Assembly (NCBI RefSeq): GCF_039555335.1
Contig: NC_092647.1
Location: forward strand, 15,672,094 to 15,736,093
Reading direction: 5' to 3'
Length of the DNA: 64,000 nucleotides
DNA from: Amphiura filiformis
Lineage: Eukaryota > Echinodermata > Ophiuroidea > Amphilepidida > Amphiuridae
Shown: piece after piece, positions 1 to 64,000 of the stretch
How the letters are laid out: each line of letters begins with the position of its first letter
How positions within the stretch are numbered: the stretch's first letter is position 1
Program-made: the position numbers and the translations under genes
Notes under the pieces: model-generated
Seen by the model: the letters and a program-made list of their open reading frames with translations, nothing else
Databases searched by the model: none
Told to the model about the DNA's origin: nothing

Positions 1-26
1 CTCGCTTGTTCAGTCTCAACTTAAGT

Positions 27-59
27 ATCTCCCTCCCTCCCTCCCTCCCTCCCCCCCCT
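27..59. repeat. CCCT/CCTC simple repeat
   Basis: A nearly pure run of CCTC units grading into a C tract. It is a microsatellite at the window edge. Confidence 0.9.
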
Positions 60-977
60 CGCGAAATTTATCAGTATGATCCATGACTGAAAATAGGCTC
101 TGCAAAAAAACCATTTAAAATAAACCCGAGTCTTGCATATATAGGCCCAACCAATTATCAGATTAGCTTGCCATGAATAGAATACATTATCTTTGCTCCA
201 ATGCAAATTCTTTTGTATTGCATTTCAATATAAAACATGATTACCAAATCACCACTTGTACGCGCCTCATTGGGAGATTTTAGACGCTCGTTTCATCGCC
301 AATATGAAAGACTTTTGCTTATAACTTGGCAACATGGTTAGTATATATTTCAATGCAAGACTTTTTTAAGAGCCACTTACGTCTAGGCGTAAGTACATAT
401 ACACCAAACACAAGTCAATTGAAGCCGTACAATTTACCGCGAATTTAGGACCGTAAAATTTAGACTCTTCTTTTGTCTAGATTGGCACCCAACCGCACAT
501 CTCAAGGTTTTATGTAACAAATCAATATAACTTACCAAAACGAAAACTGAAATTCACGAGCTTCAAATTTTCAGTAACTAACAAAAGGCTAGAATAAAAG
601 ATTGGTCATACCTGGGAGACTACCACTTCAGAATAACAATGACTTACAAAAACTATTACGGATACGGAAACAGAAACTGAAAAGATAAAACGACGGTAAA
701 TAACATTATACATGGTTTTAGACATACTTTGTACCCAGCGAAAAATATCATAGAACAATAGAACATTAAGTGTTTTAATGTTAGGTGTAAATATAGTCTC
801 GCGGGAGCATCTTATTAGTCTTCTTTAACAGTCTTTTTTAAAAACTTGCTGGTCACGGCTACCGCGTGACTCTAATCCGTCTTTGTGTTATGTTGAATGT
901 AGACAACATGGATCGGATATCAATCACACGCGTGCACGGTGACTGGTGCATTTATAAGCGACATTCAAATGTTTGTT

Positions 978-1007
978 ACACAGCCGTGACATTAGTCACG
1001 GCTGTGT
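978..1007. repeat. Perfect 13-bp hairpin
   Basis: ACACAGCCGTGAC and its exact reverse complement are separated by the 4-nt loop ATTA. The CACGGCT core also occurs near 848 and 2065, on either side of the tandem repeat. The hairpin may therefore be part of the end of a mobile element that contains the array. Confidence 0.7.
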
Positions 1008-1023
1008 CTTTTTTCTTACAGGA

Positions 1024-1052
1024 TCTTCTTCTTTCTTTCTTTCTTTCTTTCT
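1024..1052. repeat. CTTT microsatellite
   Basis: A short run of CTTT units next to the hairpin, upstream of the 146-bp array. Confidence 0.85.
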
Positions 1053-1079
1053 GTCGACCATTACATTTGCTCTAGCACT

Positions 1080-2076
1080 GACATGCTTGCACCGATTTTG
1101 ACCTAACTTGGTCACAACCAGCACTGACCATGCCCCAACATGTCACATGAAAGTCGTTGGGTCAAAGGTCACGTAGGGGTCACAGAGGTCAAAAACGTGA
1201 TTTCAACTCAAAATGCTACTTCTCCCACAAATTTTGCAGGACAGTAACGCCACTTGCACACATGCATTGTTATTACCCAGTGTATATGAATCATACACAG
1301 ATTTGAGGTCAAAGGTCATTAAGGGGTCACTTCCGGTATAAAACCAAATTCCTTCAAAAATTGTTATTAGCTAAGAAAAACATAGGAGAGTGACGGTATT
1401 TTCACACATGAATTGTGTCTATCTAATGTATATGTGGTATTTTTTTGTTTGAGGTCAAATGTCATTAAGGGGTCACTTCCGGTATAAAACGAAATAGCTT
1501 CAAAATGCTACTTCTCCCACAAATTACGTAGGACGGTGATGCAACTTGCACACATGTATTGCTATTACCCAGTGTCTATGAATCATACACAGATTTGAGG
1601 TCAAAGGTCATTAAGGGGTCACTTCCGGTATAAAACCAAATTCCTTCAAAAAATTGTATAAGCTAAGAAAAACATAGGAGAGTGACGGTATGTGCACACA
1701 TGAATTATGTTTACCTTATGTATATGTGGTATTTTTTTGTTAGAGGTCAAAGGTCATTAAGGGGTCACTTCCAGTATAAAACGAAAAACCTTCAAAAATT
1801 GTTTATTTGATAAGAAAAACATAGGACAGTAACAGTATGTTCACACATGAATTGTGGTTACCCAATTCATATGTGGTATTTTTTTATTTGGGGTCAAATG
1901 TCATTAAGGGGTCACTTCCGGTCTGAGACGGAAACGTTCAAATACCCCTTCTGCCACAAGTAACATAGCAAAGTGGTGCCACACGTGCACCCATGCATTG
2001 ACATTAGCCAATGTCTATGGGCGTTTTCATATATTTTGGGGTCAAAGGTCATTAGGGGTCACAACACGGCTATGTT
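1080..2076 (+). repeat. 146-bp tandem repeat with GGTCAAAGGTCA core
   Basis: There are about seven units with the core GGTCAAAGGTCA or a variant at 1158, 1306, 1452, 1598, 1744, 1891 and 2038, a spacing of 146-148 bp. Two unit types alternate in the middle of the array, giving a higher-order period of about 292 bp. Type A contains CTTCTCCCACAAAT and type B contains AAGAAAAACATAGGA. Each unit also carries GGGGTCACTTCCGGT. Three units hold an exact AGGTCAAAGGTCA. Confidence 0.9.
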
Positions 2077-2123
2077 CGTGGGTTAGACCACAGCTAAGTC
2101 TAGTTTTGTTTTTAATCTGACAG

Positions 2124-2245
2124 AATTTCATAGCTCAATATGTGAAACCAACGGGCATCCAGCATTGGATTGGTCTTCATGATATTACCACTGAAGACGT
2201 GTGGACCTGGAGTGTGGATGAGGAAGTAATGGACGATGCACAAAA
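2124..2245 (+). CDS. Exon 1: CTLD-A, middle part
   Basis: Acceptor CAG at 2121-2123 and donor GTAAG at 2246; phase 0 in, phase 2 out. The translation contains HWIGLHDIT, the WIGL core strand of a C-type lectin fold, followed by VWTWSVDEE at the place of the usual W-DG turn. The first part of this domain (the first Cys and the CY motif) is not in the window, so the gene starts further upstream. The next exon is 2.6 kb downstream. Confidence 0.85.
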
Positions 2246-2316
2246 GTAAGTTGTAGGATTTTCAGGAAATGGAATCAGTCTGTGCTCCAATCTCTTATAA
2301 AAACTCTCACATAGTA

Positions 2317-2885
2317 TGTGATGCGATCAAGCAAAATCAGTCGGAACTCGGCAATCCTAGTTTTGAGATATGGGCGAAATAATATGTGTAGGGGTAGAAA
2401 ATCAAAATTGATTTTTTTTGGTTGCAAAAATGAAAGAGAAAACATTTTTCTTTCACATGAACATAATTTTGATGAAATTCCAAAGGGAAAATGGGATTTT
2501 TGACCCCATACAACTTCGATGATTGTCAAAATCGTGAAATTATTCCAAAAAGAAGCTCGGATTTAGCGTTTTATTATGCCAAATTTCATAGCCATATCTT
2601 AAACCAAAGGTATAGTTGCTAAGTTGACTATGTATTTACATGTATTTTTAGGTGTGCTAAAAATAACTCAAGTAAAGTACTCTAACTTTAAACTTGATTT
2701 TCTCCTTTATTTTTATTTTTTATTATTACTGTACCGGTATTCACATTGTTGTAACTTTGTAACCAAAGGTCGTATTGAAATGGGTTTTTCACTAATGTGG
2801 AGCTTTAATACGCTTAATGAAAATATAAGAATCCCAGAATTGACCTGGGCCTATTTTAGACTGATTTTGCTTGATCGCATCACAT
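2317..2885. mobile_element. TIR MITE, TGTGATGCGATC family, copy 1
   Basis: It begins TGTGATGCGATCAAGCAAAA and ends with the reverse complement, with TA on both outer sides. About 569 bp, no coding capacity. A shorter copy lies at 29033-29275. The TA duplication suggests a Tc1/mariner-type source, which is an inference. Confidence 0.8.
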
Positions 2886-3446
2886 ATGAAATATCCAGAG
2901 GGTTCATTTTCCCCACTACCTAGAACTCTCCGCACAGCGTCATCATCCCCATATCTTCGTGTCAAAAATTGCCGGGATAGTACGGCGAATCCTCTCGTTT
3001 TTCAATAGCTACGCATGGCGATTTTGTTCGAGATTGGCCGAGTGACTCAGGCTAAGCATACCATTTACACCATACGACTATCATATGAGATACCACCAAG
3101 TTTCTATTCTACACATTATTACGATTTGCGCATGCGCTAGTTCCCCATTATAATGTTGCTATTACAAGAAAATTCGATTTGTTTTCATGTAATTATTTTA
3201 ATACACTAACTTGAAATTAAATACACTAATTAGTGGCCATGGCTGTTTGATGTGGATATATTTTACTGCATTTTATAAGTAACGATTTTTAAATCGTAAA
3301 AGAAATTGTGATATATTTTATTTTGAGAATTTACAATTATATAAAGGAACACATTTAGCCCTAAGATCCAGGTGCTTGTATACAATATTCAATCATCATG
3401 GTCTATAACACAATGCATATGTAAACTTTATTTATCTGTGTCAATA

Positions 3447-3667
3447 AGGCCAAAAAAAAGGTTTGTCTCAAAGCTCACGAGAAATTTAAAAACAAATGCG
3501 AAATGCGATTTTTTTTTGTTTTGTTTTTTATTCCCGACTTTTTTCATGAGAAAAAGTTTGATTTTCACCGATTTTTATGGAAAAAACTAAAAAAAATTTT
3601 TTTTTGTCAAATCTTGCGATTTTGCAAACGCGCGCGCAATCTTTGAGACAAACCTTTTTTTTGGCCT
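3447..3667. mobile_element. Short TIR MITE ending in GGCCAAAAAAAAGG
   Basis: The left end AAGGCCAAAAAAAAGGTTTG is mirrored by CAAACCTTTTTTTTGGCC on the right. The ends share about 25 bp of inverted repeat around an A/T-rich core of roughly 170 bp. Confidence 0.8.
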
Positions 3668-3920
3668 AATAGAGTATTGATTTCAATATAATCAGCAACG
3701 GAGTATGGAGCTGTATGGAAAAAATATTTATAACATAGGGTGTTGACACTGTGCTCCGTAGCTCACTTATCATTATGCATAAATGATAAATCTGATTTGT
3801 GTTATTTGTTCACAATTATTTTCCTGATCTTTACTCCTTTGTTTGCTTGATACACAAGTGATATGATTTTTGCTCGGGATTTCGCGATCAATAAACTGGT
3901 AGACACCTAAATCAGAAATG

Positions 3921-4496
3921 TTAGGCAGTATGCAGACTCCGACTAATTGACGTATAATATTTGATGTAACATATCTACGTTATTAAATCTAGTCCCATTC
4001 TATTTCCAGTAATGTTTAAGTTCTAACGAATGTTTGATGACGTAAAATCGATAATATGTTACGTATAATATCTAGTAGAAATATTAAAGGGGCATTTCGT
4101 GATCCACAGCCTCATCCCCCCACTTTTCTCAAAAAAAGTTGAGATTTTTATATCACTGGAAACCTCTGGCTACATGTTTATGTACAAAATATTTCTTGCA
4201 GATTAATTCGTTTTGCAAAGATATCGTGAAATTTGAATTTCGTTCTGGTGCACCCAGAACGAAATTACAACGCATTGTCTATGGAGCAGTGTAATACACA
4301 TAATCATGCATAACTCGCAAACGCAAAATCGGAATCAACTGAAATTTTGGGAATAGGCTTTTTCGTGGATATGTACTGAAAAATATCATCAAAAAGGATG
4401 CTAGGATCACGAAATCCTCCTTTAAATAGAAAGATTAAATAACGTAGATATGTTACATCAAATGTTTTACGTCTAATAAGTCTGCATACGGCCTAA
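3921..4496. mobile_element. TIR element with another MITE nested inside
   Basis: Left TTAGGCAGTATGCAGACT is mirrored by AGTCTGCATACGGCCTAA on the right, and the inverted arms run for about 65 bp (core TTTGATGTAACATATCTACG). The TTAA element at 4088-4421 sits in the middle. A related site without the insertion is at about 28165-28185. Confidence 0.8.
4088..4421. mobile_element. TTAA-flanked MITE (CATTTCGTGATCC family), copy 1
   Basis: Flanked by TTAA at 4084-4087 and 4422-4425. Ends AGGGGCATTTCGTGATCC and GGATCACGAAATCCTCCT are imperfect inverted repeats. 334 bp, non-coding. A second, inverted copy is at 26904-27206. A TTAA duplication is the mark of piggyBac or Kolobok type transposases. Confidence 0.85.
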
Positions 4497-4883
4497 GTAT
4501 AAAGTAAGCCCTTATTATAATTATAATTATACCAAGACAAGTTGCATTCGTTAAGATACATATACTTTGTCATTAATAATATGAACTTTTTATGACCATT
4601 TATTGAATACTTTACTTGTGATAAATATCTTAAATAAACTTAAAGATTGCAGGGTTGCCTATAGGCCAAGAGGTGGGTGTCTCATCTCATTTATATTTAT
4701 CTGTTGTCTTGTCACTCTGTCCTACATTTTTTACTTGAAAATGTTATTGTCTCAAATTGATCAAATTGCTGCAAACACGAAATGTGTGCTGCCTACATGA
4801 AACACGAAACTTTTTTAGCCTTATGATAGTCTAAATCTATAGGCCTATCAAATATCTGCATGTTCGTGTGTTTTCATTGATAG

Positions 4884-5014
4884 TATGTGGGATGCAGGAC
4901 AACCTGATAATTATGGTAGTGGCGAGGACTGTGCAGAGATGCGAACAAACGGGAAGTGGAATGACATACCTTGTCCTGCCTATGATCGACCATACATTTG
5001 TGAAAGTCCAAATG
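4884..5014 (+). CDS. Exon 2: CTLD-A, C-terminal part (QPD/WND)
   Basis: Acceptor TAG at 4881-4883, donor GTAAGA at 5015; phase 2 in, phase 1 out. It encodes WDAGQPDNYGSGEDCAEM, then KWNDIPC and YICE. QPD with a downstream WND is the galactose-type Ca2+/sugar site of C-type lectins. The closing Cys residues are in place, so this domain looks functional. Confidence 0.92.
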
Positions 5015-5569
5015 GTAAGAAGCAATGTGCATCAATTTGCAATAAGCCCAATCGGCATTGTAACTTCCGGTTTTTGAGCGCAGTTTTGGGACACTTAGAC
5101 CTGTGACATATCGGAAAAATTACTGTAATTATTATTAATTTATTTATGATTGTAATAATGGGTAGCTCCTAATGATGTTATCATTAAACATATATAGTTA
5201 AATAATTAATTTATATAATAACCATATTTTTTGGTTTGATTTTATTCTTGTACAACATTATATTTTGTACACACAAAACCAAAGAGGGCAAAAAGTAAAA
5301 AAAAAAAAATGCAGAAACTGTCCCACAATGCATTGCAAACTTCCAAAGCCAATTTGGCTTATTGCCAGTGCCCTTCCTCAAAAAAAAAAAAAAATAAGTA
5401 CCATTATGATAAATGAAATGAATTTGTTGTTTTTAACGTGTGATATTTCATCTGACGGAGTAATCGATGCAGTACGACGGCCACTCACTTCCAGTATTTT
5501 TACCGGCGTGACCTCTGTTTTCAACAAAATGTTGAAAATAAACCGGCAAATACGATGTTTTGGAAAACA

Positions 5570-7290
5570 CTCAAAAATGGAATACATGAGTCGTCGTCGT
5601 CTGATGAAGTTTCTCCACTCATGTCGATCTTGTGCTTTGGTGTAACAACTGTAAATTGACATTTTGGTTAACGAAACAATTCCATCTGTCCACCTGAGTC
5701 TCTGTCTTCCTCTGCTTCTCTTCCCCTCAACGTTTCCGAACATTATCACTTTCTCTAGATTGACTCCTTCTCGCCTGGCAACATGTCCAAAATACTGTAA
5801 CTTCTGTTTCCTCACTGAGTTGATGAGTGAGACTTTCTCTCCTATTTCATGCCGAACACTCTCATTTGTCCTTTTGGCGGTCCATGGGATGCATAGAAGT
5901 TTTCTCCAGCACCACATCTCAAATGCTTCAATCCTTCTTTGATCTGCCGCATTGATCACCCACGTTTCACACGCATATGTTGCGATCGGGAAAATCAAAG
6001 AGGAGACAAGTCTAATCTTTGTTGACTTGCTGATACTTCTGTCCTTCCATAACTTGTGCATGGTGCATATTGATGTTTTTGCCATTGCTATGCGACGTCT
6101 GATCTCAGTAGAGCATCCGCCTTGGTTTGAAATCATGGATCCAAGGAAGTTGAACTGTTTGATGACCTCAATTGCTTGGTTTCCTGCATGAATAGTGGTG
6201 TTCTCTTCTTGTTGGTTGATGACCATCACCTTGGTTTTGCTTACATTTAGAAAAAGGCCAAAGTTTTCACTCTCCGTTCTCACTCTTTCAATCAGCTCCT
6301 CAAGTTCACAAGCACTGTCTGCTAGTAGGGTAGTGTCGTCCGCATACCGTAAGTTGTTGATGGTTCTGCCTCCGACAGATATTCCAATGCTGCAACTCTC
6401 AAGGGCCATTCGCATAATATACTCTGCATATGCATTAAACAGATGAGGAGACAAAATGCATCCTTGTCTCACCCCTTGCTCGATTTTGAACCAGGTACTG
6501 TCACCACATGTTGTTCTAACAATTGATTCCTGATCGTCATAGAGTGTCCTAAGCAGTTCTACCACATGTTTTGGGAAGCCCATTGATACTAAGGTGTCCC
6601 ACAGTTTTTGATGTTGAACAGTATCAAATGCTTTTGAATAGTCGATGAAGCACATGTAGACTGGACGGTTGAATTCAATAGCTTTCTCTGTAATATTTCT
6701 GATGTTTGCTATTTGGTCTCTTGTGCCTCTGCCTTCCACAAAACCGGCCTGCTCTGGGGGAATCTCACGTGCTGTTTGATCCTCTCAACCGTGATGTACA
6801 GCATGATCTTACTTGCATGGGAGATTACAGAGATGGTCCTGTTGTTTTTGCATTCTCTTGTGTTGCCCTTTTTGGGGAGTGGTAGGAATATTGATCTGGT
6901 CCAGTCTATCGGCCAGCTCTTGTCTTTCCATAGAAGATTGCATAATTTGTGCACCACATCCACTCCTTCATCTCCGGTTTCTTTGATCAACTCTGCTGGG
7001 ATATCATCATATCCTGGTGCTTTACCTGTCCTCATTTTCTTCATTGCCATCACCACTTCTGATCTCAGTATGTCAGGTTCATTTTCATCAACCTCAATTG
7101 GTTCTGTTTCACCTCCTAAACCATCTTTACTTGCATACAGCCCTTGACAGTACTGTTGCCACCTCTGTTTGATTTGATCACTCTCAGTTAGAATTTCACC
7201 ATCTTCATCTTTGATTACATCCAGCTTTGGTGTTTTCTTCCCTGTGATTTCTTTCACTGCTCTAAAGAGATCCCTGGAGTGGTTGGTAGA
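5570..7290 (-). pseudogene. LINE reverse transcriptase domain, frameshifted
   Basis: The RT begins near VKEITGKKTP and runs through GKAPGYDDIPAELIK (RT motif 0-1), FIDYSKAFDTV, GVRQGCILSPHLFN and RYADDTTLLAD. A shift at about 6740-6770 splits the frame between the N-terminal part and the palm. After the palm comes the Trp- and Arg-rich C-terminal region. Normal coding ends near 5570; the frame stays open further by chance. Confidence 0.88.
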
Positions 7291-7299
7291 AGAATGTGA

Positions 7300-8450
7300 T
7301 TCAACCTCTTTGCATTTCCTTTCAAGAAAACCTGTTTATCTTGTCTGGTTCTGCGTTGAATTCTCCTGCTTAGGTCTTTATACTGCCTTTTGTCCTTCTC
7401 CGTTAGTATGCCTCTTGCTTTCACCTGTCGTCTTTCGTCTGCCATTGTACCCACTTCCTCTGATATCCATGGCGATCGGGTTTTCTTTGGTTTCGGCAAG
7501 TTGTTCTGTGCTGCTGTAGAGATTGCCTTCTTGGTTTGTTCCCATAATTCATTAGGTGTCCACTCTTCCTGTTCAAGGAGTATCTGAAAAGAGTTCCTGA
7601 CTTCCACTCGGTACTGTTCATTAATACGATTAACATCATATCTACGTGGAGGAGTGTCCCGTTTGACTGACTTCAGCTTTGATCGAATTTCAGCAACCAG
7701 AAGCTGGTGATCTGAACCACAGTCTGCTCCTGGGTATGTTTTTGCTACCTTCACACTCGACCTCCATCTTCGTTTGATTAAGATGTAATCTAGCTGATTT
7801 CTGGTCCTCCCATCTGGAGATATCCAGGTGTAAAGCCGTCTAGGATACTGTTGGAATAGCGTGTTTGTTACGATCAGCTCATTTTCGTTGCAGAAATCAG
7901 CTAGTCTTTCCCCTCTCTCATTAGCTTTGCCCAGTCCAAACTTTCCAACGGCATCATTGTTAACCAGGTCATTTCCAACTTTGGCATTGAAATCCCCATG
8001 ATGATGGTAATATCTCTATTAGGAATTTTGTTGATGGTTTCTTGGAGTTCATGGAAGAAGGAATCAATTGTCTCATCATCTGCTGTTGAGGTTGGAGCAT
8101 ATGCCTGAACTACTGAGATGTTGACAGGTCTTGCTTGGAGACGGATGGTTATCAGTCTGTCACTGATGGGATTGTAGCCGAGGACACATTTTGCTGTTTC
8201 TCTTGATAGAATGAAACCTACTCCATTCCTCTTTAATCTATCTGAGCCAGCAGAATAATATACAGTATGTCCATCATCAAGAGAGAAATGACCTTTGCCA
8301 GTCCACCTGACTTCTGCTAATCCACAGATCGGAATATTACATCTCCCCATTTCTCTTTCTATAATGTGCAGTTTGCTATCATCTGTCATACTTCTCACAT
8401 TCCATGTGCCAAAACGATTGTTATGCCTTAAGTTTAAGATTTTGTCCTTT
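7300..8450 (-). pseudogene. LINE endonuclease domain and linker, frameshifted
   Basis: The N-terminal endonuclease half contains LAEVRWTGKG and VVQAYAPTS. Just after IIMG the frame is lost. A run of four C on the plus strand at 7994-7997 replaces an expected five, and one added base restores the family motif GDFNAK. The frame returns around 7754 (YPGADCGSDHQLL). The linker ends near 7260 in a second frame shift. Confidence 0.85.
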
Positions 8451-8530
8451 GTTCCAGCCCTTTCATCAGCCTGTGAAGCGTCATTACAGGACCTTCCAAA
8501 GGTACACGTTTGTTGCCCGAGTCATTTCTA

Positions 8531-10400
8531 GCTTAATTTATGTACTGAGGCCATAGATAAGATATGAAACATGAGTATAAAGCAAACAGTAATGTGTAAA
8601 AGTTGAATTATTGCGGCAAAAATGAATGTTTATTGTGCGCATGCCAAAGTGGCCTAAAAATAAGAAAAAATGTATGTCACGATCGCCAAAATGGTTATAC
8701 CGTATCTATACAACTGCGAGCACACGCCGGTCGTATGCTTTTCTGTAATGATAGACCGTTAACTAAGCTAAGCTTGTATTAAATTTTCAGCGAAAATGAT
8801 TGGTAGAATAATCGAATCGTAGGTTGAAAAGTGGCTTTCAATAAGGCCTCGTGTTGTTATCATGCGTGACCATTGGTGACCAGTGTCACTAGCAAAATTA
8901 GCGGCCGGTCTTGTCCATATATCGATTAATAATCTTCAGAATCGTTCAGTGATGTTTATTTATTCATACAAAATACTGTCTTGTCTTACAAAATATTGAA
9001 GTCAATATAAAAAGTGATATCAGCTCATTTGAATGAAGTACAGATTTAAAAAGATTATTGTTGAGTGAGACACTGAATGAGAAATAAAATTGCACAAAGT
9101 ACGAAGATGATACAGCATGTTGTAAAACACCTTGGATTTTTTTAGTGGCAAAGGTTGAAGGTTCGAACCCCTATAGCGTTGACTTTTTTCTCTCTTGTTT
9201 TGTTAGGCCTATGAGTGTGTGTGTGTAGCCCGGTCATTTAAAATTATATGTAAAATATCTATCTAACACGTTTGTTTTGCCACGGTTTAGCTGCAATGTT
9301 TTTCTTGATGCATATAAATCAAATCATGAGATAGATTCAGCCATAATGCACGAATTTTAAACCTAATTTTTTGGCATATTTGTAATTTTTACTTAATTCC
9401 CAGCTCACCCCGGATTACACCTAATTGAAATCAGCCAAGTTTGTTGTCTAGAGCAACTTTGATGACTTATTAAGAAAAGTAAATCTCCCATAGAACACCA
9501 CAGTTAGGCGGTCAAGATAATAAGTGTTTTCTTTCATTTTCATTTTACCTCGTTATTTCTGCTTCAAATGATACAGAAAACCTTCCTGACAGTTATTTTT
9601 TACCCGAAATCGTATATTATGGCTTTAATAAAAGAATATGAATAATAGGATTAAAAAAACAAAAACGAAATAAAATCAAAAATCAAATAGAGGTGCTAGC
9701 GGGGTTCGATCCAAGATCGCACGTCAAATATTTATCACTAAGCCTAAAACTGAGTGATTCGTTAGATTCGGTATTAATAGCTATCTTATTCTCACTCAGT
9801 TGCTCACTTGTGTATTCTATTTCTGGAATGAATTAAGGGGTACTACACCCTGCCCAAATTTGTGCCTATTTTTGCATTTTTCTTTAAAATGATAGCGCAT
9901 TGGGGACAAGTAAGATATGTATATTATAGGGGAAGGACTACAACAACTTCACTGTAAATTTTATTTCTATTTATTACAATAGGCGGCAGAAGCGGGAGGG
10001 GGAATGACCCTCCTTAAGATGAGAAAACTGGGAACAACTATTATGATATTTATTCCCACTTTAGGAGCTTGCAGACCTATTGTACTCTGTTGCCAGGGAC
10101 TTATGGCAATGGAATTTTTATGGTAAATGACATAACTGGTTTGATATTTAGATACCTGAGTGGGCACGATTTGCTTCCGCGAACTGTAAATTCTTACTGT
10201 TATGTGAATAATCATTCATGTCATATAGTTCATTTGCGTTGGACTGTACAGATTGAGTGAACATGAAAGCCCAGATTCGTAGTAACCAAAATGATGTGAC
10301 AGGAAAAGGCCTTGGCTATTGCACGACTATTGCGTGCGGAGTAAATATCACAATAGTTGACCCCCTAAAATCCTAGTAAAACAGAAAGTAAATAATTGCC
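8531..10400. other. Intronic stretch with two tRNA-like fragments
   Basis: Mostly unique AT-rich sequence. GGTTCGAACCCC at 9163 on the plus strand and GGATCGAACCCCGC on the minus strand at 9700-9720 resemble the B box of a tRNA gene. Neither folds into a complete tRNA by eye. They may be relics of tRNA-derived SINEs. Confidence 0.35.
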
Positions 10401-11060
10401 CTCTGGTTCAATCAATCTTTATTTCAACACAGCAAGCGAAATACATACTAGCAGGAAAAAACAATAAAGATTGGATACAAATGCCCAGGACATGTACCAG
10501 GACATGACAGCAAAGCTGACCCGGATACGGTGCAGGGCTGCACGAAGACAATAAATTAAAACACAAAACAAGGTCTAATCAAAACAAGGCAATATATACA
10601 ATAATGCAAGAGGCAAATGAACGCAAAACACTTAAAGCTTGAGATGGGGTTGCAAATAGTATAACTGGAGAGGATAGCAAATTTGCTTATGCCCTTTTTG
10701 ATTGACCTTCGGGTGGTTTGGCTTTGACAAAGGAGAAGATATTTATCCTTTTGATGATATCAGGTGTAAACAACCCACGTGACCCGATTTCTATGCAGGT
10801 GAGATTGCAGGTGGAGCCATTCTCGGAAATGTCTGTTATGAGGTCGGTATATTTTTTAGTGTTCCGTTCATGAGCCTTATTAATATTTTGTTCAAATGGG
10901 ACTGTCAACTCAAGCAAGTGGACATACTTCTTTATATTAAAACAATATCGGGACGGAGTTTGGAGACTATGACATTGACAGGAAGTGTGCCACGTCGGAA
11001 GAGGGCATGTCGGAAAAAATCTGGATAGTTGTTGGACTGGCATTTTTAGATGTTGTAGAA
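10400..11060 (-). mobile_element. LINE 3' relic with endonuclease-like domain
   Basis: On the minus strand, 11043 down to 10687 encodes LELTVPFEQNINKAHER, then KKYTDLITDI and CIEIGSRGLFTPD. From memory, the E-T-PFE and K-KY pattern resembles the restriction-like endonuclease domain of R2/NeSL-type non-LTR elements. The expected preceding PD motif is degraded. The trailing 280 bp look like a 3' UTR ending in AATAAAGATTGATTGAACC. It is a partial copy, and the clade is uncertain. Confidence 0.5.
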
Positions 11061-11528
11061 GCTTAGGATTGAATCATGGCGCCACTTCCATCATTGTAAA
11101 AATACCGAGTTTTGGGCCAAAATAGGGTAATCTTGCACAATTTTGGGCGTTTCGTGCGCACTGGTGTATCAAATAGCAAAATAGTCTGAAATTGAAATAA
11201 TATTTTCATGCACTTCACGCCCAAATGTCCCAGTATTACCAGAATGAAATATACCTAACCCTTGCCCTTACATTTTGATGATTCCACCGCCACTGATTAT
11301 GACCAAAAGAGTTTATTTCACATGGTAAATCATGGTAAAATTTTCAGATATTTCCAATAAAAAGTATACAATGTAATAATATGAATGTGTACATCAAAAA
11401 ATTCAATCATGGCAACTTCCTGACACCAAAGGATTTGTCTGTCTATAGACTCATGGTTTAGCATATGCCCATCATGAGATTTAATATATGAAAGTTGTAG
11501 TGTGGTGACTGTGGTCTTTATCCTGTTG

Positions 11529-11820
11529 CAGTGGCGTAGATTTCATTTTGACATTGGGGGATGGGGTTGGAAAAAATCTTAAAGTATAGTGAATCCAGCA
11601 CCTTTTGGCGACATAATAAGTTTATGGTACAAATGCGCGAAAATTTTTGCTATTTTGAAGCTAAACTGATGAAATATGGTGCAAAAGTGGAATAGATGCG
11701 CGCTAAGTGTGCAAAAATTTGCACTTTTGGGGCTAAAATGGGCAATATGAGGTTAATTTGGTCAGAAACCCATATTCAGATGTCAACATTGGTGGGTGAT
11801 GATTGTATGGACCACCCCCC
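11529..11820 (+). mobile_element. Possible hAT-like terminal fragment
   Basis: It starts CAGTGGCGTAGATTTCATTT, which resembles hAT-family ends, and runs into a purine-rich GGGGGATGGGG stretch. No matching right end or 8-bp duplication could be confirmed. Confidence 0.3.
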
Positions 11821-12160
11821 TGGCAAAATATTGGAAGGTAAGGCATCCCATGTATACACGTATATCACAGTCAGCTTTGAAAAAGTTGTGAAAAGGGAAT
11901 TTTCTCCTGGTTGTCCCAATACACCTTCATTTGTTCATTGGAAACTCTTAAAATTGGCTGGTGCAGTTATAACATAATGGTGTTTTCTGTCTCACATTGC
12001 GACCCATCAAAGGAAGATGCGATAACTTTGATCAATTTTGTCCCGGTACTTTAAGCCACCCTGCATTTTTTAACACGCTTAAGATTAAAATTGCTATTTC
12101 GGGTGCCTTCTGCTTAAGCACTAACATCCAAATAAATAAAAATTTCCATTTTAATTTCAG

Positions 12161-12378
12161 ACGTGATTATCAAATGTGATGAGTCTAATGGTTGGATGTC
12201 TGCAGCCTCTGCTTGCTATAAATATTACTCAAATGACTACGCGTGGTCGGATGCTAACAACTACTGTCTAGCTCTTGGAGGAGCATTGATAAGTGTAGAG
12301 AGCCAAGAAGAACAAGATCTTGTCACGTTACAGGGATCCACATACAAAACAGACATATGGATAGGAGCAAGTGATATT
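12161..12378 (+). CDS. Exon 3: CTLD-B, N-terminal half
   Basis: Acceptor TTTCAG ends at 12160, donor GTAAGT at 12379; phase 1 in, phase 0 out. It encodes GWMSAASACYKYY, YAWSDANNYCLALGGALI and SVESQEEQD, ending in IWIGASDI. These are the N-terminal W-CY signature, the WxxAxxxC helix, the SxExQEE strand and the WIG core. The whole first half of the domain is in one exon. Confidence 0.95.
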
Positions 12379-14916
12379 GTAAGTTGACCGTACCGGTCAG
12401 ATTTGAAATGAAAAATGTACAAAACCTTTTCGCCAGCCCATATGGGGCTGGTATCTATTTCTGAGATTGGGTTTGTATGCTCAAGAGATTAACTTTATTG
12501 GTATTGGTAAGAATTATTTTATTTTACTTTTTGAGGTGGAATGTTTTAAAATTATTGTTATTCGATTTGTAACGAAAAGTAAGTATGTTTTGCCGTTTCA
12601 ACGAATGAAAACGAGTGAGTATTACCAAAGTTATGTTTGAACTAATTATGACTTTAAAAGTTCTAGGTATAGGCCTAAATGTAACAATAATAGTTAAATA
12701 TACAGCATCATATGGTCAGCAGAAGAAAATTACATCACCTATGATGTCATATCAGTGTCCTTGACCGGGGGTCCTTACTCCTTGACCACTGAACAGCGCG
12801 ATATCATGTTGATAACAGATCTATAGAATCAAAATCTTCATCATATCACAGATTCTCAACAATATGTGATCATATGGACCATATTGATGTGAAAGTAGTC
12901 ACCTATCCTATCCTGTCACTTTTTACGGATAAAAATGACTCAAAATGTTATTGATGAAATGGTTGCTATCATAAACATCAGTTTTGTCTTTTCAACGGAA
13001 AAATCCGATGCAAAATAAAGTTTTTAGGGCCTAGCTATAATATGGGCATAATTTATGCATGTAGGCCTATAGTATTGAACAATGTACCCCATTTGACATG
13101 CACTTATAGATAAATACTTGTCTTACTTTATTAATTTAATAACTTCTTTATTATAAATAAAATGACACATAACTTATGTGAAGTCACTTTCTATCTGTTT
13201 TATTTGATTCATAAAATTACATTCAACAAAATGATTGAAGAGAAAACACACAAGGCACTAGGCAGACTGTTATAGAATGGAGTAGGTAAGATGCCATGTC
13301 CATAGCTAAGCAGGAGTTTCCGACTAGCAATCAACATGATCACCACATTCAGAAAAACATAGTTTAAGAGTGAAGATTGTAGTGAGTAATCAGTCCTTTA
13401 CAAATGTGCTGGCCACTATCTATTATAATTTAGTAGGCTTAAACTATACATTGCGAATTAATATCAAGTTGTTAACTCAAACCGACAGTGTATTTGTGAC
13501 GCGGTATATCGAAAGCAGTGATATCGGATATTCCAAAGCGAAGATATTGAGTTCGTAAGTTCTGGTATTACAAAATTGGAAATTGAGATATCGTGGGTAA
13601 AGCTGAAAAGACAAAAAAACAAACAAAAAAAAAACAGACCAGAACAATTTGGAGTAATGAATTAAAGAGAGTTGACATGAGATTAGGAGTTTTCTGCTGT
13701 TTCAGTGTACATGTTCTCATCGTTGATGGTTTGGTGGACTGTCATGTAACATGGATGTAAGCATGATCCTAAAAATGCCTTTCACATTGACCAAAACTAA
13801 TTACAAGACCTCTTCTACATTGAGGCTGGCTTTCCCTTTTAAAGGGAATTTTTATGTTACTTTAGGCTCTCATTTTCACAGGGTATTTTGGTAGGGTGTT
13901 TTGTTTCAATTTCATTACTATTGCAGGCAAATTACGTAAATTTATTATCTAAATATCTGCTTTGGAAAAAAAATCTTCAATTAGGTTCTCGTAGGCCAAG
14001 CAATCATTTTCATTTGGAGTCATGCATATTATACCAAATCAACCTGGTGTAGATTTTTCAACAATACTTCATTTTTGAGCAATATTACTTGTACGTATTG
14101 GGGGTAACGTATCAGTGGTAACGTATCTGTGAAGCCTTTTCCCACCTTTGTCTTCATCGTGCAAGTGTAAAAACTTACTGACTTCATACACATACTTGAT
14201 CAGTTACCAACCAATGTATTATAGTCTGGTATGGTATTTGGCTTCATTTATCAAAGCGTTTTTTCCTAGTGGAGTAGAATGTAGGTAACGTATCTGTGAC
14301 AACATGAACGTAACGTCAGGACATTTTGCCATTAATAGACCTGATTTTTTTACTTTGAGACCATTGTGATATAATATATCTATGGAGCCTGATTGATCCA
14401 TCCCATATGAGAATATTCATCTAGCCAACCTGTTGGAAAAATTTAATAACCTGTGTTTTGATGTTTTATACTTTATAATTAGGGCATGATACCGGCTAAT
14501 GAAAAGTACCTATAATCTATTATATGCGCGCACCTTGGCTGGCGACATCCAGGAAAACAATGGATATGCATAATCAGCTTTATTGTTTTATACTTTCTAG
14601 ATATGTTGCAACCTCTAGCCCCACACATTTTAGAAAGCAACTCCTAAGTATAAGTTGTATTAATAAAAGTCATTTCTTTCTAATGAAACAAGTCTGAATA
14701 CGACTTGAATCTATGGGCGACACAAATTTGGCATTTTGAACACTTTATCGGAGAATGAGCATATACCGTCTAGTTGGAGCAAACTGATTAATGGTTTTGT
14801 GTTTTTAATGCATATCACAGTTTACAGAAATTAATTTAGTTGTTAAATGCAACACAACTTAAATGTGATTCAGTTTAATAATAATGATATTGTGTTTTCA
14901 ATGTTTCATATTTCAG
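12379..14916 (+). other. Intron 3, no recognised feature
   Basis: GT-AG intron of 2.5 kb inside CTLD-B. It is AT-rich with no clear repeat ends or open coding segment, apart from short A-rich runs near 13615. Confidence 0.6.
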
Positions 14917-15005
14917 ACAAGTGGTACATCTGGTGTATATCAATGGCCTGATGGTGTTAACATAGGACCATACACTAACTGGGCACCTGGACAACCTGAT
15001 AATAG
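14917..15005 (+). CDS. Exon 4: CTLD-B, sugar-site exon (QPD)
   Basis: Acceptor TTTCAG ends at 14916, donor GTTAGT at 15006; phase 0 in, phase 2 out. It encodes YQWPDGVNIGPYTNWAPGQP followed by DN. WAPGQPDN is a galactose-type binding-loop motif. The exon heads a three-unit tandem array; the second and third units at 16001 and 16131 are dead. Confidence 0.93.
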
Positions 15006-15012
15006 GTTAGTA

Positions 15013-15977
15013 GGGGAGACCGGGGCAAGTCCGCCCTCCCCGTGTTTCTGAACTCGTGACTGCTGGAAAAGAACAATGATGATGTAATTAGCTGACACAC
15101 GTCATAGCTAAGTACCCAAGAAAACAAGGCAGTCCAACATATCTCGCCACAGAAATTATCGTCAAAAAACGTTTCCGAGTCAAGAAAGTTTACTTTTTTA
15201 GAATTAATAATATTGTAATAATCTCAAGACCTTGCAGAGTTGGTTTTCGTTCTTATATTTATTTGGAAGGTGAGCCTTTTGCCCAACATATTATGCAATT
15301 AAAAGATCGACATTTTGTGTTTAGTAGGCATAAAACGAGGTAAAGAAAAATGTACTGTTGGGGGAAGTCTGCCCTGTATGTGAAGGGGCAAGTTCGCCCT
15401 GTGTTTTCCCATAGATTTTAGGTATTTAAAATCTATGGTTTTCCCCAGGCGGATTCCCGGGGCGGATTCGGCCCATCGGCGTATTATGCAAAATATTGAT
15501 TATAATACCTTTAAAAGGTTAAAACTACATGCAAGCATATTTTTATTAAAGTTAAGTGGTATCAGTATTACCCATACCACCATTTATGCCCTAAATCCAT
15601 AAATGCCGAAGTTGTAAATAAAGGTTTTGCTCATTTTGTACACCTACATTTATCAGCTTACATTATACCCCTTCAATAAATTTAGTATACTCTTTGGAAA
15701 AGATTAAGTACCCAATATACCCTTTACTAAACGTTTGCATTAATTTTATCATTGTTATGCAATATTATAACCTTTTCATTTTTACCAGCACGGGGCAAGT
15801 CCGCCCTTGCATCGTGATTTTTATTTTCACTTCTCTGCCGTTACTGAAAGCTCAATGTTCTTATAAATGTGATAGTATTTAGCTACAATATACAGTTTTA
15901 AAGTGCAAAAACTAACATGAGAATTGCCCTCTCTAGGCGAGATTGAAAAAGTAGGGCGGACACGCCCTGGTATCCCC
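15013..15977. mobile_element. 965-bp TIR element inserted 7 bp after exon 4
   Basis: Ends GGGGAGACCGGGGCAAGT and the inverse of ACACGCCCTGGTATCCCC form a roughly 24-bp TIR with core GGGC-GTCCGCCC, flanked by TA at 15011-15012 and 15978-15979. Internal copies of GGGGCAAGTCCGCCC-like sequence occur at 15380-15400 and 15790. No transposase is seen. It splits the first unit of the exon-4 tandem array from the others. Confidence 0.88.
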
Positions 15978-16000
15978 TATCCATATTATTAACACCTTAG

Positions 16001-16095
16001 ATAAGCGGTGTACCTGGAGGATATACATAGCCTAGTCTGATGGTGTTAACATAGGCCCATACACTAACTGGGCACCTGTACAACCTGATTATTAG
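16001..16095 (+). pseudogene. Dead tandem copy of exon 4 (unit 2)
   Basis: This matches exon 4 along its length, including GGTGTTAACATAGGCCCATA and ACTAACTGGGCACCTG. It has an in-frame TAG where exon 4 reads on, an insertion, and ATTATTAG in place of the exon end. The flanking intron sequence TATCCATATT is copied with it, so the duplication unit (about 122 bp) included exon plus intron. Confidence 0.88.
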
Positions 16096-16130
16096 ATTAC
16101 TATCCATATTACTTATTACTAACACCTTAG

Positions 16131-16245
16131 ATAAACGGTGTACCTAGTTGATATACATGGTCTGATGGTCTAACCAGTCTCTTACTTCCATGGTCTAACA
16201 TAGGACCATACACTAACTGGGCACCTACATGTACCATGATTCTTA
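16131..16245 (+). pseudogene. Dead tandem copy of exon 4 (unit 3)
   Basis: It is preceded by the same AACACCTTAGATAA leader as unit 2. It contains TAGGACCATACACTAACTGG but has a premature TGA after ACCTAGT and an internal duplication of about 27 bp. The end has decayed and no donor remains. Confidence 0.82.
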
Positions 16246-16477
16246 CCATGTTGATAAATATATACATATAGTACTCATTGTGTTAATAAACTCGGTGTTT
16301 TCAACTCTGCGCCAATGAGCCATTCACAAAATTTACCAGTTGCCATTTATTACAAATGTAACAATTAGATGCTCATAAACTTAAAATAAGTTTTAGTAAT
16401 CACTCATTTTTTTGTGATTTTATCACAAATTGTTAGTGGTTTTCTAAGCTGCTAATGACAGAAACTAAATCTTGCAG

Positions 16478-16590
16478 TTATTCCAGTATGGGTGGAAATT
16501 GCGCAGAGGTGGTCAGCACAGCATCAGAGGGACAATGGAATACAGCAGCATGTCCATCAGGAAGAAAATTTATCTGTGAAAAACCTGAAG
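16478..16590 (+). CDS. Exon 5: CTLD-B, C-terminal end
   Basis: Acceptor TTGCAG ends at 16477, donor GTAAGT at 16591; phase 2 in, phase 1 out. It encodes SSMGGNCAEVVSTASEGQW, then NTAACPSGRKFICEKPE. The last two Cys are present, but the usual WND reads WNT. Ca2+ and sugar binding by this domain is therefore doubtful despite its QPD. Confidence 0.93.
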
Positions 16591-16819
16591 GTAAGTAAAA
16601 TATTAATGATACACAGAATGAATACAAAACTAGAAGGCTTTATATTTGTACACAAATACGGCTATACCCGCATGTTATCGGTGTACACAAAATTACAGTC
16701 CTTATTTGCTGAGGACTTAGGTTGCTGTTGTCAGTCTCTCTAATTCACAGTGAAGCTATGCAATTTGAGGGATTGAAATTCACAATACGCAATTTAATTA
16801 GGGGAAAGCTATTCTAGAG

Positions 16820-17210
16820 GGAGTATGTAAATTAAATGGAACAGCCATTTCAGAGGGAGTATGTAAATTAAATGGAACAGCTATTTTGGGACCATTTCAT
16901 AGGGAGTATGTAAATTAAATGGAACAGCCAAAGGTATGTAATTTAAATGGAACATTCTTAGCGTTTCACACATAGTATTTCCAATTATCATCATCTATAA
17001 TTATTATAATACGCTATTGAAATTCACAATATGCAATTTGATTAGGGGAAAGCTATTCCAGAGGGCGTATGTAAATTAAATGGAACAGTCATTTCAGAGG
17101 GAGTATGTAAATTAAAAGGAAAAGCTTATTTTGTGGCCATTCCAAAGGGAGTATGTAAATTAAATAGAACAGCCAATGGGTATGTAATTTAACTGGAACA
17201 GCCTTAACGT
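16820..17210 (+). repeat. Short tandem repeat GAGTATGTAAATTAAATGGAA
   Basis: About eight imperfect copies of an AGGGAGTATGTAAATTAAAT motif, spaced 40-60 bp, inside copy 1 of the large duplication. The equivalent in copy 2 lies at 20980-21365. Confidence 0.8.
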
Positions 17211-17339
17211 TTATGTTATCTATATTATAATTACGCTATTGTCTGTGAATCTGTTTAGTCCTACGTGTGTGGGATGGGATGGGTGTTAGTAACAATATAA
17301 TTCTCAGGTACAATCTGTGTACAAACTCTGAGCCCTGAA

Positions 17340-17857
17340 GCTGCATTATTTGATGATAAACAGACGGCCCTTTTTAAACATTTGGGGTCCTGGGGCCCAT
17401 AATATTTGACTTATGAGGCTCATGTACATATGTTGAAGTATAATTCTCAAGTGCTATCAGTAGACTCAAGCTGGGCACTGTAGCTGCTTTATTTACTGAG
17501 TAACGGCTGGCCCTATGTTTTAGCGTTTGGGGCCCTGGGGCCCATATCATGTGACATATGGGGCTCATATGTACATATAACAATATAATTCTCAGGTGCA
17601 ATCTGTGTACAAAATCTTGAGCTCTAAAGCTGCTTTATTTGATGAAAAACGGCCGGCCCTTTGCTTTAACATTTGGGGCCCTGGGGCCCATAATATTTGA
17701 CTTTTGGGGATCATGTGCATATGTTGAAATATAATTCTCAAGTGCTATCAGCAGACTCAAACTGGACATTGTAGCTGCTTTATTTACTGAGTAAGGGCCG
17801 GCCCTATGTTTTAGCGTTTGTGGCCCTGGGGCCCATATTATGTGACACATGGGGTTC
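17340..17857 (+). repeat. 145-bp GGCCCTGGGGCCC tandem array
   Basis: The core TGGGGCCCATA recurs at about 17391, 17536, 17682 and 17827, a period near 145 bp. The array resumes after the inserted TIR element at 20223 and is repeated in copy 2 to about 22860. The minus strand of each unit is partly open, giving short false proteins. Confidence 0.85.
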
Positions 17858-17867
17858 ATATATGTAC

Positions 17868-20212
17868 GCACGAATGGAAATACCCATCCGATCGTCTACC
17901 CAGGGTAAGGTTACCCAGGGTAAGGTTACCCTGGGTAGACAGCGTGATAGGGACTTTGATATAGAGTTACGATGTATGTACATGTACATTTGTAAACAGC
18001 CTAGAGCTGTTCTTATGAATTCAATTCCCGTTAAATAAGGACATGTGTACAGTGTGCGCAGGCCTACATCTTCATTCAAGTTTGCACATTAATAAATAAC
18101 AAACATGTCAACTAGAACATCAATTAGCCTCCACGTAATACCAGGAGGGTGAAAGTGCATATAGGAACAATGCCAAAAACTACGTCACGCCGGTCACGCT
18201 ATTGTTCGACTTAAACTACATCATTCGCCATTTTGTAAATATTAACGCATGATCGTTGCTTTGAAGTTTCCACCGGATAGTCTGTGGATAGCGCAAGAGC
18301 ATGCTTTGACCATGCGCAAAAAAATGAATATCATGAAGATGTTTAAGATTGATTCTTAGATGTTTCAAAAATTACCGTCATATTGCATAGATTCATCAAA
18401 GAATGGTTTGAAGTACTAACCTTATTTAGTAATTTTAAAAAATCGGGAGAATTTTACAAAATCAATGTTTTTACCTGTCGGTATTACAACTCGTGAAACA
18501 CATTAGTGATGTGCCTGGGTGACCTAATCTACTAACCTTTAACGTTTCCTCTATGAACTCTAACCCTCCTGCAATATGGCGCCTATTGTCTAGAGTTAAA
18601 CTACATCTTTCGGTGTGTTACGTAATACTACGATGCCTATCCCATTATATCGATCCCTGGTAATACCGGTATGCGGCACTCATGTGCTATAACAGAGTGA
18701 TGGGACTGGAGTCTGAGTATTACATACAATATCATTATTGTTGCATCAGCGTGACACGCCCGTTGGATGTAATACCGCACCGGGGTCAAAGCATTAATGT
18801 TTGGTGGTGTTTGTGTAGGAAACCCCCGACCAGCATGACCAGTTCATGAGTATGACCAGGGGGATGACACTCTTATTCACATTTTCATTTTACAACGCAA
18901 ACCTATATCGAATCCCGGTGGTTTGCGAATAATGAAATGTCCGCATCCCAGATCAATTAAACCCTGGTATGAATTATTTATTAGCTTTCGCCACGATCCG
19001 TTTTGCAATAACATAAAAGCACTTCAAATAACAGCCCGTTGAGTTCAATGAACTACGCCCTGAAACCGATAGTGCCCCGTAAAGAAGCTCTAGCTCCCAT
19101 TGACCTCTATACAGGTCAGTGAGCTCTCCATACACAAATGAACAAGTACAATAGGACAAGGCCAGCACCTATGACCTGCTTAGTGACATGTTATTTTGAA
19201 GTCTTCTAAAGCTTAATATCTTGAAGATTAGTATTCGTTTGTACATATGGACTGCGCATTTATGATGCAAAATATTAGTTCTTATATAAAATTACAAAAT
19301 ATTGGTATTATGACACACGGTATAGGTGATATAAAACGACTAATAAAATCATGTCATCATGGCGTCATGTCAAAGGTTCATTATATCCCGTATGTTTGTC
19401 TAAATTAATTCATATTTTCAGAACAATTTCTACACCCATTTAATATGTACTCAGGTGGAACCCGACTTTTTTTAATTTTCATTTCTTTTTATGTAACAAA
19501 TTCAGGTTTTTCCATTGCGCGCGCTGCCGGGCAATACAAATTTAATGCTAACATTGAATAAACGCGGAATTAAGAATATGCGTTTCTAGTATATACAGCG
19601 TCTGACTCTACCTGAGGACCTAGCCTGATTCCCATGGGCTCCAAGAATGGCTCTCCATACACAAATGAACAAATACAATGAAGGGTCGCCATTGCTCTCC
19701 ATACACAAATGAACAAATACAATGGAGAGTCCGACTGCCATGCAAATGAGCCAAGTGTCCTCTCAAGGTATGCTCTGTGGTATGACATTAGCAGCGTTCC
19801 CAGTGTTTACACAGCACTGAACGTCCGTATCGTGGACATGGCCTTGGTACATGTTACGGTAGTCCAAGTTGGTATTTACAATTTAATATGTCCAGTTTTA
19901 CTAATCCATTACCATGATTAAACCATGATAACACGTGCAGTTCAGAATGAAGAGTGAGAAGAGATGGGGTAGTCCGGCGTTTGAAAGTTGATAATGCATA
20001 ATGTTCATAGGCGTATATTTTTCATAGACATTACACGTTGGCAAGAAGTCATACGTCATATACCTTGTCTGTGTTAACATGGTTAGTATAAACAGCACAC
20101 GGATATATATATATCCAGATTTTTACAAAGTAATATAGAGTCTACCCAGGGTAAGGTTACCCTGGGTAACCTTACCCTGGGTAGACGATCGGATGGGTAT
20201 TTCCATTCGTGC
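17868..20212. mobile_element. 2.35-kb TIR element, non-autonomous, MULE-like
   Basis: Left end GCACGAATGGAAATACCCAT continuing through CCGATCGTCTACCCAGGG is mirrored at 20150-20212, a TIR of about 50 bp or more. The flanking 10-mers ATATATGTAC (17858-17867) and ATATATATAC (20213-20222) look like a target duplication with one mismatch. Each TIR ends internally in a hairpin. No transposase is visible. The interior carries GCTCTCCATACACAAATGAA three times (19127, 19651, 19694). The paralogous empty site is at 22018-22030. Confidence 0.88.
20140..20186. repeat. Perfect 23-bp palindrome in the right TIR
   Basis: GTCTACCCAGGGTAAGGTTA plus CCC is followed by one T and its exact reverse complement. 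The left TIR at 17894-17940 has the same outline, with two mismatches near the centre. Confidence 0.9.
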
Positions 20213-20790
20213 ATATATATACATATAACAATATAATTCTGAAGACCTATTAGTGTACCAAATCTAAACCCTGTAGCTACTTTATTTGCTGAGAAACGAC
20301 CGGCCCTTTGTTTTAACATTTGGGCCTCTGGGGCCCATAGCCTTAAACATCTGGGGCCAAAATGGGCAAAAGGTAATTTACAACTTAGGGCCCATACATG
20401 TACCACATATGAGCTCTAGTGCCCTTGTAGTTTTATAGCTAGTCTTGTCAATTTGTTGCCCCTTATTTTAACATTTGGGGCCCTGGGCCCATAATATATG
20501 ACATATGGGGCTTATGTACACTTGTTATATAGAGTACCTTTGAATCTATCAGTGTACCAACTCAGTGCCCTGAGGCTGTTTCATTTGATGAGAAACAGCA
20601 TGCTTTGTATTTTTACATTTGGGCTCTTGGGGCCCGTGACCTTTGACCTCTGGGGCCAAGATGTGCAAAGGATCAATCTACGGGGTAGGGCCCATAAGTG
20701 TTCCACATATGGGCCCTGGGGGCCTTGTAGTTTTAGCGCTAGCCTTGACAGAATGATGTGTTTGATGGAGGAGAAGAAGAAGAAGAAGAA

Positions 20791-22880
20791 ACTAGAAGGC
20801 TATATATTTGTACACAAATACGGCTATACCCGCATGTTATCGGTTTACACAAACTTACAGTGCTTATTTGCTGAGGACTTAGGTTGCTGTTGTCAGTCTC
20901 TCTAATTCACAGTGAAGCTATGCAATTTAATAGATCGAAATTCACAATATGCAATTTGATTAGGGGAAAGCTATTCCAGAGGGAGTATGTAAATTAAATG
21001 GAACAGCCATTTCAGAGGGAGTATCTAAATTAAATGGAACAGCTATTTTGGGATCATTTCAGAGGGAGTATGTAAATTAAATCGAACAGCCAAAGGTATG
21101 TAATTTGAATGGAACAGCCTTAACGCTTCACACATGGTATTTTCAATTATCATCATCTATAATTATTATAGGCCTAATACGCTATTGAAATTCACAATAT
21201 GCAATTTGATTAGGGGAAAGCTATTCCAGAGGGAGTATGTAAATTAAATGGAACAGCCATTTCAGAGGGAATATGTAAATTAAATGGAACAGCCTATTTT
21301 GTGGCCATTTCAGAGGGAGTATGTAAATCAAATAGAACAGCCAATGGGTATGTAATTTAACTGGAACAGCCTTAACGTTTATGTTATCTATATTATAATT
21401 ACGCTATTGTCTGTGAATCTGTTTAGTCCTACGTGTATGGGGTGGGATGGGATGGGCGTTATTAACAATATAATTCTCAGGTGCAATCTGTGTACAAACT
21501 ATGAGCCCTGAAGCTGCTTTATTTGATGACAAACGGACGGCCCTTTTTTAACATTCGGGGACCATAATATTTGACTTGTGAGGCTCATGTACATATGTTG
21601 AAGTATAATTCTCAAGTGCTATCAGTAGACTCAAGCTGGGCACTGTAGCTGCTTTATTTACTGAGTAACGGCTGGCCCTATGTTTTAGCGTTTTGGGCCC
21701 TGGGGCCAATGGAGTGACATATGGGGCTCATATGTACATATAACAATATAATTCTCAGGTGCAATCTGTGTACAAACTCTGAGCTCTAAAGTTGCTTTAT
21801 TTGATGAAAAACGGCTGGGCCTTTGCTTTAACATTTGGGGCCCTGGGGCCCATAATATTTGACTTCTGGGGCTCATGTGCATATGTTGAAATATAATTCT
21901 CAAGTGCTATCAGCAGACTCAATCTGGACATTGTAGCTGCTTTCTTTACGGAGTAACGGCCGGCCCTATGTTTTAGCGTTTGAGGCCCTGGGGCCCATAT
22001 TATGTGACACACGGGGTTCATATATACATATAACAATATAATGCTTTAGACCTAATTAGTGTACCAAATCTAAACCCTGTAGCTCCTTTATTTGCTGAGA
22101 AACGACAGGCCCTTTATTTTAACATTTGAGCCTCTGGGGCCCCTAGCCTTAAACATCTGAGGCCAAAATGGGCAAAAGGCCATTTACAACTTAGCGCCCA
22201 TATATGTGCCACATATGAGCTCTAGTGCCCTTGTAGTTTTATAGCTAGCCTTGTCAATCTGTTGCCCCTTATTTTAACATTTGGGGCCCTGGGGCCCTGG
22301 GGCCCATAATATATGACATGTGGGGCTCGTGTATACTTGCATATATAGAGTACCCCTGGATCTATCAGTGTACCAACTCAGGGCCCTGAGGCTGCTTCAT
22401 TTAATGAGAAACAGCATGCTTTGTATTTTTACATTTGGGCCCCTGGGGCCCGTGACCTTGACCTCTGGGGCCGAGATGTGCAAAGGATAAATCTACAGGG
22501 TAGGGCCCATAAGTGTACCACATATGGGCTCTGGGGCCCTTGTAGTTTTAGCGCTAGCCCTGTCAATCTGTTGCCCTTATTTTAACATTTGGGGCCCTGG
22601 GGCCCATAATATATGACATATGGGCTCATGTATAATTGTATATGTAGAGTACCCCTGGGGCTATAAGTGTACCAACTCAGGGCCCTGAGGCTACTTCATT
22701 TGATGAGAAACGGCATGCTTTGTGTTTTTACATTTGGGCCCCTGGGGCCCGTGAACTTTGACCTCTGGGGCCAAGATGGGCAAAGGATAAATCTACAGGG
22801 GGTAGGGCCCATAAGTGTACCACATATGGGCCCTGTGGCCCTTGTAGTTTTAGCGCTAGCCTTGACAGAATGTTGTGTTT
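20791..22880 (+). repeat. Direct duplication, copy 2 (uninterrupted)
   Basis: This repeats 16629-20790 in order and orientation, with an added array unit near 22260-22560. It keeps the uninterrupted sequence TTCATATATACATATAAC where copy 1 has the 2.35-kb insertion. The duplication therefore came first and the insertion second. Confidence 0.85.
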
Positions 22881-22889
22881 GATTGAGGA

Positions 22890-23000
22890 GGAAGAAGAGG
22901 AGAAGGAGAAGAAACCATAGGATGGCAATATACCCGTTCATGCTTCGCATGCGGGTATAACCATAGGATGGCAATATACCTGCTCATGCTTCGCATGCGG
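22890..23000 (+). repeat. Two 53-bp direct repeats with ATACCCG/CGGGTAT
   Basis: CCATAGGATGGCAATATACC followed by CATGCTTCGCATGCGGGTAT occurs twice in a row. CATGCGGGTATAG here is the inverse of CTATACCCGCATG at 16662 and 20825. This could be the right end of a larger element spanning the duplicated blocks. Confidence 0.7.
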
Positions 23001-23872
23001 GTATAGCAAATTATAACTCTCTTTTCACCAATTATGGGGGTGGGGTGAATTATGGACCTTTGTGTACTAAAACTATAAGTAAGGCCCTTAAGGTGACTGT
23101 GCACTCTCAGAAATGCATTATTGAAAGTGGTGTAACTTCTTATAAATTATTCATGAAAGATGTATAAAAGTATACTTTTTGGAATGAAAATTAGTCAAGG
23201 AATCTAAATATAAACACAGATTTGGTGTAAAATGATTTAAAAAAAACTCATTTATCTACTCAAATTTTTGTAAACACACTTTAGAAACAAGACAAATCCA
23301 AACTGCGTTTTTGCGTGTTTTTTTCAATTTTTTCTAAACTCTGTGTACTATAATAAACTAATAAACGCATACCAAAAAGTAATTACCCCTCCCCCCTTCA
23401 TTACGAAATAAAACTCAAAATCTAAAAAAAATATTTAAGAATGAAATAGCAAAATTTTGAATTTTGATACCTCATTTGCCTGGATAGCTCAAAGTTTGTA
23501 GCCATGGTGACTCATTGAATGAAAAAGAAGCATTTTCAAAAGTTGCACTAAAAAGCTACTCAAGTCATTGAACCATTACATTCTCTACATGACTGGTCAA
23601 AGTCAACAGGGAAGGTGCTATGGTACCAAACTTTCGGGGGTGGGGTGGTTAGTAAAATTAATGTCTAAATTCTCTTGCCAGCTTAAGGTACAGTGTTTCT
23701 AACATTCCCTAAAATAAAAAATGGGAAAAAATTAAAAATGTACCATCCCTGAAAGTTGGTGACCATAGCACCTTCCTTGTGGGCTACTAAAATCAAAAAC
23801 TTTTCAAAATTTAGGGAATTTTCAAAAAATAAAGAAAAACATAAGAATTGTTACAATTCTTAAGACTCTTAA

Positions 23873-26795
23873 GGCCAGAGTAATGGAAGACACATTCGTC
23901 CATACCCGAATTTGAGATTTCTTGATATCTATCAACACTAAGGTGTATTCTTTCACTTGAAACTGATAAAATACAACTTGCTAATACCTACTCGTATTTT
24001 TGTTTGATTTATTTTACTCTTTTCGACTCCAAAAAGTCACATGGCTCAAGACAGCTTAGTAAATTCACCTTTTCGGTAAATCCCATAACCCTTTGCGAGT
24101 ACACCTGAGAACTCGTCATTTTACGTCACGCCGACTTTGAATGCGCAGTACAGCTCAACTGATCATACTTTTCCTACATTCGACCTTGCATGATTTTTGA
24201 GTTGACACAGTCATGAAAATAACTATAGATACTTGACAGACCATTAGTAGCCCAGTTCTGAACCTTTTCATTGATCATTCATAACAATAGGTATCTGATG
24301 GATCAGTGAAGATAAGAAGGGATTATAATATATCCGTAACCTTGATATTATAGTACATCTCGAGGAAAAAGTGCAATGGACATGTTTTCATTTTATGTTT
24401 CAAATATCCCTCGCATGAAAATTGAGTATTTAAATTTATTGGAAATCTGTTTTAACAGATTTTGTTGACATCTTTTTCTGCACTGTATTATACCTAAATT
24501 AAGAAATTTGATAAATATTCAAAGAAAATATAGGTCATCCAAAAATGTTGATTTTTACACATTTTGGGGCAAAAAAGGAAAAATAAGCAAAAATATCAAA
24601 ATCTGTTTTAACAGCTTCATTCATCAAGTCATAACAAACGGCCTACATGCTTAATTTCTAATAAAATATTGAAATTGTGAAAAATATAGGTATTCATTGA
24701 TTTTCATGTTTTTTCTTGCAAATATGCTAATAATATGCAAATTATGAAATTGCAAAATAAAGTTTCTACATAGCATACATCTTTCAAGTGTGATGTTCAA
24801 AATGACAGACATCAAAAAGAGATTCGATGAAATGTAAAGGTGTAGTAACAATTTTGGCATGGACTGTCTGGTTAGGAAAAGTACGGTAAGTTGAGCTGTA
24901 ACGATGTTCAATAAACGATGCAGGTGGCGGCCGCATTGCATTCTCTAAATTCAGTAAATTTTCATCGTCAACCGTGTAATTGAATGGGATTATTTTGACA
25001 TTTTAAAACGCTTGAAATATCACAAACAAATGGGCCTATGTTAATAAGTAATACTAGCGGGATACCCGCTTCTCGCGGGTCCCCGCTAGATGAGTAAATG
25101 AGAGCGTTCACTATAACAGGAAAAATACTGAACAGGTAGAATCATTGAATCATTATTTTCTAAATCTGTTCTTTCTTACATATCCCTTTTAGCATCTTTT
25201 TTTTTTATTTGCTGCTTGTGATTTCCCGTTTCCATGTTTTTTACTTAATTCCATTCTAATTATTTTAGCTTCTTTTTTTCTTACAATTCCTGATTAGTTT
25301 CTTTCCTTCTTTGTTTCGTTTAGTTACTTTAACCCATTGGCCTATTTACTCGTACCTTTTTTGTCCCCATTTTAATTTAATTTTTCTTTATAGTACCGCT
25401 TCATGTTGTTTATACAACACGCATCTTTTCCCGTATTTATTACGTCCTCTCATAGCGTGTCTGCGGACGTGTTCACCCGGTATCCCGTGACCCGTCCATG
25501 TACCTTTTTCTCCTTTATTTTTCCTTCTTTCCGTATTATCATGTCCACTGGTCTCTGGCTCGCAAGTCGTGTGGCTCTGCGCCGTTTACGCACGCGGCGC
25601 CGACGCGCTGCCGGCCAGCTGCAGTGACGCGTAGGCTGGTAACCGATTTCATAACAAAAACCCCGTTTTTACCCATATTTTCACTGTTTTTGCAGCCAAT
25701 TCTTTATCATTTTCAACCAAATTTTCGCATAACCGTCTCGGCAAGTTCCCCGTATGAATTTGGCGACATTTGGATCGAAACTGACGGAGCCTTTATACAC
25801 TATACATAGATACATAGATACATAGATAGATATTAGATAGATACATACATACAACATTCCCCTATTTATAGTAAGATAAATACAAGCTAAAACCGTTGGG
25901 GTTCGATAATGAACCCCACAAAACTAACCAAGTATATTGAAAATGCCATACGGCCGGGCGGTTTCACGAGTTGCCGGCTCGATCATGTCATCCACCACCT
26001 GAAACGATGTGCACATCGGCGCAGATAGGCGTGACGTAAAATGACGAGTTCTCATGTGTACTCGCAAAGGGTTATGGGATTTACCGAAAAGGTGAATTGG
26101 CGGGAAATAATGAGTCAGAAATGTGCGAATGCGAAATATCGTGATTACGCGCGCGATTCGCGTCGCGTGACGCAGCGCAACTCTGCGCGTATGTCCAATG
26201 CAGTAAAGACGCATTCGATATGTTGTTAACACCGGCAAATGTGGTGTAAATAAAACAAACATTTGCCGTCAAAATGCCACTTAGATTTTTTAATTATTTT
26301 GAATTTTGGCGCACTAAAAGCAGACATTATAGATTCATTGCGCAAAAAAATACATATTTAGGCCATGCACCAAATACAGCTTTTACAAGCGTGAAAGTCT
26401 TACCGTTTTAAGATACAAGAACATTTTGTGCATTTTTGAGATAACTTTTTGCACTATCGTTTTGAGTACACCAAAGTCTAGGGAAGGTTTTCGCATTTTT
26501 TCAAAATATTTGTTTTAATCAAAAATATGCACCATTATGTGCAATTTTTAGCTAAAAAATTTAAAAAAACATTCCCTAAGTAGTTCATGTCTCTTCTTCA
26601 TGAAAAAAATTCGGGTAAAAAAGTAAATTTTTGTGATTTTTTCAAAAACTCAAAATTGTTGAACACATCTGACATCACCATGGGATTCCTTGACTCATTT
26701 CCTTTCCAAAAATGTATAGTTTTATATACTTTGGACATACAATTCAGAAATAATGATGCTCGAAAAGGTCCATGTTCTCTCCCATTACTCTGGCC
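23873..26795. mobile_element. 2.9-kb TTAA-flanked inverted-arm element
   Basis: Flanked by TTAA at 23869-23872 and 26796-26799. Ends GGCCAGAGTAATGG and CCATTACTCTGGCC are perfect 14-bp inverse copies. Internal 70-bp arms at 24063-24132 and 26028-26097 are inverse copies with one mismatch (core CCCATAACCCTTTGCGAGTA). Another element is nested at about 25050-25855. No transposase was recognised. Confidence 0.88.
25055..25857 (+). mobile_element. Nested element: hairpin start, GATA-repeat tail
   Basis: It starts with the hairpin CTAGCGGGATACCCGC / GCGGGTCCCCGCTAG and ends with a TACATAGATACATAGATAGA microsatellite at 25802-25848. GC-rich sequence in the middle (25550-25640) differs from the surroundings. 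A hairpin start and a simple-repeat tail fit a non-autonomous retroelement, but the class is uncertain. Confidence 0.5.
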
Positions 26796-26903
26796 TTAAA
26801 ATAGGTGGGGAAATACTTTTCCTTTTTAAATGAATAGACCTGATTGATTTGACACAGGAGCTATTTTCCTGTAAGGGTGTTATATCCGAGGCAGCTACCT
26901 TAA

Positions 26904-27206
26904 AGGAGTATTTCGTGATTCTAGCATCCTCTTTTTATAACATTTTTCAGTAGATATCTACGAAAAAAGCTTATTCCCAAAATTTCAGTTGATTCCGATT
27001 TTGCGAGTTTGCGAGTTATGCATGACTACCGTATGTGCTGCTCCATAGACAATGTGTTGTAATTTGATATCTTTGCTAAACGAATTAATCTGCAAGAAAT
27101 ATTTAGTACATAAACATTATGTAGTCCGGGGTTTCCAGTGATATAAAAATCTCAACTTGTTTTGAGAAAAGTGGGGGGATGATGCTGTGGATCACGAAAT
27201 GCCCTT
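26904..27206. mobile_element. TTAA-flanked MITE (CATTTCGTGATCC family), copy 2
   Basis: Inverted relative to 4088-4421 and flanked by TTAA at 26900-26903 and 27207-27210. It shares the interior GTTTGCGAGTTATGCATGAC. 303 bp; the 4088 copy contains about 30 bp more. Confidence 0.85.
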
Positions 27207-28110
27207 TTAAATATAACGCATCAAAATACAGGTCACATTCGACATTATAGTGGCTCGCATTGGCGACATACTAGTATGTGCTGGTATAGGCCAAAAAAAA
27301 TAGAGATTGACAAAATCAGGACAAAACAGAATTTTTTATCATTGCCACCAATAGAGCTCTCAATAAGCTTCACGTCATTGACCTGAACTTGGGCAACCAC
27401 TCTACCAAACCATTTGCCAATGTTAAGAATTTAGGTGTTATTATTATTTTTTTATTCCCTGTGCTTGGAACTGATGGAGGGAGAAAAGACATACATAATG
27501 GCCATCAGTTCCCAACGATCATGAATAATTACATAATAATCAAAAAAAATTCTTATTGAGCAACAGGTATAAAGAGAGACAGACGAGACAAAGACTATGG
27601 ACGAAGACAACGATCACTCTAGACTACCCCGTAGTTCACTTGCCCATTGTGCATACTCTGGATATTGTATTTAAGCTTTAAACTCTGATTTAATTAATGT
27701 GTGCACAATTGATAGATTTTCACATCTGATCTTTTCAGTCACCCTACTCCCTCTTCCAAGTGGACTACTGACTTTGCGGTTAAGATTTTTAACACGGGAC
27801 TCTATGGAGAGTTAGGCCAATTTCTGGCCTAACTAAAATTGGCCATGATGTAATGCATCTTTAAATAGATCTGCCTTGTGATTGGTCGCCCATATCTCGC
27901 TATGGTTTAAATCTTCTGGGCCCGCGCCGTACACAATTGTCTGTGGTATTTGCGGCGCTTTTGTGTTGACGCGAAAGTTAATCTCTCATCAAACATCAAG
28001 CGCGTCCATGCTTAGTACTTGTGGTTAATGGACTGATAAACAGGTATGCTTGACAGTGTGTTTTAGAGAGCAAAGTCCAGGGGGTAAAGTTCTGCTTACA
28101 ATTCAAAGTC
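27207..28110. other. Intronic stretch without clear features
   Basis: AT-rich. A small inverted repeat GGAACTGATGG / CCATCAGTTCC occurs at 27468-27515. Nothing coding was recognised. Confidence 0.5.
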
Positions 28111-28290
28111 CATAGTCGAATTTCGGGGTTCGCTATCAATAAACTGGTAGATTCCAAAATCAGAATTGTTCAGTATTAAAGTGAGCCATTATAATTATGC
28201 AAGAGAATGTTGCATTCAATTACTTTTATTGTCACTAATCATCTGATATTTTAACTCTTTATGACCATTTTACTATTGAATACTTTTTTC
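28110..28290. repeat. Paralogue of intron 1 sequence
   Basis: TCAATAAACTGGTAGA, then AAATCAGAA, then TTTATGACCATTTTACTATTG match 3890-3920 and 4497-4610 in the same order. Here the site is not interrupted by the 3921-4496 element. This points to duplication of a CTLD segment with its intron. Confidence 0.75.
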
Positions 28291-28765
28291 AAATTTTTGA
28301 TATATAACAGTCCTCGAAGTAAATTATATAAATCTAATGTTATATTCTTAAAGTGTATGTAGCAGGGAGGAAAAGCCGACGGTCAATTGAAAATTTTGAC
28401 TTTTCATATTGAAGATATGGATTTTTTTTTTTTAAGACCTAATTTTTTTTGGTGTTTTGGGAAAAAAATCCATATCTTCAATACCAAAGGTCAAAATTTT
28501 CAATTGATCGTCGGCTTTTCATCCCACCTACAGACACTTTAAGTATAAATCATCAGATTTATAAAGTTTACTTCAAGTACTGTTAAATATCAAAAATATC
28601 AATTTTAATGATTTGCCATAAAATGTGTATTAAATTGCGAATTTCAAAAAATCAAAATTATTTGATATCAGAATGACATTCTTCGTATTCAGAATGCAAT
28701 TCGATATGTCTGATGTGCTCTAATGTCCCAAAATAAATACTGTCCAAACGTTCATACCCCAGCCC
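28286..28765. mobile_element. TTAA palindromic MITE (GCCGACG family), truncated copy
   Basis: Right end GTTCATACCCCAGCCC lies against TTAA at 28766. It shares the GCCGACGGTCAATTGAAAAT hairpin arms with 34402-35059 and 35488-36123. The left terminal arm is missing. Confidence 0.8.
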
Positions 28766-29032
28766 TTAAGCTGAACGAAATTGAGGAAATTTTGAAGAGA
28801 AGGAGCCACCTGTTGAAATTTGCATCTATGAATATCAAATTTAAGAAAGAGAAATAAAAAGTTAATGCAAGTACTATGAGGAGAAATTCCAAATAATCTC
28901 TAAATAGGTGTTGTTTTTGATAGAGCTCTAAACATGTCTTCCCATATTAGCAATCTTTTTAAAACTCTCAACTTTCACATCCGTAACTTATGACGCATAC
29001 GACGTTTTCTTAGCCAGCTGCGTATCATCATA

Positions 29033-29275
29033 TGTGATGCGATCAAGCAAAATCAGTCGGAACTCGGAAATATTGATTTTGAGATAAAACCAAACAAAAG
29101 AAATATTTTCTTTTGTTTTGGAAACTCTTTAATTGCTCATATCTTTGGAACTGGTTGTTCATTTTCAGTGCGGTTTTCTGCAAAATCCAGCTTTGTAAAT
29201 GCTTGTTACAATCATATAAAGAACTGAAAATTTAATATTTCCGAGCTCCGACTGATTTTGCTTGATCGCATCACA
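29033..29275. mobile_element. TIR MITE, TGTGATGCGATC family, copy 2
   Basis: Left TGTGATGCGATCAAGCAAAA is mirrored at 29248-29275. It is 243 bp, shorter than the 569-bp copy at 2317, and lies 225 bp upstream of exon 6. Confidence 0.85.
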
Positions 29276-29500
29276 TTATCTTGTCTTATCTCGCATAGAT
29301 TATGCCAACTTCCTTATGGTGAACGTGGTTTTATTCATAACTTTATTTTGAAACAAGCAACATAAATCAATTTGCTAAACATTTAGTTCTACACATCATT
29401 TACGAAATTACAATATCACCCCTTGACCTAATAACATTATTTGTGTACATTTTCTACTAATATATAGTCTTACTATAATGATTGTTATTGTTTTTTACAG

Positions 29501-29630
29501 GAGTATGTCCAACTGGCTGGAGAATTTTCCGTGGCAACTGTTACCAAGTCAACACAATGAATAAATACACATGGACTGACTCCAAACATTACTGTGAAAC
29601 ACAAGGGTCTTTCTTGGTTACCATTTTAAG
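29501..29630 (+). CDS. Exon 6: CTLD-C, N-terminal part
   Basis: Acceptor TTACAG ends at 29500; the donor GTTTGC at 29631 is weak; phase 1 in, phase 2 out. It encodes GVCPTGWRIFRGNCYQV, YTWTDSKHYCETQGSFLV and TIL. It has the C-GW-CY start and the W-AxxxC helix. Confidence 0.9.
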
Positions 29631-30239
29631 GTTTGCATTCATTTATTCATTATTCATCTTTTTAGTTTTTATTACAACACTTTTCGATAAAACACATAGG
29701 CTTAACTACTAGATTTACCTAAAGACTTTGATGTGGAGTGCAGAGTAGTTGTCGGATATTATATTCAGCGTTCAGCCCATCCCAGCTTATTCAGTAGATT
29801 AATGTTGTAGGGAATGGGGCTTTTGGCAAATCTGCTAGTATATGCATGTAATTTAAAGATATGAACTGCATTTCTCACCTACATGGACTTCACTTCTACT
29901 AGGAGGTCGAGCAACATGTTGGTATGCTTTGACTTAGCAAGCGAATGCAAAAACTTAAGCGAGTGTTGTTCCCTCCTGACAGAGAGAGTCTAGCTTACAA
30001 ACTAACTACATAAGAAATACGCCCATCGTCAACTCAACGCTGACCTATTTTCACTTTCGTTCCAACGTGAAGTTGATATCTGTTCATAAAGTATGGTGGA
30101 TATGCAGACTTGGTCAATATGATACTAGTGTACCTGTAGCTGAAAGAGCACCTGTAGCCGTGATAGTGCTCCTGTGATATGGAGAATTACTTTCACCAAG
30201 TTTAAGCCAAATCAGATGAAGTTTAAAATGTAGCTCCTG

Positions 30240-30645
30240 GATTACCTTTGACCTCGGATGACCTCGATTTTAGTTTACGTGTTCCCCTCATATCAAGGAC
30301 TCCACCCACCAAGTTTGAGCCCGATCGGACAAAGTTTGAAATTTGACCCTCCTTAATGACCTTTGACCTCGCTTGACCTCAATTTTATTTCGGACATATA
30401 TTCCCCGCGTATCAAGGATTCCACCCACCAAATTTGAGCCCGATCGGACAAAGTTTGAACTTTGACCCCCTACGTAATGACCTTTGACCTCGGTTGACCT
30501 CGATTTTATTTCGCGCAATATATTCTTCTTGTATCAAGGATTCCACCCACCAAATTTGGGCCCGATCGGATAAAGTTTAAAATTTGACCTTTGACCTTGA
30601 CCTCCGATGACCTTTCAAACCACCCCATAAACGTGGAAAGCCCGA
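30240..30645 (+). repeat. 120-bp tandem repeat (TTTGACCTCG)
   Basis: CCACCCACCAAxTTTGAGCC recurs at 30302, 30421 and 30543, followed each time by CGATCGGACAAAGTTTGA and a TGACCTTTGACCTC block. About three and a half units. Confidence 0.88.
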
Positions 30646-30745
30646 TACCTATCTATATCCGAAATATCGGAACGATGCGTCGAAGCGCAGCGAAACGCAT
30701 TGCCGGATAGACAGACAGACAGAGCTCATTATTTTATTAGTATAG
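30646..30745 (+). mobile_element. Probable end of a retroelement with GACAGACA tail
   Basis: The GC-rich block CGATGCGTCGAAGCGCAGCG is followed by GATAGACAGACAGACAGAG and an AT-rich tail TTTATTAGTATAGAT. This pattern resembles 3' ends of retroelements in marine invertebrates, and the 120-bp array just upstream may belong to the same element. Confidence 0.45.
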
Positions 30746-30920
30746 ATTAGGTTGAAAATTTGGACCTTGATACAACATTGATTGGACGTCGATTTGACAT
30801 TGACGCAAACTGTCCAATACCTCCCTAATCTACAGCAGCAGCCAATTTGCATGCCTCTTCTGCCACATATTTCATATGACAATAAGGTGTTCACATATAT
30901 TATTTAGGATCAAAGGTTAA

Positions 30921-31848
30921 GGAGGCTGTGTACTCTCAGACATGCATGTAGTAAAAGTGCAATAACTTTGTAATTATTCGCTCAAGACATATAAAAGTAT
31001 ACATTTGTAATGAAGGCAAGACATCAATAAATCTTAATATAAATACAGATTTGGGGTAAAAACAACAATTATGAAGAAAATCACAAAAAGTGAGTTTTTG
31101 GCAATATTTGTTAGGTACATCATAACAAAAAAACACTCTTTCCAAAATATTTTATTTTGTTTTTAGCTCAATCTTGAGGCTCCATTCCAAAACCGTTTTT
31201 TTTATTTTTTTGATATTGGCCTTATTTTTTGAGATATTGACCATATCAGGCATCAAATTGAACGTTTTAAAATTCACAAACGCCTATTTGCACAAAATGA
31301 TGCCTAAAATCGGAAATAGACCAAAATAAAAAAAAAAATGAGAAAACCGTTTCTTGAGTCGATCATCCTTTTTACGATGATCATATTTGCTGACCTATAG
31401 ATGCTGTATTTATTGAGTTATCGTGTACCTAAATCGTAATTTTACCGAGAAAATGAACATCGGGTAAATCCACGGCCCCTTGAGAAGTTTGAGCGAAATC
31501 CATTCATAACTTGATATTTAAATCGGGGGAAAGAACTTATCAGCTAAAACGGAACCATTTGACCACTAGGTTTTTGTATGCGTAGCGTATTTGTGCGTTA
31601 ACAAATTGCGCGATACGCAACGCGATGCGTTGTTGCGCGCGTGTATCCTGCTGGTACAACAAAGATTTTCTTTCCTTTTCAATTTCAAACACGAGTGGAA
31701 TAGTGAAATAAAATCCTTAAAATATTGCAGTTGGAGTTTGCAAATCTGGATTTTCATTCCTTGAAAAAAAAAAAAAAACATAACAAAGTACAAACATATC
31801 AAAAACTCAATTTTGCGAAAGAAACAATGTCTAGAGTACACAGCTGCC
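30921..31848. mobile_element. 928-bp TTAA-flanked TIR element (CTGTGTACTCT family)
   Basis: TTAA at 30917-30920 and 31849-31852. Left GGAGGCTGTGTACTCTCAGA is mirrored by TCTAGAGTACACAGCTGCC. Related sequence occurs at 23092 (also after TTAA) and, inverted, at 62276-63165. Non-coding. Confidence 0.82.
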
Positions 31849-31921
31849 TTAAATTGTTCGCTTCCGTTCCGAGACAAAAAACAACATTCAAAATGCACTT
31901 TCTGCCACAAATAATATAGCT

Positions 31922-32266
31922 ACCCAGTAAACACAAAACATTTTGCAGAAAACGTTTAAATGTTGGTTTATACAAAGGGTATAAAACGTTTTGATAACAT
32001 TCAGAAAACATTTCTGAAAAAACATTTTGACATTATGTTACTAGAGTTGACAAAATATTCTGCATAAATGTTTCCCAAACAATGTTTTACAATAACATTT
32101 AGACAACATTTTTAAAATGTTGTTGCAGTGATTTTTATTTATATAAAATGCTTAAGAAATATTTTCATGACCTTTCTATAACCCAAAATATAAATGTTAT
32201 TTTAAACGTTTTGATCATAACCACAACGGTTATAACATTTTATGAATATTTTTATGTTTGCTGGGT
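31922..32266. mobile_element. MITE with CCCAGCAAACA ends
   Basis: Left ACCCAGTAAACACAAAACAT is mirrored by ATGTTTGCTGGGT on the right. The interior is built of AACGTTTT and TAACATTTT motifs. It is directly followed by a further partial copy (32267-32325). Confidence 0.8.
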
Positions 32267-32682
32267 GCCCAGCAAACATACAAATTTATGAGTTGCTAAC
32301 GTTTATTCAAAACGTTTTAATTTATGCGCCATCTCCCCATCTCCCCTGCCGGACTTCCGGTATGAGATGAAATACCTTCAATATGCCTCTTCTGCCACAA
32401 ATAACATAGTTAAATGACACCACTTGCACGCACACATGAAGTGACATTAGCCAATATCTATGGGATGTTCTGTTCACATATTTCTTCTCAATGGTCTTTA
32501 AAGGGTAAATTTCCGGTCTAAGATAATATACCTTCTCAATGCCCCTGGTCTCACAAGTAACATAGCATAGTGTCACCAATTGCTCATATGCATTGACATA
32601 AGTAATTATATAATAGGACCCAGGCCTATGGTGTTTTGAAAGGTCGATTAGACGGCACAACTGTGTTTGTGGTCGCATACAA

Positions 32683-33376
32683 CCCAGCAAACACAAAACG
32701 TTTTCGACATCATTCGCAAAAGGTTATAAAAGGTTGTCAGAAACGTTTAAATGTCGGGTTATATAAAGGGTATATTAAGAGTATAAAACGTTTTCATAAC
32801 CTTAAAAACATATTTTGATAATCTACTGCTCAGCAAACAAAAATGTTTTACAGACAACGTTTAAATGTCGGATTATATAAAGGGTATAAAAACGTTTTAA
32901 TAACATTCCAAAAACATTCTTGAAAACTTGATACAAAACATTCTAAACAGAATGTTATTTTGGGTTGAAAAAATATTTTGCGAAAAATGTTTGCCCAAAA
33001 TATTTTCAATAACGTTTTAGAAACGTTTTCATGACCTTTGTATACAGTAACCCGACATTTAAATGTTATTAAAAGGTTTTGAAAAAAAAAACATTTTAAG
33101 AACATTTCTGTGTTTGCTGGGTTCAAACATTTTAACATGTTATTTAAAGTATTGACACAATATTTTGCAAAAATGTTTGTAAAAATAGTTTACAATAACA
33201 TTTTGTGAAAACATTTAAAAATATTGTTGTAGTGTTTTCATACAAAACGTTTTAAAACGTTATCATTACCTTTATATAACCCGACATTTTAATGTTATTA
33301 AAACGTTTTTACCTAAACCAAAAGCCAAAATATAACATATTTTAAACGTTTTTAAAACGTTTGTGTGTTTGCTGGG
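32683..33376. mobile_element. Composite CCCAGCAAACAC element, 34-bp flanking repeat
   Basis: Outer ends CCCAGCAAACACAAAACG and GTGTTTGCTGGG. A second element of the same type is nested at 32829-33121. The flanks 32649-32682 and 33377-33410 are a 34-bp direct repeat with one mismatch, starting TAGACGGCACAACTGTG. A compound with the same nesting, in inverse orientation, is at 42420-42990. Confidence 0.82.
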
Positions 33377-33607
33377 TAGACGGCACAACTGTGTTTGTGA
33401 TCGCATACAATCTATTAAAAGCTGTATGAATTTACATGATATTTTTTTCCCAAATCAACCATGATTTTTCATTTTATTTATTTCGTTCTGTGATTCCTTC
33501 GGTAAAGTTCAGACTTTTTTGATTTGAAAAATAAACGCATTTAAAAATGCGTTTATTTTTCAAATCAAAGTAATTTGTTTTGATCTGTGATATTTAATTA
33601 ATTGCAG

Positions 33608-33690
33608 TGCTGTTGAGAATAACTATGTTGTCAGCTTATTTGAAGAACTGCAAAATGTTGGTATCACTGATATATGGATTGGAATGTCAG
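33608..33690 (+). CDS. Exon 7: CTLD-C, middle part
   Basis: Acceptor TTGCAG ends at 33607, donor GTAAGG at 33691; phase 2 in, phase 1 out. It encodes SAVENNYVVSLFEELQNVG and then ITDIWIGMS. SAVEN plus the WIG core place it between exons 6 and 8. Confidence 0.92.
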
Positions 33691-33698
33691 GTAAGGTA

Positions 33699-33958
33699 TC
33701 GATCAATCTGTTAATCAATGAATCACTCAATCATTAGATTGGTTTATGAGCTATACTATCCATATCAAATTATCAAGCAATCAATCAGTCAATCAATCAA
33801 TCAGTCAATCAATCAAAAAGTTCATCAATCAATCAGTTGATCGATCAATTGATCAATCAATTGATTAATCAGTTGTTCAATCAGTTGATCAATCAATTGA
33901 TCAATCAGTTGATTAAACAGTTGTTCAATCAGTTGATCAATCAGCTGATCAATCATGA
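33699..33958 (+). repeat. ATCA/TTGATCAATCAG simple tandem repeat
   Basis: Degenerate ATCA-type repeats grade into longer TTGATCAATCAG units. They begin 9 bp after the exon 7 donor. A shorter relative lies at 35190-35332, just before exon 8. Confidence 0.9.
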
Positions 33959-34401
33959 CATCGTTGTTCTTCCATACTGGCACATTTTAAAAACTTGCCG
34001 TTTCGAAAAAATCAACTTTATAACTATAATACCTTTCTCAGACACGGTGAAAAAAGTGGAATTCATCATAATTATAACTTCCAGGACACAGTTATACAAT
34101 ATTTCAAATTTAATTTAAACGTGATAATAACATTACCCCCCCCCCTTGCCAATTTATAGTAATCTTATGTACTGTATGCCAGTATATCAGAATATCAAAA
34201 AACACTATAACTCTTATTGTACAATATGTGTCATATGCCGGTATGTCAAAATGGCAATAAAGTTTAAATCTGTCATACAGCAGTCATATGCCAGTATGTC
34301 AGAACAGAAACAATGTGGCGGCCTTATTATTATCCAGAACATAAGTGTTTAACAAAAAAAAGTGTTCATACGTCAAATTAATTAGCCCAATATCTCTTTA
34401 A

Positions 34402-35059
34402 GGGATCTAAAATGAGCGTTTATTGCGTTTCGAAAGTATTTTTTGTGGAACATGAGAGCACCTCAGACCTATCGAATTGCATTCTGAATACGAAGCATGT
34501 CTTTCTGATATCAAATCATTTTCATTTTTTGAAAATCACAATATAATACAAATTTTATGACAAATTATAAAAATGTGATATTTTTCAAATTTTTGATATA
34601 TAACAGTCCTCGAAGTAAATTATATAAATCTAATGATATATTCTTAAAGTGTATGTATCAGGAGGAAAAGCCGACGGTCAATTGAAAATTTTGACCTTTC
34701 ATATTGAAGATATAGATTTTTTCCCCAAAAGACCTAATTTTTTTTGGTGTTTTGGGAAAAAATCCATATCTTCAATACGAAAGGTCAAAATTTTCAATTG
34801 ATCGTCGGCATTTCATCCCACCTACATACACGTTAAGTATAAATCANNNNNNNNNNNNNNNNNNNNNNNNNNNNNNNNNNNNNNNNNNNNNNNNNNNNNA
34901 AAATATCAACAACAAAAATGTGTATTAAATTGCGAATTTCAAAAACCAAAATTATTTGATATCAGAATGACATTCTTCGTATTCAGAATGCAATTCGATA
35001 TGTCTGATGTGCTCTAATGTCCCAAAATAAATACTGTCCAAACGTTCATACCCCAGCCC
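34402..35059. mobile_element. TTAA palindromic MITE (GCCGACG family), copy with gap
   Basis: TTAA at 34398-34401 and 35060-35063. Long inverted arms contain TCGAATTGCATTCTGAATAC near both ends and a central hairpin with GCCGACGG. The N run at 34847-34899 falls next to the hairpin. Confidence 0.85.
34847..34899. other. Assembly gap (53 N)
   Basis: This is a run of N inside the palindromic MITE. The sister copy at 28550-28600 shows what kind of AT-rich sequence is missing. The hairpin probably hindered sequencing or assembly. Confidence 0.99.
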
Positions 35060-35189
35060 TTAATGAATTGCAATTTATTTCTCAAAACTTCATCTGATTG
35101 TAGATTAGGTGTCATCAGAGATTCGTAATATCAAATAACTAATAAAAAAATCGTCATACGCTGGTATGCTAGAAGAGTGACGAGTAAAT

Positions 35190-35332
35190 GATCAGTTGAT
35201 CAATCAACCAGTTGATTAATCGATCAGTTGATCAATCAATAAGTTGACAAAGTTCAATAAGTTGATCACTCAGTCAGTTAATCAATCAGCCATTCATTAC
35301 ATCAGTTGATGAATCAGTCAATTAATTACTGT
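35190..35332 (+). repeat. TTGATCAATCA simple repeat
   Basis: Second block of the ATCA-type repeat, ending about 20 bp before the exon 8 acceptor. Confidence 0.85.
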
Positions 35333-35351
35333 ATTTATGTATATTCCTCAG

Positions 35352-35471
35352 ATGTTGCTACTGATGGTATATTTGCTTGGAGTGATGGTTCATCTGTGAG
35401 CTATACCAACTGGAACACCAACCAGCCATCAGATATCGCTGGCTCTCCTGATTGTGGAACTATATTTACAG
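35352..35471 (+). CDS. Exon 8: CTLD-C, sugar-loop exon (degenerate), GC donor
   Basis: Acceptor CTCAG ends at 35351. The donor is ACAG|GCAAGA at 35472, a non-canonical GC donor with otherwise ideal context; phase 1 in, phase 1 out. It encodes FAWSDGSSVSYTNWNTNQPS, then a run to DCGTIFTG. The motif is QPS rather than QPD/EPN, so canonical Ca2+-dependent sugar binding is probably lost. A MITE begins 16 bp past the donor. Confidence 0.9.
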
Positions 35472-35487
35472 GCAAGAAACCTCTTAA

Positions 35488-36123
35488 GGGATCTGGAATG
35501 AGCGTTTTGAGCGTTTCAACAGTATTTTTTGTGGGACATATGAACACATCAGACATATCGAATTGCATTCTGAATACGAAGAATGTCTTTCTGATATCAA
35601 ATAATTTTCATTTCTTGAAATTCACGATATAATACAAATTTTATGAAAAGTTATTAAAATTTGATATTTTTCAAATTTTTGATATATAACAGTCCACGAA
35701 GTAAATTTTATAATGATATATTCTTAAAGTGTATGTAAGCTGGGAGGAAAAGCCGACGATCAATTGAAAATGTTGACCTTTCATATTGAAGATATGGATT
35801 TTTTTCCCAAAAAGACCTAATTTTTTTTGTGTTTTGCGAAAGAAATCCATATCTTCAATACGAAAGGTCAAAATTTTCAGTTGATCGTCGGCTTTTCATC
35901 CCACCTACATACACTTTAAGTATAAATCATCAGATTTATAAAGTTTACGAGTACTGTTAAAAATATCAATTTGCCATAAAATGTGTATTACATTGCGAAT
36001 TTCAACAAATCTAAATTATTTGATATCAGAAGGACATTCTTCGTATTCAGAATGCAATTCGATATGTCTAATGTGCTCTAATGTCCCACAATAAATACTG
36101 TCCAAACGTTCATACCCCACCCC
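35488..36123. mobile_element. TTAA palindromic MITE (GCCGACG family), full copy
   Basis: TTAA at 35484-35487 and 36124-36127. Left GGGATCTGGAATGAGCG and right CGTTCATACCCCACCCC start arms of more than 100 bp. The central hairpin arms GCCGACGATCAATTGAAAAT and the reverse complement surround an AT-rich loop. 636 bp; it accounts for 40% of intron 8. Confidence 0.9.
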
Positions 36124-36292
36124 TTAAGCTCTCTTAGACCACATAGCCAATATGCAGAGTATAAATGTTGCATAATTGCACTCAAGCAAAGATGGAATTA
36201 CTACCAGTAATATGTGAGATCTTTTTTTTTTTTTTTTCAGTTTTCCTACATGTATGTGAAAGTAATCACCATTGAAGAACTATCGGCTGATA

Positions 36293-36900
36293 CAATTGAA
36301 TACCTGAGTGGAAGAAGGGCACAACTCAATCAAAACTGTTTTTGAGATATTAAGAAAAAACTTAATATTTGGAAAAGTTTTATAGACAGAATGTTTTCAT
36401 CTTCAGGGGACCTTTAATACATGAACATACAATACTATACATAGATTCGAAATTACATATGATGTTTCCATGGCAACGCTACAGGTCTTAATACGAGCTG
36501 GAGTTGGGCCCTTCTTCCACTAATATACTGCAAGTGCCAGTTCCGTGAGCAGATGTGTTATAAATAGCCACAGAAATTTGATAATTATCCATTAATTGCA
36601 CAAGTAGAAGCATGTAATATCTTAACAAGAAAGTTTATTGTAGTGAAAAGCAGATTTCTTGGGTGAACAAAATTTCTCTTATATTCCAATATTTGTGGAA
36701 GAAGGGCCCAACTCCATGGAGTTGGGCCTTTCTTCCATAAAATCCATGATTAAGTGTACATGGAAGACTATTTGGAGAGTGGATTTTGACTCATCTTTCA
36801 CACACAAGGAAGAACACTCTGTTGACAATAAAATGCTGTGTCAAACTCATTTTTGTACAAAATTGGAGTTGGGCCCTTCTTCCACTCAGGTATTCAATTG
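36293..36900. mobile_element. TIR element with GTGGAAGAAGGGC ends
   Basis: Left CAATTGAATACCTGAGTGGA is mirrored exactly at 36881-36900. The terminal motif GTGGAAGAAGGGCCCAACTC also occurs internally at about 36495-36522 and as a palindrome at 36695-36738. The ends therefore seem to have been captured several times. 608 bp. Confidence 0.85.
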
Positions 36901-37019
36901 TTGAAATATAAGTACCCACTAGAAAATCAAAGAAGACAAAGTGACAACAAGCACTAAATCTTAAACTTTGACAGATTAAAATATTAATAAATGGTATTGT
37001 TGTGGTTTCTCCTTATCAG

Positions 37020-37091
37020 GCACGGAATCTGGTCAATGGAGCACTGATAATTGCTTTGGTCTTCAGGCTTTTGTCTGCCAGGTTCCTGTGG
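37020..37091 (+). CDS. Exon 9: CTLD-C, C-terminal end
   Basis: Acceptor TATCAG ends at 37019, donor GTAAGT at 37092; phase 1 in, phase 1 out. It encodes TESGQWSTDNCFGLQAFVCQ. The two closing Cys are present, and WST replaces WND, matching the degenerate loop in exon 8. Confidence 0.93.
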
Positions 37092-37698
37092 GTAAGTAGT
37101 GCTTGAAACTCCCTTGCAATTGCTTGAACTCGCAAGCATGATGGTGACAGGGCCTTCTCTAATGCTGCCCCTACCTTTGAAATTAACTTTATCGCCATCA
37201 AGAATGTCAATACCACCAATTTTCCTTAAAACCCACCTCTTCTCCAATATCTAGTCTCTGGGGTTTCTTGTTATCCCCTGTTTCCTGCTTTGTTTCTTTC
37301 TTTTCATGGCGTCTTGCATCCTGTCAGTAATAGCGTTTTACAAAGCCCTTCTTTATTATTATTATTATTCCTTTGTTACTGTTTTGTTTCATAAAGATTT
37401 TTTCAAACTAGCAGTCAGTTTCAAGAAGAGTAGAGTAGTAAATGATAATTTTTCCCTCTATCTTGCTGCTCTGTAATTGACCCAATCTAGGAGAATGGTA
37501 TCAATCACTGGTTGTGATGGTGTTATCAATTTTTTATGCTTTCTTGTCCATATACTCTGTTAGAATGGAGTGAGTTTTTATTTGCTTGCAAAGGAAAGGA
37601 AAATTCAAGGAAAACGCTCGCTGCTATTCACCAGTTAATAATACGAATAATTCTTAATAATTAGTATTTTATTTCTCTTTCTTTTATTGTCTTTTTAG
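37092..37698 (+). other. Intron 9, no recognised feature
   Basis: GT-AG intron of 607 bp, unique AT-rich sequence with a short TTATTATTATTATTATT run near 37352. Confidence 0.7.
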
Positions 37699-37731
37699 GT
37701 CAACCTGTGAAGCCAGTTCCACCCAATGTGC
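37699..37731 (+). CDS. Exon 10: Pro-rich linker
   Basis: A 33-nt exon with acceptor TTTTTAG and donor GTAAGTAC; phase 1 in, phase 1 out. It encodes QPVKPVPPN, a spacer between CTLD-C and CTLD-D. It is a symmetric phase-1 exon, so it can be skipped without breaking frame. Confidence 0.8.
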
Positions 37732-37779
37732 GTAAGTACAACATCATTTAATCTTAAAAGATATCCAGATCAATTTTTC

Positions 37780-38215
37780 CCCGGCCCCAACTCAACACAA
37801 AAGTTGGTAACCATGAGAGTTACCAAATCTTTCAAAGACCCCCTTTGCAATGATGTTTCATCAAATTTACCCCCTTTTTCATGCAAAACTGAGGACAAAA
37901 TTTGGCCAATAAAAATCCCGTTTTTGTGGTTTTTAATGACTAGAATTTCCAGAGCCCCTTTTCAATAACACTAAATATTGACATAAAATTACTGGATTTT
38001 CCCAAGTACCCCTTTTATCAAAATTTTGCGGAGAGTGCACATTAAATACCCCTTATTTTGCTGATTTCACGGTTAAATTTCGTGGGCAGTGCACATTAAA
38101 TACCTCCTATTTTACCAATTTCGCAGTCCTCACTACTGGTAAAAAAATTACCCCTTTTCTGCGCTAGTTGGTAACTCTCATGGCTACCAACTTTTGTGTT
38201 GAGTTAGGGGCCGGG
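37780..38215. mobile_element. TIR element, CCCGGCCCCAACTCAACA family, copy 1
   Basis: Arms CCCGGCCCCAACTCAACAC and its inverse continue through AAAAGTTGGTAACCATGAGA, about 55 bp. Interior repeats carry TACCCCTTTT-like blocks. A second copy at 61107-61472 is older and carries its own insertion. Confidence 0.85.
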
Positions 38216-38563
38216 ATTTTTACAGTGAAAGCATGGATTTTCGTTTGGGGACGTACGTTTTTGAATAAAAAAACAACAATAGCAATATCAACGACAACAA
38301 CTACAGGCCACATGGAGCAGTTTTTTAAGTGGGGATGCAGACCATCTGAGAGGAGTTTGTGGCCACAGCACACTCCACCTTCTGTAGATCTGAAACACAG
38401 ACAATTTAACTTTTAAGTGCTATATTACAAAGCTCCACTACCTTTGACTTTATGGTTCATATATTTCATACATGCTTTGTTTCAAATTAATTTTTGTGCT
38501 CTAGTTTGCTCTTATACAATATTTATTCTCCGATCACAAGTTGCTTCATTTTTCACCCTATAG

Positions 38564-38722
38564 CTCTTGGTGATTGCCCTCCTGGCTGGAGTTTGTTTGA
38601 TGAAAATTGCTACTACCTAGAACAAACCAAGAAGACATATGACAATGCTCGTACAAGCTGTGAAGCTTTTGGGGCTAAACTGACGAGCATACATAGCGCC
38701 GAGGAGCAGTCATATCACTCAA
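38564..38722 (+). CDS. Exon 11: CTLD-D, N-terminal part
   Basis: Acceptor CTATAG ends at 38563, donor GTAAGT at 38723; phase 1 in, phase 1 out. It encodes GDCPPGWSLFDENCYYLE, TYDNARTSCEAFGAKLTSIH and AEEQ. All N-terminal CTLD landmarks are present, including the extra Cys pair of long-form CTLDs. Confidence 0.95.
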
Positions 38723-39299
38723 GTAAGTTTGTGTGTGTGTTGAAATGGTCACTGCATGTTGAGGCAAACTTCTGATGATAATCTCAGGAGGGTACTTAAG
38801 TTTGACTTTGGTAGGGATATTCTTCCAAGAATCTAAAAGAGAACCCATATTAATACCAATTTTTCCAAAACAATTTGATTGATTTCTTTACCCAAGACCC
38901 AGATTACCTCAGAATTTTGGCCAAATGCAATACAATTTTGTGAAATTTCTACAAAATTAAAAACAAAATGAAATTTAGGCTCCAAGTAAGTGACATTAGG
39001 CATGTTAGGGTATTGTTTTCGAAACTTTTCAAAAAGTGACCCATTTTATACCACAATTGAAAAGGAGACCATTGTTATACCAGAGGCATAAAAATGAGAC
39101 ACATATTGGCATGTCCCTGTAATGATCATAATGTACTCGGTATGACCATGATGGCCCAATTTGAATGGAAAGGATACAAAGATAAAGATCATGAAAAATT
39201 AAGGCCACTCCCATGCAATAAAATAATGTACTCCTCTAAATGTGAAACATCATAGACCAACAGAGGTCGATTTGAATATTTTCTTCTGCTTCTTTTCAG

Positions 39300-39388
39300 T
39301 GCGTGTGAATACAGTGAATGATTGGATATGGATTGGTTTCCATGACATCACAGATGAGGGACAATTTGAATGGGAGGATGGAACTCCG
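39300..39388 (+). CDS. Exon 12: CTLD-D, middle part
   Basis: Acceptor TTTCAG ends at 39299, donor GTAAGT at 39389; phase 1 in, phase 0 out. It encodes DWIWIGFHDITDEGQFEWED and then GTP. This is the WIG core and W-DG turn of a canonical domain, closely similar to exon 1 of CTLD-A (WIGLHDIT). Confidence 0.95.
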
Positions 39389-39843
39389 GTAAGTTACTCT
39401 ATGGATTTGTTGCTGTTACATTAATTTATAATGACATAATATTATTTATTATGGTGCTATTATGTAATTATTTAAATATTATGTTATGATGGCATCATAA
39501 CACGAGAAATAAGATGAGAAATGTGGAGACTTGTGCACCGCTATAACAGAAGATTTATCCATATGATGTCTCAACCATCCTGTCAGGATGCCTGGCAATA
39601 GATTACCAAACCAAGTCTATCGCCTTGACTTCACACAGACTGCTGTATTTTAATTTATGCATCTGAAATGTATTATGGTAATGTCATCCTCAAGTAGCAG
39701 GGTTTGCATTTTATATACATTTGTATTTGGGCTGGTATGTGCCTGCAAAGCAACCAGATAAGTGATAGGAATTAGGAAGGTAATGAATTTGCCAGGGATT
39801 TCATTTACTCATTTAATATTATTATTTTACATTGATTTCAAAG
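39389..39843 (+). other. Intron 12, no recognised feature
   Basis: GT-AG intron of 455 bp with no repeat or open coding segment noticed. Confidence 0.7.
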
Positions 39844-39997
39844 GTTGACTTTACCAACTGGGCTCCAGGACAACCAGACAACTGGGGCGATGCAGGGGAA
39901 GATTGCACACATATGAGGAATGGGGAAACCCAGGCTGGACTGTGGAATGATTTGCCATGTGATTATACATCCTACTACATGTGTAAACTACCCAAAG
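39844..39997 (+). CDS. Exon 13: CTLD-D, C-terminal part (QPD/WND)
   Basis: Acceptor AAAG ends at 39843, donor GTGAGT at 39998; phase 0 in, phase 1 out. It encodes NWAPGQPDNWGDAGEDCTHM, then LWNDLPC and YMCKLPK. The galactose-type QPD is followed by an aromatic Trp, as in typical Gal/GalNAc sites. WND and both final Cys are intact. This is the best-preserved QPD domain in the window. Confidence 0.96.
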
Positions 39998-41098
39998 GTG
40001 AGTGAGTTGATCTACATTAACTCTCTTCACGCGGGTGTCGACTGCAGACGACAGTTTCAAAATTTTTTTAAAATTTCAGAAATTTCAGAAATGTAAATTT
40101 TCATGACCATATTTGGAATCAGCATGAAAATGCATTAAAATGAGTAAAAACAAGCCTAGTATTGGTTCAGTAGTTCTTAAGATAGCTCTTGATATTTTGA
40201 GAAAATATTTCAAAACTTGAACTTTTTCCGTTGAAGCGCATGGCTAGCATGCAGAGCATTAAGGACACTGTCGTGTCTCGAATTTGCTGAAAGCCACACC
40301 CTGAGATCTGTTACTGTTGATTCAGGCTACCATAGACAGATAAGGGTGTAGAAGCATTAAAGCTATCGATCTATGCTGCATGCTGCAATCATATCATAAA
40401 CGCATTATTGTGTCTCACGCAATTTGACAGGTGTATCACATAGTGACTTTTTATAGTCGTTTTTGGTATAGAGGTTATAAATATCTTTCTTTCCATTACG
40501 TCAATTCCTAAAGCTGTAAATGAAGTAAATAATTTAATTAATTAATTAATTACATTGGCGTATAGTAAGAAAATGGTAAAAAAGGAAGAAAAGGTGTATC
40601 ACATAGTGGCATATCCTTTTTTTCTGTTTATCGAATCACACAGTAGCGTATCGTGAGGAAGTAAATTGATTCTCATACCTATGTAAACAATGGTGCTATT
40701 CGCTATAGAAGTAGTGATGTAACAGAAAGAATTACCATAGCAATGGATGAAAACAATATTTGAATATAATGCCCTGCACTGTACCTCGACATCGCACCAT
40801 TGATTATCAAAGAATAGGTATAAAGAACTGGATCATAATTCTATTTGCAATTTCACATGCATAGTCCCTGTACGTTTCACTCTCATTTGTACGATTAGTG
40901 CATATGAAAAGGTTTGACTACAAAAACGATTCTCTTATAAATGCATCTACGCACAGTTTCCACCTCGATACACCGAGCGCACAGATATGTCCAAGCACAG
41001 CGAGTCTATACTCTACGCAGACTGTGTTTTACTACACGGTGGAGTGCATAGCATCAGAAGAACTGTGTGAGATCTAGTGGAAAATAGAAATCTGTGAT
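39998..41098 (+). other. Intron 13, first part; nothing clear
   Basis: AT-rich. AGGTGTATCACATAGTG appears twice (40430 and 40592), which is the only repetition noticed. Confidence 0.5.
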
Positions 41099-41110
41099 TG
41101 GTGTTTATCA

Positions 41111-41330
41111 GGGCTATTTTAACGTGTCTCACTGTCACGTTCGTGCCGAGATAAAATATTCATGCAGTGACAATTAACAATCCGTGTAGATATACTTTAA
41201 TAGTAGACAATTTCTTACGGTCACATTCAGGTAAAAATGTCAATTTTTTAATTTTTGAAACGCACTCTACTTCATCAACAATTTTATCTCATTGCACGAA
41301 CGTGACGGTGAGACACGTTAAAATAGCTCC
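41111..41330. mobile_element. 220-bp MITE with perfect 12-bp target duplication
   Basis: Ends GGGCTATTTTAACGTGTCTC and the inverse of GACACGTTAAAATAGCTCC give a TIR of about 36 bp. The flanks 41099-41110 and 41331-41342 are both TGGTGTTTATCA. Removing the element restores GATTGGTGTTTATCAAAACC. The perfect duplication points to a recent insertion. Confidence 0.9.
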
Positions 41331-41858
41331 TGGTGTTTATCAAAACCTCAAGTGTTCCCTTCATCCAATCAGATTTTTTTTATATCGAACGAAAGCTAAC
41401 ACTTTCCACTAAACACTTTTTCTCATTAGGTCAACAACAGATAAAACAATTCAATATTTATAGCAAGGCGAATGTGGTAAATGTTTGACCAAAATGTAGG
41501 CTTTAAAAGTCAAACCTCAAGTGTTCTTATATTGTCCATAATTATACTAGCCTCATTTTAATGAGCTATGGCCAATTCTCTTTAAATTGCAAATCTTGTG
41601 CATAAATTTACTATTTTCGCCTGTTTTGTCATATGGTTGTAAATTCAATGAACTGTGACTTTGTTAAAGAAAGCTTACAAATCTATGATCGCTCACATAC
41701 ACACACATGATAGGTGATGAGTGCAGTCTACTTGTAGTGCAGGGCAATACATTCAAGAATTGTTAACACCTATCGCTATGGTAATTAATCCTGTTGCATC
41801 ACTACTTCTACGGCGAATACAAAAGATTACGCCTTGTTTATGTTATTTTACTTTCCAG

Positions 41859-42073
41859 CTTGTGATGAGTATACATCGGGTGATACCGATGAAGATTACT
41901 ACTATCGCTACCATCCAGCCCAGAAGTCAGTGGAGTACATATATTTTGAAGTGCAAGCTGATAATGATGTACATATAGGCCTATCACCAATAGAAGGTGA
42001 TGCTGACCCTATGTATGAGATTGTTATAGGTGGATATGGAAATACATTGTCAGCTGTCCGTAGATGTAAACAG
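41859..42073 (+). CDS. Exon 14: FAMeT-like domain, N-terminal half
   Basis: Acceptor TTCCAG ends at 41858, donor GTAAAA at 42074; phase 1 in, phase 0 out. It encodes YIYFEVQADNDVHIGLSP, then MYEIVIGGYGNTLSAVRR. The F-V-A-D-H-LS and YEIVIGG-N--S-RR pattern marks the Methyltransf_FA family (farnesoic acid O-methyltransferase domain). The family lacks a classical SAM fold and is often found in extracellular proteins, so methyltransferase activity should not be assumed. Confidence 0.92.
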
Positions 42074-43621
42074 GTAAAATTACTGAGAGCAGACCAGAAG
42101 TTAGACTAGAGAGTCCAAAGAGCCCCATACCGGGAAATCGGCCATATTGGATTAAAGGTATACTTCAATTTGAGTGAGGCAGTCAAAATCGAGAGCCATG
42201 GTTATAATGTATAATTAATATGCTATATGCTAGCTGTCGACACTGGATAGCAATTGACACTTCCAGATGGTCGCAATGTTTATGATATGCACATGAGATA
42301 TTATGATCAAATCGGCCTATTTGTTGAGCATCTGTTGGTGCAGTCTGACAAAATGATATGAAACATCTTTGCTAATCCCTTTAAGCAGGCAAGATTGGTA
42401 AAGTTGGCAAAGCCATACACCCAGCAAACACAAAAACGTTTTAAACACGTTTTAAATAAGTTATATTTAGGGTTTTGGTAAGAACGGTTTAATAATATTA
42501 AATGTCGGGTTATATAAAGGTCATGAAAACGTTTTGTATGAAAACACACAACAACATTTTAAAAATGTTTTCAAAATGTTATTTTTGCAAACATTTTTGG
42601 CCAAATGTTTTGTCAACACTTAAATTACATTATGTTAAAATATTTACACCCAGCAAACACAGAAATGTTCTTAAAATGTTTTTTCGAAACGTTTTAATAA
42701 TATTTACATGTCGGGTCATGAAAAATATTTTGAACAAACGTTTTTGCAAAATATTTTTTCAACCCCAAAATAACATTTTGTTTAGAATGTTTTGTATCAA
42801 GTTTCAAAAATGTTTTTGGAATGTTATTAAAACGTTTTTATACCCTTTATATAACCCAACATTTAAACGTTTTCTGTAAAACATTTCGTGTTTGCTGGGC
42901 AGTAGATTATCAAAAAATGTTTTAAATGTTATGAAAACGTTTTATATAACCTGACATTTAAACGTTTTATAAACGTTTTGTGTTTGCTGGTCAGCTAAGG
43001 AGTACGGGGGCACTCACATGCATTAAAATGTGGTACGAGTATGTATGACAGTCAAGCTTCTATGTTCAAGCTCCGGAAGTTCCTTAAGACCACCTACGTT
43101 TGGATCATGCTCCAGTTCTTTGAGCCTCAAAGTCTGACAATTGTAGATCATCTTTTAGCTCAAATTTGGACATAAATGTTGCCATTTCAATTCATCAAGC
43201 CCATATTTTGCTCGAAAATCAATTCTTATCCCAACATCCTTACCAAAATTTCAGTTTAGTACCACCGGAGCCCCCATGAAGACCTACAGCTAGCTTTGAC
43301 TACATTTATAAATATGCATGTGGCCATCTCTGCGCTGCCATAACAGCTTGTAGCCAGGAAGTGATCTTTGGCATAACGGGTGGTCTTCCTGTACATTTGA
43401 ATGCAAAGTAGTAAAGTGACACCAGATTACTTACCAACTTACTTTTGTTTAAAAAGTTGCAATCTTTTTTGTGTTATAGTAGTCAATTGTGTCAGGATTT
43501 GGTCACACTTGGTGATCCTGGTATAGCAGTGCCATGGTCATGTGCGTATGTGTTTATGAATTGAAGCTAGCTGACCCATAGATACACTACCCCTTATATA
43601 CAATTGATTCAATAATTTCAG
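42074..43621 (+). other. Intron 14 (1.5 kb)
   Basis: Contains the composite CCCAGCAAACAC element at 42420-42990. The segment 43320-43410 (CTTTGGCATAACGGGTGGTC) is related to 54980-55010 and looks like an old dispersed repeat. Confidence 0.7.
42420..42990. mobile_element. Composite CCCAGCAAACAC element, second nested copy
   Basis: The outer element begins CCCAGCAAACACAAAAACG and ends TTTTGTGTTTGCTGG. An inner element with the same ends lies at 42649-42899. It is the inverse counterpart of 32683-33376 with the same nesting, so the composite has been copied as a unit. Confidence 0.82.
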
Positions 43622-43841
43622 TGTGCCAATGAAATCGATGCACCAACACCAAGCATCTTAAACATAAATGAATGGCGTGGGTTCTGGATCACTTTTAACA
43701 TTAACACGGGCAAGATGGAGATTGGCAAAGAAGCACACGCAGCTTTCTTGACCTACACCGACCCTGATCCAATCGACGTCCAATATGTTGGATATTCAAC
43801 AGGATGGGGAAGTGAAGGAAGATTCAGATTCTGCAATCTAA
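43622..43841 (+). CDS. Exon 15: FAMeT-like domain, C-terminal half
   Basis: Acceptor TTTCAG ends at 43621, donor GTACGT at 43842; phase 0 in, phase 1 out. It encodes NEWRGFWITFNINTGKMEIG, then VQYVGYSTGWGSEGRFRFC. EWRGFW, GK and VGYSTGWG-EG are the family's C-terminal signature. Together with exon 14 this makes a complete domain of about 145 residues. Confidence 0.93.
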
Positions 43842-44236
43842 GTACGTATATATTTTTGACAAATTATATCAATTAAAGTAAGTTACTTTAATCTTAATTC
43901 TTTAGTAAATCAATCAATCAATAAATAAGTAAAAATATGTAACATTAAACATTAAGTGCTAATTTTATTAGGTTCATGCAGACTGCCATTTTCTTTTCAA
44001 GTTAATACAACTTCTATATTCAAGCTAGATCAAAGTTCATCTCATCAGTGGCGGCACCAGGAATTTTTTGAAGCTGTTCGGGGCTTGTCACAGTTGGTCA
44101 GCAGGCATTATTTGTATCATTTCTTACTTACATTGCCAGGTTTAATAAACAATCACTACAAATAGTTTTGCATTGTTATACTTGCATTTAATGTAAACCA
44201 GAGAATTGTTTTGACATATTTTTTTCTTTATTTCAG
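43842..44236 (+). other. Intron 15 with possible hAT terminus
   Basis: 395 bp. CAGTGGCGGCACCAGGAATT at 44046 resembles a hAT-type element end; no partner end was found. Confidence 0.4.
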
Positions 44237-44263
44237 CTGATGCACCTACCCCTGAACCAACAC
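44237..44263 (+). CDS. Exon 16: Pro/Thr linker
   Basis: A 27-nt exon with acceptor TTTCAG and donor GTAAGT; phase 1 in, phase 1 out. It encodes TDAPTPEPT, a short spacer between the FAMeT-like domain and CTLD-E that is likely O-glycosylated. Its frame and both splice sites fit, but it is small. Confidence 0.75.
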
Positions 44264-47200
44264 GTAAGTAAATACTTTGCTCTGCAGCATACGTAAACTG
44301 GCTTCTCTGTTACTAATATATAGCTTATACTTATTGTTATAGACCATCCTTAATATAATTGGCACGTTCTTGCCATTGAAGGGTAAACATCAATATTACA
44401 TATGATAAAATATTTACAGTATCCAAAGATTGGCGCTCTGTGCGTCAGCATACCCCTACCTTATTGAAAGTTGAGTGCCCCCTGGCATGCCTGGGCCTTG
44501 GAAATAAAACATGGTAACATTTTCTTGGACAATTGGTATAAAAATGCAAAGTGTACATTGGTATAAAATTTCAGCACATTGGTTGATGACATCAGTAGCC
44601 CATCCAGATAGACATACAAGTCCAGTTTAGGAATTGAATACATGAATACAAAACCCACCCAAGTGCATGGGAAGTGATTTTGAAAGAAAAACATGTGTAT
44701 CATTTTAATTCCTTCAGTTATATTTACCTGGTCAATATGGTAAGTTTTACTTGCAAATGAGTGGGTAAAACTGTATTAAGTATGACGATTAGCATTTCAG
44801 GGACTTCGTGGGGTTCATTTTAAATTCTGGACTTGGGTGGTTTTTGAATCATATACAAAGACAACAATGTTGGAATGAGATTACCACTAGTAAGATAATA
44901 CAAAATAAAGCACATAGGTATGTATAATGTTGATAAGCATTCTGCCATGTAATATAAACCACACTGCACACTTTCCTTTATTAAACCCATTTTTTTCTTC
45001 AAAAGTCACTCTCCAGCAATGAATGTGTTACAAACGGACTTTTATACATACTGGATTTCAATCAATGTGTTACAAGACTCAAATCATGGACTTGGCTGGT
45101 TCTTTCATGCTATTTTTCACATGCTCAATAGACACAGAGGATAAATTTGAATTGTTTTTTCATACATATGACAGGCCTATGTATAGCAACAATTTCCCAT
45201 GTTTAGCTCAATTTGGCCACAGTATGGACTTGGGTGGGTTTTGTATTCATATATTCAATTATAAGTCTTTGTGAAATGCACTCATGACATAGGTTGATAT
45301 AGGTCTTCTTGGTAGGTATTCTATAAAACACACATTGTGAAATGGACTCTGATCTAGGTTGATGTAGGTCTTCTTGGTAGGTCTTCCATAAAACACACAT
45401 TGTGAAATGGACTCCTGATCTAGGTTGATGTAGGTCTTCTTGGTAGGTATTCTATAAAACACACATTGTGAAATGGACTCCTGATCTAGGTTGATGTAGG
45501 TCTTCTTGGTAGGTATTCTATAAAACACACATTGTGAAATGGATTCCTGATCTAGGTTGATACAGGTCTTCTTGGTAGGTATTCTATAAAACACACATTG
45601 TGAAATGGACTCCTGATCTAGGTTGATGTAGGTCTTCTTGGTAGGTATTCTATAAAACACACATTGTGAAATGGACTGCCTGATCTAGGTTGATGTAGGT
45701 CTTCTTGGTAGGTATTCTATAAAACACACATTGTGAAATGGACTCCTGATCTAGGTTGATATAGGTCTTCTTGGTAGGTATTCTATAAAAACACACATTG
45801 TGAAATGGACTCATGACATAGGTTGATGTAGGTCTTCTTGGTAGGTATTCTATAAATCACACATTGTGAAATGGACTCCTGATCTAGGTTGATGTAGGTC
45901 TTCTTGGTAGGTCTTCTATAAAACACACATTGTGAAATGGACTCCTGATCTAGGTTGATGTAGGTCTTCTTGGTAGGTATTCTATAAAACACACATTGTG
46001 AAATGGACTCCTGATCTAGGTTGATGTAGGTCTTCTTGGTAGGTATTCTATAAAACACACATTGTGAAATGGACTCCTGATCTAGGTTGATGTAGGTCTT
46101 CTTGGTAGGTATTCTATAAAACACACATTGTGAAATGGACTCCTGATCTAGGTTGATGTAGGTCTTCTTGGTAGGTATTCTATAAAACACACATTGTGAA
46201 ATGGACTCCTGATCTAGGTTGATGTAGGTCTTCTTGGTAGGTATTCTATAAAACACACATTGTGAAATGGACTCCTGATCTAGGTGATGTAGGTCTTCTT
46301 GGTAGGTATTCTATAAAACACACATTGTGAAATGGACTCCTGATCTAGGTTGATGCAGGTCTTCTTGGTAGGTCTTCCATAAAACACACATTGTGAAATG
46401 GACTCCTGATCTAGGTTGATGTAGGTCTTCTTGGTAGGTATTCTATAAAACACACATTGTGAAATGGACTCCTGATCTAGGTTGATGCAGGTCTTCTTGG
46501 TAGGTATTCTATAAAACACACATTGTGAAATGGACTCCTGATCTAGGTTGATGCAGGTCTTCTTGGTAGGTATTCTATAAAACACACATTGTGAAATGGA
46601 CTCCTGATCTAGGTTGATGTAGGTCTTCTTGGTAGGTATTCTATAAAACACACATTGTGAAATGGACTCCTGATCTAGGTTGATGCAGGTCTTCTTGGTA
46701 GGTATTCTATAAAACACACATTGTGAAATGGACTCCTGATCTAGGTTGATGCAGGTCTTCTTGGTAGGTATTCTATAAAACACACATTGTGAAATGGACT
46801 CCTGATCTAGGTTGATGTAGGTCTTCTTGGTAGGTATTCTATAAAACACACATTGTGAAATGGACTCCTGATCTAGGTTGATGTAGGTCTTCTTGGTAGG
46901 TATTCTATAAAACACACATTGTGAAATGGACTCCTGATCTAGGTTGATGTAGGTCTTCTTGGTAGGTATTCTATAAAACACACATTGTGAAATGGACTCC
47001 TGATCTAGGTTGATGTAGGTCTTCTTGGTAGGTATTCTATAAAACACACATTGTGAAATGGACTCCTGATCTAGGTTGATGTAGGTCTTCTTGGTAGGTA
47101 TTCTATAAAACACACATTGTGAAATGGACTCCTGATCTAGGTTGATGTAGGTCTTCTTGGTAGGTATTCTATAAAACACACATTGTGAAATGGACTCCTG

Positions 47201-48932
47201 ATCTAGGTTGATGTAGGTCTTCTTGGTAGGTATTCTATAAAACACACATTGTGAAATGGACTCCTGATCTAGGTTGATGTAGGTCTTCTTGGTAGGTATT
47301 CTATAAAACACACATTGTGAAATGGACTCCTGATCTAGGTTGATGTAGGTCTTCTTGGTAGGTCTTCCATAAAACACACATTGTGAAATGGACTCCTGAT
47401 CTAGGTTGATGTAGGTCTTCTTGGTAGGTATTCTATAAAACACACATTGTGAAATGGACTCCTGATCTAGGTTGATGTAGGTCTTCTTGGTAGGTATTCT
47501 ATAAAACACACATTGTGAAATGGACTCCTGATCTAGGTTGATGTAGGTCTTCTTGGTAGGTATTCTATAAAACACACATTGTGAAATGGACTCCTGATCT
47601 AGGTTGATGTAGGTCTTCTTGGTAGGTATTCTATAAAACACACATTGTGAAATGGACTCCTGATCTAGGTTGATGTAGGTCTTCTTGGTAGGTATTCTAT
47701 AAAACACACATTGTGAAATGGACGCCTGATCTAGGTTGATGTAGGTCTTCTTGGTAGGTATTCTATAAAACACACATTGTGAAATGGACTCCTGATCTAG
47801 GTTGATGTAGGTCTTCTTAGTAGGTATTCTATAAAACACACATTGTGAAATGGACTCCTGATCTAGGTTGATGTAGGTCTTCTTGGTAGGTATTCTATAA
47901 AACACACATTGTGAAATGGACTCCTGATCTAGGTTGATGTAGGTCTTCTTGGTAGGTATTCTATAAAACGCACATTGTGAAATGGACTCCTGATCTAGGT
48001 TGATGTAGGTCTTCTTGGTAGGTATTCTATAAAACACACATTGTGAAATGGACTCCTGATCTAGGTTGATGTAGGTCCTCTTGGTAGGTATTCTATAAAA
48101 CACACATTGTGAAATGGACTCCTGATCTAGGTTGATGTAGGTCTTCTTGGTAGGTATTCTATAAAACACACATTGTGAAATGGACTCCTGATCTAGGTTG
48201 ATGTAGGTCTTCTTGGTAGGTATTCTATAAAACACACATTGTGAAATGGACTCCTGATCTAGGTTGATGTAGGTCTTCTTGGTAGGTATTCTATAAAACA
48301 CACATTGTGAAATGGACTCCTGATCTAGGTTGATGTAGGTCTTCTTGGTAGGTATTCTATAAAACACACATTGTGAAATGGACTCCTGATCTAGGTTGAT
48401 GTAGGTCTTCTTGGTAGGTATTCCATAAAACCCACATTGTGAAATGGACTCCTGATCTAGGTTGATGTAGGTCTTCTTGGTAGGTATTCTATAAAACACA
48501 CATTGTGAAATGGACTCCTGATCTAGGTTGATGTAGGTCTTCTTGGTAGGTATTCTATAAAACACACATTGTGAAATGGACTCCTGATCTAGGTTGATGT
48601 AGGTCTTCTTGGTAGGTATTCTATAAAACACACATTGTGAAATGGACTCCTGATCTAGGTTGATGTAGGTCTTCTTGGTAGGTATTCTATAAAACACACA
48701 TTGTGAAATGGACTCCTGATCTAGGTTGATGTAGGTCTTCTTGGTAGGTATTCTATAAAACACACATTGTGAAATGGACTCCTGATCTAGGTTGATGTAG
48801 GTCTTCTTGGTAGGTATTCTATAAAACACACATTGTGAAATGGACTCCTGATCTAGGTTGATGTAGGTCTTCTTGGTAGGTATTCTATAAAACACACATT
48901 CAAATCACTAATTATGAATATTCAATTTTCAG
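44264..48932 (+). other. Intron 16 (4.7 kb), mostly minisatellite
   Basis: The first kilobase includes an inverted pair of 28-mers at 44636-44663 and 45229-45256 (core ATACAAAACCCACCCAAG). The 66-bp array begins right after the second arm and stops 32 bp before exon 17. Confidence 0.8.
45267..48900. repeat. 66-bp minisatellite, about 55 units
   Basis: The unit begins GTGAAATGGACTCCTGATCT and ends CTATAAAACACACATT. It is highly homogeneous, with scattered variants such as GATGCAGG for GATGTAGG and GGTCTTCCATAA for GGTATTCTATAA. One-base indels occur near 45678, 45788 and 46285. The first units are the most divergent, and the rest are almost identical. As 66 is a multiple of 3, one minus-strand frame is open for 871 codons (48895 down to 46280). 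Unit variants mostly change the amino acid and the block is intronic, so I regard this frame as non-coding. Confidence 0.97.
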
Positions 48933-49106
48933 CTGTTTTTGATCCTCGCTGTGGTCTTGGATGGGAGTTGGACCCTACAACACAGAATTGTTATCTATTT
49001 AGTGACACAGACTATTTGAGTTGGCCTGATGCTGAGGAAGTTTGTAACAAAGATGGAGGCAACCTGGCCAGCATCCAAGGAGTAGAAGAACAGACATATA
49101 TTAATG
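48933..49106 (+). CDS. Exon 17: CTLD-E, N-terminal part
   Basis: Acceptor TTTTCAG ends at 48932, donor GTAGGT at 49107; phase 1 in, phase 1 out. It encodes CGLGWELDPTTQNCYLF, then WPDAEEVCNKDGGNLASIQG and EEQ. It is a canonical CTLD start. The acceptor is 32 bp downstream of the minisatellite, so the branch point may lie close to, or inside, the last repeat. Confidence 0.95.
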
Positions 49107-49752
49107 GTAGGTGCTTTTCTGTCTGTCTTCATATTTTAGTCTGTTTAAATATGTAAAAATATTGTTCAGTAGGCCTGATCCTGTATCCAGCAAACACAAA
49201 ACATTTTATAGATCCAATTTCTGTAATTCTACACATACATTTGTGACTGCCTTTGGTGTCAAGGCTTGACTTCCCTTAACTATTAATGTATCATTTGTCA
49301 ATGGAATGAATAGGGTCAGGTATAATGAATTTGTATTTGTAGCCCAAATAGTTTACTAACAGGTGACCCAAAATGTTGTCCGTATGTCTGCTCTTCTGTC
49401 TGTCTAATAACATACAGATGTGTGAATTTTTGATAAGTCAGATGAATGTGCTGCCATCATCCTTAATTTGCTCTTTGGTTTGCATAAAATTGATAGTTTT
49501 TTTTATTCTTGTCAAAATGGTCCATTATATGGCGACATATATATTACACATCAAGTATAAAATGAATGCAAGTAGTGTCTTTGTCATTTACCATGTTTAC
49601 CATACAATCAAGCATGTCAGATAACATCTTCTTTTTTTGAGTGAAGCACTACATTCTTTCTGAAAATGCACATCACCCATTCTTTTAGTTGGACAGAGAA
49701 ATAACATTGGCTAGGGCCTACCTGTTGCAAACCATGTCTTGTATCTTTGCAG
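49107..49752 (+). other. Intron 17
   Basis: 646 bp. CCAGCAAACACAAAACATTT at 49187 is a lone terminus of the CCCAGCAAACAC family. Otherwise unique sequence. Confidence 0.6.
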
Positions 49753-49869
49753 CACGACTGAAGTACTTGAGTGAGGCCACCATGTGGATTGGAGCTAATG
49801 ATTTGTCTGTAGAAGGCGGCTGGCAATGGAGTAGTGGAGATCCATTTAGATATCTCAACTGGAATCCAG
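49753..49869 (+). CDS. Exon 18: CTLD-E, middle part
   Basis: Acceptor TTGCAG ends at 49752, donor GTACGT at 49870; phase 1 in, phase 1 out. It encodes TMWIGANDLSVEGGWQWSSG followed by FRYLNWNP. WIGANDL, WQW and NWNP are standard. The second half is duplicated 114 bp downstream. Confidence 0.94.
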
Positions 49870-49922
49870 GTACGTATATGCTTGCTTGGGAGGGAGGGGG
49901 CACGCAAGTCAGTATGGGGCAA

Positions 49923-49983
49923 GTAGAAGGTGACTGGCAATGGAGTAGTGGAGATCCATTTAGATATCTCAACTGGAATCCAG
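49923..49983 (+). pseudogene. In-frame partial copy of exon 18 (possible alternative exon)
   Basis: It repeats 49809-49869 with two substitutions, at an offset of exactly 114 nt. TAG at 49924-49926 can serve as an acceptor, giving a 57-nt exon (49927-49983) with phases 1/1 and a GTATGT donor. Including it would add a second copy of the DWQWSSGDPFRYLNWNP block. If the 114 nt were retained, the frame also stays open. It may be an alternative exon or just a recent duplication. Confidence 0.6.
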
Positions 49984-50593
49984 GTATGTGCTTAGGGTTA
50001 GGGTGGAAAAAAAAACTTTCTCAGATCAACTTCAACTATTATGCTAAAATTGTAATACTATTGCACTGAAATATCAGTAACATCTGAGCATGTTTACAAA
50101 TCCCTGCTTATTTGCTATTCTTTCCATATAGAAAAATCAGTAGGAATAAAAAAGGATCTGGTCCAGACAACGGCCTATGATTGGGGATTTAGGTCATTGG
50201 AGTTCTTGACATCCTCCATGCAGTACATCCACATCTGTCTCTAAATGAAACAATGTCAATATAATTGGGGTATTTTTTTTATGTCGGACATATCTAGGCA
50301 TTAACAGCTGAAATCTAGGAGATAACGCTGACGAAATTTCGGCCAGGCACAAGTAACCTGGTGAAGGGTGTCGCCGTAGATAGCTAGTCGGGGTATTTTT
50401 ACAGGACAGGCAAGTGTAGCCGACAATCCGGGCGTTACCCTGATCGGAACTGACTGTAACAAGGTCTTTTATCATGGAGCATCTGGCAGAGCAGAGATAT
50501 TTTACGGGGGGGGGTCCTGCTGGGAATTGCACCCGGGACCGCATGCACCCGGGACCTCTTTATACTTTATTTTATATGGTATTCTCTTTACAG
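49984..50593 (+). other. Intron 18 remainder with SINE-like fragment
   Basis: From 50560 down to about 50190 on the minus strand, GGTCCCGGGTGCAATTCCC resembles a tRNA B box. It is followed by a GC-richer body and is directly repeated in short form (ACCCGGGACC twice). It may be a tRNA-derived SINE. The minus-strand open frame across it is not convincing as a gene. Confidence 0.4.
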
Positions 50594-50707
50594 GTGAACC
50601 GAATAACTATAATGGTAATGAGCACTGTACAGAGGTTTTTGCATCTAATGGAAAATGGAATGATGATAGTTGTGATACAAAGATGGGATATATATGTAAA
50701 AAGACAG
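50594..50707 (+). CDS. Exon 19: CTLD-E, C-terminal part (EPN/WND)
   Basis: Acceptor TTTACAG ends at 50593, donor GTTAGT at 50708; phase 1 in, phase 1 out. It encodes GEPNNYNGNEHCTEVFASNG, then KWNDDSC and YICKK. EPN with the downstream WND is the mannose/fucose/GlcNAc-type Ca2+ site. All expected Cys are there, so binding is likely. Confidence 0.96.
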
Positions 50708-51862
50708 GTTAGTCAATCAATTCATTTCGATCAGTAATGTTGATGTCTTAAAATGGCCACTTTGCCCCAATCTATCCATACTTTAACAGCTGGTCATTTG
50801 TGACCTTGAGAGAGGTCTTGTCAGTATCGTGGTCTATTCGGCAAATGATTTCCTCCCATCATTTATCCCCTTCACTCACAGAGTATAAATGTACCAACAG
50901 AAGAATTCCACTCCTTGCTCACGGTGCATATATGCGCCCATAACACATGGCTGAGACGGCCATCTTGGATATGGTTAGCAGGGAAAACATATAATATGGC
51001 AAATAAATCATTTGAAATGATTATTCTTCATATTTAATAATTCACCTATACTGCACATGGCATGAGCGGCCATCTTGGATGCCAAGGGAATATTTCTATG
51101 TATTGGTGGTGTGCAGAAGTGTTAACTCAGTGGGAAATGCTGGGGGCCGCCAGCCGCCGAGAACCATAATATAATGGTATAATGAAGACACGGAGCCCCT
51201 TGATCAGCAGCAATGACGTACAGGATTTACTCCCATAATATGATGAACTTTCTTGGCCCAGTTTTAGGACATAATTGTCCTCAATTTGATTTGACCCATG
51301 TTAGTGTTTGAATAGCAACATTGTGTTCACTTTGCATTCATTAATCCCGGTAAAATTGTTTTAGTATTGGATCAGTAGGACAGGTTTGTTAATATTAAGG
51401 GGCCGTAAAAAGGCAAAGGGAAGATACCTTAAAGCCATATTGTAACATTTCTATATTAGTATTTCTTTTCCATAAAATGTAAGCATTTACTCTCAGATAA
51501 TGTCCCCTTTTAATTTTGAGCCGAACAAGTGAGGTGAAGCAAAGAATATTGGAATTTACTACCAGCGTCAATGCGTTACTCCGGCAGTCATAATTCGGAT
51601 CCGTAACGATCCTTTGATATACGTGTGTGCCCATCCCGCACGCTGTGTACGTAATGTGTTATGAACATCGCATACATGTTCGACTAATATTTCCATCGTA
51701 ATAATAAACCATCTTATTAAGACGGTTTATTCAAAATCTTGGATTTTGACAACAAAACTACGGCAACATTTCCTGTTAAAATAAGTTTTGATGGTGAAAC
51801 TGTTGAAACCTGATATCATGTGTTAATTCCCATTGTTATCTCATATTTTGATTTCTATTCAG
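50708..51862 (+). other. Intron 19, no recognised feature
   Basis: 1155 bp, AT-rich. GGCCATCTTGGAT occurs twice (50960 and 51068). No transposon ends were recognised. Confidence 0.6.
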
Positions 51863-52099
51863 GTTACATTACATCTCATTTCACTGTGTTACCCAACCTG
51901 TACCTGCCTGGCAATGATAATATCCGTCTACGAGATGTCTACCCAGATGAATGCGCTAGAGCTTGCGTAGAAGAGACCTCTTTCGATTGCCTGTCATTGG
52001 ACTATAACAAGCTAACAAAAGAATGTGATCTGAGCGATACAACAGGACAGTACAATGGAGAATTGATCACTGACATAAACTTTGATTACTACGAAAAAA
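51863..52099 (+). CDS. Exon 20: PAN/Apple domain
   Basis: Acceptor ATTCAG ends at 51862, donor GTAAGT at 52100; phase 1 in, phase 1 out. It encodes a complete domain of about 79 residues: LYLPGNDNIRLRDVYPDECA, then RACVEETSFDCLSLDYNK, ECDLSD and a final YYEK. The C-x3-C, F-C-S-DY and C-LSD pattern is that of PAN/Apple modules, which bind proteins or sugars in extracellular receptors and proteases. As a one-exon symmetric phase-1 module it is suited to exon shuffling. Confidence 0.92.
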
Positions 52100-52329
52100 G
52101 TAAGTTTTCATTATCTTTTTAATATTGAGCTATTTAAGAGGTTCTTAATTAGTTTTACTCTGGGACCAGATATACAAAAAAGTATTTACGGGCCAGGAAG
52201 CTGCTGGTATTGGTTTTTGCACTTAATACTAAAAATCATGCAAAACATACAGTTTCCCTTTAATAAAGCAAAGTGTTGGAACACACCCCATCCCTGCCAC
52301 TCTTCCAACCAGCTATAGAGCATAAAGGC

Positions 52330-52605
52330 GCAGGATTGGTCATTGCACAAATAGCCTTCAATTGCAAGAAAGTGTGCAATTTGTATAAATAGCACAAATA
52401 GCCAGTTGCTTAAGCAACTTTACAAATTGCATATATAGCCACAGATAGTTGCAATTGATGCAATCTATGTCGGCAAATTGTATAAATAGCCAAAGGTGTT
52501 ACAATTTGTGCGATTTATGTCAGTAAATTGCACGAATAACCTTCAGTTGCAAGAAAGTGTGCAATTTGTACAAATAGCACAAATAGCCACGTATGTAAGC
52601 AATTT
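52330..52605 (+). repeat. Degenerate tandem repeat CAATTTGTATAAATAGC
   Basis: About ten imperfect copies of GCAATTTGTAxAAATAGCxx in intron 20. The first and last parts are near-identical 80-mers (52345 and 52525). Confidence 0.85.
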
Positions 52606-52607
52606 TG

Positions 52608-52680
52608 TCTGTCATTCTTCACCCATAGTGCCAGATGTTGGCCCAGGCCCTACACTCTCTCCCATAGAGCTATAGAAGTG
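52608..52680 (+). pseudogene. Dead copy of the exon 21 acceptor and 5' edge
   Basis: CATTCTTCACCCATAGTGCC and AGATGTTGGCCCAG match the real acceptor exactly, 110 bp upstream of it. The copy then diverges and hits an in-frame TAG. It would compete as a decoy acceptor. Confidence 0.85.
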
Positions 52681-52738
52681 ACCCGGTCTGGGCAGAATAT
52701 ATAGCAGTTAATATTTGTCTCTCATTCTTCACCCATAG

Positions 52739-52954
52739 TGCCAGATGTTGGCCCAGACCCTGACCCTCCCACACTCCCGCCCAGCTATCGATGTGATGAA
52801 GGCTGGGCTGGCTACGGCAGTTATTGTTATCAGGTTCAAAATGTACTTCAATCCATGCAAGAGGCTAGGACAAGATGTCGCACACTTGGAGGGGATCTAG
52901 TGTCTATCCACAACAAAGCTGAGAATGATTTTGTTCTCAATACTGTGAAATCAG
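52739..52954 (+). CDS. Exon 21: Pro-rich linker and CTLD-F N-terminal part
   Basis: Acceptor CCATAG ends at 52738, donor GTAAAA at 52955; phase 1 in, phase 1 out. It starts with the spacer PDVGPDPDPPTLPPS, then CDEGWAGYGSYCYQV, EARTRCRTLGGDLVSIHNKA and END. The CTLD start is canonical. Confidence 0.95.
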
Positions 52955-53508
52955 GTAAAATATATATCATTTCTTCCAATAATTCTTAGTGTAACCTGTC
53001 ATGAGATTTCTTGGTGTAGATTATTCATCCAGTAGAGCAAATGTATACCTGTTAATAAATAAATTAAATTTCTACTCACTATGCTACATTACGCCTGGAA
53101 ATACCAGAATGACTGTGATGTAATATGCAATGATGATAGGGGACAACCTTTTGGTGCCTGGACCCATGCATGCGTCAGCTTAAGCAGTGTCTTCATTTCT
53201 TGCCATTTTATTCCCAGTTTCTGATTTAGTCATGTGATTCCTAACAAGTATCAGCACATGGAAATAAAGCATTTACTGAGACAGTTTTCTTCAAATGCAA
53301 GTGAAAAATAACCTCTTTTTGCTTGTCTAGCAGAATAGGGTATGAAGGTGTGCATCCAATATGTCCAAAGTAGACTTAAACACTTAAACACTAACTTTGA
53401 AACAATACAGAATATAACAAACACAGAAGTTGAAATGCGTTCTTAAAAGTGTAATTTTATTGGTTCATATAGTCATACAACCAAATGATTTCATTCACTT
53501 ATTATTAG
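52955..53508 (+). other. Intron 21, no recognised feature
   Basis: 554 bp of unique AT-rich sequence. Confidence 0.7.
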
Positions 53509-53669
53509 CTGGTTTATCAAGCCCAATTTGGACTGGTCTAAATGACCTGACTCTTCAAAGCTCCTTTGATTGGACGGATGGCAGTGAAGTAGACTTTACA
53601 TGGTGGAATACGGGTGAACCAAATAACTATGGCGACAAAGGTGAAGATTGTGTGGAAATGTATGGTAAT
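53509..53669 (+). CDS. Exon 22: CTLD-F, middle and sugar loop (EPN)
   Basis: Acceptor TTATTAG ends at 53508, donor GTAAGT at 53670; phase 1 in, phase 0 out. It encodes PIWTGLNDLTLQSSFDWTDG, then WWNTGEPNNYGDKGEDCVEM. The usual WIG reads WTG. EPN marks a mannose-type site. Confidence 0.95.
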
Positions 53670-54016
53670 GTAAGTAAACATAATTAGTTTAATAACTTTT
53701 TAAGAACATTTACTGAGGAAGATGACCTCAATATTTTTAATTAACTAACTAAGGTATGACGTTACTGCCCTCAGATCGATGTGTCTAGTGTCTGGTCCAT
53801 CGCACTACGTGCTCTTCTATAGTCTGTGACATAACTATCATGACTCCCATGTTTTAAGGCTAGAGTACATGTGGCAGTGGTATAAAAAAGATCAATAAAG
53901 GTTTTTTAACTGATGCCGATGTAAATGAATGTATGATTTAAGAGTAGCCATGTGCTTAAAATTCTTCTGACAATAAGGTCAACATGTTCAATGATCTTCG
54001 ATTACCTTTGTTGTAG
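53670..54016 (+). other. Intron 22, no recognised feature
   Basis: 347 bp, unique sequence with no repeats noticed. Confidence 0.7.
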
Positions 54017-54127
54017 GGAGCTTGGAATGACCAGGATTGCTCAGATCGTGTTCCATCTGTGTGTAAGATTATGAAGAAAGACCTACCACCAACTCAATTC
54101 CCAGTCACACCATCTGGATGTAGTCTG
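54017..54127 (+). CDS. Exon 23: CTLD-F C-terminal end and linker
   Basis: Acceptor TTGTAG ends at 54016, donor GTAAGC at 54128; phase 0 in, phase 0 out. It encodes GAWNDQDCSDRVPSVCKI, completing WND and the last Cys pair, then LPPTQFPVTPSGCSL. The trailing PSGCSL is the usual opening Cys of the next CTLD, so at least one more domain is expected. Confidence 0.94.
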
Positions 54128-54256
54128 GTAAGCTCCATTTTGTTTTATTTGGCAAAACATGATAATATTGTTTTAATCTCAAACATTTGCACATATTTTT
54201 CTGGAATCAGGAGTATTGCTGTCAGTATTGATGGCACTGATAAAGCAATGTTATTA

Positions 54257-54395
54257 GTTATTAGGTGAAGCGGAGGTATGGTACGGGAAATTATCATGCG
54301 CGAAGTGTCATACTGGGTGAAGCCGAAGGCTGAACCCAGTATGACACTGAGCGCACGATAATTTCCCGTACCATACCGACGCTGAACCTAATAAC
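54257..54395. repeat. Near-perfect long hairpin
   Basis: Arms GTTATTAGGTGAAGCGGAGG and TATGGTACGGGAAATTATC are mirrored to 54395 with few mismatches. The stem is about 65 bp around GAAGCCGAAGGC. Typical of a foldback MITE. Confidence 0.88.
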
Positions 54396-54399
54396 GAAT

Positions 54400-54706
54400 T
54401 TATCATACCACTAAGTCATTCTAAATATTGAAATAATTACGTTTTTAAATATTTTAATTCCTGCTAAATAGGAAAAATATTACAAAAAATAGATGACTGT
54501 TCCGCGTATTACAGGTTGCGTGCATTTTACGCGCCCGGTTTACGCGATTCGCCTTTATACGCGTACCTCGCCGTACACGCGTATCGGCCTTGCGAAATAC
54601 GCTCTCACTGACTAGATATAAAGCGTAAAATACGCACTCACTGACTAGATACGAAAATATATCAGGTTAGCGGTGTTCTTTGATGTTTACCTTAGTGGTA
54701 TGATAA
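54400..54706. mobile_element. Small TIR element next to the hairpin
   Basis: TTATCATACCACTAAG (54400-54415) and its inverse CTTAGTGGTATGATAA (54691-54706). The interior carries TACGCGTACCTCGCC-like CG-rich sequence and TCACTGACTAGATA twice. It may form one compound with the adjoining hairpin. Confidence 0.7.
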
Positions 54707-54738
54707 GGGTTGATATCATTATTGTCTTGTCTCTGTAG

Positions 54739-54909
54739 GACTGGTTTCCATACCAATATTCCTGTTACTATGTTGAGGGGGATAATAAAACAATGTGGGT
54801 TGATGTTATTATATCATTGTCCTATTTCTGTAGGACTGGGTTGCGTACCAATATTTCTATTACTATGTCGAGAGTGATGATAAACAGTCGTCTTAGGGTA
54901 TTTAAATAA
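54739..54909 (+). CDS. Exon 24 (doubtful): truncated start of CTLD-G
   Basis: Acceptor CTGTAG ends at 54738; phase 0 in. It encodes DWFPYQYSCYYVEGDNKTMW, a clear continuation of the CTLD start opened in exon 23. It then runs into a tandem copy of its own 5' region in a shifted frame and stops at TAA 54907-54909. AATAAA at 54905-54910 overlaps the stop and could serve as a polyadenylation signal. Either the gene ends here with a broken CTLD, or the intact exon was lost or misassembled. Confidence 0.45.
   Translation, partial: DWFPYQYSCYYVEGDNKTMWVDVIISLSYFCRTGLRTNISITMSRVMINSRLRVFK
54799..54888 (+). pseudogene. Tandem copy of exon 24 acceptor and 5' part
   Basis: Starting GTTGATGTTATTATATCATT, this repeats 54709-54798 at an offset of 90 bp, including an acceptor CTGTAG and GACTGGxTTxCxTACCAATAT. 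The Cys codon TGT of copy 1 is TAT here, and the copy reaches TAG after about 20 codons. Confidence 0.82.
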
Positions 54910-54910
54910 A
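54905..54910 (+). promoter_or_regulatory. Possible polyadenylation signal
   Basis: AATAAA overlapping the TAA that ends the doubtful exon 24. AATAAA is common by chance in AT-rich DNA, so this is weak. Confidence 0.3.
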
Positions 54911-57190
54911 GGCACTTAATTTATGATTACCAGATGGGCGCTGACATTACAGCTTCGAGACAGGATGTCTGGAAAAGTGACCTTTGGCACAGCGGGTGGT
55001 CTTCCTATGTATTTCAATTGGAAACACGGGATTTTAAGAGTTTCCGTCGATAACTGTTTTCCCGTCGGTAAAAACCTTCCGAAATTTAGTTCTTGAAAAC
55101 ATACTAAATAAAAATTCCTTTAAAAAAGGAATGGGGCGCCCAACGTGAGCTGGGCATGATATGGTGAATTCCATGGTGATCAGATTTGGTATTATAATGA
55201 TTTTTTCTAGGGAAGAGTAGAAGATGATCAAATACAAGAGAAATGCTTCATGGAATGAAGCTTTCGTGTCAATGTGTGATTATGTGGGGTGAGTTCTGTT
55301 TTGGGGGCCTATTGTAGTGAGGTTATTGCTTTGGATATTGAATATTGTTGAATTTCGTTATGCAGGACCTAGGGTATATGATGGATAGTATAGAAGACAC
55401 AAATATGTAAGCTTCCCCCCTAGTCATCTATACACTCATTCTTGTCACACGACGAATTTCGACAAAATCATGTAAACGTAATTTCGTTTTTCACCCGACC
55501 TCCATCCAGAAACAATCCTGAAATGTTGAAAACTTGGGGTCGGCGCACTCATGCCAGTTTATCCTAAGGTATACTCTGTGTCTTTTGTAGCCCACCAACC
55601 ATGTGGCTAAGAGAGGCTAGGAAATACTTAAACTAATACAAAAAAATCATACCCTCCTTTCATATCAAACAATTCCAAGAAATTGACAGGCCTGTAAAAT
55701 CAAGGGTAAGATCGATTGTTATTCTTCATTAAACGGGCACAGCCCATTTTTTATGTTATTAATTCTGCTAAAAATTAATTAAACAATAACAAAACTACGT
55801 CATAATTATGACTTTAAGTCGGCCATAGAACTCTATTTTAAACGGACAAAATAGCCATTGGGGTTTCTTTCACTTTACCTTGCTAGGAACCCTTCCGAGC
55901 AGTTAGGCATATTACTATAAATATTATTTCATTTAGCATTTTGGGTAAACACTAACAAAATGACGTAGGTCTAAATCGTACACTATTGCTTTAAGCTGCC
56001 CGACACCGACCCGGGCGAACAACGGTGAACCACAAGTCAAAAGTCGCCTAATTGGGCTACCATATCGCGGGGTTGGCAACTCTGGTTGCAAATATACACT
56101 TCTGACCTTCAAGCATGGACCCATGGTTAAACACAATCATGTCTTCCGAATTTATTCCTTTCTCTGCTGACCAGAATTGAACTTCGTTAATTAATGTTTT
56201 TTATCAGAGATAGTCACCACAAAGATACTGAGATGTGTTCTAATATCTTTGGTCACAATCAGTTAGCAGTCAAGCACATAAACCAATTAGTGATTTCATG
56301 ATTGGTCAGTGGTTGTGTTTGTCAATTATAATTGATTGGGGTTGGTTTAAGGATTAGGTGTGCAAAAAGATCACGGTCCTGTTGCTACTGCAATCACTAT
56401 GGACCACAATGGCCTCATTCCAGTGGCATATTATCAATAACCTCAAGTAAACAATCATAGTGCAAAATTTGACCTTAAGTTGCAGCGTATGAGTTTTTGT
56501 ACTCACATTTTCAAAGGTCATTCAATGAATGTATTGGGGTTAAAGAACTGTGCCCTGATAGATGAGCATGTTGTAGATTCTTCACACTGTAAACAACTGT
56601 AGTTCATGTGCAAACATGTTCAAAACATACATAATTAGAATGGTCAAATGTCACCGTCTATCGGGTTCAAAGAGGCGGTAAACTGGTTTACGCCATACAA
56701 AGGTCACGGTTTATTTGGTGTTTTTATAAGTCCATTAATTTTGCATTTTAAACAAAGAACATACGCACACCATTTTATCCCGTGCATATCAGAAAACAAT
56801 AATAAAATAAAATCCAAGCATATTGTGGTTTTATTTCTGAGCTGGGCATAATTTTAGCAAAACAATTGCGAAGTAAATCTAGTAAGAGTGAAATTAGAAG
56901 CTTTTCACAAAGTCATGCCAATAAGGTGCGCCCGCTAAGGTGTGCCCCAAAAAGCAGAGTCCCCCAATGTGTAATTATTAAAGTTGCCTTATACATTTCA
57001 GCAATTTTGATGATATTTGTCTGAAATATACCTATCTATTGTGGCACATCTACTGATCACTTGGTGGTCTTGGTATTGCGGCGCCCATGTGTCATGTGGA
57101 CATTAAATTTAGTGCCTTTTATTAAATATCCTATGGTGATAAAGCAATGGGGTTGATGCTAGTATTACACAGGGAAAATATGCCACATAG
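54910..57190. other. Downstream region, no gene recognised
   Basis: The segment 54970-55020 resembles 43350-43400 (CTTTGGCACAGCGGGTGGTC). No CTLD exon continues the gene. GGCGCCCAACGTG at 55135 resembles a tRNA-Lys primer-binding site, but no LTRs were found. Confidence 0.5.
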
Positions 57191-57390
57191 TGCCAGGTTG
57201 GCACTTGCCAACTGCATGCCAATGTGGCATTTGCCAGGTTCGGCCAAGAAGAATGTGCAAGGGGTACGCACAACCAGGCATTTGCAGTCACGGGCCAAAT
57301 TGGCATTTGCCATCAATATCCAGAGTGTCAGAAATCATTGGCATCTGCCAATTGTACCAGGTTGGCAAGTGTCAATCTGGCAGGGGTTAG
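57185..57390. repeat. TGCCA/TTGGCA palindromic cluster
   Basis: About 14 TGCCA or TGGCA motifs in 200 bp, including TTGGCACTTGCCAA. The left part (GCCAGGTTGGCACTTGCCAA) is roughly the inverse of the right part (TTGGCATCTGCCAATTG). Could be a foldback element. Confidence 0.7.
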
Positions 57391-57439
57391 CATTATCATT
57401 TTTTGGTGATTTATAGATTTGTATTATTTTTGAACAAAA

Positions 57440-58140
57440 ATGAGATTTTTAGATGGTTTCCAGCGGTGGTTCCCAGTGTTTTAGGCTCCATATTGTTTTG
57501 AACATACAAAACATTGCATGATCTTTGTTTTCATTGGTTTTTGTAATTTGAATAAATCAAAACAATGATTTTGTATAAAAATTAGCTATTTCTGATGATT
57601 GAATTTCTTTTTCATGTGTTTTTAATTTTATTATTCTAATTTATTTTGGAACAAAAATGCAATTTTTGGATGGTTTCCTGTGGTGGTTCCCGGGGTTAGG
57701 CTCCAGGTCGTTTTGATAATAATTATGAATTTGCAGGTTTGTACTTTGATGTGTTTTTGTTATTTGTCAAGATTTAAATTATAATGGAACAAAAACAAAA
57801 TTCATTTTTGGATGGTTTCCTATGGTGGTTCCTGATGTTTTCGGTTCCGTGTTGTTTTGATAGTAATTGTGCATTGGTTGATTTGTGCTTTCATATGTTT
57901 TTGTTACTTTGCAAGATTTAAATTATTTTGGAACATTGAATGCATTTTTGGATGGTTTCCTGTGGTGGTTCCCGGTGTTTCGGCTCCGTGTTGTTTTGAT
58001 AGTAGGCCTACTGGTGCATTGGTAGTTTGGGCTCTCTCATTTGCAAGAATTAGGCCTAAATTATTTTGGAACAACAATGTATTGTTAGATGATTTCCTGT
58101 CCTGGTTCACGGTGTTTTCGGCTCCATTTATGCATTTTAG
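57440..58140 (+). repeat. About 140-bp tandem repeat (GGTTTCCTGTGGTGGTTCC)
   Basis: Units around the core GATGGTTTCCTGTGGTGGTT recur at about 57452, 57669, 57813, 57951 and 58088. The last three spacings are 136-144 bp. Each unit has a TTTTGGAACAAAAATG block. Confidence 0.85.
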
Positions 58141-58699
58141 ATTTGTGTTCAGTCGTGAGCTCCCTCAAATGCTGTTGTATGTGAAAGAGCTCTAATGACA
58201 AATTATCATACCAAACCAGTAAATGTGCACGTCGCAAAAAAAAGTAGATTTAAGATTATTCAGATGAAAAATTAGTGTGTGTTTCAGTCAAAAGTAAGAA
58301 GAAACGCCATTATTAAACTTAATTTTTTGTTTGCAATTTAAATAACACAATCTTAAAAATCACAATGAAAGATAAAACGGTTTTGTACACAATACCACGG
58401 AAATGGTGTACATATTGGCGTAAATCAACCGGGAGGTTGACAAGTATTGGCGAAGATTAAATTAAATGAGTTTTGAAATTTTCAGTCTTTTTTTAAATTT
58501 TGTTTACTTTTTTATGGCTTGAAGAACTGAATCGCGTATTACGCAAGTCACCACTCGCATGGCGCAGAGCGCCACGCAAAGTTCATTGCGCGTACCGGCG
58601 CGTAATTTTAGCGCAATCGCGGATAAGCCAAGTTGATTGATCGGTGACGCAAAATCACGCACGAGAAATGCATTATTTACGATCTGCATCATTTTCTAG

Positions 58700-59480
58700 C
58701 TCGGAAGGCGCGCGCGCAAATGGCTATCTTCTGAAGATAGCATTGCGGGCCTAATAAAGCAACAGAAAACATTTCACACATTTGAAAAACATCTCTTGTT
58801 AGGAAAGTTTGTTTTTGTTGTGTTTTGTTTGTTTGTTTTTCCACTATCTACTCAAGAGAGCGGTTTTTTTTATAATAAAATAGGCCTAAGAAAGTAAGAA
58901 AGGTTGACAATATTTTGTTATCTACCAATTTGAAACCGTATGAACTAATTTTTAAAAAAAATAAAAGAAGTCGGAAATTTCATTTGGTATATTTTTTGTA
59001 CTACATGTTTGTTGTTTGTTTGCTTGTTTGTTTGTTATCTACTCAAGGTAGAATTTACGGTGTGATTTGCAAATCATTATAGGCCCTTTGCGACATCACG
59101 AATCATGCATATGCTGTCAAAAAGACGCGCTCAAATCCTACTTACGGCCTGCATCATTTTGTCGGCACTCGCAAACGGCTTTACGGGCTTAATAAAACAA
59201 CGCAGAAAATATTTCACAAATTTAGAAAACGTCTGTTAGGAAAGTTTGTTTTGATGTTTTTTGTTTGTTTATAGTATTAGCCTGCTTGTTAGTTTTTCCG
59301 CTATCTACTCAAGTAAAATACAAAGAAATTGAGAAAGGTTGAATATATTTTGTCAGGCCTATCTACTGATGATAGCATTATAAAACCTAATGAAATAATA
59401 CAAAAGAAGGAAATTATAAGACTTAGCATGAGACGAGTCAAAAAGATAATTTGATATGTTTTTGTATATTTCATGTTTGT
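58700..59480 (+). repeat. Left arm of a large inverted repeat
   Basis: Contains TATCTACTCAAG, GTTTGTTTGTTTTTCC and GACTTAGCATGAGACGAGTC blocks, which reappear inverted in 63180-64000. A partial direct repeat of the first block follows at 59510-59700. ATAGGCCTAAG and TATCTACTGATGATA recur. Confidence 0.8.
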
Positions 59481-59699
59481 TTGTCTGTTTTTTTGTTTTT
59501 GAAAAACATCTGTTGTTAGGAAAGTTTGTTTTTCATGTGTTTTGTTTGTTTGTTTTTCCGCTATCTACTCAAGATAGTAGTTTTTTTAATAAAATAGGCC
59601 TAAGGTCTAAGAAAGTAAGAAAGGTTGACAATATTTTGTTATCTACTGATGATACCATTTGAAACCGTATGAACTAATATTTTAAAAAATCATAGAAGA

Positions 59700-61100
59700 A
59701 AATATTTCACAAATTTAGAAAACGTATATAGCCCCAGACAAGCAACGTGTATGATAAGTAGGCGTAAAACTAATTTTGGTGGGTTTAATTAAAATGATCT
59801 TCGGTTTATATATCAGGTAAAAAATGTACCAGTGTATATTTGAAGAATTAATACTTTCCAGCAAAATCATGAAACGTTTCATAATATTTTAAAAAGGCCT
59901 ACTAACGGTGCCTTAAATTAAATATTGTTGTATACGTTTTTCTAACATTTTCACAAATCATATCGGCTTACTGTCAATATCAATACGGCGTATTTTTATT
60001 CATAAACAAAACATTGATTATAATAAAAGTATTTTGTCAAAATCGGTAATAAATTAATTTAGGTTTTCTATTAAATATGTAAAACAAATGTTAAAAAAAT
60101 GTTTTTTAATAATTTGTGTTTGCTGGGTTCGTGCAAGATCTCGACAGAAAAAATACGTTGTATTTTATTAAGTAGCATTATTTATTATAAGGGCATTATT
60201 TATTATAAGGGCATTAAGGGCGTGTATAGGCTATAATCTTAAAATACAGGGTGATTTAAAATGAACTGTACCCAACTTCAAAAATTAAAATAAAATACTT
60301 ACCGACATTTAAATAATTTGTGTTTGTAGGCTGTAACAGGATATTATTGGTGAAAAAATCATGTATTTACCTCTAATGGTTTGGACGAAAAATACATTCT
60401 TAGAAAACACACCAAAAACGATGTTGCACACATGAGTATTTTAATCAAATATTCTGTTCTACAACGGTTTGATCACTCAACTGCCCTCAGACACTTTTAG
60501 TTCAAAATAAATTGCGCATGTTTATTTAAAAATGAAAATAAGATGAATTGATAAATGAATAAAATTAAAATTAAATACTTACCGACATTTAAATAATTTT
60601 ATGTAGCAAGCTGTAATAGGGTAGTAGGTTATGTTTCCTATTATTTGTGAAAAATTCTGTTCTCAATTACGAGTGATATTGCACCAGCACCATTTCTATT
60701 TGCATTTAAATTTCCCTCTACAATTTCAAGTCAACGAGTCCTTTGTTCTACATGTATTATTTACATGTAATCTTTGGAAACCTGACATTGTCATAACCGT
60801 CATAATATATTCAATTTAGTGATACAAAAGTTCAGCAGTTTAAAAAATTGTGAAATACATCGTTTTGTGTCAATTTTTATTTATTTCGTTTGTACATAAA
60901 TTAACACGGAATAAAGCTAAATTAACTTTGAAATCTGATTTTCTCAAAATCAACTGATTTTACAAAAATGATGTACGGCAAACGAAAAAATGATTATGTC
61001 GAATAACACCAATAATGAAACTGCTGTTGAAATATTAACCATCAAACGGTAGGTCTACTCGACTCATCTTACTCATGGTTGTAAAAGAAATAGGCCTATG
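59700..61100. other. AT-rich stretch between the arms
   Basis: ATACTTACCGACATTTAAAT occurs twice (60295 and 60576). GTGTTTGCTGGGTTCG at 60117 is a lone CCCAGCAAACAC terminus. No coding sequence recognised. Confidence 0.6.
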
Positions 61101-61106
61101 TAGCCC

Positions 61107-61472
61107 CCCCTCAACACAAAGGTTGACAACCACGAGATTAACCAAATCTTTCAAAGATCCCCTTTGCAATGATTTTTCATCAAATTTACCCCCCTTTTTC
61201 ATGCAAATTCGAGGTCAACAAATTAAATAGACCCTACACCATATTTTGCCAGTTTCACGATCCTTGCTTAGACTAGATCCTTCAGTCTTTCAACAACTAC
61301 GCACGGTCATCAGGTTAAAGCAATGTGAAGGATTGTGGGTAAATAAAAGGCGCCGCCATTAGAGGCCAGAAGGATTCAGGCTAGTCCTTGCTGCTGGTAA
61401 AAAATAACCCCTTTTCCGCGCAATTTCAATTTGGTAACTCTCATGGTTGTCAACTTTTGTGTTGACTAGGGT
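61107..61472. mobile_element. TIR element, CCCGGCCCCAACTCAACA family, copy 2
   Basis: Arms CTCAACACAAAGGTTGACAA and its inverse GTTGTCAACTTTTGTGTTGA with an interior like 37780-38215. It carries a nested insertion at 61269-61384. Confidence 0.8.
61269..61384. mobile_element. 116-bp nested hAT-like MITE with 8-bp duplication
   Basis: Flanked by TCCTTGCT at 61261-61268 and 61385-61392. Ends TAGACTAGATCCTTCAG and the inverse of AGAAGGATTCAGGCTAG. The sister element at 37780 has an uninterrupted sequence here (GTCCTCACTACTGG). An 8-bp duplication fits hAT transposition. Confidence 0.8.
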
Positions 61473-62275
61473 GCCAGGGTAGGCCTAAGGCCTATGTATA
61501 GTCATTTTCAAATAACCGCAATCTACAGCTGCTAGTATAAGTTCTGAAGAAAGTTTTATATTTTTTGCTGACATTTACCCGAACATTTATTTTAACCTAC
61601 GTCATGTATATTCCTGAAAACAGTCACCAGCATGTACTTTTCAAATAATTTAGCTGAAAAATGATTATCATACGAGTACGAGTTTAGCGAAAATAGTGAA
61701 TCATACAAGTATTATTAATGTGGCTGTGTACTCTACTCCCCATTCCAGAAAAATACAGAACTAATTTTTTGAATAAAAAAACATTATCCTAGTAATAAAA
61801 GTCAAATTTTGATATCTAGCCACTTTTTGAAAATAAGGGCCAAAAACATGCGTTTTTAGGGTGTTTTCTGTATGTTGTGATAATCAAGCCCAAAGACTTG
61901 AACTAAGAAAAATAACATTTTATGCCTTCTAATTTTTGGAAAAGACATGTTTCATTCTTATATAAAGCAACCATTTATTAAAGTAACACAAAAAAAGTGA
62001 AAATTAGATCAAAATTTCGGCATATACTGAAGATTTTAAATGCTTAGATTTGTTCCAAGTTTGTGATTTTCGTGACTCGGTTGTCAGAAAACATGCCGAA
62101 AATGCATGTTTTGGCTCTTTTTCAAGATATTAGTGAAATAGTGAACTTTTTCTTTTATCTCCAGTTAGGACTAACTAAAGGATTAGGATTTAGCTATGTT
62201 TCATTTGCCAAACAGGATAATATTTTTTAATCGCAAAAAAATTAGTTCTGTATTTTTCTGGAATGGGGGGTAGAC

Positions 62276-63165
62276 ACTGTTTCTTTCGCAAATTTGAGTA
62301 TTTACTTTGTTATGTTTTTCATAAATACAAGAAAAAATAATCCAGATTTGTTAACTCTAACTGTTCTATTTTGTGGATTTTATTTCACTATTTCACTTGT
62401 TTCCGCAATTTAGAAGGAAAGGAAATCTTTGTTGTACCATCGGGGTACACGCGAGGAACAACACATCGCGTTTTGTAGTCGCGCAATTTGTTAACGCACG
62501 GATACGCTACGCATACGCAACGATTATCTGCATGCGCTGCGCATCTTATGGAAGCACCACGGAAGCACTGATTTAAAAAAAAAACCTTGCGGTCAAAGGG
62601 CTCCGTTTTAGCTACTGTGATTTTTTTTCAAGTTCTCTCCCCCGATTTTAACATCAAGATATGAAAAGATTTCGCCCAAACTTTTCAAGGGGCTGTGGAT
62701 TTACTCGATGTTCACGTAATGTAAGGAAGAAAGACGAGAAATGCCGCATTCTCCTGTGATCTTTGATCAAAGTGCAAAATGTGACCACTTTAAACTTCAA
62801 CTGCCTTTATTTCAATGTTCATTTTCTCGGTAAAATGACGATTTAGGTACACGATAACTCAATGAATACAGCATTTATTAAGCAATTGTGCTCATCATAA
62901 AACGCATGATCGACTTAAGAAACGTTTTTCTCATTTTAGTCTATTTCCAATTTTAGGCATCATTTTGTGCAAATAGGCGTTTGTGAATTTTAAAAAGTAC
63001 ATTTTGATGCTTTATAGGCCTATGGTCAATATCTCAAAAAATAAGGCTAATATCAAAAAACTAAAAAAATTTTGGAAAGAGTGTTTTTTTTTGTTATGAT
63101 GTACAGAACAAAAATTGTCAAAAATTCATTTTGTAGGTAAAAATCAAACAAATAAAAACAGACAT
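62276..63165 (-). mobile_element. Inverted, partial copy of the CTGTGTACTCT element
   Basis: Reverse-complement similarity to 31050-31830, including AAATAGGCGTTTGTGAATTT and GCGCAATTTGTTAACGCAC. The outer end has been replaced by a smaller TIR element with ends GTGTACTCTACTCCCCATTC (61732) and its inverse (62275). Confidence 0.7.
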
Positions 63166-63179
63166 GGAAAATACAATAA

Positions 63180-64000
63180 TATACCAAATTATCTTTCCGA
63201 CTCGTCTCATGCTAAGTCTTATAATTTCCTCTTTTTTGTATTATTTCATTAGGTTTAAAAATGCTATCACCAGTAGATAGGCCTAACGAACAACCTTTCT
63301 CAATTTTTTTGTATTTTACTTGCGGAAAAACTAACAAGCAAACAAATAAATAAATAAACAAACAAAAAACATCAAAACATACTTTCCTAATAGACGTTTT
63401 CTAAATTTGTGAAATATTTTCTGGCCGTAAATAGGCTTTGAGCGGGTTTTTTGAGCAGATGATGCTTGGTGCCGCAAATCACACCGTAAATTCTACCTTG
63501 AGTAGATAACAAACAAACAAGAAATTGGTTCATACAATTCCAAATGGTATCATCAGTAGATAACAAAATATTGTCAACCTTTCTTACTTAGGCCTACTTT
63601 CTTTGTAATTTATCCCAAAAAAAAATCTTTAGTAGATAGCGGAATAAACAAACAAACAAAAAAAACACCTCAAAAACAACCTTTCCTAACAGATGTTTTC
63701 TAACTGTGTGAAATATTTTCTGTTGCTTTATTAGGCCCGCAATGTTATCTTCAAAAGATAGCCGTTTGCGCGAGCGCCTTCCGAGAAAATGATGCAGATC
63801 GTAAATGATGCAGGCCGTAAGTGGGCTCGTATCGCGCGTGTTCACAGATGCATGTCGCAACGGGTGATTTGCAAATCGCACTGTAAATGGTATCTTGAGT
63901 AGATAAAAAAACAAATAACAGACAAACAAACATGAAATATACAAAAACATATCAAATTATCTTTCTGACTCGTCTCATGCTAAGTCTTATAATTTCCTTC
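63180..64000 (-). repeat. Right arm of the large inverted repeat
   Basis: Inverse of 58700-59480 (GACTCGTCTCATGCTAAGTC at 63203 and 63967; GTAGATAGGCCTAACGAAC). The block itself is present twice, and the arm runs off the window end. Confidence 0.8.

Follow-up and report, generated by a model that had tools for sequence, protein, structure and literature searches.

A brittle-star locus combining CTLD, Methyltransf_FA, and PAN modules: probably the middle slice of one large animal gene

Mosaic lectins are heavily used by invertebrates for the recognition of microbes and for adhesion. The mannose receptor family (MRC1, MRC2/Endo180, PLA2R/FcRY, and DEC-205) comprises a CysR domain, an FNII domain, 8–10 CTLDs, and a transmembrane anchor; the linkers are very short, and sugar-site residues are kept in some CTLDs only. 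To our knowledge, the CTLD arrays of this family run without foreign domains in between. The Methyltransf_FA domain (FAMeT) recurs in other combinations, some of them with the DM9 domain (DM9 and DUF3421 are two names for one Pfam family), and an oyster Methyltransf_FA protein reportedly has microbe-binding activity, as claimed in the title of the paper describing it. Methyltransf_FA is coupled to DM9/DUF3421 in arthropod FAMeT (pfam12248-DUF3421; PMC10015273) and in the bacterial proteins L001 and L003, with short frames of 433 and 419 residues from stop to stop, respectively. According to another study, FAMeT is also carried by some insect DM9 proteins, and oyster DM9 proteins bind mannosylated glycans (PMC5712788). 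Furthermore, sea-star footprint adhesives contain FAMeT, and the accessible text of the paper lists Sfp1, 3, 4a, 5, 7, and 8 as secreted multidomain proteins with Methyltransf_FA, partnered by EGF-like (Sfp3, 4a, 7), hyalin (Sfp5, 7), or WAP/antistasin (Sfp8) domains, with 0 occurrences of the term 'C-type lectin' (PMC9382459).

The stretch of DNA analyzed here (the window) comprises 64,000 nucleotides from the brittle star Amphiura filiformis (NC_092647.1, positions 15,672,094 to 15,736,093), and coordinates below are positions within it. Joining 21 + strand exons between 2124 and 54127 yields an open frame of 1015 residues, stop-free over 3045 nt, in the order CTLD1, CTLD2, CTLD3, CTLD4, Methyltransf_FA, CTLD5, PAN_1, and CTLD6. 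The eight modules lie head-to-tail on one strand and all exceed curated Pfam cut-offs; the remaining Pfam matches to the same pieces (UL45, DUF1451, A33R, and PPC) all fall under their own cut-offs. These profile matches bear out the modules and the order named in the initial annotation. Its translation has 1035 residues, against 1015 with the exon ends chosen here, and its count of six CTLDs is probably too low, since a seventh probably starts at 54739; the first has no head in the window. The gene is open at both ends, with CTLD1 headless and the putative CTLD7 unfinished, and the window probably carries the middle slice of one large animal gene with more to either side. The chain is best read as a mosaic protein for recognition or adhesion, resembling the mannose receptors. 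Our preferred explanation, to which we assign a probability of roughly two in three, is one large gene for an extracellular mosaic, CTLD1-CTLD2-CTLD3-CTLD4-FAMeT-CTLD5-PAN-CTLD6-CTLD7 and onward, which would bind glycans through several weak sites.

Lectin_C was above the cut-off in all six readable CTLDs. CTLD1 (2124–5014, + strand; exons 2124–2245 and 4884–5014; Lectin_C 2.4e-15, profile 29–106/107) is CTLD-A of the initial annotation, and no match to its head was found anywhere in the first 2123 bases. It is followed on the same strand by CTLD2 (12161–16590; exons 12161–12378, 14917–15005, and 16478–16590; 7.9e-19), CTLD3 (29501–37091; exons 29501–29630, 33608–33690, 35352–35471, and 37020–37091; 1.9e-21), CTLD4 (38564–39997; exons 38564–38722, 39300–39388, and 39844–39997; 1.3e-22), CTLD5 (48933–50707; exons 48933–49106, 49753–49869, and 50594–50707; 2.3e-25), and CTLD6 with a Pro-rich linker (52739–54127; exons 52739–52954, 53509–53669, and 54017–54127; 5.8e-23). 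CTLD5 also contains a repeated segment. A CTLD profile made from the six domains was used to scan both strands, in 2973 ORFs delimited by stops and no shorter than 15 aa. By construction, it recovered all 18 exons that encode CTLDs in the chain; its extras were a decayed copy of exon 14917–15005 (E 0.021) and one minus-strand ORF (E 1.0). The scan can overlook short exons, as the short CTLD7 exon is absent from its list.

The calcium-site-2 signature, which we take to be EPN or QPD, an acidic residue, and WND, is complete in four of the six readable CTLDs, as QPD...E...WND in CTLD1 and CTLD4 and as EPN...E...WND in CTLD5 and CTLD6. CTLD2 has QPD with altered calcium-site partners (GGN-C, WNT), and the site of CTLD3 is altered to QPS and WST; neither carries the full signature. 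Judging by the residues kept, CTLD1, 4, 5, and 6 would bind sugars in a calcium-dependent manner, and CTLD2 and CTLD3 would by appearance be structural spacers. The several weak sites together could then bind glycosylated surfaces, including those of microbes, matrix, or other cells. The proposal of mixed galactose-type and mannose-type sites finds its motifs, as full QPD and EPN signatures, but not its specificities: the motif leaves these undecided because an EPN-bearing sea-cucumber lectin is inhibited by galactose (PMC8713890). QPD/EPN is therefore a weak guide to ligand, and neither QPD/EPN nor PAN proves one.

The FAMeT domain (41859–43841, + strand) is encoded by exons 41859–42073 and 43622–43841 and matches PF12248 at 2.7e-33 over profile positions 2–136/140. 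Its first exon shares 60% identity across 45 residues with bacterial L001; in the bacterial protein, FAMeT adjoins two DM9 stretches, and in the brittle-star chain, by contrast, its partner is the CTLD. A search against NCBIfam gave no match and one of viral contigs no relative; against PDB, no solved relative was found by sequence, the sole match being at E 0.55. FAMeT in arthropods is described as catalyzing methyl farnesoate formation (PMC8194122; PMC9382459); according to one study, methyltransferase activity has never been reliably shown (PMC10015273). An enzymatic role finds no support here, and the likeliest function of FAMeT in this chain is that of a binding module without enzyme activity. 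The PAN/Apple module (51863–52099, + strand) is a single exon flanked by phase-1 introns, matching PAN_1 at 1.6e-11 over profile positions 2–74/76 (44.3 bits against a cut-off of 21.4), and it may serve as a protein- or glycan-contact module. As in proteins of the mannose receptor family, adjacent modules of the chain are joined almost directly, except that CTLD6 is preceded by a Pro-rich linker and CTLD7 by a short one.

Beyond 54127, the chain probably continues into the seventh CTLD. Besides its part of CTLD6, exon 54017–54127 codes for a linker and for PSGCSL, whose Cys would be the first of CTLD7. This exon probably bridges the two domains, the seventh of which rests on 20 residues at 54739–54798 (+ strand; provisional 3' end; DWFPYQYSCYYVEGDNKTMW). 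The phase-0 acceptor of this segment fits the phase-0 donor at 54127 and, at 8.4 bits, outscores the rest of the 155 acceptors that were scored downstream; the runner-up, at 3.1, belongs to a decayed copy of the same exon that is also present in the window, and the maximum among 1425 acceptors of the minus-strand control was 2.9. The joined 40 residues of the CTLD7 start, too short for Pfam, gave no match there, nor did the start match NCBIfam, and the remainder of the domain was not found in the window. Six phase-0 candidate exons were listed after 54127, one of them hydrophobic (58700); it was rejected as a transmembrane exon because its hydrophobic stretch recurs near 59450–59659 and it looks like a repeat. 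The search yielded neither a transmembrane nor a terminal exon.

That these modules belong to one gene does not follow from frame consistency, on which the initial single-chain prediction had relied. The 21-exon open frame stands; all seven between-module introns are in phase 1, so that any module order would stay in frame and in-frame joining says nothing on one gene. Frame consistency was accordingly rejected as one-gene proof. Donors are GT in 20 of 21 cases and GC in one (after 35471, gcaaga), and 19 of 21 score at least 4.0 on a simple consensus scale, the weaker two being 29630 (3.4) and 43841 (3.1). Two or three tandem neighboring lectin genes, wrongly joined (e.g., CTLD3 onward as one gene, preceded by CTLD1 and CTLD2 in one or two others), would show the same phase-1 introns at no cost to joining. 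The divergence of the CTLDs, which are only 28–41% identical and among whose 12 introns no pair matches in both column and phase, also speaks for this reading. The longest gaps, CTLD1-2 (7146 bp) and CTLD2-3 (12910 bp), containing a retroelement and tandem repeats, respectively, could be places for gene borders, as could the FAMeT-CTLD5 gap of 5091 bp, although the latter shrinks to about 1.5 kb once a 3.6-kb satellite is removed. The other four gaps (CTLD3-4, CTLD4-FAMeT, CTLD5-PAN, and PAN-CTLD6) measure 0.6–1.9 kb, the same size as the within-domain introns (0.35–4.0 kb). Furthermore, an uncalibrated scan for a signal-peptide-type first exon (ATG, hydrophobic core, phase-1 donor) found a candidate in none of the seven between-module gaps, the two longest included, even at relaxed thresholds, and the control minus strand and introns were likewise without candidates. 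A second gene was also absent among the 150/200 selected other ORFs, and we regard tandem genes as unlikely, at somewhat over one chance in five. A single transcript is presumed, most tentatively over the two largest gaps. Upstream of CTLD1, the one signal-peptide candidate of the window, at 1707–1752, was rejected, as its phase misfits the phase-0 acceptor at 2124 and it lies inside a tandem repeat.

The 150/200 selected other ORFs matched families of retroelements, apart from three single hits of marginal strength, and no tRNA or Rfam family (gathering threshold) was found in the window. Minus-strand ORFs from 5381 on were rejected as a gene, being a retroelement (RVT_1 7.9e-31), as was an 874-residue minus-strand ORF (46283–48904) that lies within a satellite of 66-bp units (55 copies, 98%), a length divisible by 3, which keeps the frame open; its five matches over Pfam cut-offs (BTD 86.6 bits, zf-CHCC 62, Colipase-like 44, RsgI_N 28.7, and MxiM 25.2) are attributed to the summing of identical repeats. 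Satellites, the decayed copies of exon 14917–15005 and of the CTLD7 exon, the repeated CTLD5 segment, and a run of 53 N bases at 34847–34899 might point to faulty assembly of the locus or to a pseudogene in decay, no longer under selection. However, the decay observed lies in extra copies beside intact exons, and the 21 exons combine a stop-free reading with strong profile scores, making such an origin very improbable.

Among the best 60 of 235 solved sequences, the top matches are mannose-receptor-family proteins, with 2–8 matched stretches apiece: FcRY (2.5e-96), PLA2R (2.4e-91), DEC-205 (1.3e-86), MRC1 (2.8e-65), and MRC2 (7.4e-61). These matches, together with tandem CTLDs and minimal linkers, would suit a member of that family proper that acquired FAMeT and PAN. 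Nevertheless, the likeness of tandem CTLDs by itself shows no orthology, and, given one chain, the CTLD array is broken by FAMeT and PAN; membership is thus improbable, at about one chance in eight. Neither a ricin-type CysR nor a fibronectin type II domain turned up in the chain or in the 150/200 selected other ORFs; if present, these domains and the C-terminal anchor would fall outside the window, as both ends of the gene lie beyond it. CEL-I, which has a single CTLD per chain, matched CTLD4 at 2.6e-20 among the same best 60 of 235. AjGBCL, another echinoderm C-type lectin, shares a CTLD with EPN, and differs in having a single CTLD in 158 residues.

No published protein with this module order was found among the matches listed from the openly licensed PubMed Central literature. 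Each module is already known, and the surprise is moderate because the order is one more among the many animal mosaics that exon shuffling has produced. More tentatively, at about one chance in three, the locus may encode a single very large marine-deuterostome lectin receptor with FAMeT and PAN placed within an array of at least seven CTLDs, in which FAMeT, shuffled in as a phase 1-1 cassette, binds microbes or glycans without acting as an enzyme; the module coupled to mannose-binding DM9 in bacteria and arthropods would then have been inserted into a mannose-receptor-like array. On the preferred explanation, too, the product would be secreted or membrane-anchored, and it may have an immune or adhesive role. 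If it is one chain, the joining of QPD and EPN CTLDs with FAMeT and PAN provides a test object for the real role of FAMeT, a domain whose very name is under doubt.

When joined, 21 plus-strand exons from 2124 to 54127 give a 3045-nt open frame, the translation of which (1015 residues) carries C-type lectin-like domains (CTLDs), a Methyltransf_FA domain (FAMeT; PF12248; exons 41859-42073 and 43622-43841), and a PAN_1 domain (PAN; exon 51863-52099) in the order CTLD1-CTLD2-CTLD3-CTLD4-FAMeT-CTLD5-PAN-CTLD6. The chain was compared with Pfam one module at a time, and every module matched above the curated cut-offs, i.e., the six CTLDs to Lectin_C (E 2.4e-15 to 2.3e-25), FAMeT to Methyltransf_FA (2.7e-33), and PAN to PAN_1 (1.6e-11). 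The domains and their order had thus been identified correctly in the initial annotation, although its 1035-residue chain is only an inner slice of what is probably a gene extending past the window. A likely GC-AG intron lies within CTLD3, with its donor at 35471 (CAG|gcaaga). Searches of the window for tRNAs and Rfam families yielded no matches.

The introns separating the modules are all in phase 1 (7/7). Because phase-1 borders let any such modules join in frame, frame agreement carries no weight for one gene, and the frame consistency formerly advanced for a single chain is uninformative. Better evidence is provided by the scans for a second gene and for signal-peptide exons, by a probable bridging exon, and by the gap sizes. 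No second gene was found among 150/200 selected ORFs, and no first exon of the signal-peptide type was found in the seven between-module gaps under strict or relaxed thresholds, the minus strand of those gaps and the introns within domains being likewise blank. Four gaps, CTLD3-4 (1472 bp), CTLD4-FAMeT (1861 bp), CTLD5-PAN (1155 bp), and PAN-CTLD6 (639 bp), are similar in size to the introns within single domains (347-3977 bp, n = 13), and the FAMeT-CTLD5 gap of 5091 bp comprises 3632 bp of satellite and about 1.5 kb. The longest gaps are CTLD1-2 (7146 bp) and CTLD2-3 (12910 bp), across which joining into one gene is uncertain.

The last exon of the chain (54017-54127) has a phase-0 donor following ...TPSGCSL, and a good acceptor at 54739 is followed by a phase-0 frame reading DWFPYQYSCYYVEGDNKTMW. 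The exon tail and this frame together resemble a CTLD head, the pattern of which, C..dW..y..sCY...e..ktmW, is also observed in CTLD1-6 here. Scored with a profile made from CTLD1-6 alone, the acceptor joined to the exon tail reached 8.4 bits, the highest of 155 downstream acceptors, against a maximum of 2.9 bits among 1425 minus-strand control acceptors; the count of six CTLDs had therefore missed a probable seventh (CTLD7). The second-best downstream acceptor (3.1 bits) belongs to a decayed duplicate of the CTLD7 exon placed in tandem 95 bases downstream, at 54834, which reads DWVAYQYFYYYVESDDKQSS and then a stop. The CTLD7 exon alone ranked first among downstream ORFs, yet at E 0.36; it was absent at E <5 from the ORF scan with the six-domain profile, the 40 joined residues of the CTLD7 start matched no Pfam family, and the rest of CTLD7 was not found downstream up to 64000. 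Judged from the sequence, exon 54017-54127 probably bridges CTLD6 and CTLD7; if the CTLD7 start is correct, one exon links the two domains and the gene continues beyond the window. At the opposite end, CTLD1 covers only Lectin_C profile positions 29-106 of 107, and its head was not found in the first 2123 bases with the CTLD profile.

Pairwise identity among the CTLDs is 28-41% (15 pairs), and their 12 internal introns all differ from one another in alignment column, phase, or both; the domains are thus not products of recent tandem copying. The first introns of CTLD4, CTLD5, and CTLD6 (columns 65, 60, and 67, all phase 1) may represent a single position blurred by alignment. Recent duplication is present in the locus at a small scale, as decayed exon copies and a CTLD5 repeat. 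Decayed copies of the CTLD2 exon 14917-15005 lie in the next intron at 15999-16102 (80% over 104 aligned columns) and 16196-16226 (31/31 identical). The 3′ part of the second exon of CTLD5 contains a stretch of approximately 60 bases that recurs 114 bases downstream (49870-49983); this repeat has its own consensus donor, and splicing there would lengthen the product by 38 residues in frame. The satellite at 45269-48900 comprises 55 copies of a 66-bp unit (98% matches) and stops 32 bases before the CTLD5 exon at 48933. A minus-strand ORF of 874 residues within it was rejected as spurious despite five Pfam matches over cut-off: a 66-bp unit, divisible by 3, leaves the frame open. Other tandem arrays, at 1208-1922, 17290-17861, and 21463-22861, have periods of about 145/291 and 309 bases; they lie upstream of CTLD1 and between CTLD2 and CTLD3. 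Retroelement remains occupy 5381-8521 on the minus strand, including an ORF at 5381-6784 matching RVT_1 (7.9e-31), and the 150-ORF scan contained one member matching Exo_endo_phos (0.00023) and one matching Exo_endo_phos_2 (0.00047).

As read from the translation, signatures are complete in CTLD1 and CTLD4 (both QPD / GED-C / WND), CTLD5 (EPN / NEH-C / WND), and CTLD6 (EPN / GED-C / WND), and incomplete in CTLD2 (QPD, GGN-C, WNT) and CTLD3 (QPS, SPD-C, WST); these we take to be the sugar-site residues. QPD is usually read as galactose-type and EPN as mannose-type. The sea-cucumber lectin AjGBCL, however, has an EPN motif, yet galactose inhibits its action (PMC8713890). Mixed galactose/mannose specificity, as proposed earlier, is plausible but unproved.

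The FAMeT domain has no solved relative by sequence, the sole match being at E 0.55. Two papers ascribe the formation of methyl farnesoate in arthropods to FAMeT catalysis (PMC9382459; PMC8194122), whereas according to work on juvenile-hormone enzymes its methylation capacity has never been reliably demonstrated in vitro and hormone levels are unaltered in a fly mutant (PMC10015273). FAMeT domains are reported from adhesive proteins of sea stars (PMC9382459), from genes upregulated during mussel shell repair (PMC8194122), from CPAMD8-type complement relatives (PMC9363628), and from DM9 proteins of a locust and a fruit fly, an oyster DM9 protein binding mannosylated glycans (PMC5712788); the title of a paper cited in PMC9358689 attributes microbe binding to an oyster Methyltransf_FA protein. 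The arthropod pairing of FAMeT with DM9 is also present in bacteria, in a different domain order. One such protein, the one scanned for DM9, is encoded at 4371-5669 of L001, whose title labels it a bacterial MAG; it has two DM9 stretches (1.4e-30), then Methyltransf_FA (1.7e-20), and is 60% identical to exon 41859-42073 across 45 residues. A second bacterial protein (L003, 1186-2445, minus strand; Methyltransf_FA 1.5e-22) looks similar by eye, and both have a hydrophobic start, likewise read by eye. The family was found in 2/9 genomes searched of the phylum of L001 and in 0/14 control genomes. On these grounds, we infer that FAMeT here serves as an extracellular binding module.

No protein joining CTLD, FAMeT, and PAN was among the matches listed from openly licensed literature. 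The top solved matches of the chain (best 60 of 235) belong to the mannose-receptor family, including FcRY (2.5e-96), PLA2R (2.4e-91), and DEC-205 (1.3e-86). The chain is not classed as a member of this family because its array, unlike theirs, is interrupted by FAMeT and PAN, and because the regions where the diagnostic N-terminal domains and anchor of the family would lie fall outside the window. Nevertheless, the chain would act as mannose-receptor-family proteins do, with many CTLDs, some of them active, providing multivalent binding.
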